Source of the DNA: Flavisolibacter sp.
GTDB lineage: Bacteria; Bacteroidota; Bacteroidia; Chitinophagales; Chitinophagaceae
Direction of reading: 5' to 3'
DNA length: 47,270 nt
Assembly: GCA_028288675.1 (NCBI GenBank)
Contig: JAQBNG010000070.1
Location: 1 to 47,270, forward strand
Below, piece after piece: positions 1-47,270 of the stretch. A model generated the notes under the pieces. It ran no database searches. It saw only the letters and a program-made list of their open reading frames with translations, and was not told the DNA's origin. A program made the translations under genes and the position numbers. Numbering within the stretch: position 1 is the first letter of the stretch; every line of letters starts with the position of its first letter.

Positions 1-1
1 T

Positions 2-109
2 TGCGAATGCGAATCCGGAGCGTATAAAATTGTTGTAAAGGTCATAATGCTTGCTTTAATTTATCTTGATAATGAATTATGTTTAGAGCAAGAAGTTGCG
101 CCAATATAA
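2..109 (+). CDS. Possible 3' end of an unrecognised ORF running in from the left edge
   Basis: The frame is open from the first bases of the window to a TAA at 107-109 and encodes 35 residues ending in LEQEVAPI. It has no start in the window, so it could be the C-terminus of a gene lying to the left. No domain is visible in so short a stretch. The AT-rich composition matches the next gene. It could equally be a chance open frame. Confidence 0.25.
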   Translation, partial: CECESGAYKIVVKVIMLALIYLDNELCLEQEVAPI

Positions 110-148
110 TTTTTGTGTGCAATTTGATATCCATAATACCAACCTCTC

Positions 149-964
149 ATGAAATATTTTATTCTTGATATTATACCTAAAATCCAATCTTATAGTAGAA
201 AGCTGGATGAAGTTGCATTATTGACAAATCAAAATTGGGTTTCGGTTAATGATATAGATACTTCAAAAACAGTTTTCATCTTTAGAACAAACCAACAATT
301 AATTATTTCTGAAAATGGCAAAATTGAAAAGGGAGCAAGTTGGGAATATCTTGGTAATAATTCTCTTATTATCAATAGGCAAGATGAGAGTTACTTGTTC
401 AAACATGGTTTTTTGGACGAAACTATTTTAGCTATGAAGGTGGACGGATTGAATGAGTATGCTGTTTTTGTTAATGAGACCAAATACGGCAAAGAGTTAA
501 ATGATATAAATGACTTAATTAGATTTTTGGAAGCAACATATTTAGGTAAAGCTGGGAACAATTTATCTGGAGAGTTTAGCTCAGAACCTAACACACTTGA
601 CAATAGATTAGGAAGCGTTGGATTAATTGATGGGGGACAACTTGTCTTTTATCCCACCGAAAAAAGGCAATCTTCAATCATTGAAGGATGTAGAGTAGAA
701 TTAAACGGACAAAAGCCGAACGATGGTTTATACAAATCAACTGCACATAATCGTTTTGAAATAAAAAATGGCATTTTAAATAAGGAGTTTAGGATTGATA
801 CTCACAAACAGCCTAATGGCAATATCATTGAAGTTGATTGTTATAGAATGCAGAATTCAAAAAAAGGAAGTAGAGTTTGGTTTAATGATAAACCAGCACC
901 TGATGGACTATATCGAACGGGAATATTTAGTAGTGTCATTGTAAAGAATGGTATTGTTGTATAA
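149..964 (+). CDS. Hypothetical protein with two C-terminal 31-residue repeats
   Basis: A 271-residue protein with no signal peptide or membrane segment. I do not recognise a named family; it resembles uncharacterised Bacteroidota proteins. Residues 1-130 form a mixed alpha/beta region rich in aromatic and charged residues. The visible structure is a C-terminal duplication: residues 180-210 and 240-270 align over 31 positions and share the pattern G-x-RV-x(2)-N, a Pro, DGLY, then KNGI near the end. This suggests two small beta modules, possibly a binding surface. The gene looks more AT-rich than the following ones and stands alone on the plus strand next to minus-strand genes, which fits recent acquisition. 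The ATG at 149 is the first start in frame and no Shine-Dalgarno sequence is seen. Function unknown. Confidence 0.7.
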   Translation: MKYFILDIIPKIQSYSRKLDEVALLTNQNWVSVNDIDTSKTVFIFRTNQQLIISENGKIEKGASWEYLGNNSLIINRQDESYLFKHGFLDETILAMKVDGLNEYAVFVNETKYGKELNDINDLIRFLEATYLGKAGNNLSGEFSSEPNTLDNRLGSVGLIDGGQLVFYPTEKRQSSIIEGCRVELNGQKPNDGLYKSTAHNRFEIKNGILNKEFRIDTHKQPNGNIIEVDCYRMQNSKKGSRVWFNDKPAPDGLYRTGIFSSVIVKNGIVV

Positions 965-1074
965 AGAAACCTACATACAATTTGCGGATTTGCACAAGTG
1001 GTATTAACGTCATATCATCAGTTATAGGATATTAGTATCCTCAGTTGCGGCTCGACAAATAAAGCCTCTAAACG

Positions 1075-1515
1075 TTACCCTCCCAACCACTCAAACCCTT
1101 CTCCCTTCGGCATCTTATCAAACACTTCAATCACCTTTTCCGGTGGCGACATCAACTTACGTTCCTTCACATTCATCCATGCACCATCAACATTAAGTAC
1201 AGCGCAGAGTATGCCGCCGTTCTTAGTTATTTGGTGTTGAATACTCCACCGCGAATAATCCTTTCTTGACTTAATAACCTGCAGGTTAATTTTCACTTCA
1301 TCACCGCTTCTAATCTCCTTTCTAAAAACACATTCTTCTCTAAAAAGAATCGGCCCGAATTGAAGCTGCACCATCACATCTGCCGTAAGGCCATACTCAT
1401 TTAAAAATTCCACCCGGCAAAAGGCGCCCCAATCGTAATACACCGAATGGCGCAGGTGAAAATTAGGATCCAGATCCGACCATCGTATCTGTATAATCTT
1501 ACTGAATTCATTCAT
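1075..1515 (-). CDS. Acyl-CoA thioesterase, 4HBT hotdog fold
   Basis: A 146-residue single-domain protein of the 4-hydroxybenzoyl-CoA thioesterase superfamily, expected to hydrolyse acyl-CoA thioesters in the cytoplasm. The N-terminal segment IRWSDLDPNFHLRHSVYYDW matches the family signature (Asp near residues 14-16, the His/Asn turn, then Y-x-x-W). The hotdog sheet follows (VMVQLQFGPILFREECVF, EVKINLQVIKSRKDYSRW). The length is normal for the family. Its ATG overlaps the stop codon of the MFS gene upstream on the same strand in an ATGA arrangement, so the two are probably translationally coupled. The substrate cannot be read from the sequence; acyl or aroyl thioesters are equally possible. 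Confidence 0.85.
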   Translation of the reverse strand: MNEFSKIIQIRWSDLDPNFHLRHSVYYDWGAFCRVEFLNEYGLTADVMVQLQFGPILFREECVFRKEIRSGDEVKINLQVIKSRKDYSRWSIQHQITKNGGILCAVLNVDGAWMNVKERKLMSPPEKVIEVFDKMPKGEGFEWLGG

Positions 1516-2705
1516 GTTATTTTCTTTTTCAAACTATAAAAACCTAAAGCGGCAAAGCTGCATAATAAAAAATCAACTGCCCACAAAGTTGTAAAACCGG
1601 CGCGGTCGGCAATTTGTGTGGCAATGGTTGGCGCAAGCACTGTGGCTGCGGCAAAAGCCATTGTATAAACTGCAGCATATTGGCCACGGTTTGTTTCGGT
1701 GCTGCGCTTCACCCAAAAATTATTTAGGAAAGGAAAAAGAAACATTTCGCCTATTGTCACCAGTATCATACCTGCTACTGCTATTGGTACGGCTTTTCCC
1801 AGTTCAAGAAACAAAAAAGAAAAACCAATAAGTAAAGCGCCTGTCGTTATATAAGCTATCGTGCGTCCACGGTTTTGAAGCTTGTAAACCAGTATCATTT
1901 CAAAAGCGGCGATCAGCAATCCGTTCATGGCTAATATCCACCCGATAGCCGCTTCATTCAATAACAATACATTTTTATAGTAGGCGGGAATGACACTGAA
2001 CAATTGAAAAAAGCTAAGGGCTATCAGAAACAAATAGAACATGCCTTTCATAAAAATCACATCCTTGTATGCAGAAGTTGATGTGATTGTTTCAGAGTGG
2101 ATATCGGCGTTCTTTTCTTTTTTCCCGGATGAAAGAACAGCCAATAAAATGGCCGAAGCCGCTATGCAGGTTATTCCATCTGCCCAAAAAAGTAAGCTGT
2201 AATTAAAGCTTGCCAATATTCCACCAACTGCCGGCCCTATCGACCATCCTAAATTTATAGCCAGCCGGTTCAATGCATAACAGCGGAGACGATTGCTATC
2301 ATCGCTATAACTGGCAATGGCAGCCGCATTAGCCGGACGAAAAGCTTCACCGACACTGCTTAATACAAATATGCAAACAGCATATTGCGTCAGCGTTTGC
2401 ATTTGCCCTAATACAATAAACATAATTCCATTTAGAAATAAACTAAAGAACTGCACATGATAAAAACCAAACTTATCCGTGAGGCGCCCCCCTAAATAAC
2501 CACCCAAAACAGAGCCGATACCAAAGGCTCCCATTACAAGTCCGGCCTGTGTTAGTGTGTAACCTTTAGTGGTTAGGTAAATTGTTAGAAACGGAATGAC
2601 CATTGTGCCGCTACGATTGACAAACATCACCAGTGATAGCCACCAAATTGGCCGGGGAATACCACTATAGGCGTTTTTATAAAGTTGTATCGAAGCCTGA
2701 AACAT
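1512..2705 (-). CDS. MFS transporter
   Basis: A 397-residue inner-membrane protein with about twelve hydrophobic helices. The loop between helices 2 and 3 carries the major facilitator motif A (GGYLGGRLTDKFG), and an acidic GEAFRPANAA segment lies near helix 4, as in drug and metabolite exporters. The long hydrophilic stretch around residues 190-210 is the usual cytoplasmic loop between the two six-helix halves. The stop overlaps the thioesterase start by four bases. The substrate is unknown: pairing with a thioesterase may point to an acid or lipid-like product, but that is inference. The ATG at 2705 gives a normal N-terminus for the family. Confidence 0.88.
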   Translation of the reverse strand: MFQASIQLYKNAYSGIPRPIWWLSLVMFVNRSGTMVIPFLTIYLTTKGYTLTQAGLVMGAFGIGSVLGGYLGGRLTDKFGFYHVQFFSLFLNGIMFIVLGQMQTLTQYAVCIFVLSSVGEAFRPANAAAIASYSDDSNRLRCYALNRLAINLGWSIGPAVGGILASFNYSLLFWADGITCIAASAILLAVLSSGKKEKNADIHSETITSTSAYKDVIFMKGMFYLFLIALSFFQLFSVIPAYYKNVLLLNEAAIGWILAMNGLLIAAFEMILVYKLQNRGRTIAYITTGALLIGFSFLFLELGKAVPIAVAGMILVTIGEMFLFPFLNNFWVKRSTETNRGQYAAVYTMAFAAATVLAPTIATQIADRAGFTTLWAVDFLLCSFAALGFYSLKKKIT

Positions 2706-2741
2706 GGCCGAAATTAAAATAACCTTTACAACCTGTTCTCC

Positions 2742-2749
2742 TATTTTTG
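2742..2749 (+). promoter_or_regulatory. -7 element of the FKBP gene promoter
   Basis: TATTTTTG matches the Bacteroidota -7 consensus TAnnTTTG exactly and ends 16 bases before the FKBP ATG. No clear TTTG -33 box lies at the expected distance, so the promoter call rests on the -7 match and position. Confidence 0.45.
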
Positions 2750-2765
2750 CGGCTTAAAATTTTTT

Positions 2766-3464
2766 ATGAAAAAACTATTGATCGCCGTACTCTTTCTTGC
2801 TGCCGTGCAGGTACAGGCACAAAAAGCAATCCCTAAGAAAACAGTAGCAAAATCCACCACTCTCTTAAAAAATCTTAACGACTCCGCTTCGTATGCCATC
2901 GGCCTTAGCGTAGCTAATTTTTATAAGCAACAAGGATTTAAAAATCTCAACACCGCTCTTATCGCAAAAGCATGTAACGATGTGCAGTTAGCCGGTGGTA
3001 AGCCCCTGATGAATGAAACGCAGGCTAATGAGGCCATTATGTTTTACATCAATCCAAAGCTGAGAGAAACAATTACTGCAGGTACGAATTTTTTAGCCGC
3101 TAATAAAAGAAAAGCTGGTATCAAAACCACTGCTTCGGGTTTACAATACGAAATGCTGTCGCCGGGAACCGGACCTAAACCCGCGGTTACCGATACGGTG
3201 CTGGTGCATTACACCGGTTCATTGCCTGATGGTACTGAGTTTGAGAGTTCAGTAAAATCTGGTAAGCCAGTGGAGTTTCCGCTAAATCGTGTAATTAAAG
3301 GCTGGACAGAAGGCTTACAATTAATGTCCCAAGGGTCAAAGTATAAATTTTACATCCCTTATAATATGGCTTATGGTGTAAATGACCAAGGGCCCATCCC
3401 GGGCGGTTCTGCATTAATATTTGAAGTTGAGTTGCTGACTGTAAAACCAGCTGCAAAAGGATAA
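2766..3464 (+). CDS. Secreted FKBP-type peptidyl-prolyl cis-trans isomerase
   Basis: A 232-residue exported folding factor. Residues 1-19 are a signal peptide (MKKLL, hydrophobic core, then VQAQ). Residues 35-120 form the helical FKBP N-terminal dimerisation region typical of FkpA/Mip-like proteins (SYAIGLSVANFYKQQG). Residues 125-228 are the FKBP catalytic domain: VHYTGSLPDGTEFESS, PVEFPLNRVIKGWTEGLQLM, SKYKFYIPYNMAYG and IPGGSALIFEVELL are all recognisable. It should catalyse proline isomerisation of periplasmic or outer-membrane proteins. A -7 promoter element precedes it and a strong terminator follows it, so it is probably monocistronic. Confidence 0.93.
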   Translation: MKKLLIAVLFLAAVQVQAQKAIPKKTVAKSTTLLKNLNDSASYAIGLSVANFYKQQGFKNLNTALIAKACNDVQLAGGKPLMNETQANEAIMFYINPKLRETITAGTNFLAANKRKAGIKTTASGLQYEMLSPGTGPKPAVTDTVLVHYTGSLPDGTEFESSVKSGKPVEFPLNRVIKGWTEGLQLMSQGSKYKFYIPYNMAYGVNDQGPIPGGSALIFEVELLTVKPAAKG

Positions 3465-3492
3465 GTTTAATCGAAATTTGTACAAAATATTT

Positions 3493-3529
3493 AAAACCCC
3501 AATCTGTAAAATGATTGGGGTTTTCTTTT
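3493..3529 (+). terminator. Rho-independent terminator of the FKBP gene
   Basis: An 11-bp perfect stem (AAAACCCCAAT at 3493-3503 with its complement at 3514-3524) and a 10-base loop, followed by CTTTTT. It lies 29 bases after the FKBP stop; the A/T-flanked stem could also act on the other strand. Confidence 0.85.
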
Positions 3530-3533
3530 TGAA

Positions 3534-3607
3534 GCTGGCGGACGGTGATACTATTTAGCTTTTGTTGCGTCGCACACTTTTACATTCTTATCGCTATGCA
3601 GCAAATA
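3534..3607 (+). repeat. Dispersed intergenic repeat of about 70 bp, copy A
   Basis: This stretch aligns with 40611-40688 and, more loosely, with 18466-18533. The shared core includes GCGGACGG, TTGCGTCGCAC and TTCTTATCGCTATGCA. All three copies lie between genes in the plus orientation. No ORF or stable hairpin spans the core. Function unknown. Confidence 0.75.
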
Positions 3608-3694
3608 ACCGCAGAGAACATGAGTAAACAGATTTAACTACAGAGAAAAATATACTGGTCTGCGCAACTCTCTGCTTCTCCGTTTCTCTGCGGT
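3608..3694. repeat. Inverted-repeat element with CGCAGAGAA-type arms
   Basis: ACCGCAGAGAA at 3608-3618 is the exact reverse complement of TTCTCTGCGGT at 3684-3694. The right arm continues with degenerate iterations of the same word (CTCTCTGCTTCTCCG). The element directly abuts dispersed repeat copy A and fills the space between two convergent genes. Confidence 0.65.
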
Positions 3695-3727
3695 AAAAAT
3701 CATTCCTCCCGCTTTGAACTTAAACTC

Positions 3728-4924
3728 TCAAATCAACTCATGCCCCATCTTATCTCTCTTTGTTTGCAGGTATTTTTCATTATGCGGATTTGAATCAACC
3801 TTCAACGGTACATTCTCTATTATTTCTAATCCATATCCAACTAAGCCAACCCGCTTTTTGGGGTTATTGGAAATAAGCCGGAGTTTACTCACTCCTAAAT
3901 GCCGGAGTATCTGTGCCCCCACGCCATAATCCCTTTGGTCTGTCTGAAAACCGAGGTGCAGGTTGGCCTCTACGGTGTCCATGCCTTCTTCCTGCAAACG
4001 GTAAGCCCTTAATTTATTAACCAGTCCAATTCCCCTGCCTTCCTGGTTCATATATAAAATGATGCCTTTACCTTCTTCTTCCACCAGTTGCATTGCCAGG
4101 TGCAATTGTTCGCCACAGTCGCAACGAAGAGAGCCTAATATATCACCGGTAAAACAAGAAGAATGCACTCTAACTAATACCGGTTCGTCAGCCGCCCATG
4201 TTCCTTTCATAAGGGCAAGATGTTCATTTGGAGAATTTTTTTCCTGGAAGGCTACCAGTTTAAAATGCCCCCATCGCGTAGGCATGTCCACCCGTACGAT
4301 TTCGTCAATCAGCGAATCCCTTTTAATACGAAATTCAATTAAATCTTTAATAGATATGATTTTGAAGTCAAATTTTTGTGCGAGTTCTTTTAGTTCCGGA
4401 AGCCGGGCCATTGTACCGTCATCGTTCATAATTTCTACCAAAACGCCGGAAGGCTCAAAGCCAGCCAGCCGGGCAAGATCTACTGTTGCTTCGGTATGTC
4501 CGGTGCGGCGCAGCACACCGCCTTTTTTTGCTATTAAAGGAAATATATGGCCGGGCCTGCCGAGATCCAGCGGCTTCGTTGCCGGGTCGATCAGGGCCAG
4601 GATAGTTTTAGAGCGGTCTTGTGCCGAAATACCGGTGGTGCAGCCGTGGCCTAAAAGGTCAACGGAAACAGTAAAGGCTGTTTCATGCAGTGCTGTATTA
4701 TTATTAACCATAAGGTCAAGGCCTAATTCCTTGCAACGCTCTTCAAGCATTGGCACACAAATCAGTCCCCGGCCATGTTTGCTCATAAAATTAATGACCT
4801 CCGGAGTAGCATTGCGGGAAGCAGTAACAAAGTCGCCTTCGTTTTCGCGGTCCTCGTCGTCAACCACAATCACCATTTTGCCCGCTTTTATATCTTCAAT
4901 AGCACTTTCGATACTATCTAACAT
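3728..4924 (-). CDS. ribBA: Bifunctional 3,4-dihydroxy-2-butanone-4-phosphate synthase / GTP cyclohydrolase II
   Basis: A 398-residue fused riboflavin-biosynthesis enzyme that makes both precursors of the pathway, from ribulose-5-phosphate and from GTP. The N-terminal RibB domain (about 1-200) shows the metal-binding [10 protein letters not shown] at 22-31, RPGHIFPL at 123-130 and HTEA at 143-146. The C-terminal RibA domain (about 205-398) shows the zinc cysteines C257, C268 and C270 (SCFTGD, LRCDCG) and NQEGRGIGL at 293-301. The start at 4924 ([13 protein letters not shown]) is preferred over the upstream in-frame ATG at 4951, because a perfect -7 promoter box lies between them and the shorter form has the usual family N-terminus. 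No FMN riboswitch is apparent upstream. Confidence 0.96.
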
Positions 4925-4936
4925 TCTGTTTTTTTT

Positions 4937-4944
4937 CAAAGGTA
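4937..4944 (-). promoter_or_regulatory. -7 element of the ribBA promoter
   Basis: On the minus strand this reads TACCTTTG, an exact TAnnTTTG match, 12 bases upstream of the chosen ATG. It implies a very short leader and excludes the start at 4951. No convincing -33 box is seen. Confidence 0.5.
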
Positions 4945-5105
4945 AACACATTACCGGCGAGCATTGGCAGCATCGGCTTTTTTTTAGCTAAATGCAGCAA
5001 TTGCAGGCGTTTTGGTGTCCGGCTGCTTGATCACAAATTGTTAATATTGCCTAAATTTTCCTAACTTAAATATCCCTTTCTTTGCACCGCAAAAAACCCA
5101 CACTT

Positions 5106-8100
5106 ATGATTAAGAGATTATTGATGATGCTGACTATTTCCTTGTTGGCATCGAGTTTTATTTACGCACAGGTAACTACCAGTAGCATGGCAGGAACGGT
5201 GAAAGACGCTGAAAATCAAAATTTGATCGGTGCCACCGTTACAGCTACTCACCAGCCTACCGGAACCAAATACACAACGCTTACCCGTGCTAATGGAAAC
5301 TTCACCATTTCTAATATGCGGTCCGGTGGCCCTTACCAGGTTCAAATATCATTTGTAGGCTACAGGCCGGAAACTTACAATGATATTTATTTGCAGTTAG
5401 CCGAAGCCACAGTGCTCACTGGTGTTATGCAAAAATCAAACGGTTCTTTGGAAGGAGTTGTTATTACCGCAACCGGGCGAAATAACACCTTAAATGCAAA
5501 CCGCACCGGTGCCGTAACTAATATCGGCACCCGTGAGATTCAGCGTTTACCAACAATTTCGAGAGGCCTAAACGACTTTTTACGTATTACCCCGCAATCA
5601 AATGGTGCTTATGTAGGTGGAGGTAATTATCGTCAGAATTTTATTACTGTTGATGGTTCCGATTTCAATAACACATTTGGCATTGGTAACAACCTGCCTG
5701 CAGGCGGGTCTCCTATCTCTTTAGATGCAATCGAAGAATTATCGGTCAGCATTACGCCTTACGATATCCGGCAGTCAGGATTTATCGGCAGTGCGGTAAA
5801 TGCTGTTACCCGTTCCGGTAGTAATAATTTTACGGGGTCTGTTTATTCTTACTGGAGAAGCCAGGATCAGCAAGGAAACAAAGTTGGTAAAAGCACCTTC
5901 GCTAAGCAAAACCTTCAGTTTAACCAGTACGGTGCACGGGTTGGCGGGCCTATCATTAATAATAAACTGTTCTACTTTTTTAACTACGAGACTGAAACCC
6001 AAATTAGCCCGGGACAATCCAAGTTTGCCGCTTCCCCGGGAGCACCTTTTGGAAGCGCTACTAATATTGCCCGTCCTACAGGACCGGAGTTAAATGCCAT
6101 TAGCGATTATTTACTGAAGACGTACGAATACGAAACAGGTCCTTACCAGGGATATGATTTTCCGAGCAATAAGGAAAAACTTTTGGCGCGCATAGACTGG
6201 AATATTTCTTCCAAACACCGCTTCAATGTTCGCTATAGCCAGGTTGAAAGCAAAACTCCTTCGTTTGTAAGCACCTCTACCGGAAGTACAGGTATCACAG
6301 GACTTACTGGTAACAGGCAGGATATAAATTCACTGCATTTCGCTAATTCCAACTATTACCAGGAGGCAAACTTTTACTCACTTGCAGCGGAATTGAATTC
6401 CACGTTTGGTAAAGGTCTAACCAACATTTTCAGAGCATCATACACTAATCAAAATGATCCGCGGAGTACAGACGGTAAAGTATTTCCTTTCGTAGACATT
6501 ATGAAGGATAACCTGTTTTTCACTTCTTTTGGATATGAGCCTTTTTCTTACGGCAACCTACGTGACGTTACTACCTATTCTTATATTGATAACCTCAATT
6601 GGGTAACTGGCAATCACAATTTGACATTCGGAGTGCAATTTGATCAAAGCCTGACTAAAAATGGTTTTCAACCTTTAGGAACCAGCTATTACCGCTTTGC
6701 TTCTTTTGATGATTTTAAGAATGGCGTCAAGCCTCTTGATTTTACCCAGACCTTTTCTTTAACGCCGAATTACTCACAGGTCTTTCCAAGCTTTAAATTT
6801 CTACAGGCATCTGTTTATGCACAGGATGAAATTACTGTCAGTCCTAAGGTAAAATTAACAGTGGGCTTGCGTGCCGACAGAACATCTTATCCCGATGTTA
6901 CGGAACTAAAAACAAACCCATTAGTGCTGGGTCTTAATTTTGCCGGTGGTGAAAAAATCAACACAGGAGAACTACCCAAACCAAGAATTTTACTCTCGCC
7001 AAGGCTTGGTTTTAACTGGGATGTAACCGGAGACCGTTCATTACAAGTTAGAGGCGGTACAGGAATTTTTACCGGACGTATTCCATTTGTTTGGATTGTC
7101 GGCCAGTCCGGCAATTCAGGTATGCTCCAGGTAACTCAAAACTTCAATGGCCAGGCCAATACACCTGGGCCGTTTAATCCTAACATTGGTGCGTACCGTC
7201 CCGCCACAGTGCCTCCTGCGGGTACTGTTATTCCGTCTACAGTGACTGCGTTCGCTGAGGACTTTAGAAATCCACAGGTGTGGAAATCAAGCTTAGCCTT
7301 TGATAAAAGATTAGGTAGTGGATTTATTTTAACGATGGAAGCTATTTACAATAAGGACATAAACACCTTGTATTCTACAAATGTCAACCTTGTTGATCCG
7401 CAACCATTAAATGTATCGGGGTATCCTGATAACCGCTTGATTTATCCAAACGCTAATGCGCAGAAGTATATTAATAAACTTACAGCAACAGGGCAGCCAA
7501 GTGCTACCGGTACCAGCCCCTTAACTGCTATTGTTTCCGGTAATGCCGACAAGAAAGGCTATTACTTTTCATTTACAACAAAACTGGATAAGCAATTTAG
7601 CAGAGGCTTGTTTGGTTCAATAGCTTATGTGTACTCCTTATCAGATAATTTATACGATGGTGAAGGTGACCAGCCGGTAAATACATGGAACCTTATCCCT
7701 CATGTTAACGGAGCTAATTTTCAAACCTTAGGCGCATCTAACTATGTTGTACCAAGCCGCCTTGTAGGTACATTATCTTATCGCCGTGAATTTTTCAAAC
7801 ATGCGGCTACTACTCTTTCTGTGTTTTATGAAGGAAATGCTGACGGAAGATTTTCTTATACGTATGGAGGAGACTTTAATCGTGATGGAGCAAATTCAGA
7901 CTTGATATACATACCTGCCAATCCTTCGCAAATAACCTTCGTTCCACTTACAATTGGTACAACCACCTACTCTGCGCAACAACAGAGTGACATGTTTTTC
8001 AAGTATATTGAACAAGACAAATATTTAAGTAAGAACAAAGGCAAATATGCAGAAAGAAACGGGGCACTGTTACCATGGAGAAATCGTTTTGATTTTAAAT

Positions 8101-8396
8101 TTGTTCAGGACTTATTTACGAATCTTGGAGGAAAGCGCAATACGCTGCAGTTTAGTATTGACATTCTGAATCTTGGTAATTTATTAAATCCAGATTGGGG
8201 AAAAATTAACGTAATAAATGCTGCGCAATTATTAATTCCAACAAACACTGCCAACTTGGTGCCTGGTGGGACAGTTACTCCAACATTTAGACTGGCAAAC
8301 GATAGAGGCTTACCAGTATCGGAAACCTTTAGAGACCTTTTAAGTGTCGGGGCTACCTACTCTATGCAATTTGGCCTGAGGTATATATTTAATTAA
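5106..8396 (+). CDS. TonB-dependent receptor with CarboxypepD_reg N-domain
   Basis: A 1096-residue outer-membrane protein. Residues 1-22 are a signal peptide ending ASSFIYAQ. Residues 25-110 form the carboxypeptidase-regulatory-like beta sandwich (GTVKDAENQNLIGATV, then GNFTISNMRSGGPYQV). A plug-like region follows (ITVDGSDFNN, DAIEELSVSITPYDIRQSGF, GSAVNAVTRSG). A long barrel then ends with the aromatic C-terminus FGLRYIFN. The plug lacks an obvious SusC signature, and no SusD-like gene is adjacent, so it is more like the OmpA-related TonB receptors (oar type) than a polysaccharide-uptake pair. The substrate cannot be predicted. The start at 5106 gives a clean signal peptide; the open frame 24 bases upstream adds charged residues. 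TTTCTTTG at 5077-5084 is a one-mismatch -7 box. Confidence 0.9.
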   Translation: MIKRLLMMLTISLLASSFIYAQVTTSSMAGTVKDAENQNLIGATVTATHQPTGTKYTTLTRANGNFTISNMRSGGPYQVQISFVGYRPETYNDIYLQLAEATVLTGVMQKSNGSLEGVVITATGRNNTLNANRTGAVTNIGTREIQRLPTISRGLNDFLRITPQSNGAYVGGGNYRQNFITVDGSDFNNTFGIGNNLPAGGSPISLDAIEELSVSITPYDIRQSGFIGSAVNAVTRSGSNNFTGSVYSYWRSQDQQGNKVGKSTFAKQNLQFNQYGARVGGPIINNKLFYFFNYETETQISPGQSKFAASPGAPFGSATNIARPTGPELNAISDYLLKTYEYETGPYQGYDFPSNKEKLLARIDWNISSKHRFNVRYSQVESKTPSFVSTSTGSTGITGLTGNRQDINSLHFANSNYYQEANFYSLAAELNSTFGKGLTNIFRASYTNQNDPRSTDGKVFPFVDIMKDNLFFTSFGYEPFSYGNLRDVTTYSYIDNLNWVTGNHNLTFGVQFDQSLTKNGFQPLGTSYYRFASFDDFKNGVKPLDFTQTFSLTPNYSQVFPSFKFLQASVYAQDEITVSPKVKLTVGLRADRTSYPDVTELKTNPLVLGLNFAGGEKINTGELPKPRILLSPRLGFNWDVTGDRSLQVRGGTGIFTGRIPFVWIVGQSGNSGMLQVTQNFNGQANTPGPFNPNIGAYRPATVPPAGTVIPSTVTAFAEDFRNPQVWKSSLAFDKRLGSGFILTMEAIYNKDINTLYSTNVNLVDPQPLNVSGYPDNRLIYPNANAQKYINKLTATGQPSATGTSPLTAIVSGNADKKGYYFSFTTKLDKQFSRGLFGSIAYVYSLSDNLYDGEGDQPVNTWNLIPHVNGANFQTLGASNYVVPSRLVGTLSYRREFFKHAATTLSVFYEGNADGRFSYTYGGDFNRDGANSDLIYIPANPSQITFVPLTIGTTTYSAQQQSDMFFKYIEQDKYLSKNKGKYAERNGALLPWRNRFDFKFVQDLFTNLGGKRNTLQFSIDILNLGNLLNPDWGKINVINAAQLLIPTNTANLVPGGTVTPTFRLANDRGLPVSETFRDLLSVGATYSMQFGLRYIFN

Positions 8397-8453
8397 ACAA
8401 ACAAAATGTTTTTCAGCAACCATTGGCCAACATTTTTTAAATCAAAATCAAGC

Positions 8454-8978
8454 ATGAAAAAATCAGCTTTCCTTTTTATTGTTTTTCTTATAACCATAAA
8501 CACCGTACACAGCCAGGAAAATAAGAGCAGCGTTACCTCTCCTCTTTATCTAAGCTTCGGAACCAACTTTGGTTTACCTGTAGGAGAAAAATCTTCGTCC
8601 GCAATTAAATATGCCTTTGGTGCCGATTTGCAGTTGGTATATCGGGCAGCAAGTAAAATAGACCTTACTGGCAGTGCCGGTTTTGACCTTTGGCATCATG
8701 ATAAAGGGGTTAACTGGAATTATGTTCCTTTGCTCGGTGGTGTGAGATATGCTTTGAGCAACAAAGTGTTTTTGTCAGAACAAGCGGGCTACTCTGTTTT
8801 AGTGTCAGATGATACGGAAACTGATGGATTCACAAAGGGTGCATTTACAGATATAGCTGGTATTGGTATTAAAACGGGCCAGAATTCTGATTTGCTTTTA
8901 GCCTATAAAGGATTGTTTTATTCCGAAGGAACATTAAGTACTGTTAACCTGCGGATCTCATATCGTTTCGGTAAATAA
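8454..8978 (+). CDS. Small outer-membrane beta-barrel protein
   Basis: A 174-residue exported protein. The ATG at 8454 begins a classic signal peptide (MKKSAFLFIVFLITINTVHSQ); the in-frame ATG at 8406 would bury it. The mature part alternates hydrophobic and polar residues, as in short porin-like barrels (LYLSFGTNFGLPVG, LVYRAASKIDLTGSAGFD, LLGGVRYALSNKVFLSEQAGY), and ends with RISYRFGK, an aromatic barrel terminus. It follows the TonB receptor by 57 bases on the same strand and ends at a strong terminator, so the two are probably co-transcribed. A role as accessory or structural outer-membrane protein is inferred from fold and context only. Confidence 0.75.
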   Translation: MKKSAFLFIVFLITINTVHSQENKSSVTSPLYLSFGTNFGLPVGEKSSSAIKYAFGADLQLVYRAASKIDLTGSAGFDLWHHDKGVNWNYVPLLGGVRYALSNKVFLSEQAGYSVLVSDDTETDGFTKGAFTDIAGIGIKTGQNSDLLLAYKGLFYSEGTLSTVNLRISYRFGK

Positions 8979-8993
8979 AGTAGTTATAGTTTT

Positions 8994-9027
8994 AAAAAGC
9001 CGCCTTTGTAATAAGGCGGCTTTTTTT
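8994..9027. terminator. Bidirectional terminator between convergent genes
   Basis: A 13-bp perfect stem (AAAAAGCCGCCTT at 8994-9006, complement at 9013-9025) with a 6-base loop, flanked by A and T runs so that it can work on both strands. It separates the barrel-protein gene from the esterase gene. Confidence 0.9.
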
Positions 9028-9046
9028 ATGAGTCAACAAGTTCATT

Positions 9047-9907
9047 TCATCTATTCACACTACTATTAGTTTGTTTAGTGTCGGCATACCCGTTATCACT
9101 CCTAGTTTGCATCCACTGTAAAAACGCCGGCATCGCCTTACCCCAGGTGGGTATATCATGGCGCCCATCCTCATAGTTCACATAACAAATATCTTTCTGT
9201 TCTTCATACCCTTTTACAACAAGCTCCTTTATTAAATCCAGCGTATCATCGATTGAATCGATAATGCCGTTGTTGTTTCTGTCAGCCGTCTCATCTAAGG
9301 AACCGGTAGCGAAATAAAAACGCATACCGGCCACGTAATTCCCCTTCCGTATTTGCTGGTGTATAATGCGGTCGGTGGTATCGTTGTAGCCATCACCCAA
9401 TTCTTTTGTACGCCACCAAAGCGAGCCGGAAAATACACCCACTGTAGAGAATATGTCCGGGCAATTCCATGCCGTATCAATGGCTGATAAACCGCCTAAT
9501 GAAAATCCGGCAATGGCTTTTTGATTAAAGCCATTTAAGGCATATTCCGCATGAATAAAAGGAAGTAATTCTTTAACGATAAACTGCTGGTGGGCATCCG
9601 ATTTATGCCCCCTGCCTTCGTAATCCAGCACATTAGCCGTTCCGTATTCTTCCCTGCGATCCTTGTTACAATGTAGCCCTACGCAGAGTAGCGGTTGAAT
9701 TTGTCCGGAAGAAAGCAGACCGTTTAATAAAGGTGCAAACGGCATTTCGTCAAGACTTTGTCCATCATTAATTACCAATAAAGAAAGCGCTGATGGGTTC
9801 GGAATATCTTTAGGTAAAAAAAAATCAACAACTACGTACCGCTTTAAAAAAGAGGAGGCAACAGCTCTTTGTTCTACGATGATATTGGATAAGTTTTCAA
9901 GAAGCAT
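9047..9907 (-). CDS. Esterase, alpha/beta-hydrolase (enterochelin-esterase-like)
   Basis: A 286-residue hydrolase of the esterase D/enterochelin-esterase group (Pfam Esterase). The nucleophile elbow is GFSLGG with Ser136; LSLLVINDGQSLDE is the usual strand near the oxyanion site; the acid probably lies in the FYFATGSLDETADRNNNG segment and the His in DGRHDIPTW. The start at 9907 is chosen because a perfect -7 box sits at 9913-9920, downstream of the alternative ATG at 9961. The longer form would add a hydrophobic segment (YYFFITCASTLIFGV), so an anchored form cannot be ruled out. It is divergent from the ATP-grasp gene and may share its control region, which suggests it acts on the product of that gene set. 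Confidence 0.85.
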   Translation of the reverse strand: MLLENLSNIIVEQRAVASSFLKRYVVVDFFLPKDIPNPSALSLLVINDGQSLDEMPFAPLLNGLLSSGQIQPLLCVGLHCNKDRREEYGTANVLDYEGRGHKSDAHQQFIVKELLPFIHAEYALNGFNQKAIAGFSLGGLSAIDTAWNCPDIFSTVGVFSGSLWWRTKELGDGYNDTTDRIIHQQIRKGNYVAGMRFYFATGSLDETADRNNNGIIDSIDDTLDLIKELVVKGYEEQKDICYVNYEDGRHDIPTWGKAMPAFLQWMQTRSDNGYADTKQTNSSVNR

Positions 9908-9912
9908 AACGC

Positions 9913-9920
9913 CAAAAATA
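9913..9920 (-). promoter_or_regulatory. -7 element of the esterase promoter
   Basis: The minus strand reads TATTTTTG, an exact TAnnTTTG match, only five bases before the ATG at 9907. The transcript would have almost no leader. The -33 region is T-rich but lacks a clear TTTG. Confidence 0.45.
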
Positions 9921-10030
9921 AGGGTCGATGCACAGGTAATAAAAAAATAATACAGATTCAAAATATTTATTTTTCACTTCAGATTATGACGTACTTTTCT
10001 TCTATTGATTAGGATATAAAACCAACTTAC

Positions 10031-10984
10031 ATGAAAAAAATCGGAATCTTATTTGGCCAGGAGCGCAGTTTCCCTATGGCCTTTATTGAAAGAGTTAACA
10101 GTAAAGGAATCGATGGTATTACAGCAGAACCTGTACGCATAGATAAAGTGGCGCAAGGTGAACCCGCAGGCTATGCTGTAATTGTTGACCGTATATCTCA
10201 GGACGTTCCTTTTTACCGAGCCTTTTTAAAAAACGCCGCACTTACCGGAACAGCCGTTATCAATAACCCGTTTTGGTGGAGTGCCGATGATAAATTTTTC
10301 AATAATTGTTTAATGACCAAGGTTGATGTACCGGTTCCAAAAACGGTTATCCTTCCTTCTTATGATATGCCTACCGACACTAAAGCTGAATCGTTTGGCA
10401 ACCTCGCTTACCCTTTAGATTGGGAAGGCATTTTTAATTATGTGGGTTTCCCGGCTTACATGAAACCATACGCTGGTGGTGGGTGGAAGAATGTTTACAA
10501 GCTCCATGATGTAGCTGAGTTTTATGAGAAACATTCAGAAACAAATCAACTGGTGATGTTGCTTCAGGAAGAAATTGTATTTGAGGAATATTACCGTTGT
10601 TATTGCATTGGCGGCAAGCATGTACGCATTATGCCTTATGAGCCACGCAACCCGCATCACCTGCGCTATTCTGCTGAATTTTCTCCATCGCCTGAACGCC
10701 ACAAACAAATGGAAGATATTGTTCTTCGCATCAACAAATATTTAGGCTACGATTTTAATACTGTGGAATTGGCCATGCGTGGTGATGTGCCTTATGCAAT
10801 TGACTTTGGCAATCCGGCCCCCGATGCAGAACGTGCCGGAGTTGGTGAAGAAAACTTCGAGTGGGTAGTTGAAACCGCTGCTAATTATGCTATTGAAAGA
10901 GCACTTGCACAAAAGGATGATATAGACAATTTAACCTGGGGCGAGTACGTGATAACCGGTGCTGCAAAACAAGCGATGGTTTAA
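10031..10984 (+). CDS. ATP-grasp carboxylate-amine/thiol ligase
   Basis: A 317-residue soluble ATP-grasp enzyme expected to activate a carboxylate as acyl-phosphate and join it to an amine. Visible elements: an N-terminal Rossmann-like domain (MKKIGILFGQERSFP), nucleotide-binding lysines near K97 and K145, a glycine loop GGGW at 149-152, the adenine-side strand LLQEEIVFEE at 178-186, and the metal-binding end VELAMRGDVPYAIDFGN with D258 and N261. It is not the housekeeping D-Ala-D-Ala ligase, glutathione synthetase or RimK. It is followed by a decayed Uma2 gene and then a GCS2-type ligase, and is divergent from an esterase. Published surveys of amidoligase neighbourhoods include such combinations; the substrate here is unknown. 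Confidence 0.85.
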   Translation: MKKIGILFGQERSFPMAFIERVNSKGIDGITAEPVRIDKVAQGEPAGYAVIVDRISQDVPFYRAFLKNAALTGTAVINNPFWWSADDKFFNNCLMTKVDVPVPKTVILPSYDMPTDTKAESFGNLAYPLDWEGIFNYVGFPAYMKPYAGGGWKNVYKLHDVAEFYEKHSETNQLVMLLQEEIVFEEYYRCYCIGGKHVRIMPYEPRNPHHLRYSAEFSPSPERHKQMEDIVLRINKYLGYDFNTVELAMRGDVPYAIDFGNPAPDAERAGVGEENFEWVVETAANYAIERALAQKDDIDNLTWGEYVITGAAKQAMV

Positions 10985-10992
10985 ATTAATTT

Positions 10993-11340
10993 ATGTTCAC
11001 TTTCTATAATTCTTCCGACGATACATATCAATTAGCAGAAGAACCCGATCCTTCACTAACGTACACATATGCAGACTACCTGCAATGGAAATTTGAGGAA
11101 CGTGTAGAATTGATTAAAGGGCAAATATTTAAGATGGCTGCCGCACCCAACACAAAACACCAAATTGTAGGGGCAATCTTTTTGTTTTGTTTAAAACCCT
11201 TTTAAAGGCCCAACGCAGGTTTTTATTGCACCTTTAGTACTAAAGCCTGGTAACAAAAAATCATCCCACAGAGCAAGCAGGGAAAGAAATACGATTGACA
11301 AACCGAAAGAACCAGAAACAAGAAATTCTAATTTAGAAAT
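10993..11340 (+). pseudogene. Frameshifted remnant of a Uma2-family (DUF820) endonuclease
   Basis: The first 60 or so codons read as the N-terminus of a Uma2-family protein: YTYADYLQWKFEERVELIKG, then KMAAAPNTKHQ. The frame then stops at 11203-11205. The next part of the family, resembling QVFIAPLVLKPGNKK, continues in another frame just downstream of the stop. The rest of the domain, including the catalytic PD-(D/E)xK residues, is missing before the GCS2 gene begins at 11347. The gene is therefore both frameshifted and truncated. It sits only 8 bases after the ATP-grasp stop, in what would otherwise be a two-gene operon, and looks like an old insertion. Confidence 0.75.
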
Positions 11341-11346
11341 TACTTT

Positions 11347-12462
11347 ATGGCAAATATCAATTTTAAATCCTTTACCCTTGGCGTAGAAGAAGAATATATG
11401 GTAATGGACCCTGTAACAAAAGAGCTCAAAAGCCACGAGCAAAAGATTGTGCAGGAAGGGCAAAAGATGATAAAGGATAAAGTAAAAGCCGAGATGCACC
11501 AGGCAGTGGTAGAAGTAGGCACAGATATTTGCGCAGATATTGAAGAAGCCTATAAAGATGTTTCTATTCTGCGCAAAACTATCTCTGATATTGCCGGCGG
11601 CCTTGGGTTTGCGATGGGCGCAGCAGGCACGCATCCCTTCAGTCATTGGGAGAGCCAGCTAATCACCGACCATGTTCGCTATAACGAAATTGTAAATGAA
11701 TTGCAGGAAGCTGCCCGCAGCAATTTAATTTTTGGCCTTCATGTGCATGTTGGTATGGAGACCCGTGAGATGGCTAATCATATTGCTAATAGTACCCGCT
11801 ATTTTCTACCACACGTCTATGCATTAAGTACCAACTCTCCTTTTTGGGAAGGTCGTAAAACCGGTTACAAATCGTTCCGCACAAAAGTGTTTGATAAGTT
11901 TCCGCGTACTGGCATACCCGAAGCTTTTGAAAGCATAGAAGCTTACGACAATTATATTAAGTTGTTGATGAAAACTAACTGCATTGACAACGCTAAAAAA
12001 ATATGGTGGGACCTGAGAGTGCACCCATTTTTTAATACAGTTGAATTTCGCATTTGCGATGTGCCGATGACAGTCGACGAGACTATCGCCATTGCTGCAT
12101 TGTTCCAGGCTATTTGTGCAAAAATTTATAAACTGAAACTGCAAAACTTAAATTTTATTCAATATCCACGTACACTGATCAACGAAAATAAATGGAGGGC
12201 AGGCCGTTATGGTATTGATGGCTACCTGATTGATTTTGGCAAAGAAGAAGAAATTAATACGAGGGTACTTATTTATGAACTGTTAGACTTTGTAGATGAT
12301 GTTGTTGACCAGTTAGGATCGAGGCACCGGATAAGTTATGTGCATAAAATGCTGGAGCGGGGTACCGGTGCCGACAGGCAGTTAGCAGTGTACGAACAGA
12401 CGAATGATCTATCTACAGTTGCGGAGTATATTCATTCGCAATTTCTTCATATTAATCCATAG
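11347..12462 (+). CDS. Carboxylate-amine ligase, GCS2/YbdK type
   Basis: A 371-residue member of the glutamate-cysteine ligase 2 family. The ATP and metal-binding strands are clear: GVEEEY at 12-17, THPF at 95-98, HVHVG at 132-136, WWDLRVHPFFNTVEFRICD at 220-238, and ENKWRAGRYG at 280-289. The length is normal. Family members form a gamma-glutamyl or similar amide bond with ATP, but most bacterial copies outside glutathione producers have no proven substrate, so I do not call it glutathione synthesis. It follows the ATP-grasp gene with only the Uma2 remnant between, and ends at a strong terminator. With the glutamine amidotransferase at 18710 it suggests a pathway making one or more amide-linked small molecules. 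Confidence 0.9.
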   Translation: MANINFKSFTLGVEEEYMVMDPVTKELKSHEQKIVQEGQKMIKDKVKAEMHQAVVEVGTDICADIEEAYKDVSILRKTISDIAGGLGFAMGAAGTHPFSHWESQLITDHVRYNEIVNELQEAARSNLIFGLHVHVGMETREMANHIANSTRYFLPHVYALSTNSPFWEGRKTGYKSFRTKVFDKFPRTGIPEAFESIEAYDNYIKLLMKTNCIDNAKKIWWDLRVHPFFNTVEFRICDVPMTVDETIAIAALFQAICAKIYKLKLQNLNFIQYPRTLINENKWRAGRYGIDGYLIDFGKEEEINTRVLIYELLDFVDDVVDQLGSRHRISYVHKMLERGTGADRQLAVYEQTNDLSTVAEYIHSQFLHINP

Positions 12463-12481
12463 ACTTGCTTTTCAAATTTAT

Positions 12482-12518
12482 AAAGTAAAAGCTGCATGTA
12501 AAGTGCAGCTTTTACTTT
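12482..12518. terminator. Bidirectional terminator after the GCS2 ligase
   Basis: A 15-bp perfect stem (AAAGTAAAAGCTGCA at 12482-12496, complement at 12504-12518) with a 7-base loop, between convergent genes. A/T tracts lie inside the stem rather than in a long separate U-run. Confidence 0.8.
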
Positions 12519-12563
12519 TAATAAACATAATACGATAAGGCTAAACATTGATGCATCAATCTA

Positions 12564-13595
12564 TCACTTTCCGTCCACTTCTTTTATCCATTTTATCACA
12601 CCATTCATAAATACCTGCTGGTCATCCCACATAGATAAGTGGCTGCCGTTAGGACAATATAAATAGCTGCCATTCTTAACCATTTTGCTTTGCTCTTCCA
12701 TTGCCTTCGGGTCCATTGTATCATGCTTCGCTCCTATCATTAATGTTGGCACTGCAATCTCGCCTAAACGAGCTTTTATATCCCATGCCGCAAGCCGGCC
12801 ACTGATGCCAAATTCCGAAGGGCCTTGCATCATAGTGTAGATAACATTATTCGCATGTTTAAAAGAGCGGTTCACAGGGTCTGGAAATTCAGGTAACCGG
12901 CATAAATGCTCTGCATAAAAATTAGGCATCAGTAATTCCATATACCGGGGATTACCAAAATCTTTTGCCGCTTCAATCGCTCTGATTTCCGCCAATACTT
13001 TAGGGTTCATTTGGGGCGCCAAAACTTCCTCGGCATATTTACCATATTCCGGTGCGCTTGCTACCATGTTAGCTACTATGAGCCCTTTCATATTGTTTTG
13101 ATATTTTAATGCATATTCCATGGCTAAAATTCCTCCCCATGAATTGCCCAGCAAATAGAAGTTGCTTTTGTCTGCGCCAATGGCTTGCCGTACCTGCTCT
13201 ACTTCATCCACAAACCGCGGTATAGTCCAAAGGCTGCTGTCAGTAGGTTGATCGGAGTAATAAGAACCTAATTGGTCGTACTCATAAAATTCAAATCCTT
13301 CTTTTGGAAAGAAGCTTTCAAAACATTCCATATACTCATGCGTCATTGCAGGGCCACCATGAAGCAATAAAATTTTTATGCGGGGATTGTTGCCAAAGCG
13401 TTTGGTCCAAACTTTAAAATTGCCAACCGGGGTTTTAATGGGAATAAGTTTGATGCCGGCTGTCTGTATGCCGGTATCCTGGTAATTAAAATACTCCTTT
13501 ACCGTAGCAGTCTTATTGCTGTTTGAACCAGTATCTACATTCACTTTACAGGAAATAGCAAGAACAATAGCTGACAGCAGAAAAAGTATTCTCAT
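12564..13595 (-). CDS. Lipoprotein alpha/beta-hydrolase, proline iminopeptidase-like
   Basis: A 343-residue exported hydrolase. The start at 13595 gives a lipoprotein signal (MRILFLLSAIVLAISC) with the lipidated Cys at 16; the longer frame to 13616 only adds seven residues before it. The enzyme domain has the S33 peptidase landmarks: HGGP at 79-82 (oxyanion hole), nucleophile elbow GNSWGG with Ser152, acid D292 (GAKHDTMDP) and H319 (NGSHLSMWDD). Relatives release N-terminal proline or hydrolyse small amides and peptides; here it would act in the periplasm or at the cell surface. It converges on the GCS2 ligase and is divergent from an exported amidase, so exported amide hydrolysis is a local theme. 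Confidence 0.88.
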   Translation of the reverse strand: MRILFLLSAIVLAISCKVNVDTGSNSNKTATVKEYFNYQDTGIQTAGIKLIPIKTPVGNFKVWTKRFGNNPRIKILLLHGGPAMTHEYMECFESFFPKEGFEFYEYDQLGSYYSDQPTDSSLWTIPRFVDEVEQVRQAIGADKSNFYLLGNSWGGILAMEYALKYQNNMKGLIVANMVASAPEYGKYAEEVLAPQMNPKVLAEIRAIEAAKDFGNPRYMELLMPNFYAEHLCRLPEFPDPVNRSFKHANNVIYTMMQGPSEFGISGRLAAWDIKARLGEIAVPTLMIGAKHDTMDPKAMEEQSKMVKNGSYLYCPNGSHLSMWDDQQVFMNGVIKWIKEVDGK

Positions 13596-13660
13596 AACAG
13601 TTGTATTTAGCAGCAAAAGTTAGTTGCTTTTTATTTTACTTTGAATGACTATCTATAATT

Positions 13661-15310
13661 ATGAAAAAAAAATTTATCGTCTTTTTGCTATTTGTGAACA
13701 CGGCTGCATTGGCTCAAAGCCATTCCGACTCTCTTCGCTTTCTCCAGCAAACGGCTACCTTATTCGATCTGAATTTTACGGAAGCCGAAGCAGATTCTTT
13801 ACAAGGAAATATCTTGCTTTACAAAAGCATTTATAGCCGGATGCATAAGGAACTTCCGAAGAATGATCTTGCATTTCCTTTTGCATTTAACCCGGCGCCT
13901 TATGGCTATGTTGTTCCAACCAAGCAGGCAAAAATTGTATGGGATATTCCAGTTTCTACAGCCCTGCCTGCCAATAGAAATGAGTTGGCCTTTTACTCTA
14001 TCATGCAACTTGCATCGCTTGTAAAAAACAAGAAGATTTCTTCTGTTGATCTAACAAGATTTTTTATTGACCGTTTGAAAAAGTGGGGAGATACCTTACA
14101 ATCTGTTATTACACTAACAGAAGACCTTGCCATGCAACAAGCCCGGGATGCGGATGCAGAAATTAAGAAGGGAAGGTATCGTGGACCGCTTCATGGTATT
14201 CCTTATGGACTGAAAGATTTGTTTGCGGTAAAAGGTTATAAAACAACCTGGGGCACTACGCCGTATAAAGACCAGGTGATTGACGAAGACTCTTATGTTT
14301 ATACGCAATTAAAGAATGCCGGTGCTGTGTTATGCGCCAAGCTTTCATTAGGTGCCTTAGCCTATAACAATAAGTGGTTTGGCGGCGAAACAAAGAACCC
14401 ATGGAACCTTCAACTTGGTTCAAGTGGATCTTCAGCAGGTTCTGCATCATCAGTAACTGCAGGGCTATTGCCATTCACTATTGGAACAGAAACTTTAGGT
14501 TCTATTATTTCTCCTTCTACCCGTTGCGGTGCAACAGGTTTGCGGCCAACGTTTGGAACCGTGAGTAGAAGCGGTGGAATGGTTTTATGCTGGAGTTTAG
14601 ATAAGGCCGGCCCCATATGCAGAAGCGCAGAAGATGATGCCATTGTTTATTCTTATATCAAAGGCACTGATGGAAAAGATGCAGGGTCTGTTGATCATGC
14701 CTTTAATTACAATGCAAAACGTGATGTAAAAAAGCTACGGTTTGCTTACGCTGAAAATTATTTTAAGCGCCTGCCAAAAGACGCAATGGAATGGGGTGTA
14801 CTGGAAACATTTAAAAAGATGGGAGTGAATGTGCAGCCGGTAATTTTTCCAGATTCAGCAGTGTACCCATTTAATATGGTAAGCATTATCTTGAATGCAG
14901 AATCTGCGGCGGCTTTTGATGAACTAACCCGAACAGACAGAGACTCTTTAATAGAAAGGCAGGATAAAGATTTCTGGCCAAACTCATTTCGTGCAGCACG
15001 GTATATTCCGGCTGTTGAATACATCAATGCCAATCGCTATCGTTCAAGGTTAAGCAAACAGGTACAGGAGTTTATGAAGAACTACGATGTAGTTATTGTT
15101 CCAACATTTGCAGGCAGCCAGTTATCAATAACCAACCTTACAGGCAACCCTGCTGTTTGTATGCCTATGGGTTTTAACCAGCGTGGCCTGCCACAAAGCA
15201 TTACGTTTATTGGCAACTTGTATGATGAGGCTTCGATACTGGAGGCTGCAAAAGCTTACCAGGATAAAACAGAGCATAATAAAAAGCATCCTGAAAAATT
15301 CTTGAAGTAA
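13661..15310 (+). CDS. Exported amidase, amidase-signature family
   Basis: A 549-residue enzyme with a signal peptide (MKKKFIVFLLFVNTAALAQS) and a helical N-terminal extension to about residue 100. The Ser-cisSer-Lys machinery is complete: K185 in YGLKDLF, cis-Ser S255 in GSSGSSAGS and nucleophile S281 in GTETLGSI. It should hydrolyse a small amide or N-acyl amine in the periplasm. Its length and export signal fit exported amidases rather than GatA, and no gatB or gatC is nearby. TTACTTTG at 13636-13643 is a near-consensus -7 element 17 bases before the ATG. Confidence 0.93.
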   Translation: MKKKFIVFLLFVNTAALAQSHSDSLRFLQQTATLFDLNFTEAEADSLQGNILLYKSIYSRMHKELPKNDLAFPFAFNPAPYGYVVPTKQAKIVWDIPVSTALPANRNELAFYSIMQLASLVKNKKISSVDLTRFFIDRLKKWGDTLQSVITLTEDLAMQQARDADAEIKKGRYRGPLHGIPYGLKDLFAVKGYKTTWGTTPYKDQVIDEDSYVYTQLKNAGAVLCAKLSLGALAYNNKWFGGETKNPWNLQLGSSGSSAGSASSVTAGLLPFTIGTETLGSIISPSTRCGATGLRPTFGTVSRSGGMVLCWSLDKAGPICRSAEDDAIVYSYIKGTDGKDAGSVDHAFNYNAKRDVKKLRFAYAENYFKRLPKDAMEWGVLETFKKMGVNVQPVIFPDSAVYPFNMVSIILNAESAAAFDELTRTDRDSLIERQDKDFWPNSFRAARYIPAVEYINANRYRSRLSKQVQEFMKNYDVVIVPTFAGSQLSITNLTGNPAVCMPMGFNQRGLPQSITFIGNLYDEASILEAAKAYQDKTEHNKKHPEKFLK

Positions 15311-15349
15311 AACCAATGGCAGTGAATAGGCACATTCACTTTAGTGAGG

Positions 15350-15905
15350 GTTGCTTCCCCTTTAAAAGGGGGCTGAAAGATGCACCTGCTTTCATAAAAA
15401 CTGTCAGGGGATTTGCACATGAAAAGTTATTTACCATACAATAAGACACTTAAGCAATTCTCCCATGATTTACGAAATCACTCTACATTGGGTGAGATAC
15501 TACTTTGGCAAAAGCTGCGAGCAAGAAGCATGATGGGCTATCAATTTGATCGTCAGAAGCCGCTTGAAAATTTTATAGTTGACTTTTATTGCCAGGCTTT
15601 AAAACTGGTGATTGAAATTGATGGTGGCTATCATAACAATAAAGAAGTGCATGAAAATGATTTGTTGCGAGAAGCAGAGTTGAAGAATTGGAGATTGAAC
15701 TTTTTAAGGTTTGGAGAGATGGAAGTAAGAACTCAAATACAGAATGTTCTTCTATCTATTGAGGCTTATGTTCATGTCTTTGAAAGTACGCATCCTGATT
15801 GCCTTGCACATAAGGTGAGGAAGGTGAAACCTATGGAGGCGAATCCCCCAACAACCTTTCCGAAAGAATAAAATACTTTGCCCCCTCTAAAAAGGAGGAG
15901 GCAAC
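15350..15905. mobile_element. DUF559 gene cassette bounded by inverted repeats
   Basis: The DUF559 gene is flanked by imperfect inverted repeats. The left end at 15350-15373 begins GTTGCTTCCCC and ends AGGGGGC; the right end at 15880-15905 begins GCCCCCT and ends GGAGGCAAC. Each end also contains a shorter internal palindrome, for example CCCCTTTAAAAGGGG on the left. A further small palindrome (AGTGAAT/ATTCACT, 15321-15340) lies just outside the left end. No transposase is present. The layout resembles a non-autonomous element in which the nuclease gene is the cargo or the enzyme; this is inference. Confidence 0.55.
15419..15871 (+). CDS. DUF559 (Vsr-like) endonuclease-domain protein
   Basis: A 150-residue protein of the DUF559 family, related in fold to very-short-patch-repair endonucleases. 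The family core is complete: NHSTLGEILLWQKLRARSM, GYQFDRQKPLENFIVDFYC (the catalytic Asp is in VDFYC) and LVIEIDGGYH (the acidic and His residues of the PD-(D/E)xK-like site). The last 40 residues (after SIEAYVH) are of low conservation type and are encoded next to the right inverted repeat. The ATG at 15419 is preferred to a TTG two codons upstream. Members are common in Bacteroidota as isolated genes between repeats; their DNA target and role are not established. Confidence 0.85.
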   Translation: MKSYLPYNKTLKQFSHDLRNHSTLGEILLWQKLRARSMMGYQFDRQKPLENFIVDFYCQALKLVIEIDGGYHNNKEVHENDLLREAELKNWRLNFLRFGEMEVRTQIQNVLLSIEAYVHVFESTHPDCLAHKVRKVKPMEANPPTTFPKE

Positions 15906-15927
15906 CAGTCTTATACACAACCATTTT

Positions 15928-17574
15928 ATGAAACAATTCTTATTACTTATTTCTACTCTTCTTTCTTCGATTGTTTTGTTTTCACAAAAGAAACAAGCTG
16001 ACCTTATTTTATTTAATGCAAAAGTTTATACGGTTGATGCGAAGTTTTCTACGGCTTCAGCGATGGTGATTAAAGATGGGAAAATTGCGGCAACGGGTAA
16101 TAGCAAAAGTTTATTAGCCCAGTATGATGCAAACGAGAAAATAGATGCAAAAGGCAAGTTTATTTACCCTGGATTTAATGATGCACATGCTCATTTCTTA
16201 GGGTATGGCTTAGGACTACAAACCGCAGATTTGGTTGGCACCGAAAGTTGGGAAGAGATTCTTACAAAGCTGACAGAGTTCAGCAAACTAAAAAATATAG
16301 AAGCAAACAGTTGGATCGTTGGACGTGGCTGGGACCAGAATGATTGGCAAACGAAAGAGTTTCCTACAAAAGAAAAATTAGATGTTCTGTTTCCAAATAA
16401 TCCTGTTTTTTTAACCCGTGTTGACGGCCATGCAGCTATAACAAACCAAAGAGCTTTAGACCTTGCCGGCGTTACTATCAACACTAAACAAACCGGTGGA
16501 CAAGTAGAACTAAAAGACGGAAAGCTGACCGGTATATTGGTAGATAATGCAGTGGATCTGGTTTCTGCAAAAATCCCATCGCCTTCTGCCGACCAGTTAA
16601 TTTCTGCATTAAAAGATGCGCAGGAAAACTGTTTTGCAACCGGTCTTACCAGTGTAGCAGATTGTGGTGTGGATTATATGACCGTCAAACTAATGCAACT
16701 CCTGCAACAGAAGGGCGATCTCAAAATGCGCATCTACGCTATGCTTAGCGATGACCCGAAAAACTTTAATTGGGCAAAACGAAATGGTAAGATCAAAACG
16801 CCATCGCTTAATGTTTCATCCTTTAAGGTATATGCAGACGGTGCACTTGGTTCACGTGGTGCCTGCCTGCTTCAACCTTATACAGACAAACCGGAATGGA
16901 GCGGCTTTTTATTAAGTAGTCAATCACATTTTGATTCTGTGGCAAAAGTTATTTACAACATGGGTTGGCAAATGAATACACATGCTATTGGCGACTCAGG
17001 TAACAGGGCTATCCTAAACATTTACGGTAAATATTTAAAAGGTAAAAATGACCGTCGCTGGAGAATAGAACATGCGCAGGTTGTTAATAAGGCTGACTTT
17101 AAATTATTCGGTAAATACAATATTGTTCCGTCGGTGCAACCAACACATGCAACCTCCGATATGTATTGGGCAGAGAAAAGGTTAGGTGCCGAAAGAGTGA
17201 AAGGTGCTTATGCTTTTAAAGACCTATTAAAACAAAATAGTTGGATACCATTGGGAACCGATTTTCCAGTAGAAGACATCTCTCCTTTTAAAACTTTTTA
17301 TGCAGGGGTATTCCGTATAGATGCCAAAGGTTTCCCTGATGGAGGCTACCAAATGGCAAATGCTTTAAGCCGGCAAGAAGCTATCAGGGGCATGACCATT
17401 TGGGCCGCAAAAGCCACTTTTGAGGAAAGCGAAAAAGGTAGTTTGGAAAAAGGCAAGTACGCTGATTTTATTATCCTTGATAAAGACCTGATGGCTATTG
17501 ATGCAAAAGATGTCCTAACTACATCCGTACTGGCAACGTATATTGGTGGTGAAAAAGTTTACTCTAAAAAATAG
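15928..17574 (+). CDS. Exported amidohydrolase family 3 (YtcJ-like) metal-dependent hydrolase
   Basis: A 548-residue protein with a signal peptide (MKQFLLLISTLLSSIVLFSQ) and a complete amidohydrolase-3 architecture. A small beta sandwich formed by both termini includes ADLILFNAKVYTVDA at the start and GKYADFIILDKD near the end. The metal-binding HxH is H87/H89 (FNDAHAHF), and further His/Asp ligands lie in MNTHAIGDSG, WRIEHAQV and LGTDFPVED. It probably cleaves an N-acyl or cyclic amide in the periplasm; the exact substrate is unknown. The SGNH hydrolase follows after three bases, so these two form an operon. Confidence 0.9.
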   Translation: MKQFLLLISTLLSSIVLFSQKKQADLILFNAKVYTVDAKFSTASAMVIKDGKIAATGNSKSLLAQYDANEKIDAKGKFIYPGFNDAHAHFLGYGLGLQTADLVGTESWEEILTKLTEFSKLKNIEANSWIVGRGWDQNDWQTKEFPTKEKLDVLFPNNPVFLTRVDGHAAITNQRALDLAGVTINTKQTGGQVELKDGKLTGILVDNAVDLVSAKIPSPSADQLISALKDAQENCFATGLTSVADCGVDYMTVKLMQLLQQKGDLKMRIYAMLSDDPKNFNWAKRNGKIKTPSLNVSSFKVYADGALGSRGACLLQPYTDKPEWSGFLLSSQSHFDSVAKVIYNMGWQMNTHAIGDSGNRAILNIYGKYLKGKNDRRWRIEHAQVVNKADFKLFGKYNIVPSVQPTHATSDMYWAEKRLGAERVKGAYAFKDLLKQNSWIPLGTDFPVEDISPFKTFYAGVFRIDAKGFPDGGYQMANALSRQEAIRGMTIWAAKATFEESEKGSLEKGKYADFIILDKDLMAIDAKDVLTTSVLATYIGGEKVYSKK

Positions 17575-17577
17575 TTC

Positions 17578-18258
17578 ATGAAAACAAATAGTTTACTGCT
17601 CCTCCTTCTTTGTGTGATGATCTTTGGTTTCAACCGGCAAGTAAAAAAGAAGATCATTTTCTTTGGCGATTCCATTACTCAGGCAGGTGCTGATCCAGGG
17701 GGATACATCAAAAAAATGGATTCAATTCTAACGCAAAAAAACATAGCTAACAAGTACGAATTAATTGGCGCCGGCATAAGCAGCAATAAAATTTATGACC
17801 TCTATTTACGTATGGAGGAAGATGTGTTGGCTAAGGCGCCCGATGCAGTTGTCATCTTTATCGGTGTAAACGATGTTTGGCACAAAAGAACATCGGGCAC
17901 AGGTACCGACCCTGATAAATTTGAAAAATTTTACAATGCCATTATTAAAAAACTGAAGGATAAAAGTATCGCTGTTTACATCTGCACACCGGCAGCTATT
18001 GGCGAAAAAACAGACTTTACAAATCCCCTGGATGGTGACTTAAATAATTATGCAGCTATCATCAGAAAGATTGCTGCGGCTAACAACTGTCCGCTTATAG
18101 ACTTACGGCAAGCTTTTCTGGATCACCTTAAGACAGCCAATCGCGATAACAAAGATCGGGGGACACTTACAACAGATGGCGTTCACTTAAACGTAGCAGG
18201 AAATATTTTCGTTGCACAAAAAATGATTGCGGTTCTACAGCAGAGTTTTATCAAATAA
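17578..18258 (+). CDS. Exported SGNH/GDSL hydrolase
   Basis: A 226-residue esterase-type hydrolase. An N-terminal hydrophobic segment (NSLLLLLLCVMIFGF) serves as signal or anchor. The four SGNH blocks are present: GDSIT with Ser32, GAGISSN (block II Gly), GVNDVW (block III Asn) and DGVHLN (block V Asp and His). It most resembles the lysophospholipase/acetylesterase branch acting on small esters or acetylated carbohydrates. It starts three bases after the amidohydrolase stop and was probably translated from the same message. Length is normal and nothing looks degraded. Confidence 0.9.
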   Translation: MKTNSLLLLLLCVMIFGFNRQVKKKIIFFGDSITQAGADPGGYIKKMDSILTQKNIANKYELIGAGISSNKIYDLYLRMEEDVLAKAPDAVVIFIGVNDVWHKRTSGTGTDPDKFEKFYNAIIKKLKDKSIAVYICTPAAIGEKTDFTNPLDGDLNNYAAIIRKIAAANNCPLIDLRQAFLDHLKTANRDNKDRGTLTTDGVHLNVAGNIFVAQKMIAVLQQSFIK

Positions 18259-18709
18259 TTGCAGTTCACTTCCTTGTACAAAACAGTTTCCGCCACACCT
18301 ATGTTTTATCAGTGGGTGTCAACCTTGCCTTGATGATAACAGTAACACGACAATGGTTTAAATTCTGTTCTTTAATTGCAAACCTTTCTACATCTATTAC
18401 CCAAAATGATGAAAAAGAGTGGGGAAATAATGCCGTGATAGAATGTTTCGGCCTTGTTGAACTTAGCTGGAGTATTACTATTTAACTTTTGTTGTGTCAC
18501 TCACTTATACGTTTGTGTCGCTGTTGGGCAAATACAACTTCCTGTCTTATTCTTACCAGCTTAAGCTCAAGGCTTTTCCCTAATTCTTTTTTGCTTTATA
18601 AGGATAAACCATTAACGAAGAGGTATTGCTTCAACAATTTAAGAAAGCTATCTTGCCACCCGAAGTTTATGGCAAATGACTTGCTATATGCTTAGCTCAG
18701 AAATTAATT
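18259..18709. other. Intergenic stretch without a gene
   Basis: About 450 bases with stops in all frames and no terminator that I can identify. The only recognisable content is copy C of the dispersed repeat at 18466-18533. The stretch separates the SGNH hydrolase from the glutamine amidotransferase and must contain the promoter of the latter, which I could not pin down. Confidence 0.5.
18466..18533 (+). repeat. Dispersed intergenic repeat of about 70 bp, copy C (diverged)
   Basis: Aligns with copies A (3534) and B (40611), with a short internal deletion and more substitutions. Shared blocks include ACTATTTA-CTTTTGTTG, GTCGCT and GCAAATA. Same orientation as the other two copies. Confidence 0.55.
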
Positions 18710-19537
18710 ATGATCAGAGTAGCGATTTTAGATTTAAACGAAGGCCAGCCCAACCAGGGCATGAGGTGCATCAGGCAAATTGTTGATGAGTGGAGCGAGT
18801 TTCATGGTATAGAAATAGAAAGGGATGAATTTGATGTCCGGGTTAAAGGCGAAGTACCCAATCTTGATTATGACATTTACATTTCCAGTGGCGGCCCCGG
18901 ATCCCCATTGGAAAGCAAAGGCTCTGCATGGGAGAAAGCCTACTTCCATTGGCTGGAACAAATAGAACAATGGAATGCAGGCAATGAGAACGATATCAAG
19001 AAATACGTCTTTTTTATTTGCCATTCTTTCCAGTTGGTTTGCCGTCATTATGCAATTGGCAATATTAGTAAGCGCAATAAAACTTCTTTTGGCGTTTACC
19101 CGGTGCATGTAACATTAGAAGGCCAGCAAGACATTGTGTTCAAAGGTTTGCCCGACCCGTTTTATGTAGTGGATAGTCGCAGTTACCAGGTAACTTCTCC
19201 AGACTTTCAAAAATTAAATATGCTGGGCAGTACTATTTTGTGTATAGAGAAATACCGCCCGCATTTGGAATTTGAACAAGCCGTAATGGGAATTCGGTTT
19301 AATGAGTATATGGCAGGTACGCAGTTTCATCCCGAAGCGGATGCCATTGGTATGAGCATGTACCTGCAAACGGAAGAAAAAAAGAAAACTGTGATTGAAA
19401 ACTTCAGCGAAGAGAAATGGGTGAGTATGGTATCGCAGCTAAATGATCCGGATAAAATCATGTGGACGTATGCACATATTCTTCCTAACTTTTTAAGCGA
19501 AGCTGCACAACAATTTCGGGAAGGCCAGATGGCTTAA
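18710..19537 (+). CDS. Class I glutamine amidotransferase-like protein
   Basis: A 275-residue cytoplasmic protein with the class I GATase triad in place: nucleophile C104 in FFICHSFQ, H207 and E209 in TQFHPEAD. The strand before the oxyanion region carries SSGGPGSP. This is the glutaminase module that normally passes ammonia to a partner synthetase, but no synthetase domain is fused. It lacks the signatures of PurQ, CarA, GuaA or TrpG. Similar stand-alone GATases occur near ATP-grasp and GCS2 ligases in Bacteroidota, and such ligases lie 6-8 kb upstream here, so it may be the amide donor or an amide-modifying member of that set. Its stop overlaps the convergent downstream gene by four bases. 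Confidence 0.85.
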   Translation: MIRVAILDLNEGQPNQGMRCIRQIVDEWSEFHGIEIERDEFDVRVKGEVPNLDYDIYISSGGPGSPLESKGSAWEKAYFHWLEQIEQWNAGNENDIKKYVFFICHSFQLVCRHYAIGNISKRNKTSFGVYPVHVTLEGQQDIVFKGLPDPFYVVDSRSYQVTSPDFQKLNMLGSTILCIEKYRPHLEFEQAVMGIRFNEYMAGTQFHPEADAIGMSMYLQTEEKKKTVIENFSEEKWVSMVSQLNDPDKIMWTYAHILPNFLSEAAQQFREGQMA

Positions 19538-20055
19538 TCATTTTTCTTAAACTCCAGTGCAACACCAGCATAGCGCAATACCTTTTTTGTTTCGTCAAAT
19601 TCGAAATACATTTTTACATACGATGTATAAGCAGGGCTTAGATAGACTACATTTTCTTCAAACTTGAGGGATTTGATTCTTTTAAGCCTTGCCAATGACC
19701 AGGCAGATGTTATCAGGTTGTCATGAATAACAAACCTACCTGCAAAAGGTGTAGCCGGGGAGAACTTTAGTGCCCGTTTCACCAGGTCAAAGCTTACTTG
19801 TTTTAAAGAAGAATCCTGGGGGGCGAAATAAACGAAAAGGCCAAGGCTATCATACGTCCAGATGGTGTTGGCCAACAAAAAAATCCTGTCAGGCTTGCCT
19901 ATTAAACTGTCAATAACAGCCATGGTGGTTTCCCTTGTGATTTTATGCCGGTTGATGAAAAAGCCTTTGCTGTTAACTTCTACTTTTTGAGCAGTAACAG
20001 TAAATACAAGAGAAAATATAAGGCAGGCAAAGAGTACAATTTTTTTCATTCTCAT
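19534..20055 (-). CDS. Exported hypothetical protein (DUF7738-like)
   Basis: A 173-residue protein with a signal peptide (MRMKKIVLFACLIFSLVFTVTAQ). The mature part contains the pattern ITRETTMAVIDSLIGKPDRI followed by ANTIWTYDSLGLFVYFAP, which reminds me of the uncharacterised DUF7738 family; this assignment is tentative and no function is known. The start is at 20055, or two codons later at 20049; the in-frame ATG at 20091 lies inside the upstream terminator hairpin and would destroy the signal peptide. Its stop overlaps that of the convergent amidotransferase by four bases. Confidence 0.7.
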   Translation of the reverse strand: MRMKKIVLFACLIFSLVFTVTAQKVEVNSKGFFINRHKITRETTMAVIDSLIGKPDRIFLLANTIWTYDSLGLFVYFAPQDSSLKQVSFDLVKRALKFSPATPFAGRFVIHDNLITSAWSLARLKRIKSLKFEENVVYLSPAYTSYVKMYFEFDETKKVLRYAGVALEFKKND

Positions 20056-20070
20056 TTGTTGACCACTACT

Positions 20071-20102
20071 AAAATAAAAAAAGCCCCGCAAAGGCGGGGC
20101 TT
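20071..20102 (-). terminator. Rho-independent terminator of the TlpA-like gene
   Basis: On the minus strand a 9-bp stem (AAGCCCCGC at 20081-20089 paired with 20094-20102) with a 4-base loop is followed by TTTTTTTATTTT. It lies about 100 bases beyond the TlpA-like stop codon. Confidence 0.88.
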
Positions 20103-20139
20103 AAATATTTTTTAGTAATTTATAGTACCCTGTTTAAAA

Positions 20140-20197
20140 TTGCCAGGCTGCTTTGCTCCTCATTTGCTTATTGCCAGGTTGCCTATTGCAAATAGGT
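20140..20197. repeat. GCAATA-type word repeats with a small hairpin
   Basis: TTGCCAGG occurs twice (20140 and 20171) among TTGCTTATTGCC and TTGCCTATTGC words that are also found in the elements at 37.7 and 42.9 kb. CCTATT/AATAGG forms a short hairpin at 20182-20196, next to the TlpA-like stop codon. It looks like a partial or decayed copy of the same element class. Confidence 0.5.
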
Positions 20198-20198
20198 A

Positions 20199-21326
20199 TT
20201 AGTTACTACAACCTAAATATTCACAAAGCTTCTTCTCCAAATCTTCACCGCGCAAATCTTTCGCAACGATCTTACCATTGGGATCAATTAAAAAATTTTG
20301 CGGAATAGACTGTACACGATATAGTTGAGCTACAGCATTGTTCCAGGATTGCAGGTCACTAACATTTGTCCACGCCAGTTTATCCTTCTCAATTGCTTTA
20401 ACCCAGGCTTCTTTTTGCTGATCAAGCGATACGCCCAAAACTGTAAAATTCTTATTCTTGAATTTATTGAAGGTTTTTACCACGTTAGGGTTTTCCATCC
20501 GGCAAGGCTTGCACCAGCTTGCCCAAAAATCTACTAAAACATATTTACCCTTGAAAGATGAAAGAGAAACCGGTTTATCGCTGATGTCGTTTTGTGTAAA
20601 CTCTATGGCATTACTTCCAATGGCGCCCACCTTTGCATAAGAAATATAGCTGGCGATTTCTTTACCGCTTTGCGATGCTTTCAACGCTTCATCAAGGCTG
20701 TTAAACCGCTGTTCTACTTCTGCAATATTTTCGTTAGACTGCATGGTTACCGAAATAACAAAAAGCGATACATACGATGATTTGCGGGAGGTGACAAATC
20801 GTTCAACTTCGCTGTGCAGCTTCGCCACTGCTTTTGTATATTGATCCATCAACCCAGCTTTCCTAGCTTCCGGCGCCTGGTTTAATTCTGCAGCAATCGC
20901 ATTCAGGTTTCCAAATAAAGGATTAAAGGTTTGTTCAAAAACAGTAAAATCTTTTTGCGATGCGGAACCTTCTATCTTAATGTTTTTTATATCGGCCTTT
21001 GTACCTGTGATTTTTATGTCGGCGTTTTCAAGAAACAAATAACGGGCTTGTTCTTTACCCAATGTAAGCCAATACAATCCCGGCTCGGGAACAGAACCAT
21101 TTATAGTAAATAGGCCATTCTTTAATTCACCTGTTGCAATTGTTTTATCACCACGGGTAGTGGTAATCTTTACTTCTCCATCGGCTATGTCCTTAACATT
21201 ACCGGTAATTCTAAACCCATTCGCCATCAAGGCCGTTGCCTGCTTTGCAGATATTGCATCTCCGTCGCCTTTAATCTGTCCAAAAGACAAAAGCGGAAGA
21301 AGTAAAAATGGAAGAAGATTTTTCAT
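20199..21326 (-). CDS. TlpA-family thiol-disulfide oxidoreductase with DUF4369-type N-domain
   Basis: A 375-residue periplasmic protein. A short signal peptide (MKNLLPFLLLPLLSFGQ) precedes a beta-rich domain (about 35-130; FRITGNVKDIADGEVKITTTRG) of the DUF4369 type and a helical linker. The thioredoxin domain (about 235-375) carries the redox motif WCKPC with C272 and C275 and the cis-proline segment SIPQNFLIDPNG. It probably reduces or isomerises cysteines of exported proteins, a common role for this Bacteroidota family. It starts two bases after the hisIE stop and has no separate promoter visible, so it appears to be transcribed with hisIE. Confidence 0.93.
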   Translation of the reverse strand: MKNLLPFLLLPLLSFGQIKGDGDAISAKQATALMANGFRITGNVKDIADGEVKITTTRGDKTIATGELKNGLFTINGSVPEPGLYWLTLGKEQARYLFLENADIKITGTKADIKNIKIEGSASQKDFTVFEQTFNPLFGNLNAIAAELNQAPEARKAGLMDQYTKAVAKLHSEVERFVTSRKSSYVSLFVISVTMQSNENIAEVEQRFNSLDEALKASQSGKEIASYISYAKVGAIGSNAIEFTQNDISDKPVSLSSFKGKYVLVDFWASWCKPCRMENPNVVKTFNKFKNKNFTVLGVSLDQQKEAWVKAIEKDKLAWTNVSDLQSWNNAVAQLYRVQSIPQNFLIDPNGKIVAKDLRGEDLEKKLCEYLGCSN

Positions 21327-21328
21327 GT

Positions 21329-21928
21329 TTATTTGGGTTGATGGCGGTCTTGTAAAACTTTTATTACATCGGCCAAAGTACAGTTTTTCGCTTGCAATAA
21401 TACAATGTAATGAAACAGCAAATCGGCGGCTTCCCCTAAAAATAACGCTTGGTTAACGTCCTTTGCTTCTATCACCATTTCCACGGCTTCCTCTCCCACT
21501 TTCTGCGCAATTTTGTTAATGCCTTTACTAAAAAGTTGCCGTACATACGAGGTTTCATCTTCACTATTCCGGCGCAGGGCAATGATTTGTTCTAAGTAAG
21601 ATAGAAAGTCTTCTTTATGATTTTTTTCCATCCAGCAGGTATCGGCACCCGTATGGCAAACCGGCCCGGTGGGCTCGGCTTTTATCAATAAAGAATCCTT
21701 ATCACAATCTAATAAAATCTGGCGGAGCTTTAAATGGTTACCGCTTTCCTCTCCTTTAGTCCAAAGTCTTTTTTTCGATCGGCTGTAAAAAGTAACCAGC
21801 CCTGTCTCTTCCGTTTTTTTTAAAGACTCAGCATTCATAAACCCAAGCATCAACACTTTTTGCGTGTTGTAATCCTGTACTATCGCCGGCACTAAACCAT
21901 CCTTATATTTTTTAAAATCAACATCCAT
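21329..21928 (-). CDS. hisIE: Bifunctional phosphoribosyl-AMP cyclohydrolase / phosphoribosyl-ATP pyrophosphatase
   Basis: A 199-residue fusion catalysing two early steps of histidine biosynthesis. The HisI part (about 1-108) has FMNAESLKKTEETG, the SRSKKRLWTKGEESGN segment and the metal-site cysteines in LLDCDKD and GPVCHTGADTCW. The HisE part (about 112-199) has VGEEAVEMVIEAK and EAADLLFHYIVLL. The start at 21928 is preferred over the ATG two codons upstream because the -7 box at 21936-21943 places the transcription start at about that position. No other his gene is in the window. It is followed after two bases by the TlpA-like gene, an unusual operon partner. Confidence 0.95.
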   Translation of the reverse strand: MDVDFKKYKDGLVPAIVQDYNTQKVLMLGFMNAESLKKTEETGLVTFYSRSKKRLWTKGEESGNHLKLRQILLDCDKDSLLIKAEPTGPVCHTGADTCWMEKNHKEDFLSYLEQIIALRRNSEDETSYVRQLFSKGINKIAQKVGEEAVEMVIEAKDVNQALFLGEAADLLFHYIVLLQAKNCTLADVIKVLQDRHQPK

Positions 21929-21935
21929 ATACAAT

Positions 21936-21943
21936 CAAAGATA
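21936..21943 (-). promoter_or_regulatory. -7 element of the hisIE promoter
   Basis: The minus strand reads TATCTTTG, an exact TAnnTTTG match, seven bases before the ATG at 21928. A TTTG at 21960-21963 lies 16 bases further upstream, inside the T-run of the sucC terminator. The leader would be very short. Confidence 0.55.
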
Positions 21944-21955
21944 AAAGTAGTACAG

Positions 21956-21991
21956 GTCACAAAAAAGGGACGCACTACTTGCGTCCCTTTT
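21956..21991 (-). terminator. Rho-independent terminator of sucC
   Basis: A 12-bp perfect stem (AAAAGGGACGCA at 21963-21974, complement at 21980-21991) with a 5-base loop; on the minus strand it is followed by T residues. It lies 21 bases beyond the sucC stop. Confidence 0.9.
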
Positions 21992-22012
21992 ATAAATATT
22001 GATTTATATTTT

Positions 22013-23227
22013 TTAAGCAGCCAGAGCCTTATTCACCAGTTCCGCCGCTTCACTCAACTGAATAGCCGATTGTACTTTTAACCCGCTTTCATCGATCAGT
22101 TTTTTTGCTTCTTCCGCATTGGTTCCCTGCAGACGAACAATAATTGGAATTGTAATATTGCCCATGTTCTTGTAAGCATCAATAACACCTTGCGCCACAC
22201 GGTCGCAACGGACAATACCACCAAAAATATTAATGAGGATCGCTTTTACTTTCGGGTCTTTCATAATTATGCGAAAGCCTGCTTCCACCGTTTGCGCATT
22301 GGCGGTACCACCCACATCCAAAAAGTTGGCGGGCTCACCACCACTTAGTTTGATCATATCCATGGTAGCCATGGCCAGGCCGGCACCGTTAACCATGCAA
22401 CCAACATTGCCGTCAAGCTTCACAAAATTCAAATTGAACTTGCCTGCTTCCACTTCGGTTGCGTCTTCTTCACTTACATCACGCAGGTTGGCGAGATCGG
22501 GGTGGCGCATCAGTGCATTATCATCCAAACTCATTTTACAATCCACTGCTACAATTTTATCATCGGATGCTTTAAACAACGGATTAATTTCCAGCATAGC
22601 GCAATCTAAACCCACGTAAGCATTGTATAAATTGGTTACAAACTTTACCATGTTCTTAAACGCATCGCCCTTTAACCCAAAATTGAAAGCAATTTTACGG
22701 GCCTGGTATCCGCCTAAGCCACCACCGGGATGAACCCATTCTTTAAAAATTTTTTCCGGCGTGTTATGCGCTACCTCTTCTATATCCATCCCGCCTTCGG
22801 TGCTGTACATGATTACGTTTTGCCCTTTTGCTCGATCCAACAAAATAGAGAGGTAAAATTCTTTACGTTCACTTGGGCCATCGTAGTACATGTCCTGGGC
22901 TATCAAAATTTTGTTCACTACTTTTCCCGCTTCACCCGTTTGAATAGTAACCAAAGTACCGCCCAGGATTTTAGAAGCGATGTCAGTCACTTCGTCCAGG
23001 TTTTTTATCACTTTTACACCGTTGACACCGGTTTCTTTTACCTTTCCTTTACCCCGGCCACCCGCATGTATTTGCGCTTTAATAACAGCGAATGGGCTTC
23101 CGTAAGTTGTCTTTATCTGGCGATATGCTTCTTCAGCCTCATGGGGGGTGCTGGCAGCCATGCCTTCCTGTACCGGAACACCATAATTTTTTAGCAGCTC
23201 TTTTGACTGATACTCGTGCAAGTTCAT
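22013..23227 (-). CDS. sucC: Succinyl-CoA ligase (ADP-forming) beta subunit
   Basis: A 404-residue TCA-cycle enzyme subunit of normal length. It has an N-terminal ATP-grasp domain beginning MNLHEYQSKELLKNYGVPV, with GGRGKGK near residue 55, and the metal-binding strand LEINPLF. The C-terminal CoA-ligase domain contains LDVGGTANAQTV and NIFGGIVRCDRVA. It forms the SucCD complex that interconverts succinyl-CoA and succinate with substrate-level phosphorylation. sucD is not adjacent. It has its own promoter (23249-23278) and terminator, so it is transcribed alone. Confidence 0.97.
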   Translation of the reverse strand: MNLHEYQSKELLKNYGVPVQEGMAASTPHEAEEAYRQIKTTYGSPFAVIKAQIHAGGRGKGKVKETGVNGVKVIKNLDEVTDIASKILGGTLVTIQTGEAGKVVNKILIAQDMYYDGPSERKEFYLSILLDRAKGQNVIMYSTEGGMDIEEVAHNTPEKIFKEWVHPGGGLGGYQARKIAFNFGLKGDAFKNMVKFVTNLYNAYVGLDCAMLEINPLFKASDDKIVAVDCKMSLDDNALMRHPDLANLRDVSEEDATEVEAGKFNLNFVKLDGNVGCMVNGAGLAMATMDMIKLSGGEPANFLDVGGTANAQTVEAGFRIIMKDPKVKAILINIFGGIVRCDRVAQGVIDAYKNMGNITIPIIVRLQGTNAEEAKKLIDESGLKVQSAIQLSEAAELVNKALAA

Positions 23228-23248
23228 GAATCAAAAATTTTGTGTGGA

Positions 23249-23278
23249 CAAAGATAGAGGGGAGAAAGCAAGTAGCAA
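23249..23278 (-). promoter_or_regulatory. Promoter of sucC, with the -33 box inside a repeat arm
   Basis: On the minus strand TTG (23276-23278), 19 bases, then TATCTTTG (23249-23256), an exact Bacteroidota -7 box with normal spacing. The ATG follows 21 bases later. The TTG belongs to the left arm of the inverted repeat at 23270-23410. Confidence 0.65.
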
Positions 23279-23410
23279 GTACCAAGTAGCGAGTAGCCGC
23301 TTAAATTCAAAGACTCATCAAAGTCGCTATTAAACTTTACGGATGAAGAAAGAACATTAAATAGGAAAGTTTAAACAAGAAGGGTACTCGCCACTCGGTA
23401 CTTGCTACTA
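23270..23410. repeat. Inverted-repeat element with AAGTAnC heptad arms
   Basis: The left arm (23270-23298) consists of heptads AAGTAGC, AAGTACC, AAGTAGC, GAGTAGC. The right arm (23382-23410) is its reverse complement with about 4 mismatches in 29. Inside lies a second small inverted pair, TTAAACTTT and AAAGTTTAA. The right arm provides the TAG stop of the receiver gene and the left arm reaches into the sucC promoter. Confidence 0.8.
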
Positions 23411-23758
23411 AAAGAAATTATCCAGCGATTTTAAGCTGATGGGCTTTTCCCATATGGTTAGCTTGGCGCCATCAAGTTCGGTAGGCATAGTTGGCCTGAA
23501 AGCGCTGATCAAATGATACTGAACTTCGGGAAAGCGATGAAACATTTCAGGGAGCTTGTCCCACCCCAGTCCATCCGGCAGGTTATAGTCAATAAATAAA
23601 TAATCGGGGGCGGGAGTAAGGCCGTTAAGCCGCGACATGCCGTCGGTTAGCGTATGAGCTATATAAACTTCGTAGTTCTTACGAAGAAAATAGGTCTTCA
23701 TCAGCAGACATAAATCCACTTCGTCATCTATTATTAAAACCTTTTTCCTTGTAGTCAT
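23408..23758 (-). CDS. Stand-alone response-regulator receiver protein
   Basis: A 116-residue CheY-like protein with no output domain. The acidic pocket is LIIDDE at 8-13, the phospho-acceptor is D57 in FIDYNLPDG, the switch residue is Ser in LISAF, and the conserved Lys is in WEKPISL. It would act as a phosphorylated shuttle or binding switch in the cytoplasm. No kinase is adjacent; the nearest is the receiver-PAS-kinase at 29594. Its TAG stop lies in the arm of the inverted repeat, and it ends right after the last helix begins (LDNFF). The final helix is therefore a little shorter than usual and may have been trimmed by the repeat. Confidence 0.87.
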   Translation of the reverse strand: MTTRKKVLIIDDEVDLCLLMKTYFLRKNYEVYIAHTLTDGMSRLNGLTPAPDYLFIDYNLPDGLGWDKLPEMFHRFPEVQYHLISAFRPTMPTELDGAKLTIWEKPISLKSLDNFF

Positions 23759-23894
23759 AGCTCGTCAACAATGCTTTAGTTGCTTAATTATCATACCAAA
23801 TATTTCCAGCCTTATGTGTTACTGCCCAAAACGTAAAAATAGAGGTTATGTAGATTTTTATACATTGTTTTATTTATAGCCTAACCGTTATCCT

Positions 23895-23902
23895 TTACTT
23901 TG
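23895..23902 (+). promoter_or_regulatory. Candidate -7 element for the YtxH operon
   Basis: TTACTTTG differs from TAnnTTTG at one position and lies 54 bases before the YtxH ATG in an AT-rich leader. No -33 box at normal spacing. Tentative. Confidence 0.35.
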
Positions 23903-23956
23903 GTACGATTATTTAAACGATAAGGAAAATAATTACTCATTTTAAACAGTAAGTAT

Positions 23957-24214
23957 ATGAGCTCAAAAACAAAATTGGTATTAGGTTTAGTAGGTGCTGC
24001 CGCCGCTGGTGTTATAGTTGGTTTATTATTAGCACCTGAAGCCGGAGCTGATACCCGTAAAAAAATTACTAGTACCGCAGGCGATTGGACCAGTCATTTA
24101 GGTGACTTGTTTTCAAGCGCTAAAGATGAAGCGGCCAACCTTAAGTCGAAAGGTAGTAAAGCTGCATCTTCTGCTGCTAACCGCTTTAACGAGGTTAAAG
24201 AAAGTTACAGCTAA
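23957..24214 (+). CDS. YtxH-domain stress protein
   Basis: An 85-residue protein with one N-terminal transmembrane helix (LVLGLVGAAAAGVIVGLLLAP) followed by the family hallmark APEAGADTRKKI and an Ala/Lys-rich amphipathic tail that can form a coiled helix (SSAKDEAANLKSKGSKAASS). YtxH proteins are general-stress proteins of unknown mechanism; the tail resembles late-embryogenesis-like helices. It heads a group of four small genes in the same orientation that look like one envelope-stress operon. Confidence 0.9.
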   Translation: MSSKTKLVLGLVGAAAAGVIVGLLLAPEAGADTRKKITSTAGDWTSHLGDLFSSAKDEAANLKSKGSKAASSAANRFNEVKESYS

Positions 24215-24267
24215 ACCCCTTTTACCAGCCCTGCCAAGGCAGGGTTGCTTCTTTTCAAATTTCTCTT

Positions 24268-24609
24268 ATGGACGATCTGAAGACCCAAGCCGCTCATTTA
24301 AAAGATCACGTAAGTGAGTATGTACAAAGTACTGTACAGCTGGCAAAAGCAAAAGCAACTAAAGGCGCTTCCAATGCTGCAGCCGGTGCTGCAATTGGAA
24401 TTACTACACTTGTGTTAGGCTTATTTTTCCTGGCCTTTCTTTTTACAGCGCTTGCCTGGTGGTTGGGTAGTTTACTAAATAGCCCCGCATTGGGTTTTTT
24501 ATGTGTAGCAGGTTTATTCCTGCTTCTTATTATTTTACTTTTTGCACTGCGTAAGAAAGTGATTGTCCCTTTAATTCGCAATGCTATCATCAGCGCTATT
24601 TATGACTAA
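24268..24609 (+). CDS. Phage-holin-family / YqjE-like inner-membrane protein
   Basis: A 113-residue protein. An amphipathic N-terminus (KTQAAHLKDHVSEYVQSTVQLAKAKA without its first residues) is followed by two strongly hydrophobic helices (about 41-68 and 72-95) separated by a short loop, and a basic end (ALRKKVIVPLIRNAI). This is the layout of the putative holin-X/YqjE group that accompanies YtxH and YqjD-like stress proteins; despite the family name, lysis is unlikely here. Its stop overlaps the next ATG by eight bases, which implies coupled translation. Confidence 0.8.
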   Translation: MDDLKTQAAHLKDHVSEYVQSTVQLAKAKATKGASNAAAGAAIGITTLVLGLFFLAFLFTALAWWLGSLLNSPALGFLCVAGLFLLLIILLFALRKKVIVPLIRNAIISAIYD

Positions 24610-25027
24610 AAAGATAAGTACATACGAGGATCTTCTTCAGGAAGAACAACGTTTAACAGCACAATTATCATCTTACAAAGAGCTTATAAAAGATGATATT
24701 GATGGCATTAAGCAAGGCCTCAACCCGTTTAAACAAGTTGCTAAAACAGTGCGGAGCTTATTTACACGTGGCGATAATGGCCCGCTGCTAAACTTCGGTA
24801 TGAATTTCGGGCTTGATGTATTTTTGAAAAAGGTGTTATTAGGCCGTGCCAGCTGGGTTACTAAAGTAGTAGTGCCTTACGTGATAAAAAACTATGCATC
24901 GCACCTTATCACTGAGGATCAGCGTAGAAACGTAGCTAAATCAGTAAGTAAGTTTCTAACGAAGTTTATGATGAAGAAAAAGACAGAGCCCTTCGAAGCA
25001 GCACCTCCTGCTACACCTATGTACTAA
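24602..25027 (+). CDS. Hypothetical protein of the YtxH/holin-like operon
   Basis: A 141-residue basic protein. The N-terminus is a predicted coiled coil (TYEDLLQEEQRLTAQLSSYKELIKDDIDGIKQGLNP), followed by a mildly hydrophobic centre (NFGMNFGLDVFLKKVLLG, VTKVVVPYVIKNYASHLI) and a Lys-rich tail ending in APPATPMY. No named domain is recognised. The start at 24602 overlaps the preceding stop by eight bases (ATGACTAA), so the protein is made together with the holin-like membrane protein and may bind the same membrane. The longer frame from 24581 is less likely. Confidence 0.75.
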   Translation: MTKKISTYEDLLQEEQRLTAQLSSYKELIKDDIDGIKQGLNPFKQVAKTVRSLFTRGDNGPLLNFGMNFGLDVFLKKVLLGRASWVTKVVVPYVIKNYASHLITEDQRRNVAKSVSKFLTKFMMKKKTEPFEAAPPATPMY

Positions 25028-25083
25028 TGAAACTGGCTGGATACTGTAATTGGATTATTCATCTCTCATCTAATACCTTTTAT

Positions 25084-25329
25084 ATGAGTATAGAAAATGG
25101 TGGCCCCCGCATTAAAGAAGAAAATACTGAATCAACGTTTGAAACAATGCCTGATGTTACACCACGACGGGAAGGCGGCGATGATGCTTTAGCTGAAACC
25201 AATCCGTCGGATAGCCGGTTGGATGAATTCGTTATTGTAAATGAACAAAGAGAAAATAAAATTGTTAACTCTCCTTCGCAAACAGAAGTGCATACAAGCG
25301 AAGTGGAAAATACTGTTGATGGATCTTAG
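25084..25329 (+). CDS. Small acidic, probably disordered protein
   Basis: An 81-residue hydrophilic protein rich in Glu, Asp, Asn, Ser and Thr, with no hydrophobic core. It is probably intrinsically disordered. An in-frame ATG at 25027 overlaps the preceding stop by one base (TAATG) and would add 19 residues of mixed character (MKLAGYCNWIIHL and following). I prefer 25084 because the acidic composition starts there, but coupling to the preceding gene would argue for 25027. It is the last gene of the presumed stress operon; a terminator follows at 25492. No family recognised. The compositionally similar 64-residue protein at 37441 is also in a stress-gene neighbourhood. Confidence 0.55.
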   Translation: MSIENGGPRIKEENTESTFETMPDVTPRREGGDDALAETNPSDSRLDEFVIVNEQRENKIVNSPSQTEVHTSEVENTVDGS

Positions 25330-25387
25330 ACAGGATATGCTACAGAAGAAAAGAATTCTTAACCTATAGAAAGGAACTATGATTACT

Positions 25388-25440
25388 GGTCTCCCGGCAG
25401 TGTAAATATTGGCGGATGTGAAAAAGGTTGTCGGGAGATT
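25388..25440 (+). other. Long-range hairpin in the operon trailer, possible small RNA
   Basis: TCTCCCG at 25390-25396 pairs with CGGGAGA at 25432-25438 across a 35-base loop, about 60 bases after the last ORF of the stress operon and upstream of the terminator at 25492. It could be a structured 3' UTR or an independent small RNA. Confidence 0.3.
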
Positions 25441-25491
25441 TTATTCAAAAATTAGTTTTTATAATATAAGAAGTTGGATTTAAAGATGAGG

Positions 25492-25520
25492 ATACCTGGA
25501 TATGTTTCAGGTATTTTTTT
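25492..25520 (+). terminator. Rho-independent terminator of the YtxH operon
   Basis: ATACCTG (25492-25498) pairs with CAGGTAT (25508-25514) over a 9-base loop, followed by a run of six or more T. It ends the transcript coming from the small stress genes. Confidence 0.8.
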
Positions 25521-26095
25521 GTTTATGATAGAGAGAGATTTGAGTATCTTTTAAGCCTTAGGTAAGTTAGCGATAGGTGGTGTGCAGTAAGGTTTGAGGA
25601 ATTAGTTCTACTAAGGTTAGTTTAATTAAAAATGCTGGGTTTGTAAGCACCCAAAAGACAGTAGGTTTTTTCTCTGGAGCATTGAACCCAATAGATGCTG
25701 GCTTCCCATTTTTCTACAAAAAGCTTAAACCTAATATTGACAATAAGAGATTTCTGATCCTTGGTCATCGGTCCAAAAAGACGAGGTTATCTTCTTCCTT
25801 CTTTCTTTGAAAATAGAATAAGATTGAGTTTGCAATAAACCTTTTGCACAGCATGTTTAAACTGCCTTACCACAGGCTAATTTTAAATGTTGACAATATC
25901 GGCATGCAGCTAATTCGTAGAATTGCTTCCACAGCCAAGCCTGGTTTTGCAATAAGTGGAAACTATTAGAAAAAGCATTTGTAAAATCAGCATTTCATAA
26001 AGGGCTGATATTCATCAATGAAGGGACTCATTTGAAGATTAATTTTTTTTGGAGCCACACTTGTTTTTGCTTTGTGCGTTTAAATCAGAACCAAG
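25521..26095. other. Intergenic region upstream of rpoN
   Basis: About 575 bases without a convincing gene. One plus-strand frame stays open from about 25591 to 25809 (about 70 codons, no ATG) and reads like protein in places (KLKPNIDNKRFLILG), so it may be a decayed gene end that I cannot identify. TTGCTTTG at 26067-26074 is a weak -7 candidate for rpoN. No repeat was recognised. Confidence 0.4.
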
Positions 26096-27517
26096 ATGAT
26101 CAATCAACATTTAGCACAAAAACAAAGGCTTAAAATTTTACCACAGCAAATTCAGCTGCTGAACTTTTTTCATCTGAATACCTTGGAGTTAGAACACCGG
26201 ATCACCCAGGAGATAGAAGATAATCCTTTGCTGGAAGACCAGAAAAATGATTTTGACACCGATGTAGAAAAATTTAATAAGGATAGCGTACAGGATTACC
26301 AGGATTGGGAAGAATATGTGTACGATGACATACCTGATTACAAAGCGGAATACGGAAATTTCCTTCATAACGATAAGCTCCCTGAACGGCCTATCACTAA
26401 CAGTTTCGATTACCGTTCCTCAATTAAAGATCAGTATAAGCTAACTTCCACTGATGCGGCTGAAATTGAGCTTGCAGAATTTATTATTGATTCGCTTAAC
26501 GACAGCGGCCTTATGGAACAAAGCCTGCAAAGTTTAGCAGAGGATCTTTCTTTTAAGCGCAATAAATGGATTGAGGAAGACAGCCTTCTTTATGTTCTGA
26601 AAAAAATACAGGCACTGGAGCCTGTGGGGATAGGTGCAAGAAGCATCAAAGAATGTTTGCTTATTCAGCTATACCGGCTAAATACAAAACGTCCTGATGT
26701 AAAAACGGCAGTTAAATTATTGGAAGAGCATTTTGCCGATTTGCATCATCGCAACATGGACAAAATAAAAGCACATTTAAAAATTGATGAAGACGAATTA
26801 AAGATTGTACTCACCTTAATTGCTTCTTTAAAAATGCGGCCCGTTTGCGAACTTCAGGAAGGCGTAAACAGCAACCAGAATATCTTACCAGATTTTGTTA
26901 TTACCCGCAATGCAGATGTAATTGAAGTGCATTTGTACCGGCAACGTTCCGAAAGTTTGAATATTAATTCTACCTGGAAGGAAATGGCTGAGAACAATGC
27001 TAAAGTAACTACCGATAAATCTGCCGTACAGTACATAAAAAATAAGCTGCAATCGGCGCAGTGGTTCATTCATGCTGTGCAGCAAAGAGAATCTACAATG
27101 ATCAAGATCATGAAATCAATCGTGCATCTCCAATACGATTATTTCATGACAGGTGATATCAACCTGCTCAAACCTATGATCTTAAAAAATATAGCCGAGA
27201 TGGTAGGCGTGGATATTTCAACCGTATCCCGTATCACCTGTAATAAATATGCCGAATCGCCTTTTGGTTTACTACTGTTGAAAGACCTGTTTACCGAAGG
27301 AATCGCCAATGAAAAAGGACAGGTGATCTCAAACAAAGTAATTCAATCAGCGATAGAAGAAGTCATTCTAACAGAAGACAAGCATAACCCCTACACCGAC
27401 CAGCAATTGGTTAAGATTCTTTCTGAAAAAGGGTTCTCCGTAGCCCGCCGCACCGTAGCCAAGTACCGGGAGCAATTACAAATTCCCGTATCACATGTTC
27501 GCGGCTTATGGGCATAA
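26096..27517 (+). CDS. rpoN: RNA polymerase sigma-54 factor
   Basis: A 473-residue sigma-54. Region I is Gln/Leu-rich at the N-terminus (LAQKQRLKILPQQIQLLNFFHL) and contacts activators; an acidic region II lies at about 50-110; the core-binding and DNA-binding domains follow; and the RpoN box is ARRTVAKYRE at 450-459. It directs transcription from -24/-12 promoters and needs an AAA+ activator, which is encoded immediately downstream (27554). The 36-base gap suggests that both are co-transcribed, so sigma factor and activator may be produced together. Confidence 0.96.
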   Translation: MINQHLAQKQRLKILPQQIQLLNFFHLNTLELEHRITQEIEDNPLLEDQKNDFDTDVEKFNKDSVQDYQDWEEYVYDDIPDYKAEYGNFLHNDKLPERPITNSFDYRSSIKDQYKLTSTDAAEIELAEFIIDSLNDSGLMEQSLQSLAEDLSFKRNKWIEEDSLLYVLKKIQALEPVGIGARSIKECLLIQLYRLNTKRPDVKTAVKLLEEHFADLHHRNMDKIKAHLKIDEDELKIVLTLIASLKMRPVCELQEGVNSNQNILPDFVITRNADVIEVHLYRQRSESLNINSTWKEMAENNAKVTTDKSAVQYIKNKLQSAQWFIHAVQQRESTMIKIMKSIVHLQYDYFMTGDINLLKPMILKNIAEMVGVDISTVSRITCNKYAESPFGLLLLKDLFTEGIANEKGQVISNKVIQSAIEEVILTEDKHNPYTDQQLVKILSEKGFSVARRTVAKYREQLQIPVSHVRGLWA

Positions 27518-27553
27518 AACTATAAATTCGCATTTTTAAAATACTTCGTTTAC

Positions 27554-29077
27554 ATGCAAACCATTCTGATCATTGATGATGACCGTGACATTTGTTTACT
27601 GCTCAAGCGATTTCTTACCCGTCATAATTACGAAGTGCTGGAATCGTACAGCGGCAAAAAAGCTCTGGAACTTTTAGAAGAAACCGAGCCTGATTTAGTG
27701 ATGTGCGATTTCAGGCTGGAAGACATGGAAGGAAACACATTGCTTGGAAAAATAAAAGAGAAATACCTGCACCTTCCGGTGATTATCATGACTGGCTACA
27801 GCGATATAAAAATTGCAGTGGAGGTGATGAAGATGGGTGCCTTTGATTATATCACCAAGCCCCTCTTTCCCGATGAAATTTTAGTTACTATTAAGAAAGC
27901 ATTGGAAGCGCCGGCGCAGGAAAGAGACACCATCAGGCATGAAAGAAAAATGACTGAAACAGAAAAACCAAAAGCTACGGCAGCACCTGTTAAAGGCCCG
28001 GCTATTACTGTTTCAGGTGAATATATTTTTGGCGATACAACTGTATTCCGCCAATTGCTTCAACAAATTGACTTAGTAGCGCCTACTAATTACACTGTAA
28101 TAATTCATGGCGAAAGCGGTAGCGGAAAAGAAGCGATTGCACAAGAGATACACAAACGCAGCAAGCGTAAATCGAAACCATTTGTAGCCATTGATTGTGG
28201 AGCGTTATCGAAAGAGTTAGCCGGCTCCGAATTATTTGGCCATGAAAAAGGTTCCTTCACCGGCGCCCTAAATCAAAAGAACGGAAGCTTTGAATTAGCC
28301 AATGCAGGTACCATTTTCTTAGATGAAATTTCCAACCTTTCTTACGAGATACAAATTTCCTTGCTTCGTGTAGTGCAGGAAAGAAAGATGCGTAGAATTG
28401 GGGGAGTGAAAGATATTGACCTGGATGTTCGTATTATCATCGCCTCTAACGAAAGGTTGTGGGATGCAGTTAGAAAAGGAAAATTCAGGGAGGATCTTTA
28501 TCATCGCTTTAATGAATTCAGCATTGACATTCCGCCACTGCGCCAGCGCCCCGAAGACGTGTTGCTATTTGCCAATCACTTTTTACAGCAAACAAACATC
28601 GAGCTTGGAAAAAATGTACGCCGCCTGAGTAACGATGTGGAAAATATTTTTAAAAATTATGTGTGGTATGGTAACCTGCGTGAGCTGAAGAATGTTATAA
28701 AAAGGGCTACGCTTTTATCAGATGGTGAAGAAATAGAAGCAAGCGCTTTGCCTTTCGAAATTTCCAACTTCAATAAGCTGCAGTTTGATAAAGGACCGCA
28801 GATTGAATCAGTGACTAATTCGTACAACTCGGCTTCCAGCATTTATGCGCCTGCATCGGTGGCTACACCTGTGGCCGTAGAAGAAGTTGAGGAACCGCTA
28901 CGTTCAATGTCGGAAACCACACTGAAAGGCGCCAGCATAGATGCCGAATATGAAATGATTTTAAAGGCCCTTAAAAAAGTAAACTTCAATAAAAGTAAAG
29001 CTGCCAAGCTGCTGAATATCGACAGAAAAACGCTGTACAATAAAATGAAGCAGTACCAGGAATTTAATAATCAATAA
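27554..29077 (+). CDS. Sigma-54-dependent response regulator, NtrC family
   Basis: A 507-residue three-domain activator. The receiver (1-120) has the phospho-acceptor D52 (MCDFRLED) and K102 (ITKPLFP). The AAA+ domain (about 152-390) has the Walker A motif GESGSGKE at 186-193, the sigma-54-contacting loop GSFTGA at 233-238 (Ser replaces the usual Ala), the Walker B segment FLDEI and arginine fingers in DLYHRFNEF. A linker of about 60 residues rich in Ala, Ser and Val precedes the Fis-type helix-turn-helix at the C-terminus (NFNKSKAAKLLNIDRKTLYNKM). It is encoded directly after rpoN and before a kinase with its own receiver. The target promoters are unknown. Confidence 0.95.
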   Translation: MQTILIIDDDRDICLLLKRFLTRHNYEVLESYSGKKALELLEETEPDLVMCDFRLEDMEGNTLLGKIKEKYLHLPVIIMTGYSDIKIAVEVMKMGAFDYITKPLFPDEILVTIKKALEAPAQERDTIRHERKMTETEKPKATAAPVKGPAITVSGEYIFGDTTVFRQLLQQIDLVAPTNYTVIIHGESGSGKEAIAQEIHKRSKRKSKPFVAIDCGALSKELAGSELFGHEKGSFTGALNQKNGSFELANAGTIFLDEISNLSYEIQISLLRVVQERKMRRIGGVKDIDLDVRIIIASNERLWDAVRKGKFREDLYHRFNEFSIDIPPLRQRPEDVLLFANHFLQQTNIELGKNVRRLSNDVENIFKNYVWYGNLRELKNVIKRATLLSDGEEIEASALPFEISNFNKLQFDKGPQIESVTNSYNSASSIYAPASVATPVAVEEVEEPLRSMSETTLKGASIDAEYEMILKALKKVNFNKSKAAKLLNIDRKTLYNKMKQYQEFNNQ

Positions 29078-29086
29078 GCATTTGTA

Positions 29087-29587
29087 ATGCCCGCTACCAA
29101 CTCACGACAGGCTAAACCGGCTCTACCAATTGCTTTCATAGACTCTTCTGCAAAAGGCCTTTGCAATGCCAATATAGTATTACAAAACGCTATGCGGAAA
29201 TTGGAGCCCGAAGTAAAAAATCTTTTCCTTCTTCGTTGCGATGAATTACCCTTTGTACTGGGAGATGAAGAAAGCATTGAAACGGTTTTCCTGGAGTTAA
29301 TTCAAATGATCGCCGAAAAAAACGACACGGCAACAAAAATGTATCTGCACATTAAAACAGCAATTGATGATACTGAAGCGATACAGGCTTTTAAGCAAAA
29401 TGGCTTTAGCCGGTATTTCATTCAGTTTCATACCAATATGACGCCCTGTGAAGAATGGATAAAAACTTCGGAACAAAAGATTTCTGACCTTAATACATTG
29501 CTGGCTCCTTTTGCCGGCAACCTGGCACTTAACCCATTAAAAAATTCGGGCTGTATCCTTTCTGTTGCCTTGCCCGGTAAATTATAG
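29087..29587 (+). CDS. Degenerate histidine-kinase ATPase-like (GHKL) protein
   Basis: A 166-residue protein that I read as an isolated, degenerate HATPase domain. Residues 58-76 (LGDEESIETVFLELIQMIA) have the spacing of a kinase N-box, but the conserved Asn positions are occupied by Glu and Gln. Residues 129-163 (ending in NSGCILSVALPGK) resemble the C-terminal G-x-L-x-x-x-P-x-x-x-x-G-x-x-x-x-x-x-LP end of such domains. The D-x-G-x-G and G-x-G-L-G loops are not visible, and there is no dimerisation or His-box domain. It lies 9 bases after the NtrC-type gene and 6 bases before the kinase gene, so it belongs to this signalling operon. A non-catalytic adaptor or antagonist role is inferred. Confidence 0.6.
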   Translation: MPATNSRQAKPALPIAFIDSSAKGLCNANIVLQNAMRKLEPEVKNLFLLRCDELPFVLGDEESIETVFLELIQMIAEKNDTATKMYLHIKTAIDDTEAIQAFKQNGFSRYFIQFHTNMTPCEEWIKTSEQKISDLNTLLAPFAGNLALNPLKNSGCILSVALPGKL

Positions 29588-29593
29588 CCTTTT

Positions 29594-31051
29594 ATGGAGT
29601 CTCCTTTGCCCCGTTTAGTACGTGTATTAATTATTGATGATGATGAAGACGACTTCTTCATTACATCGGAATACCTGAAAAGCATACAGGAGTACCAGCT
29701 TCAAATTGACTGGAGCTACAAGTTTAACGATGCGGTAGAACGATTACAAAAGAGAAGCTATGATATGTACTTTGTTGACTATCGCTTAGGCGCTAAAACC
29801 GGCCTTGACTTCTTAAAGGAAGCGGTAGCGATAGGATCGGAAGAACCGATTGTTTTACTAACAGGTAAGGGTAATAAAGCTGTGGATATTGAAGCCATGC
29901 AAATGGGTGCTACGGATTACCTTATTAAAACAGAACTTACTACTGAAAAGCTGGAAAGGTGCATCCGCTATTCGATGGAGCGTACCTCTTACTTAAAAGC
30001 ACTGCGGGCTAATGAAACAAAATACAGGGGCATGTTTGAGCTGTCGAAAGATGCTGTCTTTATCGCTGATGAGAACCTGAAATTTAAAGATTGTAACCCC
30101 GCCACTTCTAACTTATTAGGCTATACAAAAGAAGAATTAGGAAAGCTGTCCGTTTATGATTTGATAGCGGATGAATACAATAAGGACCTGCTTCAAAAAC
30201 TGATGAACCGGGATGGGCACCTGGCTGACCTGGAAATAGACTTAATAACTAAAGAGGAAGATAAAAAAACCTGCGTACTGTCAACCACCGCCACCAATGA
30301 TAAAGATGGCACTTTCTTCCAGGGGCTTCTTCACGACATTACAAATTTGCGAAGAGTAGAGAAAGCCAACCTGATGGTAGAAAAACTAGGAGCCACCGGC
30401 AGGCTCGTTCGTATACTGGCGCATGAAGTACGTAACCCGCTCAACAATATTAATATGTCGGTTGAGCAAATCGTACACAGCGTTGCCGAAAGTGAAGACA
30501 CGACTTTGTTTCTTGACATCATCCAGCGAAACAGCAAACGGATAGGCGACATCATTACAGAGTTATTAGATACAGCAAGGCCCACCGAACTTACATTTGA
30601 AAATCATACGCTACAGAGCATCATGGATGAAGCAATTGCTGAAGCCCTTGACCGTATTACTTTACAGCATATCAACATGCAGGTAAAATATACCAATGCT
30701 CCCTGTTATGTAATGGCGAACAAAGAAAAACTGCGCATCGCTTTTTTAAATATTGTCATTAATGCTGTGGAAGCGATGGAGCCGGGAGAAGGAACATTAA
30801 CCCTCACCATTGATACAGTCAAAACTTCACATGTCGTCACCATAAAAGACAATGGCTGCGGCATACCGGAAGAAAATCTTTCACGTTTATTTGAACCTTA
30901 TTTTACGTCGAAAAGAAATGGTATGGGATTAGGGCTGGCAGCCACGCTCAACATTTTGCAATCGCATAAAGCTAATGTCGATGTAACATCTGTGCTTAAA
31001 GGCGGCACCACATTCACTATTATTTTCCCCGGTGCAGATCCGGTGCTTTAG
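29594..31051 (+). CDS. Receiver-PAS-histidine kinase
   Basis: A 485-residue soluble kinase with an N-terminal receiver. Receiver 1-125: LIIDDDEDD, acceptor D62 in FVDYRLG, K112 in YLIKTEL. PAS domain about 142-260 (MFELSKDAVFIADENLKF, TSNLLGYTKEELG). HisKA: H277 in LAHEVRNPLNN. HATPase: N-box FLNIVINAVEAM, then DNGCGIPEE, FTSKRNGMGLGL and GGTTFTIIFP. No membrane segment. A receiver at the front means the kinase output can be modulated by another phosphodonor. It ends the rpoN operon and is the likely kinase for the NtrC-type regulator (NtrB-like arrangement). Its last four bases overlap the convergent gene. Confidence 0.94.
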   Translation: MESPLPRLVRVLIIDDDEDDFFITSEYLKSIQEYQLQIDWSYKFNDAVERLQKRSYDMYFVDYRLGAKTGLDFLKEAVAIGSEEPIVLLTGKGNKAVDIEAMQMGATDYLIKTELTTEKLERCIRYSMERTSYLKALRANETKYRGMFELSKDAVFIADENLKFKDCNPATSNLLGYTKEELGKLSVYDLIADEYNKDLLQKLMNRDGHLADLEIDLITKEEDKKTCVLSTTATNDKDGTFFQGLLHDITNLRRVEKANLMVEKLGATGRLVRILAHEVRNPLNNINMSVEQIVHSVAESEDTTLFLDIIQRNSKRIGDIITELLDTARPTELTFENHTLQSIMDEAIAEALDRITLQHINMQVKYTNAPCYVMANKEKLRIAFLNIVINAVEAMEPGEGTLTLTIDTVKTSHVVTIKDNGCGIPEENLSRLFEPYFTSKRNGMGLGLAATLNILQSHKANVDVTSVLKGGTTFTIIFPGADPVL

Positions 31052-31341
31052 TCAACAATTGTATTTCGCTTACTGTGCATCAGGTGATAAATAATGCCGC
31101 CTGCAAAAGGAATTGCAATGACTGCTATACGCCAAAATTTACGCTGACTACCTTGCAGAGTATTGGTGGTTTGAACTTCAAAAATGCTCCAAATCCAGCT
31201 AACAATAGCCAGAACTGCAGCAGCAATACTTAAAATATCTCCTACCGAATTATCACGGTTAGAGCGAAAGCCAATAGATACTAAACCAAGAATAATTGCT
31301 ACGATTGCCAGTATAAAGTTTGGATGTTTAATGTTTGCCAT
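31048..31341 (-). CDS. Small inner-membrane protein with PLDc_N-like end
   Basis: A 97-residue protein with three hydrophobic segments (NFILAIVAIILGLVSIGF; ILSIAAAVLAIVSWIWSIF; IAVIAIPFAGGIIYHLMH). The last segment, with W-R-x-A-V-x-A-I-P-x-x-G and a following Tyr and charged tail, resembles the phospholipase D/nuclease N-terminal (PLDc_N) membrane motif. Start at 31341 (MANIKHP); the in-frame ATG at 31365 adds eight polar residues. It overlaps the end of the convergent kinase gene by four bases. Function unknown. Confidence 0.7.
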   Translation of the reverse strand: MANIKHPNFILAIVAIILGLVSIGFRSNRDNSVGDILSIAAAVLAIVSWIWSIFEVQTTNTLQGSQRKFWRIAVIAIPFAGGIIYHLMHSKRNTIVD

Positions 31342-31440
31342 AGTACTAAATTTACTTTCTTCCAAGGTCCATGGGTTCAGCTTCAGATAATGTTTAGGCT
31401 AAATTTCTATGCCACTTAACTACTATGGCGCAATTCTTAA

Positions 31441-32364
31441 TCAAACGTCTAGCCGTGACAATGGTATCTCTTTTGCCTCCTGTTTTAAAATAAAAACAGC
31501 CGTTGATTTCGGCCGTATGCCATGACCGCTTTCCAGTGCAAAAGCACGGGTGAACTCTGCACCATAATAAAGGATCAGCGAAGAATAATACACCCAGGTA
31601 AGAATAACGATGATGGACGCCGCAGTGCCATAGTTAACTCCCAGTTTAGATTTGCCGAGATAAATTCCTATTAAATATTTACCTGCCAAAAAAAGCAGGG
31701 CCGTAAATGCAGAGCCAACCAGTGCATCACGCCAGGAAATGACCGCATCGGGCAGCACTTTATAAATGACCATAAAGAACCCGGTAATTACTACTATGAG
31801 CAATACAATATTTACGGTGCTTATAAAATAAACGGTACCATTTGGAAAGCTTAGTGTTAGCCTGTCGCCCAACAAAGTAAGCAGTGTGCTGGAAATTAAG
31901 GTTATGATCAGTAAAAGACCCAGGGTTAATACGAGCACAAAAGAAAGAGCCCGGTTGATTAAATATTTTAACCAGCTCTTCTTGGGTTTAGCTTTTACCG
32001 ACCAAATAAAGTTGATAGAGCCTTGTATTTCGGTAAAGATCCCGGTGGCACCGATAAACAGAATAACAGCGCCGATGATGGTTCCTATCGCGGTGTTATG
32101 CGATTGCTGCACATTAGCGATAATGTCCTGTATAGTGAGGGCGACATCGCTGCCAACCAGCGATTGTATTTGTGTATAAACCTTGCCCTGTACGGCATCG
32201 CGGCCAAAGATGGAACCTACAATCGTAATTACAATAATAAGCAATGGCGCTACTGCGAATATGGTATAATAGCTTAACGAAGCCGCCAGCTTAAAACAAT
32301 TATCTTCTGAAAAATTATCGCCGGCCCTTGCTAAAATCCGCCAGGCCATTTTAAGTTTTTTCAT
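31441..32364 (-). CDS. YihY/BrkB-family membrane protein
   Basis: A 307-residue integral membrane protein with six predicted helices and the family N-terminus DNCFKLAASLSYYTIFAVAPLL after a cytoplasmic segment. Further typical parts are GTIIGAVILFIGATGIF, SFVLVLTLGLLLIITLI and GKSKLGVNYGTAASIIVILTW. The family was once called ribonuclease BN in error; the members are membrane proteins of unproven transport or structural function. It begins a run of stress-associated minus-strand genes. The short acidic/basic C-terminus (ILKQEAKEIPLSRLDV) is cytoplasmic. Confidence 0.92.
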   Translation of the reverse strand: MKKLKMAWRILARAGDNFSEDNCFKLAASLSYYTIFAVAPLLIIVITIVGSIFGRDAVQGKVYTQIQSLVGSDVALTIQDIIANVQQSHNTAIGTIIGAVILFIGATGIFTEIQGSINFIWSVKAKPKKSWLKYLINRALSFVLVLTLGLLLIITLISSTLLTLLGDRLTLSFPNGTVYFISTVNIVLLIVVITGFFMVIYKVLPDAVISWRDALVGSAFTALLFLAGKYLIGIYLGKSKLGVNYGTAASIIVILTWVYYSSLILYYGAEFTRAFALESGHGIRPKSTAVFILKQEAKEIPLSRLDV

Positions 32365-32542
32365 CTATCGGCTACTTCTTTATATGAAAGTACAGACGGG
32401 GAGGGAAAGTCAGAGTTCAAAGTTAAATAACCTGATCACAGTGCTCTGTAATTTATTGGAAAGGGGCACAGGTAAGAAAAAAAATGTCAGCACTAAAGCC
32501 AACATCAAAAAAACTCTACGCTTCTGAAAAGCCCATTTTATT

Positions 32543-32872
32543 TCATGCCGCCAATGTAAAATCACTCATCTTATTAGCACATTCACGGCATACCCGGGCA
32601 CATTCTTCAAACATGGTTCCTTTTTGCATTTCACACACCTCAGCACATTCTTCGCAAATACCTACACATAGCAGGGCCATATTTCTGCAATTCACCGACC
32701 CGGTTTTTAGAGCATGAAAAGTACCCATACAGATGTACGCACATTCATCAAGCACCTTTACTACTTTTTTGGAAAGGAACTTTTTTATAGCCTGAACATC
32801 AGTTAACAGGTTCTCACAATTCATCCAGGCATCGAAACAGGCAGTCGTATGAAAAGTTTTAATAGTGATCAT
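32543..32872 (-). CDS. Cys-rich four-helix-bundle copper-binding protein (DUF326)
   Basis: A 109-residue protein with twelve cysteines in helical spacing (CAYIC, CVGICEEC, CARVCREC), as in the DUF326/copper storage protein group. These bundles bind many Cu(I) ions through cysteine pairs lining the core. No signal peptide, so it is probably cytosolic. Its ATG overlaps the TGA of the upstream decayed gene (ATGA), which shows a former two-gene operon. Length is normal. Copper storage or buffering is a family-based inference. Confidence 0.9.
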   Translation of the reverse strand: MITIKTFHTTACFDAWMNCENLLTDVQAIKKFLSKKVVKVLDECAYICMGTFHALKTGSVNCRNMALLCVGICEECAEVCEMQKGTMFEECARVCRECANKMSDFTLAA

Positions 32873-33230
32873 CCTTTAGTTAAGTTTTTGGGTCTTTTTT
32901 CAATCGCTACATCTTGCATAAAGCGGAAAACATCAGCATCATTATAAGTTTCATAAGAATCAATAAGTGTACCCTTAGTGCCGTCAGCGGCTTCAATTAC
33001 ATATAAAATTGCATGTCACCAGGGCCAGATTCTCCGTCGAAGCGAAGGAAGTTGACAACGTGAATTTCGCCGGGCACATAGGTATATTGCTTACTTAGTA
33101 ACTCGAGACCATTACCTGTTACTTTAAATCCTCGGTATATCCATCATTTACGATACGGGTAGAACACCAGGCATTTCATCTAAAGCATGCTGTTATTCTG
33201 ATTCAAGATCATAGTGCCTTGCTTGTTTGG
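32869..33230 (-). pseudogene. Multiply frameshifted small protein related to annotated 'phosphoribosylpyrophosphate synthetase' proteins of about 100 aa
   Basis: No single frame covers this stretch, but translated pieces in different minus-strand frames join into one protein of the small Bacteroidota family usually labelled phosphoribosylpyrophosphate synthetase, although it is not PrsA. The pieces are IVNDGYTEDL, then GNGLELLSKQYTYVPGEIHV and RFDGESGPGDM, then YVIEAADGTKGTLIDSYETY. At least two frameshifts separate them (near 33130 and near 33005), and the N-terminus around 33160-33230 is also broken. The last frame runs to a TGA at 32869 that overlaps the start of the copper-binding gene. 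The gene is dead unless the sequence contains several errors. Confidence 0.7.
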
Positions 33231-33267
33231 TTAATAAAGAAAATAACCTGCCAATTTTTTTATTTCG

Positions 33268-33298
33268 TACTCATCCTTTGGCGCAAAAAGGATGAGTA
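33268..33298. repeat. 12-bp perfect inverted repeat, hairpin without T-run
   Basis: TACTCATCCTTT (33268-33279) pairs with AAAGGATGAGTA (33287-33298) over a 7-base loop. It has no T-run on either strand and lies just beyond the neighbouring terminator, so it may be a regulatory palindrome or part of the control region of the decayed operon. Confidence 0.5.
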
Positions 33299-33309
33299 TA
33301 GATATCCAC

Positions 33310-33333
33310 AAAAAAAATCCTGCAGATGCAGGA
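33310..33333 (-). terminator. Rho-independent terminator of the PA2169-type gene
   Basis: On the minus strand TCCTGC and GCAGGA (33318-33333) form a short stem with a 4-base loop, followed by eight T residues and GTGG. It lies 27 bases after the stop codon. Confidence 0.8.
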
Positions 33334-33359
33334 CTTTCAACAATTTTTATTTCCGGTCA

Positions 33360-33815
33360 TTAGTCAGCAGACTGTAAATCCCGTAACCGCTTTACTTCAT
33401 CATGGCCGGTTCTTAAAGTAGCTTTCTGGCTTACAATTAAATCACGTAAAGATGGCTCCAGTTCAACATCGGCATTTAGGGCAAGATCATATGCCTTTTG
33501 TGCTGCATCCTCTCCAAACTCACAATTCTCTAAAATAGCTTTGCGGTCTTTACCGGTGATAGCAGTTTTTAAATCCATCCACACCCTGTAAATTTTACCT
33601 GAGTTGGTGGTACCATCCGCAGGATCTCCACCTAAGCGGCTCACCTCGGTAGTAAGTTCTTGCGAATACTGGCGGCTTTCATTAGTGTAGCGTTGAAACA
33701 AAACCTTTAAATCGGCATCGCCATCCTTTAATTCTTCGATAGCTCTTTCATAGCCTACTATCCTGTCATTATTAATTCGTATCAGGTCATTTAAAATGCT
33801 TGTTATCTTTTCCAT
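33360..33815 (-). CDS. PA2169-family four-helix-bundle protein (DUF2383)
   Basis: A 151-residue all-helical protein. The ferritin-like N-terminal helices (ILNDLIRINNDRIVGYERAI, VLFQRYTNESRQYSQELTTEV) and the segment SRLGGDPADGTTNSGKIYRVWMD are typical of DUF2383. The C-terminal half contains DAAQKAYDLAL and a final amphipathic helix. Family members are induced in stationary phase or under stress and lack a proven activity; the conserved Glu/His metal ligands of ferritins are only partly present. Start at 33815 (MEKITSIL); the open frame continues upstream, but its extension does not resemble the family. Confidence 0.9.
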   Translation of the reverse strand: MEKITSILNDLIRINNDRIVGYERAIEELKDGDADLKVLFQRYTNESRQYSQELTTEVSRLGGDPADGTTNSGKIYRVWMDLKTAITGKDRKAILENCEFGEDAAQKAYDLALNADVELEPSLRDLIVSQKATLRTGHDEVKRLRDLQSAD

Positions 33816-34063
33816 GATTCTTTTTTTTAATAGCGTTAAAAAATCATACCGATGAGAAGCGGATTTGATGATAAGCGAACAGGCAGATGTGAGAATTGAA
33901 CCATTCATTAATCTTTTAGCATTTTAAATTTTCGGAAAAAATTGATGGTTATGCCTGTGTTAACCTCCAAAGGTTCTTTTGCATATCGGTGTATCAACAG
34001 ATTTATTTTATGCGGTATTATTTTAGCTGCAATCATTTCATTACTAACCAAAATTCTAATCAA

Positions 34064-34387
34064 ATGGCAAAGTACTCAAAGGGTGCAGGCGAAAAAGTAA
34101 AAGAAGCTATGCACGAAAAAAAAGAAGGCTCATTGAAAAGCGGGCGCAGTGGTAAAAAAGTAACCTCCAGCAAACAAGCTATCGCTATCGGTTTATCGGA
34201 AGCAAGAAAAGAAGGTGCAAAGATGCCTTCTAAAAAAAGCGCCACAAAGAAAGGCGCAAGTAAAAAAAGTGCAAGTAAAAAAGGAGCATCCACAAAAGGG
34301 GCTTCGAAGAAAACTGCCAGCAAAAAAGGCGCAACAAAGAAAGCAGCGGCAAAGAAAAGTTCGGCGGCAGGAGGAAGAAAAAGATAA
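34064..34387 (+). CDS. DUF6496 protein with histone H1-like Lys/Ala/Ser tail
   Basis: A 107-residue very basic protein. The N-terminal 55 residues (MAKYSKGAGEKVKEAMHEKK, GKKVTSSKQAIAIGLSEARK) match the DUF6496 domain. The tail (56-107) is a chain of KKSA, KKGAS and KKAA units, as in eukaryotic H1 and bacterial Hc1-like proteins, and should bind DNA or RNA without sequence preference. The in-frame open sequence upstream (from 33989) lacks family resemblance, so the ATG at 34064 is used. It lies beside topoisomerase IB and near Ku/LigD; the LigD linker has the same type of repeat. Confidence 0.85.
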   Translation: MAKYSKGAGEKVKEAMHEKKEGSLKSGRSGKKVTSSKQAIAIGLSEARKEGAKMPSKKSATKKGASKKSASKKGASTKGASKKTASKKGATKKAAAKKSSAAGGRKR

Positions 34388-34461
34388 AAGGTAATGGTTT
34401 ACAAATGACGGATGGCAGCTTACTTTGACTGACGTCCGTCATACATAAAAACTGCAATTGC

Positions 34462-35547
34462 TCACACTAAATCCTTCAGGATCTTCATCAGCACTTTTTC
34501 CTCCGAAGTAATGCCTGTCAGGTTATCATTCTTCTCTATCACATCTAATTCTTTCGTGTACTTATTCAATGACTTTTCTTCGTACAATTTTATAATGCCG
34601 GGATGCACATAATATTTCTTACAAACGGTTCTGGTGTTACCCAACTTACTGCTTACATCATCCAGTGCCGCAAGTATATTCTTTTTGCAGTCGTTATCGC
34701 ATTGCGGTTCATCAAGAGTACATAAAGCACGTATAATATTTAAAGTGCCCGCCCATGTTCTAAAATCCTTTGCCGTAAACTCGCCGCCGCTAGCCTCTTT
34801 AATGTAGCGGTTAACCATGCCCGAATCAACCGTGCGGCGGGTACCATCTGCATCGTAATATTGAAACAATTCCTTACCGGGAATATCCTTGCAATGTTGT
34901 ACCAGCTTAGCCAGTTTAGGGTTGCGTAAGGTGATGTTGTGATACACGCCTTTCTTTCCTTTAAATGAAAACTTTACCGTGCTGCCGCTAACTTTTACAT
35001 GGCCGTCTTTTAATGTTGTAAGTCCATAAGAACCATAAAGCTTTTCATAGTCATCGTTGCCGATACGTATGTAGGTTCGCTCCATTAAACTAACAACTGT
35101 GGCCAATACTTTTTGTTCATTTAATTCTTTCCTGGCCAAATCTTCTTCCACTTTCAAACGAATAGAAGGCAGAAGCTTGCCAAACTCAAACAGACGGTGA
35201 AACTTTGTTTCATTGCGTAAGACTTGCCATTGGGAATGATAGCGGTATTGCTTTCTTCCTCTTACATCAAAACCCGTAGCCTGTATATGTCCTGATTCAT
35301 CAGGGCAGATCCAAACGGAGGTCCATGCCGGGGGAATCCCTAACTTTTTTATACGTTGTAAAATAGCAGCATCTTTTACAGTTTTGCCCTTATACGTATA
35401 AGTAAAGCTGTCACCTTTTTTTGCACGGCTGATCCCTTCTTCCTTATCATTAACATATATTAGATCTGCTGCTTTAGCCGACTCCGAATAGTCTTTATCA
35501 ATCTTTAGAATCTGTTTGTGCGACAGTTCTGATGTAATTGCTTCCAT
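34462..35547 (-). CDS. DNA topoisomerase IB, poxvirus type
   Basis: A 361-residue type IB topoisomerase that relaxes supercoils through a 3'-phosphotyrosine intermediate. The catalytic domain shows RTYIRIGNDDYEKLYGSYGL, VKFSFKGKKGV and DFRTWAGT, and the active-site Tyr is in YYVHPGI (Y313 is the better candidate, Y312 the alternative). The N-terminal part contains the family segment GIPPAWTSVWICPDESGHIQ. Length is normal for bacterial members. No ATP is needed. The location between a histone-like gene and the Ku/LigD genes suggests a role in DNA maintenance under stress, but no operon links them. Confidence 0.95.
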   Translation of the reverse strand: MEAITSELSHKQILKIDKDYSESAKAADLIYVNDKEEGISRAKKGDSFTYTYKGKTVKDAAILQRIKKLGIPPAWTSVWICPDESGHIQATGFDVRGRKQYRYHSQWQVLRNETKFHRLFEFGKLLPSIRLKVEEDLARKELNEQKVLATVVSLMERTYIRIGNDDYEKLYGSYGLTTLKDGHVKVSGSTVKFSFKGKKGVYHNITLRNPKLAKLVQHCKDIPGKELFQYYDADGTRRTVDSGMVNRYIKEASGGEFTAKDFRTWAGTLNIIRALCTLDEPQCDNDCKKNILAALDDVSSKLGNTRTVCKKYYVHPGIIKLYEEKSLNKYTKELDVIEKNDNLTGITSEEKVLMKILKDLV

Positions 35548-36005
35548 AATTTATTTATGTACTGACTGCTAGTTTTTCTAATCTTAAATGAGACATAGTT
35601 TATGTACGTTTTGACTCTTTCTTAGAGATTGCTGAATATGAAGTACTACTAAAAACAATAGAAGAATCTGTAGTATTTATGCATTTCATGGCCATCTTTT
35701 CGAACCTTAGTTTAAACCAGTCTTTTTAGTATCATCATACTCCATAAAGACCTGTTCAGTTACGTAACGGAGAGAATTACCACGATCTAACCCTTATGAT
35801 TGTGAGTTTACGTTTATAAAGAAAAAGCCAGACCAAATTGCGCCGGCTTTAAACTGATGACATAGCCTACCAGTTCTGCACAAGCATTAATTGCTAATCA
35901 AACTTCAACCGGGCATCAAAAAAATTCGAACGAAGCAGAAAAAAATTAAAACTTAAGCAACCTTATGTAGATGTTTTTACACAGAGGCGGGCCGGACAAT
36001 AGTCA
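35548..36005. other. Intergenic region between topoisomerase IB and the PNPOx-like gene
   Basis: About 460 bases with frequent stops in all frames and no recognised repeat or RNA. It contains the divergent upstream regions of the topoisomerase and the PNPOx-ku operon; only the latter promoter is recognised (36006-36036). Confidence 0.4.
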
Positions 36006-36036
36006 TTGACGTTTTAATTTTATGGTATTCTATTTG
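36006..36036 (+). promoter_or_regulatory. Promoter of the PNPOx-like/ku operon
   Basis: TTG at 36006-36008 (within TTGACG), 20 bases, then TCTATTTG at 36029-36036, one mismatch from TAnnTTTG. It lies 49 bases before the ATG of the first gene. Confidence 0.45.
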
Positions 36037-36085
36037 GAATAAAATGGTTAACGGACTCTTTGATTACTAAACCAAATACAACGTT

Positions 36086-36583
36086 ATGGCACCAACTCAA
36101 CAATTAAATTTTATACAGGAAAGAATAGAAGAGATTGGAAGTGCAATCTTCTATAATTTAAGCGCTTCTGTATTGAAGCTTCCAAACACAATTGTTACCT
36201 CATTACAGGTAGATGACTATGGATTTGTATGGTTCTGCGTTCAAAAATCGACTCAGAACATACAAGAATTCGAGCAAGAGTTTCCAGTGAAACTTGACTT
36301 TTATAAGAAGGGTGTTGGCTATTTTTTACAGGTAGAAGGAAAAGCTTTTGTGGTAAGCGACCCTGAGGAAATGAATGCATATGTGACATTGCCTGATGAA
36401 ATAAAAAACTTAGCCAATAATACAGTTGCTTTAGTAAAAGTAAAAATTCAAAAAGCGGATTACTACGTAACAAAAACCTCCGGTAAAACATCATGGTGGC
36501 AAAGTGCTGTCAGCACTATCACTACCTGGTTCCGGAATAACAATCACTACCGTGCCGGCAACACCTTTTATCCAGCTTCATAA
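36086..36583 (+). CDS. PNPOx-like flavin-binding stress protein
   Basis: A 165-residue protein with the split-barrel fold of pyridoxamine-phosphate-oxidase-like general stress proteins. Visible strands: IVTSLQVDDYGFVWFCVQKS, FPVKLDFYKKGVGYFLQVEG, KAFVVSD and ALVKVKIQKADYYV. It is closer to the stress-protein 26 type than to PdxH, whose phosphate-binding residues are absent. A role in binding flavin or F420-like cofactors is a family-level guess. The ku gene starts three bases after its stop, so the two are co-transcribed. Confidence 0.72.
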   Translation: MAPTQQLNFIQERIEEIGSAIFYNLSASVLKLPNTIVTSLQVDDYGFVWFCVQKSTQNIQEFEQEFPVKLDFYKKGVGYFLQVEGKAFVVSDPEEMNAYVTLPDEIKNLANNTVALVKVKIQKADYYVTKTSGKTSWWQSAVSTITTWFRNNNHYRAGNTFYPAS

Positions 36584-36586
36584 ATC

Positions 36587-37369
36587 ATGAAAAGCGCAAG
36601 ATCCATTTGGTCAGGTTCCATCACGTTTGGCTTAGTAAACATTCCTGTGAAACTGCAAAGTGCAGTGCAGGAAGACAGTATTGACTTTGATATGCTCTCT
36701 AAAAAAGACATGTCGCCAATACGTTATGCCCGCATTGACAGTAAGACTGGCGAAGAAGTAGAATGGAAGGAAATTGTGAAAGGATTTGAATATGCCAAAG
36801 GAAAATATGTAGTTGTTACCGATGAAGATTTTGAAAAAGCTAGGCCCGATGTTGCCAAAGCCATTGACATTATCCAGTTTGTAAAAGAAGAAGAAATAGA
36901 CCCTATTTTTTATGAGAAGCCTTACTTTATTGTACCGGCAAAAGGCGCGGAGAAGGCTTATAAATTGTTATTGAAAGGATTAGATGAAACAAAGACTGTT
37001 GCACTTGCCGAATTTATGTTGCGCAACCGGGCGCATATCTGCACACTAAAAAATCATGAAGGCATTTTGCTGTTAACGCAGTTGCGCTATAACGAAGAGG
37101 TGCGGGAAGTTCCTGAAGTGGCTACTAAAGCCGAACGCATTTCACCAAAGGAAATACAGTTAGCAACCAAGCTTATTAATCAACTTACCGAACCTTTTGA
37201 CCCCGCAAAATTTAAAGACACTTACATAACCGAATTGAAAAAAGTCATCAAAGCAAAAGCAGCAGGTAAAAGCATTCATATTGCGGAACCACGGCAATTA
37301 CCAGCGACTGTAAAAGACTTAATGGAAGTGTTGAAGCAAAGTTTGGAAACGAAGAAGAAGAGAGCCTGA
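36587..37369 (+). CDS. ku: Ku protein, non-homologous end joining
   Basis: A 260-residue bacterial Ku homodimer subunit. The N-terminus (MKSARSIWSGSITFGLVNIPVKLQ) and the core (KGFEYAKGKYVVVTDEDFE, IDIIQFVKEEEIDPIFYEKPYF, GILLLTQLRYNEEVRE) are the family landmarks. It encircles DNA double-strand ends and recruits LigD, which is encoded 0.5 kb downstream on the same strand. The C-terminal tail is basic (KAKAAGKSIH, ETKKKRA) but short. It is co-transcribed with the PNPOx-like gene. Confidence 0.97.
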   Translation: MKSARSIWSGSITFGLVNIPVKLQSAVQEDSIDFDMLSKKDMSPIRYARIDSKTGEEVEWKEIVKGFEYAKGKYVVVTDEDFEKARPDVAKAIDIIQFVKEEEIDPIFYEKPYFIVPAKGAEKAYKLLLKGLDETKTVALAEFMLRNRAHICTLKNHEGILLLTQLRYNEEVREVPEVATKAERISPKEIQLATKLINQLTEPFDPAKFKDTYITELKKVIKAKAAGKSIHIAEPRQLPATVKDLMEVLKQSLETKKKRA

Positions 37370-37370
37370 T

Positions 37371-37440
37371 CTAGTTGACCAGTTAACTGGTCTGTCTTCA
37401 GCTTTTTCGCCGCTAATCAACTAATAAATCAATCAACTAC
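37371..37440. repeat. Inverted element with AGTTGA-type words and a perfect 16-bp palindrome
   Basis: GACCAGTTAACTGGTC at 37377-37392 is a perfect palindrome, preceded by CTAGTT. The segment near 37416-37440 carries ATCAACTAATAAATCAATCAA, whose reverse complement repeats the TAGTTGA word. It has the same style as the other word-repeat elements and lies between ku and the convergent small gene. Confidence 0.45.
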
Positions 37441-37635
37441 CTACTTTCCCGTCACCGGTGCATTCTGTTCCGAGTTCCCATTATAATCTGTATAGCTTTC
37501 ACTTTCATCTTTTCCTTCCTCTGCTTTTTCAGGCTTAGCGCTTCGTTCTGCATCCCGGTTATTAAACGATGACATATCCCCAGCCATAGGATTTTGTTCT
37601 ACTGGTGTACTGCGTTTTTCATCCCTGTTTTCCAT
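37441..37635 (-). CDS. Small hydrophilic, probably disordered protein
   Basis: A 64-residue protein of Glu, Asp, Lys, Asn and Ser with no hydrophobic core (MENRDEKRSTPVEQNPMAGD, then KAEEGKDESESYTDYNGNSE). The frame continues upstream to an ATG at 37656, but the seven added residues have a different character. No family is recognised. Its composition is like that of the acidic protein at 25084. It lies between ku and ligD on the opposite strand and is followed by a word-repeat element. Coding status is plausible but not proven. Confidence 0.5.
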   Translation of the reverse strand: MENRDEKRSTPVEQNPMAGDMSSFNNRDAERSAKPEKAEEGKDESESYTDYNGNSEQNAPVTGK

Positions 37636-37680
37636 ACTACTTTTTAATAAATGCAAACAATTCTATGCCATGATAGAACA

Positions 37681-37825
37681 AATGAGCAATAAGCAATGGG
37701 CAATAGGTAAAACGAAGCGCTTTGCTTCTATTTAACAAGACTGTTAGCAATCAGCCAGCTTGAATTTGCCTGAACCTTAAATATTTTTCACTTGCCAATT
37801 GCACATTGCCTATTGCTTATTGTCT
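37681..37825. repeat. Inverted-repeat element with GCAATAn heptad arms (upstream of ligD)
   Basis: The left arm (about 37681-37708) reads GAGCAATAAGCAATGGGCAA and on; the right arm (37792-37825) is the inverse (TTGCCTATTGCTTATTGTC). They share CAATAAGCAAT-n-GGCAAT as reverse complements, across about 85 bases that include a small GAAGC/GCTTC hairpin. It lies between divergent genes. Confidence 0.75.
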
Positions 37826-37864
37826 GTTTTCTTCCGTGGCATTAATTTTTCAATTTCCTTGTAC

Positions 37865-40588
37865 ATGAGTCTTTCCCAATATAATAGTAAAAGAGATTTT
37901 AAAAAAACCGCTGAGCCTGCAGGAAAAGAGGGCTCGTCAAAAGGCAGCCTTCGTTTTGTTGTACAGAAACACGATGCCTCACATGTGCATTATGACTTTC
38001 GTTTAGAGATGGAAGGGGCGCTAAAAAGTTGGGCGGTGCCTAAAGGGCCGTCTCTTAATCCTGCAGACAAACGCCTCGCCATGATGGTAGAAGACCACCC
38101 TTTTGATTACCGGAATTTTGAAGGAGTGATACCCGCAGGTGAGTATGGCGGCGGAACCGTGATAGTGTGGGATGAGGGAACCTATGAACCAATTGGTATT
38201 GACGGAATGAGCAGGGCAGAACAAGAGAAAACGTTGTTGCGCCAATTGCATGCAGGCAAATTAAATTTTGTTCTTCATGGCAAAAAACTGCAAGGTGAGT
38301 TTACTCTTTTTCTAATGAAAGGCCGCGGGGAAAGGTCCTGGATCTTAGTAAAGAATAAAGACCACTGGAGCAGTACAGAAGACATTGCACAAAATGAAAT
38401 GTCTGTAAAAAGCGGTAAGACTTTAGTAGAGATAGCGCATGATAACGGAACTGAAGTAAATCACCCGGAAGCGCACGGCAATGCACAAAAATTTCAGCCA
38501 AAGCCTGCACCTGAAAAAGCATCTGCACCATTAAAAAAACAGCCTAAGAAAGCTATTGCCGCAGCATCTCCGAAGAAGAAAGATGCGTCAACAATGCCGA
38601 AAGACATAGTTCCCATGTTAGCCACTTTAGTGAACGAACCCTTTGATGATAAGGACTGGATTTTTGAAATCAAATGGGATGGCTACCGAGCTGTAGGTTA
38701 TTGCGAAGGAGAGTCGGTTGAACTAATCTCAAGGAACCTGAAACCTTTCACAGAAAAGTATGCACCCGTTGCTAAAGCCTTAAAAGACCTGGACCTAAAT
38801 GCAATATTCGATGGTGAGATAGTGGCTGTTAATGAAAAAGGCGTAGCTAATTTTCAAGCTTTGCAAAACTGGCAAAATACTCCTGTGCGATTGCAGTACT
38901 TCATCTTTGATATTTTATGGTTGGATGGTAAGGATGTAACCAAGCTTCCTTTACTGGAACGCAAAGCCTTATTGCAAGATCTCCTCCCCGAAAACAACGA
39001 AGTGATCAAGTATAGCGACCATGTTGCTACAAAGGGAAAGCAGTTTTTTAAACAAGCATTGAAGCAAGGCCTTGAAGGTATCATGGCAAAAAAAGCCGAC
39101 AGCATTTACGAGATAGATACACGTACAAATGAGTGGGTGAAGATTAAGGTGGCCCAACGACAGGAGGTTGTAATTACCGGTTATACGCAGCCACGCAAAA
39201 CAAGAAAATTTTTCGGCTCTCTCCTGCTTGGTGTTTACGATGGAGATGAGCTTGTTTATATCGGTCATACCGGAAGCGGCTTCAATACGAAGTCTTTGGG
39301 TGAAATTTATAATAAGCTTCAACCTTTGATTATTGAGAATGCTCCTTTCAACAAAAAACCAAAGGCCAACATGCCTGCAACCTGGGTGAAGCCGGAATTA
39401 GTATGCGAAATAAAATTTACAGAATGGACATCGGATAACATGGCCCGCCATCCAATTTTCATGGGCCTGCGCACCGATAAAAAAGCAACTGATGTACGAC
39501 TTGAAAAAAGCACAACTATGGCTAAACTTAAAACTACCGCAACAAAAAGTACGGCAACTAAAAAGGCGGCAACCAAAAAAGTAGCAGCAAAAAAAAGCGG
39601 CGCCAAACCTCGTCAAAAAAAGAGTGTGGCCGCCACAAAAACAGCAGGCGCAAAAATAGATTTAGAGAAAGGTGAGGACCAGCAACTCGTTTTAAATGGT
39701 AACGAAATAGCACTTACCAACCTGCAAAAACTTTATTGGAAAAAGGAAGGTTTCAGCAAGGGAGATACGATTAATTACTACTTGCAAGTAGCACCTTACA
39801 TGCTGCCCTATCTTCTTAAGAGACCGCACTCCCTAAATCGACATCCAAATGGTGTTGGCGCACCAAATTTTTATCAAAAAGATGTGCGGGGTAAAGTACC
39901 CGCATGGGTAGAAACCTTTGATGAATTCAGTGAGTCGAATAATGAAACCATTCAGTATTTTGTTTGCAGCAATGAAGCATCGCTTATCTACATGGCCAAC
40001 TTAGGTTGTATTGAAATTAATCCCTGGCATGGGCGGGTAGGTTCAACGCTTCAACCCGACTGGTGCCTGATAGACCTGGACCCTGATACCACCAACACAT
40101 TTGAACAGGTGATTGAAGTTGCCAACGTAGTCAAGAAATTTTTGGATGCTATTGGTGCTGATAGTTGCGTAAAAACATCTGGTTCAACCGGCATACATAT
40201 TTACGTTCCGTTAGGTGGTAAATATAATTATGAGCAGAGCAAACAACTAGCAGAATTGATAGTGAATTTGGTTCATGCCGAACTGCCTGATTTCACCAGT
40301 GTAGAAAGAAGTCCTGCCAACCGGAAGGGGAAAATATACCTTGACTTTTTACAAAACCGCGAGACGCAAACGGCTGCTGCCCCGTACTCTCTTCGTCCTA
40401 AACCCGGTGTGCCTGTATCTACTCCCTTGCATTGGAGCGAAGTGAAAAAAGGTTTAACGCCTACAACTTATACTGCCTTCAATATTTTCGACCGCTTAAA
40501 AACAGAAGGCGACTTGTTCAAGCCTGTGTTGCAAAAAGGAATAGATTTAGATAAGGTGCTGAAAAAAGTTCAGGCACTGATTAAATGA
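37865..40588 (+). CDS. ligD: Multifunctional ATP-dependent DNA ligase D
   Basis: A 907-residue NHEJ ligase in the order phosphoesterase-ligase-polymerase, as in Pseudomonas LigD. PE domain about 20-200 (FVVQKHDASHVHYDFRLEME, VIPAGEYGGGTVIVWDEG). Ligase about 248-540, with the adenylated Lys K270 in FEIKWDGYR, and IFDGEIV, GIMAKK and WVKIKV. Linker 550-598 of ATKK/AAKK repeats. Polymerase about 605-900, with the metal aspartates D737 and D739 (IDLDPD), KTSGSTGIHIYVP and YSLRP. The start at 37865 is preferred; the open frame begins 66 bases earlier inside the word repeat, and its extra 22 residues are repeat-encoded. Partner of Ku (36587). Confidence 0.97.
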   Translation: MSLSQYNSKRDFKKTAEPAGKEGSSKGSLRFVVQKHDASHVHYDFRLEMEGALKSWAVPKGPSLNPADKRLAMMVEDHPFDYRNFEGVIPAGEYGGGTVIVWDEGTYEPIGIDGMSRAEQEKTLLRQLHAGKLNFVLHGKKLQGEFTLFLMKGRGERSWILVKNKDHWSSTEDIAQNEMSVKSGKTLVEIAHDNGTEVNHPEAHGNAQKFQPKPAPEKASAPLKKQPKKAIAAASPKKKDASTMPKDIVPMLATLVNEPFDDKDWIFEIKWDGYRAVGYCEGESVELISRNLKPFTEKYAPVAKALKDLDLNAIFDGEIVAVNEKGVANFQALQNWQNTPVRLQYFIFDILWLDGKDVTKLPLLERKALLQDLLPENNEVIKYSDHVATKGKQFFKQALKQGLEGIMAKKADSIYEIDTRTNEWVKIKVAQRQEVVITGYTQPRKTRKFFGSLLLGVYDGDELVYIGHTGSGFNTKSLGEIYNKLQPLIIENAPFNKKPKANMPATWVKPELVCEIKFTEWTSDNMARHPIFMGLRTDKKATDVRLEKSTTMAKLKTTATKSTATKKAATKKVAAKKSGAKPRQKKSVAATKTAGAKIDLEKGEDQQLVLNGNEIALTNLQKLYWKKEGFSKGDTINYYLQVAPYMLPYLLKRPHSLNRHPNGVGAPNFYQKDVRGKVPAWVETFDEFSESNNETIQYFVCSNEASLIYMANLGCIEINPWHGRVGSTLQPDWCLIDLDPDTTNTFEQVIEVANVVKKFLDAIGADSCVKTSGSTGIHIYVPLGGKYNYEQSKQLAELIVNLVHAELPDFTSVERSPANRKGKIYLDFLQNRETQTAAAPYSLRPKPGVPVSTPLHWSEVKKGLTPTTYTAFNIFDRLKTEGDLFKPVLQKGIDLDKVLKKVQALIK

Positions 40589-40610
40589 TAAAAAATTGAA
40601 TTGCTTTTTG

Positions 40611-40688
40611 CACCAGGCGGACGGAATATTAATTAAGCTTCTCTTGCGTCGCACTCTTGTACGTTCTTATCGCTATGCAACAAAATAA
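40611..40688 (+). repeat. Dispersed intergenic repeat of about 70 bp, copy B
   Basis: The best match to copy A: GGCGGACGG, AAGCTT, TTGCGTCGCAC, TTCTTATCGCTATGCA and CAAAATA align in order with similar spacing. It lies between ligD and the SMP-30 gene and ends six bases before the latter's ATG. Confidence 0.75.
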
Positions 40689-40694
40689 AAAATC

Positions 40695-41579
40695 ATGCAT
40701 CCTTCCTTAAAAATTTATGATGAAAGAATCAAAGACTTTATCAATACAAATTTTGAATTGCAAACTTTAGCTGATGATTGTCTTTTTACCGAAGGCCCCG
40801 TTTGGAATAGCGAGGGATTTTTTTTGTTTAGCGATATCACCGCAAACACAGTTTACAAAATTTCTCCCGGTAAAACAAAGGAAGTTTTTATAGCTAACAG
40901 TGGCACGTCAAACATATACAATGAAGACCTAAAACCCGGCCAGGCAGGATCAAATGCATTAGCTTATAACAAAGAAGGTGAGCTGTTAGTTTGCCGTCAT
41001 GGAACAGGCGAAATAGCAAAATGGAAAGATGGAAACCTTCAACCTTTTATTTCTTCTTATAAAGGCAAACGGTTCAACAGTCCTAACGATTTAATTGTAG
41101 ATAAAAGCGGTCGCATATTTTTCTCCGACCCTCCCTACGGGTTAAAGGATGGGAAATTAAACCCCGAAAAATTTCAGCCGCTTGCTGCGGTTTATTGCTG
41201 GCAGAATGGAGACTTAAAAATCGTTTGCGATAAATACCAATATCCAAACGGCGTGTGTATCGGTCCCGATGGAACAGAATTATACATCTGTTCCAATAAG
41301 CCTTTTGAAAAGTTTATATCGGTTTATGATATCGAAACACTTCAGTATAAAAGAGTTTTAGCGGAAGAAAATAGTGATGGTATTAAGTGCGATCCATCCG
41401 GCAATATTTATCTCGGCAATAAAGATGGAATTATTATTTTAAATAAGGAAGGAAGGCGTTTAGCAGCGATAGAATTGCAAACTGTTCCTTCAAATATTTG
41501 CTGGGGTGGTGATGGTTTGAAAGACTTGTTTATTACTGCAAGGGAGAATATTTTCCTCATTAAAAATTTGCTTCGTTGA
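40695..41579 (+). CDS. SMP-30/gluconolactonase-like six-bladed propeller hydrolase
   Basis: A 294-residue beta-propeller lactonase. The metal ligands are recognisable: Glu in FTEGPVWNSEGFFLFSD, Asn and Asp in NSPNDLIVDKSGRIFFSDPP, Asn in YPNGVCIGPDG, and Asp in NSDGIKCDPSGNIYLG. No signal peptide is present, so it is cytoplasmic, unlike many Bacteroidota relatives. It should open a sugar lactone or related ester. No sugar-oxidising partner is adjacent. Copy B of the dispersed repeat lies immediately upstream of the ATG and may have replaced or displaced the promoter. Confidence 0.92.
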   Translation: MHPSLKIYDERIKDFINTNFELQTLADDCLFTEGPVWNSEGFFLFSDITANTVYKISPGKTKEVFIANSGTSNIYNEDLKPGQAGSNALAYNKEGELLVCRHGTGEIAKWKDGNLQPFISSYKGKRFNSPNDLIVDKSGRIFFSDPPYGLKDGKLNPEKFQPLAAVYCWQNGDLKIVCDKYQYPNGVCIGPDGTELYICSNKPFEKFISVYDIETLQYKRVLAEENSDGIKCDPSGNIYLGNKDGIIILNKEGRRLAAIELQTVPSNICWGGDGLKDLFITARENIFLIKNLLR

Positions 41580-41583
41580 AAAA

Positions 41584-41613
41584 TTTGCAGGTATCAAAAC
41601 TGCCCTAATTTTG
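41584..41613 (+). promoter_or_regulatory. Promoter of the aminotransferase gene, near-leaderless
   Basis: TTTG (41584-41587), 18 bases, then TAATTTTG (41606-41613): both Bacteroidota boxes match exactly with normal spacing. Only four bases separate the -7 box from the ATG at 41618, so transcription should start at or within a few bases of the start codon. Confidence 0.65.
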
Positions 41614-41617
41614 GCTT

Positions 41618-42850
41618 ATGCTACAAATCAGTAACCGTGGGAAGCAAATGCCACCCTCTCCTATCCGCAAATTAGTGCCCTATGCAGAAGCTGCTAAAAA
41701 GAGCGGCATCAAAGTGTTTCACTTAAACATTGGCCAGCCTGATATTGAAACACCACCATCCATTTTAGATGCCGTTCGTAAAGCCGATATACCTGTTTTA
41801 GAATACAGTCACAGCGCCGGTAATGAAAGCTACAGACGTAAATTGGTGAGCTACTATAAATCAGTTGGTATCAATGTCACACATGAGCAGATCATGGTTA
41901 CCACCGGCGGTTCCGAAGCCATCATGTTTGGCTTTTTTTCCTGCCTTAATCCGGGTGATGAAGTAATTATTCCTGAACCCTTTTATGCTAATTATAATGG
42001 CTTCGCCATGCAGGCAGGGGTCAAGGTGGTTCCTATTACATCATACATTGAAAACGGCTTTGCGTTACCACCGATCAATGAGTTTGAAAAAGTTATAACA
42101 GAAAATACAAAAGCTATAATTGTTTGCAGTCCTAACAACCCAACCGGTTATTTATATAGCCGGCAGGAGATGGAAGCTTTAAAAACAATTTGCCTTGAAC
42201 ATAAGCTCTATCTTTTTTCTGATGAAGCCTACCGGGAGTTTTCTTACTCAGGAGAGTATACCAGTGCCATGCACCTTGAAGGCATGGATGAGAATGTAGT
42301 CTTAATGGATACTATCAGCAAACGGTACAGTGCCTGCGGCGCAAGGCTTGGAGCCTTAGTTACCAAAAATAAAAGCGTGTATGATACAGCTATGAAGTTT
42401 GCACAAGCACGTTTAAGTCCACCCGGACTTGCGCAAATCATGGGCGAAGCGGCTGTTGATTTACCAGCCTCTTATTTTGACAGCCCAAAGGCTGAATATT
42501 TAAAAAGAAGGGATTTGTTGGTAAGTCGGTTGAACAGAATGGATGGGGTCTTTTGCCCTGTGCCCGGTGGCGCTTTTTATGCAATAGCAAGCTTACCAAT
42601 TGATGATTCAGATGTGTTTTGTCAATGGTTGCTGGAGTCATTTTCACACAATGGTAAAACAGTTATGCTGGCACCGGCTACCGGTTTTTATGGTACACCT
42701 GGTTTAGGTAAGAATGAAGTGCGTTTAGCTTATGTCTTAAATGTAAAGGATCTGAGTGATGCCATGGATTGTTTGGAAGAGGCTTTAATGCAGTACCCTG
42801 GCAGAGTACAAACTGTACAGAGTGAATTCGCAATAGGCAATAGGCAATGA
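41618..42850 (+). CDS. Class I/II PLP-dependent aminotransferase
   Basis: A 410-residue fold-type I aminotransferase. MLQISNRGKQMPPSPIRKLV is the usual start of this Bacteroidota group. Landmarks: SPNNPTG at 171-177, D202 (SDEAYREF) for the pyridine nitrogen, the PLP Lys K235 in DTISKRYSACGARLGA, and R243. It resembles aspartate or aromatic aminotransferases; the substrate is not determined. The last residues (about FAIGNRQ and the stop) are encoded by the word-repeat element that begins at 42829, so the gene end has been reshaped by the repeat. The start codon lies directly after a near-leaderless promoter. Confidence 0.94.
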   Translation: MLQISNRGKQMPPSPIRKLVPYAEAAKKSGIKVFHLNIGQPDIETPPSILDAVRKADIPVLEYSHSAGNESYRRKLVSYYKSVGINVTHEQIMVTTGGSEAIMFGFFSCLNPGDEVIIPEPFYANYNGFAMQAGVKVVPITSYIENGFALPPINEFEKVITENTKAIIVCSPNNPTGYLYSRQEMEALKTICLEHKLYLFSDEAYREFSYSGEYTSAMHLEGMDENVVLMDTISKRYSACGARLGALVTKNKSVYDTAMKFAQARLSPPGLAQIMGEAAVDLPASYFDSPKAEYLKRRDLLVSRLNRMDGVFCPVPGGAFYAIASLPIDDSDVFCQWLLESFSHNGKTVMLAPATGFYGTPGLGKNEVRLAYVLNVKDLSDAMDCLEEALMQYPGRVQTVQSEFAIGNRQ

Positions 42851-43000
42851 GCAATAAACAATAGGCAATACACAAAAAATTAGCAGCAAGCAGTTGACAG
42901 AAACATTCTCACTCCCAACTTGCATACAATTTAAAACGCTGACAAATTAGAGTCAGGGCTTTTATTGCCCATTGTTTATTGCTAATTGCCAATTAATTGC
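42829..43000. repeat. Inverted-repeat element with GCAATAn heptad arms (3' of the aminotransferase)
   Basis: The left arm (42829-42870) is a run of heptads GCAATAG, GCAATAG, GCAATGA, GCAATAA, ACAATAG, GCAATAC. The right arm (42961-43000) is the inverse, matching with about 3 mismatches over 27 bases. The roughly 90-base interior has no ORF. The left arm supplies the aminotransferase stop codon. Confidence 0.8.
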
Positions 43001-43068
43001 AAAGGCATAATAATTGTAATTTTTTATTAAAGCCATCAGGCGATTTACTCATTTTAAAAAACAACAAC

Positions 43069-43911
43069 ATGGATACTACAGAAAATTATGGCAGTTGGCA
43101 TGCCGACAATGAATTTCAACCGCATGAAAGTACGGGTGTAATTAACGTAGGTCAAAATGAAAGAATGATCAGTGTAGGCTTAGGTGCTTTCCTGCTTTCT
43201 TCCGGATTTAATAACCTTACCAGTCATCCCATCAAAGGTTTAATTCGCACTTTAATCGGCGCTGGTTTGTTGTATCGTGGCGTATCGGGCCATTGCCCTG
43301 TATATTCCGGTATGGGAAAAACAAAAGGTGTTAGCCACACGCAGGCTATCAACATTCGTACAGGGTTAATTGTAAACAAACGTAAGGATGAAGTATATGC
43401 TTTTTGGCGTAAGCTGGAAAACCTTCCCCTGTTTATGAAGCACCTTGCCACAGTTACCGAAATTGATGCAAAACATTCGCATTGGGAAGCTGAAATACCC
43501 GGCGGCATTGGTAAAGTAAAGTGGAATGCGGAAATTGTAAAAGAAGAAGAAGGCAGCCTAATTGGCTGGCAATCCATTCCTAATTCTACTATCAATAATG
43601 CAGGCAAGGTAACGTTTAAGGAAGCCCTTGGCGGCGAAGGAACTGAGTTGGAAGTAGTGATCAGTTATCATCCCCCTGCAGGCGAATTAGGCGCCGGCAT
43701 CGCGAAATCTTTAAATCCTGTTTTGGAAAAAATGGTTCGCCAGGATATCATGAATTTTAAAGAATACATCGAAACAAAACATAATTCCTCTTCTCAATTT
43801 AGCGGCAGTGGCAGCACCGAGAACCGGAATGACAATCCTAATATTCTTCGCACAGAAGCTCAAAGTGTACAGGATGGAAATACTGGTTCCTCAATGGGTG
43901 GAAGTAATTAG
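43069..43911 (+). CDS. Membrane-anchored SRPBCC (START-like) domain protein
   Basis: A 280-residue protein. Residues 32-75 contain two short hydrophobic helices of the DUF2892 (YgaP-like) type (MISVGLGAFLLSSGF, GLIRTLIGAGLLYRGVSGHC). Residues 95-245 form a polyketide-cyclase/dehydrase SRPBCC domain: TGLIVNKRKDEVYAFWRKLE, LPLFMKHLATVTEIDAKHSH, WEAEIPGGIGKVKWNAEIV. A Ser/Asn-rich disordered tail follows. Similar fusions occur as stress-related membrane proteins in Proteobacteria and Bacteroidota; the lipid ligand, if any, is unknown. The start at 43069 excludes upstream codons made from the repeat. Confidence 0.88.
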   Translation: MDTTENYGSWHADNEFQPHESTGVINVGQNERMISVGLGAFLLSSGFNNLTSHPIKGLIRTLIGAGLLYRGVSGHCPVYSGMGKTKGVSHTQAINIRTGLIVNKRKDEVYAFWRKLENLPLFMKHLATVTEIDAKHSHWEAEIPGGIGKVKWNAEIVKEEEGSLIGWQSIPNSTINNAGKVTFKEALGGEGTELEVVISYHPPAGELGAGIAKSLNPVLEKMVRQDIMNFKEYIETKHNSSSQFSGSGSTENRNDNPNILRTEAQSVQDGNTGSSMGGSN

Positions 43912-43947
43912 GACAGGCGATAAAAATTTGGTTTGTTATAATTGGAT

Positions 43948-43975
43948 AAAGCGGTGGAAGTTCTACCGCTTTTCT
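43948..43975 (+). terminator. Rho-independent terminator after the SRPBCC gene
   Basis: AAAGCGGT (43948-43955) pairs with ACCGCTTT (43965-43972), with additional GAA/TTC pairing in the loop, followed by TCTTAT. Located 37 bases after the stop. Confidence 0.8.
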
Positions 43976-44026
43976 TATAAGTTGTTAAGAAGAAATTTTT
44001 CCTTTTTCTATAAATGCCTGAACCCT

Positions 44027-44034
44027 TATTTTTG
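44027..44034 (+). promoter_or_regulatory. -7 element of the tRNA-Met promoter
   Basis: TATTTTTG is an exact TAnnTTTG match 39 bases upstream of the tRNA. A TTTT box lies 19 bases further upstream in place of TTTG. Confidence 0.5.
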
Positions 44035-44073
44035 CACCCCTCTCTACCTTTACTAAAGTTTGGGTGGATAAGA

Positions 44074-44147
44074 GCCGAGGTAGCTCAGCTGGTTAGAGCA
44101 TCGGATTCATAACCCGAAGGTCGGCAGTTCAAGTCTGCTTCTCGGTA
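44074..44147 (+). tRNA. tRNA-Met (anticodon CAT)
   Basis: A 74-nt cloverleaf: acceptor GCCGAGG pairs with TCTCGGT (two G-U wobbles), a D arm with GCTCAGCTGGTTAGAGC, anticodon loop TTCATAA with CAT, and T arm GGCAG-TTCAAGT-CTGCT. The discriminator is A and no CCA is encoded. The anticodon stem lacks the three G-C pairs of initiator tRNA, so an elongator is more likely; an isoleucine tRNA with a lysidine-modified CAT anticodon cannot be excluded from sequence alone. Confidence 0.9.
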
Positions 44148-44153
44148 CAGACG

Positions 44154-44190
44154 GCGACTTTCCAGGAAAATCCTGGGAAGTCGCTTTTTT
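44154..44190 (+). terminator. Rho-independent terminator of the tRNA gene
   Basis: GCGACTT-x-CCAGGA (44154-44167) pairs with TCCTGG-x-AAGTCGC (44171-44184) over a 3-base loop, followed by six T. It lies seven bases after the tRNA end. Confidence 0.9.
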
Positions 44191-44393
44191 ATTTGCTTAC
44201 AATATATTTTTCTTTCGGAAAGAGTGTTTTTGAAGAATTCCTTTTCCCCTAGTATTGGTTGGCCCCCATACTTACTGAAGTTTTGCAGCTTTTCCAAGTT
44301 AGCTATTTGTTGTATCAGCGCCAACCGGTACGTTATGCTTCGGTGTTTTGAAGACTAGTATTCCTTATACCTGTCGTTACATCGCCAGCTTAA

Positions 44394-45004
44394 TTACTTC
44401 ACCCTGTTCTGCTCTGTCTCCACAGCTGAATTATGGGCTCTTTGTTTGCCGGTTGTTTTCCCAAAGTTGTAGGAGAAGGTAATGGTAGCATTTCGGGAAT
44501 CTCCCCAGTTGCGATACGTGCCATACGCATCTTTAATGCTTGCGATGACCAACTGTTTTAGCTTCTCCTGCAGGTTTCTTTCTCTGTTTCCATCGATAAC
44601 GGACAGTTTATTGTTTGTGGCTGCCCGCTCAGGTTGCAGGGCTTTTGTTCTTTTCTCATCAATCATTGTCAGCTTTTGATTCAGCATTTCCCGCTCTTGT
44701 TTCTAGGCTCTGGCGTGTTCTTCCTGTTTCATCATTCCATCCATTGTTTTCTGTTTCCTTGCCTGCTCCATCGCATCAATAACAGAAGCGTATTGTGGAT
44801 ATTCTTCTTTAGGTATCTCCCGGTCGTCCACCATTACAGAAACAATGTCTTCACCTGTCTTTCTAAGCTTGTAAACTGTTCCGTTTTCTTCGGTAGCAAT
44901 CACCTGGGTTGTTTTACCTGTACCGTCGACATTGATGTTGGTTGACAGGCTCTTCCATTTTTTTAGTGCTGTTACTTTTTTAGGTATAGGAACCCTGTTG
45001 TAAA
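44394..45004 (-). pseudogene. Gene fragment with in-frame stop, ending in a TonB-receptor-like barrel tail
   Basis: One minus-strand frame is open from about 45004 to a TAG at 44703-44705 and continues in the same frame to 44394. The first part reads KKWKSLSTNINVDGTGKTTQ, then EENGTVYKLRKTGEDIVSVMVDDREIP followed by a long Lys/Glu/Met-rich helix. It resembles the C-terminal parts of Bacteroidota M56/BlaR-like proteins, but I am not sure. The final 40 residues (WGDSRNATITFSYNFGK, then ETEQNRVK) are the typical end of a Bacteroidota outer-membrane barrel protein. The stop could have arisen from a Gln codon by one change. Two different gene ends appear to be joined. The fragment has no start region. 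Confidence 0.6.
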
Positions 45005-45637
45005 ATACTTAGTAGGTTATTACCAGTCTCAAAATGCGAAAATCATTCTGTTGTCAGAATATGGTATCAATACCGTCATTCATCCGGTGCATATTAATCG
45101 TGAATTACATAAAGCCGGCTTGCTGGCAATAAGGGAAGAACGGGGATTGGAATTATTAGACGCCAGCGCTTCTAAAGCGTTTGCAGTAGCAGACCATCAA
45201 GTAGCACACGTTTATATAAATGACCCGTCAACCACAGGGCAGGTATACGAGTTGCTTAAAAAGATAAAAGGTGTTGCGTTAGTGTTAGATAAAGAAGCAC
45301 AAAAAAATCATCATATAGACCATAAACGTTCCGGTGACTTTGTAGTAATAGCTGATGAGAAAAGCTGGTTTACGTATTACTTCTGGATGGATGACAAGAA
45401 AGCTCCTGATTATGCAAGAGTAGTGGATATTCATAAAAACCGGGTTATGATCCGGTAGAACTTTTTATGACATCGACGGCAAGAGCCGGCTATAAATTGT
45501 TGCATAAGAAAATGGCTTTACTCTATGTGGTGGATGTGATACCGTTAGATGCCACTTTGATAAAAGGTTGCCATGGCAGTTTAGTGAAAGATGCGGCTTT
45601 TCATCCGGTAATAATTACTGAGAATAAAAATCAGTAA
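45005..45637 (+). pseudogene. 5'-truncated, frameshifted nucleotide pyrophosphatase/phosphodiesterase
   Basis: The C-terminal 200 or so residues of a type I phosphodiesterase/nucleotide pyrophosphatase. The first frame contains KIILLSEYGINTVIHPVHIN, LLDASASKAFAVADHQVAHV, IDHKRSGDFVVIADEKSWFT and DYARVVDIHK. Translation then shifts at an A5 run (45435-45439) and continues in another frame as KPGYDPVELF, YVVDVIPLDATLIKGCHGS, to a TAA at 45635-45637. A sixth A would restore the reading frame, so this shift could be a sequencing error. The N-terminal half with the metal and nucleophile residues is absent, and the fragment abuts the minus-strand debris at about 45005. Confidence 0.8.
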
Positions 45638-45710
45638 GAAAATCTATTGGCAACGGATATTTATTCCATCATCTGGCAGCACCTTACTCATTGAGAAGGA
45701 AAATATATGA

Positions 45711-45742
45711 GTAGTTGGCAGTTATCGCTGACTGCCAACTAC
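45711..45742. repeat. 12-bp inverted repeat with AGTTGGC-type words
   Basis: GTAGTTGGCAGT (45711-45722) pairs perfectly with ACTGCCAACTAC (45731-45742) over an 8-base loop. It lies between the convergent pyrophosphatase remnant and DUF1080 gene. It may act as a weak terminator on the minus strand (followed by TCATATATTTT), or be a small member of the word-repeat elements. Confidence 0.6.
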
Positions 45743-45751
45743 CCATACAAT

Positions 45752-46498
45752 TTATAACTGCCTTATCTTGATATTTCTAAAAGCAACTTCGTTACCGTGA
45801 TCCTGGAAAGCGATCTTACCCTTTTGCGAAGCTGCAAAGTTCTGCCATGTTTTAAATTTGCTATTGGCTATCAACGCCTTCCATTCTTCGGTTCCCTGCT
45901 GTATATCAAGGGTTTTTACACCGTTAAAATAAAAAGTGAGGTGACCTTTATTTTGTATAATCCTTGCCTCGTTCCACTCTCCTACCGGCTTAGGTTTTGA
46001 CATTGCGGCCGTACCCGTAATATCATATAACAAGCCGGCCAAATGATTTTCCTTTTTATTATCAGCAGCTTTTATATTATCAAGCACCTGCATTTCTAAT
46101 CCGGTGGTATAGGTAGCGCTGTACTTACGGTCTTCTATTATGTTGAATATAATACCGCTGTTTCCACCCTCAGAAATACGCCACTCTACCGAAAGTTCGT
46201 AGTTCTCATATTCATTATTCGTGACTAGATCTCCGCTTCCTACCCGCCTTCCATTTATGCGTGTCGTATCCATGTATAAAGTACCATCAACCACTTTCCA
46301 GTTTTTGCTGATTGTATCCCTGTTGTATGTGTGCCAGCCAGCCATTGTTTTGCCGTTAAATAGTAATTGCCAGCCATCGGCCGCTTCTTTGGAGCTTAGG
46401 ATATTAGTATCGCTGCTGCTTGCTATGTTTTTTGAGGAACTGCATGCATTAAGTAAAACAAAAGACAGGCATGATGCGAACAAGACGTTTTTATACAT
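45752..46498 (-). CDS. DUF1080 lipoprotein (3-keto-disaccharide hydrolase-like)
   Basis: A 248-residue lipoprotein: the signal ends LLNAC with the lipidated Cys at 19. The mature part is the concanavalin-like DUF1080 domain: DGWQLLFNGKTMAGWHTYNR, WKVVDGTLYMDT, SGDLVTNNEYENYELSVEWR, GGNSGIIFNI, GEWNEARIIQNKGHLTFYFN and GKIAFQDHGNEVAFRNIKI. Related proteins hydrolyse 3-keto-glycosides, others bind or cut glycans at the surface. The start at 46498 is preferred over 46516. It is intact although both neighbours are remnants. Confidence 0.93.
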   Translation of the reverse strand: MYKNVLFASCLSFVLLNACSSSKNIASSSDTNILSSKEAADGWQLLFNGKTMAGWHTYNRDTISKNWKVVDGTLYMDTTRINGRRVGSGDLVTNNEYENYELSVEWRISEGGNSGIIFNIIEDRKYSATYTTGLEMQVLDNIKAADNKKENHLAGLLYDITGTAAMSKPKPVGEWNEARIIQNKGHLTFYFNGVKTLDIQQGTEEWKALIANSKFKTWQNFAASQKGKIAFQDHGNEVAFRNIKIRQL

Positions 46499-46728
46499 AA
46501 TTAAAAGTTTGATCAATAAAGCCGGTTAAGGGCACCTGTAAAAATTGATACTTCTGTTCAGAGACAAAAGTGGCTGATTCTTATAGTCAAAAATCGGCCG
46601 AAATATGCCATCAATTCGAACAAATCTATCGTCAACATGTACCGGTTCACAGGGTTAACTATTGTTCTTACGACCTAAAAAAGTAATCAGGTCTTTACAC
46701 TTGTCCTACACCCACAACCTTGTGCATG

Positions 46729-46947
46729 TTACAAAAAGAACCCGCCGTAGAAACGGCAGGTTGTACGATTGCTTATATGAGAAACTGCTGAAATTTCATT
46801 CTGAGTATATTCAAATTGCCCTTGTGTAGATTTCTTTTTGAAATTAAAGAATTCAAATAAACCTTGACCCATTTGTACAGTAATATTCCGGCAACCTGCT
46901 GCACCAATACGTGCCGTATCGTTTGATGACATATCCATTACATACAC
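46729..46947 (-). CDS. Doubtful small ORF downstream of the GH92 fragment
   Basis: A 72-codon frame with no recognised family (contains ARIGAAGCRNITVQMGQGLF). Its last codons (TTCRFYGGFFL) are the terminator hairpin at 46731-46762, and it overlaps the end of the GH92 fragment. It could be the tail of a decayed gene, a small real gene, or chance. No start signal is visible. Confidence 0.3.
   Translation of the reverse strand: MYVMDMSSNDTARIGAAGCRNITVQMGQGLFEFFNFKKKSTQGQFEYTQNEISAVSHISNRTTCRFYGGFFL
46731..46762 (-). terminator. Rho-independent terminator, minus strand
   Basis: On the minus strand AACCTGCCGT and ACGGCGGGTT (46739-46762) form a 10-bp stem with one G-T pair and a 4-base loop, followed by CTTTTTGT. 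It ends whatever is transcribed from the GH92 side. Confidence 0.8.
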
Positions 46948-47270
46948 ATACCAAAAATTATCACTTCTTCTATTTCCTTATCTATAATAACAACCGCATC
47001 ACAATCCCTGGTTTTTAGTTGACATTGAGTTATTTCGGTCGTCACATCCGCATCGGCCAAATACAAACTGTAATAGTATGGTTTGGAAATCTCCGCTTTG
47101 TGCGAAAACCAGGAGGCTCTGTCGTCTTCCCTGAATCTTAATTTACCTGTTACAGGCATGATCGAGAACTGGCCGTAATCGTTCATCCATGGCGATGGCT
47201 GGTGTGTTTGCTTGAAGCCACGAATTTTATCAGAAGCATACGTGTAGGCCCACCCATCACCCATGCGGCC
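46938..47270 (-). pseudogene. GH92 alpha-mannosidase fragment, truncated at the C-terminal side and running off the right edge
   Basis: The minus-strand frame enters from beyond the window with the GH92 N-domain signature: GRMGDGWAYTYASDKIRG, FKQTHQPSPWMNDYGQFSIM and YYYSLYLADADVTTEIT. After that the family match ends abruptly and about 30 unrelated residues lead to a stop at 46938. GH92 enzymes are about 700 residues or longer, so the catalytic half is missing. The upstream portion lies outside the window, so the ATG at 47264 is internal and not a true start. Confidence 0.75.

Follow-up and report, generated by a model that had tools for sequence, protein, structure and literature searches.

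The window, i.e. the whole 47,270-nucleotide stretch of Flavisolibacter sp. DNA that was analyzed, contains several inverted repeats that a first-pass annotation had grouped as one intergenic architecture, two inverted arms of imperfect 7-nt words around a core, with different words at different loci. This architecture is present at 23270, 37681, and 42829. In the first of these elements, a left arm with the word AAGTAGC (23261-23297, plus strand), whose purine-rich strand points inward, is followed by a core (23298-23385) that matches none of the other cores compared and by a right arm (23386-23409, minus strand) that touches the stop end (23408) of a response-regulator-like frame (23408-23758, minus strand). 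The arms pair over 28 nt (23271-23298 with 23382-23409; 89% complementary, lag-7 identity 0.74), and the whole hairpin, 23261-23409, folds with a z of -8.2. The second element uses the word GCAATAR, with a left arm at 37678-37714 (plus strand) and a right arm at 37789-37832 (minus strand) preceding the LigD gene; its 30-nt arms (37681-37710 and 37792-37821) have a lag-7 identity of 0.78, and the inverted-repeat search returned an 18-nt pair at 94%. The third, also GCAATAR, has a left arm (42825-42879, plus strand) that includes the TGA stop (42848-42850) of an aminotransferase frame (41618-42850), a core (42880-42962) that ends in a terminator-like hairpin and is homologous to an element core in contig C152 of the same genome (L123, 597-740), and a right arm at 42963-42994 (minus strand). 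Its paired arms (42839-42870 and 42963-42994) are 32 nt long and 91% complementary, with a lag-7 identity of 0.74. With a crude shuffle, the fold z is only -2.4 for 37678-37832 and -2.8 for 42825-42998.

The remaining repeats conform less well. The element near 20140 is, as claimed, only partial: a lone diverged GCAATAR array recognized by eye (20164-20196, minus strand), immediately past the stop end of a minus-strand frame (20199-21326); it lies under the array-finder threshold, has no inverted partner in the inverted-repeat search, and forms no stable fold (z 0.5). Two others are weak and barely heptad. The AGTTGAC-type inverted repeat past the Ku stop codon (37372-37441, plus strand; z -1.2) is absent from both repeat searches, the lag-7 identity list, and the array-finder output, whereas the short AGTTGGC hairpin adjoining the stop end of frame 45752-46516 (minus strand) has an unbroken 14-bp stem (45708-45745, plus strand; z -8.6) yet does not reach two word units (lag-7 identity 0.44). 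By eye, an inverted GTTGGTG-type repeat lies at the corresponding place behind the Ku stop in G003, the genome of a congener. The ACCGCAGAGAA inverted repeat between convergent frames (3608-3694, plus strand) proved to be a separate, non-heptad kind, with complementary arms of 11 nt and a fold z of -4.2, in which neither the repeat search nor the array finder detected a 7-nt array. An Rfam search of the window returned a single tRNA and nothing else.

Abundance, period, and polarity of heptad arrays

The elements are not rare elsewhere: a GCAATAR probe gave 154 placements in the Flavisolibacter genome versus 2 for the reversed probe, counted, like the other whole-genome probe counts, as overlapping placements rather than loci, so that a single long array may yield many. 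In relatives, words other than GCAATAR are expanded and word loads vary by species (in one series of per-genome loads the reversed probe was the identical word and hence no control). Arrays were analyzed in 426 kb of the genome, comprising the window, contig C110, and 11 stretches chosen by GCAATAR matches. Beyond the window and C110, stretches of this genome and of G003, G006, and G014 were mostly chosen in the same way, a few through other matches or contig continuation; array densities are therefore not to be extrapolated genome-wide.

Chance expectations for periodicity and inverted pairs came from first-order Markov sequences. In the 426 kb, period 7 gave 29 good arrays versus 2 in one such control, period 6 gave 45 versus 23, periods 4, 5, and 8 were close to the control, and periods 9-15 gave 0-2. 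For the window array calls and the pooled counts of the genus, the array-finder filter damps periods 5 and 6, and zeros there are uninformative. Word-matched inverted pairs with a gap of at most 200 nt numbered 16 in our genome and 15 in G003, with 0 in three controls each; the same scan of the real sequences gave 4 and 2 pairs at period 8, and 1 and 0 at period 9. Long perfect heptad arrays are present, the commonest word occupies tens of loci, and unit spellings vary by genome. An element consists either of two arrays of one heptamer that face each other across a short spacer or of a single array, solitary arrays being common. Arrays are mainly intergenic, 43 of the 255 in the genus lying within frames.

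Facing arrays have a marked polarity, the purine-rich strand as a rule running inward. For nine words, 44 pairs pointed inward, 0 outward, and 4 in the same direction; a longer (19-nt) probe gave 37 inward, 1 outward (G003 L208, 10619-10857), and 3 in the same direction. When successive arrays in other genera were taken regardless of word, they showed no polarity (6 versus 5), though 7 of 9 word-matched pairs there were purine-led. Facing arrays share their word more often than re-pairing would give: 9/24 in our genome (3.7 expected), 15/20 in G003 (0.8), 3/9 in G006 (1.5), 4/12 in G014 (1.7), and 6/23 in other genera (0.4). The claim that one architecture is built from many words was thereby borne out, within one genome and across the family. 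With the common word, the arm facing an array at its own locus was not clearly a better match than an arm of another locus.

Position at stop codons and change between species

Genes were modeled as open frames of 90 codons or more (60 for the cyanobacterial plasmid below) with the first ATG, GTG, or TTG as start; distances to starts are rough. An arm often begins at a stop codon or overlaps one. Of the 45 strict intergenic arrays in our sample, 25 begin no more than 15 nt from a stop (26% for random placement) and none at 16-48 nt; in G003 the fraction is 17/38 (22% for random placement). When the genus is pooled, 99 of the 255 heptad arrays fall between -30 and +15 of a stop, 85 of these 99 being purine-rich in the sense strand; the corresponding numbers for periods 8, 9, and 12 are 16/55, 3/41, and 2/51. 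Beyond 40 nt past a stop, 22/85 arrays are purine-rich, and 47/255 arrays have no assignable stop within 300 nt. Stop trinucleotides occur in the sense strand of 122/132 stop-proximal arrays and in the antisense strand of 77/132. Purine richness was found in 46/49 arrays overlapping the stop and in 40/58 beginning at least 1 nt past it; the polarity at stops is partly ascertainment, because overlapping arrays necessarily contain a stop. In 300 kb of one cyanobacterial plasmid there were 16 strict arrays, 4 of them in frames and 8 assigned, with 5 of these 8 at a stop (2/5 purine-rich).

Sites were compared by eye for 23270, 37371, 37681, G001, and G008, and the syntenic relatives have an average identity of about 82% or below. 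Orthologous arrays in different species differ in unit number by whole 7-nt steps, and some sites are occupied in one species but vacant in another. Arrays occupied both orthologous stops in 8/153 comparisons versus 2.3 expected, the 8 representing 5 distinct sites. Compensatory change between arms had been proposed as a check; strict upkeep was not seen, since the two arms of one element can differ by whole units (G003 L207; G006/G014) and many arrays have no partner. In G014 L281, a single spacer bears a different word in each arm. Among 26 cores of word-matched pairs, one 18-nt match was the only common item; the 42829 and C152 elements, a pair outside this set, are homologous over arms and core.

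Origin of the elements

Our preferred, still tentative, reading is that these are dispersed non-coding gene-end repeats, which would arise by heptad slippage plus word-guided copying in, or tolerated by, untranslated DNA past stop codons. One-unit slippage would lengthen and shorten arrays, and template switching or ectopic copying, in which the word would serve as microhomology, could seed both new arrays and the facing arm. Such events would be favored, or best tolerated, where ribosomes do not cover the transcript, i.e. just past the stop, and purine-rich nascent RNA might remain annealed to the template there as an R-loop. As 7 is not a multiple of 3, a word containing TAA, TAG, or TGA stops every frame within three units, and overlap of an array with a gene end is therefore harmless. 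This argument is not general, because the Xanthomonas word GGGAATC holds a stop trinucleotide on neither strand. In RNA, paired arms would fold as a long hairpin past the gene, which may be used but is not necessarily needed.

The first-pass annotation had favored a process creating or maintaining the architecture, either slippage plus inversion or a word-specific enzyme, over simple copying, and neither half of that proposal fared well. Slippage with random inversion of segments would explain the changes in unit number; inversion, however, predicts both orientations, and a polarity of 44 to 0 (37 to 1 with the longer probe) is near-absolute and therefore excludes it, leaving this origin scarcely credible. 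Copying, in turn, is indicated by the tens of loci of the commonest word with genome-specific unit spellings, by AAAATGT arms that by eye keep their unit order at several loci, and by the homologous 42829 and C152 elements. These observations, with the almost fixed polarity and the filled and empty orthologous sites, would also suit MITE-like non-autonomous mobile hairpins whose arms are terminal inverted repeats, with a putative transposase targeting stops and slippage diversifying the copies later. We consider such elements rather unlikely given the lack of a conserved core among the 26 compared, the frequency of partnerless arrays, the two words around one spacer in G014 L281, and the absence of any transposase linked to the arrays. 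REP elements moved by RAYT-type (Y1) transposases resemble the heptad elements in being short, inverted, intergenic, and multicopy, and differ in having no word arrays. Y1_Tnp matches occur in all six genomes searched (26 matches), and at L223 and L215 heptad arrays lie about 300 nt or less from the Y1 gene, outside its REP hairpins. The inverted repeats nearest to Y1 genes are nevertheless REP-type GC-rich hairpins (nine of 26 loci by scan, with further ones by eye among ten inspected), and weak arrays flank both sides at L223 alone, beyond its hairpins. We thus rejected a RAYT origin, which seems very improbable: over the 26 loci scanned and ten inspected, heptad copies flanking the Y1 gene were not the pattern, and no word-specific enzyme was found.

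Selection for RNA hairpins past stops (as terminator, 3'-end protection, or insulation), with slippage as raw material and words free to vary, appears unlikely on balance. The stable stem at 23261-23409, the word common to facing arms, and the excess of arrays at both orthologous stops would agree with it, as would the rarity of canonical terminators at array stops (14/94 versus 200/817; odds ratio 0.54, P 0.04; frames of at least 120 codons). Only 7/34 stop-proximal arrays in our genome, 14/28 in G003, and 9/28 in other genera, however, have a downstream partner by the test applied; arms of one element are unequal in unit number, the two GCAATAR elements of the window fold only modestly under the crude shuffle, and a terminator, if present, lies farther from the stop (median 74 versus 32 nt). 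Nor do the elements belong to the intrinsic terminators (GC-rich hairpin plus U tract), one being near 14 of 94 array stops when terminators near stops, not the arms, are scored. A G-quadruplex function, as for GGGAATC of Xanthomonas, would fit the layout and polarity, which equal those in the excerpts of PMC4692102; four GGG runs were found in 0/99 stop-proximal arrays of the genus, by which this highly improbable reading was rejected for the genus.

Since two window elements lie between Ku and LigD, a link to non-homologous end joining was also considered but set aside. Over 58 genomes (our own and 57 relatives), Ku-positive genomes had a median of 73 four-word matches versus 6 (P 0.002), and within the family 99 versus 6.5 (P 0.06), both with phylogeny uncontrolled. 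Ku presence did not track load consistently: G029 (469), G045 (209), and G012 (192) are Ku-negative yet loaded, and G018, G019, G022, G031, G035, and G055 are Ku-positive with just 2-4 matches.

Relation to known heptamer repeats

The first-pass annotation knew of no standard name for this class, and none was found in the literature searched; close precedents do exist (PMC4692102, PMC4679880). Rehm et al. (2015; PMC4692102) described heptamer repeats, GGGAATC and GGGGA(C/T)T, of Xanthomonas and Nostoc; each organism studied has a single word, G-rich and quadruplex-forming, and paired repeats are few in Nostoc. As excerpted there, the Xanthomonas repeats share with ours 7-nt tandem units, a mostly intergenic location, and convergent paired arrays. 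Here, by contrast, there are many words per genome, four GGG runs in none of the 99 stop-proximal arrays, species-dependent word loads, and differing words at some orthologous sites. We therefore regard our elements as a many-word, non-quadruplex form of the layout known from Xanthomonas GGGAATC.

MacGregor (2015; PMC4679880) reported TAACTGA direct repeats in Beggiatoaceae, cyanobacteria, and five Bacteroidetes. According to excerpts of that paper, these are likewise intergenic heptamer arrays, two Cyanothece strains differ mostly by 7-nt indels, and in Microcystis other heptamers are intermixed, as are words here. In the main genome they lie mostly directly upstream of start codons and are direct, with one indirect; our arrays concentrate at stops, with starts only roughly called here. 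Mrazek et al. (2007), as cited in PMC4679880 and PMC4692102, studied long simple sequence repeats with 5-11-nt units, found that heptamers outnumber the other unit lengths in most genomes, and proposed slippage by the polymerase footprint; these citations do not mention an inverted partner, polarity, or stop anchoring.

In the Trichormus variabilis plasmid NC_007410.1, an AGGAGTC element occupies an entire 95-nt intergenic gap (about 143051-143145), and the same word occurs in Chitinophagaceae. It may perhaps be that Bacteroidota, Cyanobacteriota, and Xanthomonas share a word-independent process that places facing heptamer arrays at the untranslated rims of genes, as a rule with the strand rich in purines or G running in from the gene, so that layout and period are inherited rather than sequence; the Trichormus element, with its Chitinophagaceae word, fits this reading. 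With many different words in one layout, the cause cannot lie in any one sequence. Such arrays can provide a gene's stop codon (42848-42850 in the window) and terminate contigs (G014 C4), and each genome provides tens of natural sites at which transcription-coupled repeat expansion in bacteria could be studied. Whereas PMC4692102 and PMC4679880, as excerpted, seek the cause in a particular word (a quadruplex or a regulator site), the recurrence of one layout, one polarity, and one anchoring at stops across many unrelated words in a single genome speaks against causes tied to a given word and suggests a general process that acts where DNA is transcribed but not translated.

Inverted heptad elements in the window and beyond it

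The window is contig C148 of a 4.74-Mb, 254-contig genome, and three of its inverted elements agree with the first-pass annotation, each with arms of 28-32 nt: 23261-23409, built on the word AAGTAGC, and 37678-37832 and 42825-42994, both built on GCAATAR. The partial GCAATAn element placed at 20140 was also recovered, solely as a lone diverged array without a partner (20164-20196). At 45711 a short hairpin is present (45708-45745) that holds under two word units, the element described at 37371 is a weak inverted repeat (37372-37441), and the one at 3608 is indeed an inverted repeat (3608-3694) from which heptad structure is absent. Inverted repeats on ACCGCAGAGAA / ACCACAAAGA-type words, found at 3608-3694 and in stretches L271 (about 2042-2117) and L281 (about 5274-5421), apparently form a separate intergenic class without a 7-nt period; contig C110 of the same genome carries another non-heptad inverted repeat (107500-107622, arms TTGTCATCCC...).

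The aminotransferase frame beside the 42825-42994 element takes its own stop codon from within the array. Among genome contigs it was most similar to a Flavisolibacter longurius sequence (85% protein identity), and records from Chitinophagaceae and related ones came next. A Ku gene and LigD (phosphoesterase, ligase, and primase-polymerase domains) occupy 36587-40588, with two elements in between; a possible link between Ku presence and array load was examined and set aside.

In this genome, a 19-nt GCAATAR probe with at most 3 mismatches gave 77 forward and 77 reverse placements, which are overlapping matches rather than loci, against 0 and 2 for the reversed-pattern control; those listed are spread over tens of separate sites. 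A period scan of 426 kb (the window, contig C110, and 11 stretches picked for GCAATAR) yielded 29 good arrays of period 7 vs 2 in one Markov control and 45 of period 6 vs 23, other periods being near control or at 0-2 arrays. The first-pass annotation had proposed scanning the genome for inverted 7-nt arms, and beyond the window this layout proved genome-wide and not rare: word-matched inverted pairs (gap at most 200 nt, three controls per sample) numbered 16 in 1.10 Mb of own sequence (controls 0/0/0) and 15 in 400 kb of the congener G003 (0/0/0); 80 loci taken from Chitinophagaceae and related records, 1.39 Mb in all, gave 9 (2/0/0).

Facing arms and stop codons

Arrays following one another within 250 nt were compared with random re-pairing of partners. 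The inverted word matched in 15/20 cases in G003 (0.8 expected), 9/24 in the own genome (3.7), 3/9 and 4/12 in the genus samples G006 and G014 (1.5 and 1.7), and 6/23 in the other-genus set (0.4). Among same-word loci an array's own partner was not clearly superior to one taken from a different locus, and the tie between unit order and locus is therefore loose; unit order is tied in clear cases such as G003 locus L207, where the right arm has the left arm's order minus one unit. By a strict test, a significant partner lay within 250 nt of a stop-proximal array in 7/34 own, 14/28 G003, and 9/28 other-genus cases.

For nine words in adjacent arrays at most 200 nt apart (own, G003, G006, and G014 samples), a 14-nt probe counted 44 inward-pointing pairs, 0 outward, and 4 in the same direction; a 19-nt probe counted 37, 1 (G003 L208, 10619-10857), and 3. 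Taking any word, the purine-rich strands of consecutive arrays pointed inward in 44 and outward in 3 of 65 pairs in the genus, vs 6 and 5 of 23 in the other-genus set, for which the inward rule is therefore not established. Word-matched pairs were purine-led in 15/16 own, 13/15 G003, and 7/9 other-genus cases.

The spacing between an array's edge and the closest stop upstream of it was bimodal: 25 of 45 own arrays lay within 15 nt (26% under random placement in the same gaps) and 0 at 16-48 nt, and 17 of 38 in G003 lay within 15 nt (22%). Pooled over the genus, 99 of 255 heptad arrays fell at -30 to +15 nt from a stop (85 purine-rich in sense), 66 elsewhere within 300 nt, 43 within frames, and 47 had no assigned stop; the other-genus set gave 27/81 stop-proximal, 21 of them purine-rich. 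Other periods reached genus stops in 16/55 (period 8), 3/41 (period 9), and 2/51 (period 12) cases. Over all sets, arrays were purine-rich in 46/49 cases when overlapping the stop, 40/58 when beginning at least 1 nt past it, and 22/85 when more than 40 nt away; the own background, 40-nt stretches past array-free stops, was 408/862. The polarity at stops is partly ascertainment, because stop-overlapping arrays must contain a stop.

Words across species and at orthologous sites

That one architecture uses different words, as originally proposed, holds widely: the own sample and relatives also carry GTGAGTG/GTGAATG, AAAATGT, AGGAGTC, GTGAAAC, GATGACG, GTTTGG-type, GGTTCAT, GGGACAA, GAGATAT, and other words. 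Over 58 genomes (own plus 57 relatives), placements vary by species without following kinship. GCAATAR has 154 own, 75 in G003, 125 in G006, and 238 in G014, whereas genomes beyond the genus usually have 0-6 (maximum 26); AGGAGTC has 68 in G003, 0 in G014, and 84 in G045, which belongs to a different family; GTGAGTG has 342 in G014, 6 in G003, and 280 in G007; GTGAAAC has 453 and 364 in G029 and G024, both of other genera. GCAATnn unit spellings vary with genome (chi-square P 0.006 over loci). The reversed control pattern gave 37 placements in G009, which may therefore have its own expanded TAACGGA-type word. Two long, near-perfect arrays, GCAGTAG at a contig end (G014 C4:191561-191693, L277; about 19 units) and AGGAGTC (G006 C58:270377-270507; about 18 units), are likely recent expansions.

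At the 42829 site of G003 the corresponding gene is likewise followed by the word GCAATAR, together with a terminator; by eye, the array in G008 has decayed and that in G001 is of the AGTTACA type, and no array was present in G004, G007, G009, G010, and G011 (G005 and G006 left out). Among 50 of the 80 family loci, the aminotransferase gene end carries a full GGTTCAT element in L042, clear word arrays in L036, and only weak, distant, or AT-rich matches in seven more. Inspection of G003 by eye revealed a GCAATCG-type array in place of AAGTAGC at 23270, a GTTGGTG-type inverted repeat at 37371, and nothing at 37681. Across 153 comparisons of orthologous stops in six genome pairs, arrays stood at both stops in 8 (2.3 expected), at one in 22, and at neither in 123; the 8 represent 5 distinct sites, with words at most 2 letters apart in 6. 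Between G006 and G014, about 80% identical, unit numbers are shifted in 7-nt steps, one site has different words, and one spacer's two arms have different words.

Possible origins and known repeats

The layout stands up as real and is spread across the genome; within the genus it does not depend on any one word. We tentatively favor heptad slippage together with word-guided copying, a process that would act at, or be tolerated in, transcribed but untranslated DNA past stop codons. A mobile hairpin is a live rival that we consider rather unlikely. Y1-transposase matches (26 in 6 genomes) have adjacent GC-rich REP-type hairpins; the scan detected non-heptad inverted repeats in 9 of the 26 loci, and short ones were seen by eye in others of ten inspected. 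Heptad arrays lie near some Y1 genes (L215, L223, L228, L234, L236), on both sides only at L223, where they are weak and beyond its hairpins. The cores of 26 word-matched pairs were unrelated save for one 18-nt match; outside this set, the 42829 element and one on contig C152 are homologous through the core. Long nested GC-rich palindromes in REP-type arrangement were also observed at the genus Y1 loci L211, L217, L231, and L232.

Selection at the RNA level is also live and seems less probable still. Fold z-scores were -8.2 (23261-23409) and -8.6 (45700-45753), and with a cruder shuffle -2.4 (37678-37832) and -2.8 (42825-42998). Canonical terminators followed 14/94 array-bearing stops vs 200/817 others (P 0.04), and those at array-bearing stops lay further downstream (median 74 vs 32 nt). 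A recount adding one outward pair and one two-sided Y1 locus leaves the odds of these readings unmoved.

The literature covered, which leaves out most subscription journals, yielded no description of this many-word form for Bacteroidota. Rehm et al. (PMC4692102) treat heptamer repeats of Xanthomonas, in which one word, GGGAATC, is arranged in this layout; MacGregor (PMC4679880) describes TAACTGA arrays and mentions that a few gaps in Bacteroidetes contain mixed heptamers. Over 300 kb of a Trichormus variabilis plasmid, 8 arrays were assigned, 5 of them to a position at a stop, and an inverted AGGAGTC element, whose word also occurs in Chitinophagaceae, takes up the entire 95-nt gap AVA_RS31740/AVA_RS26640 (NC_007410.1 143051-143145, L289). 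The elements of this genus represent a quadruplex-free form, with many words, of a repeat that is already known, though unexplained.
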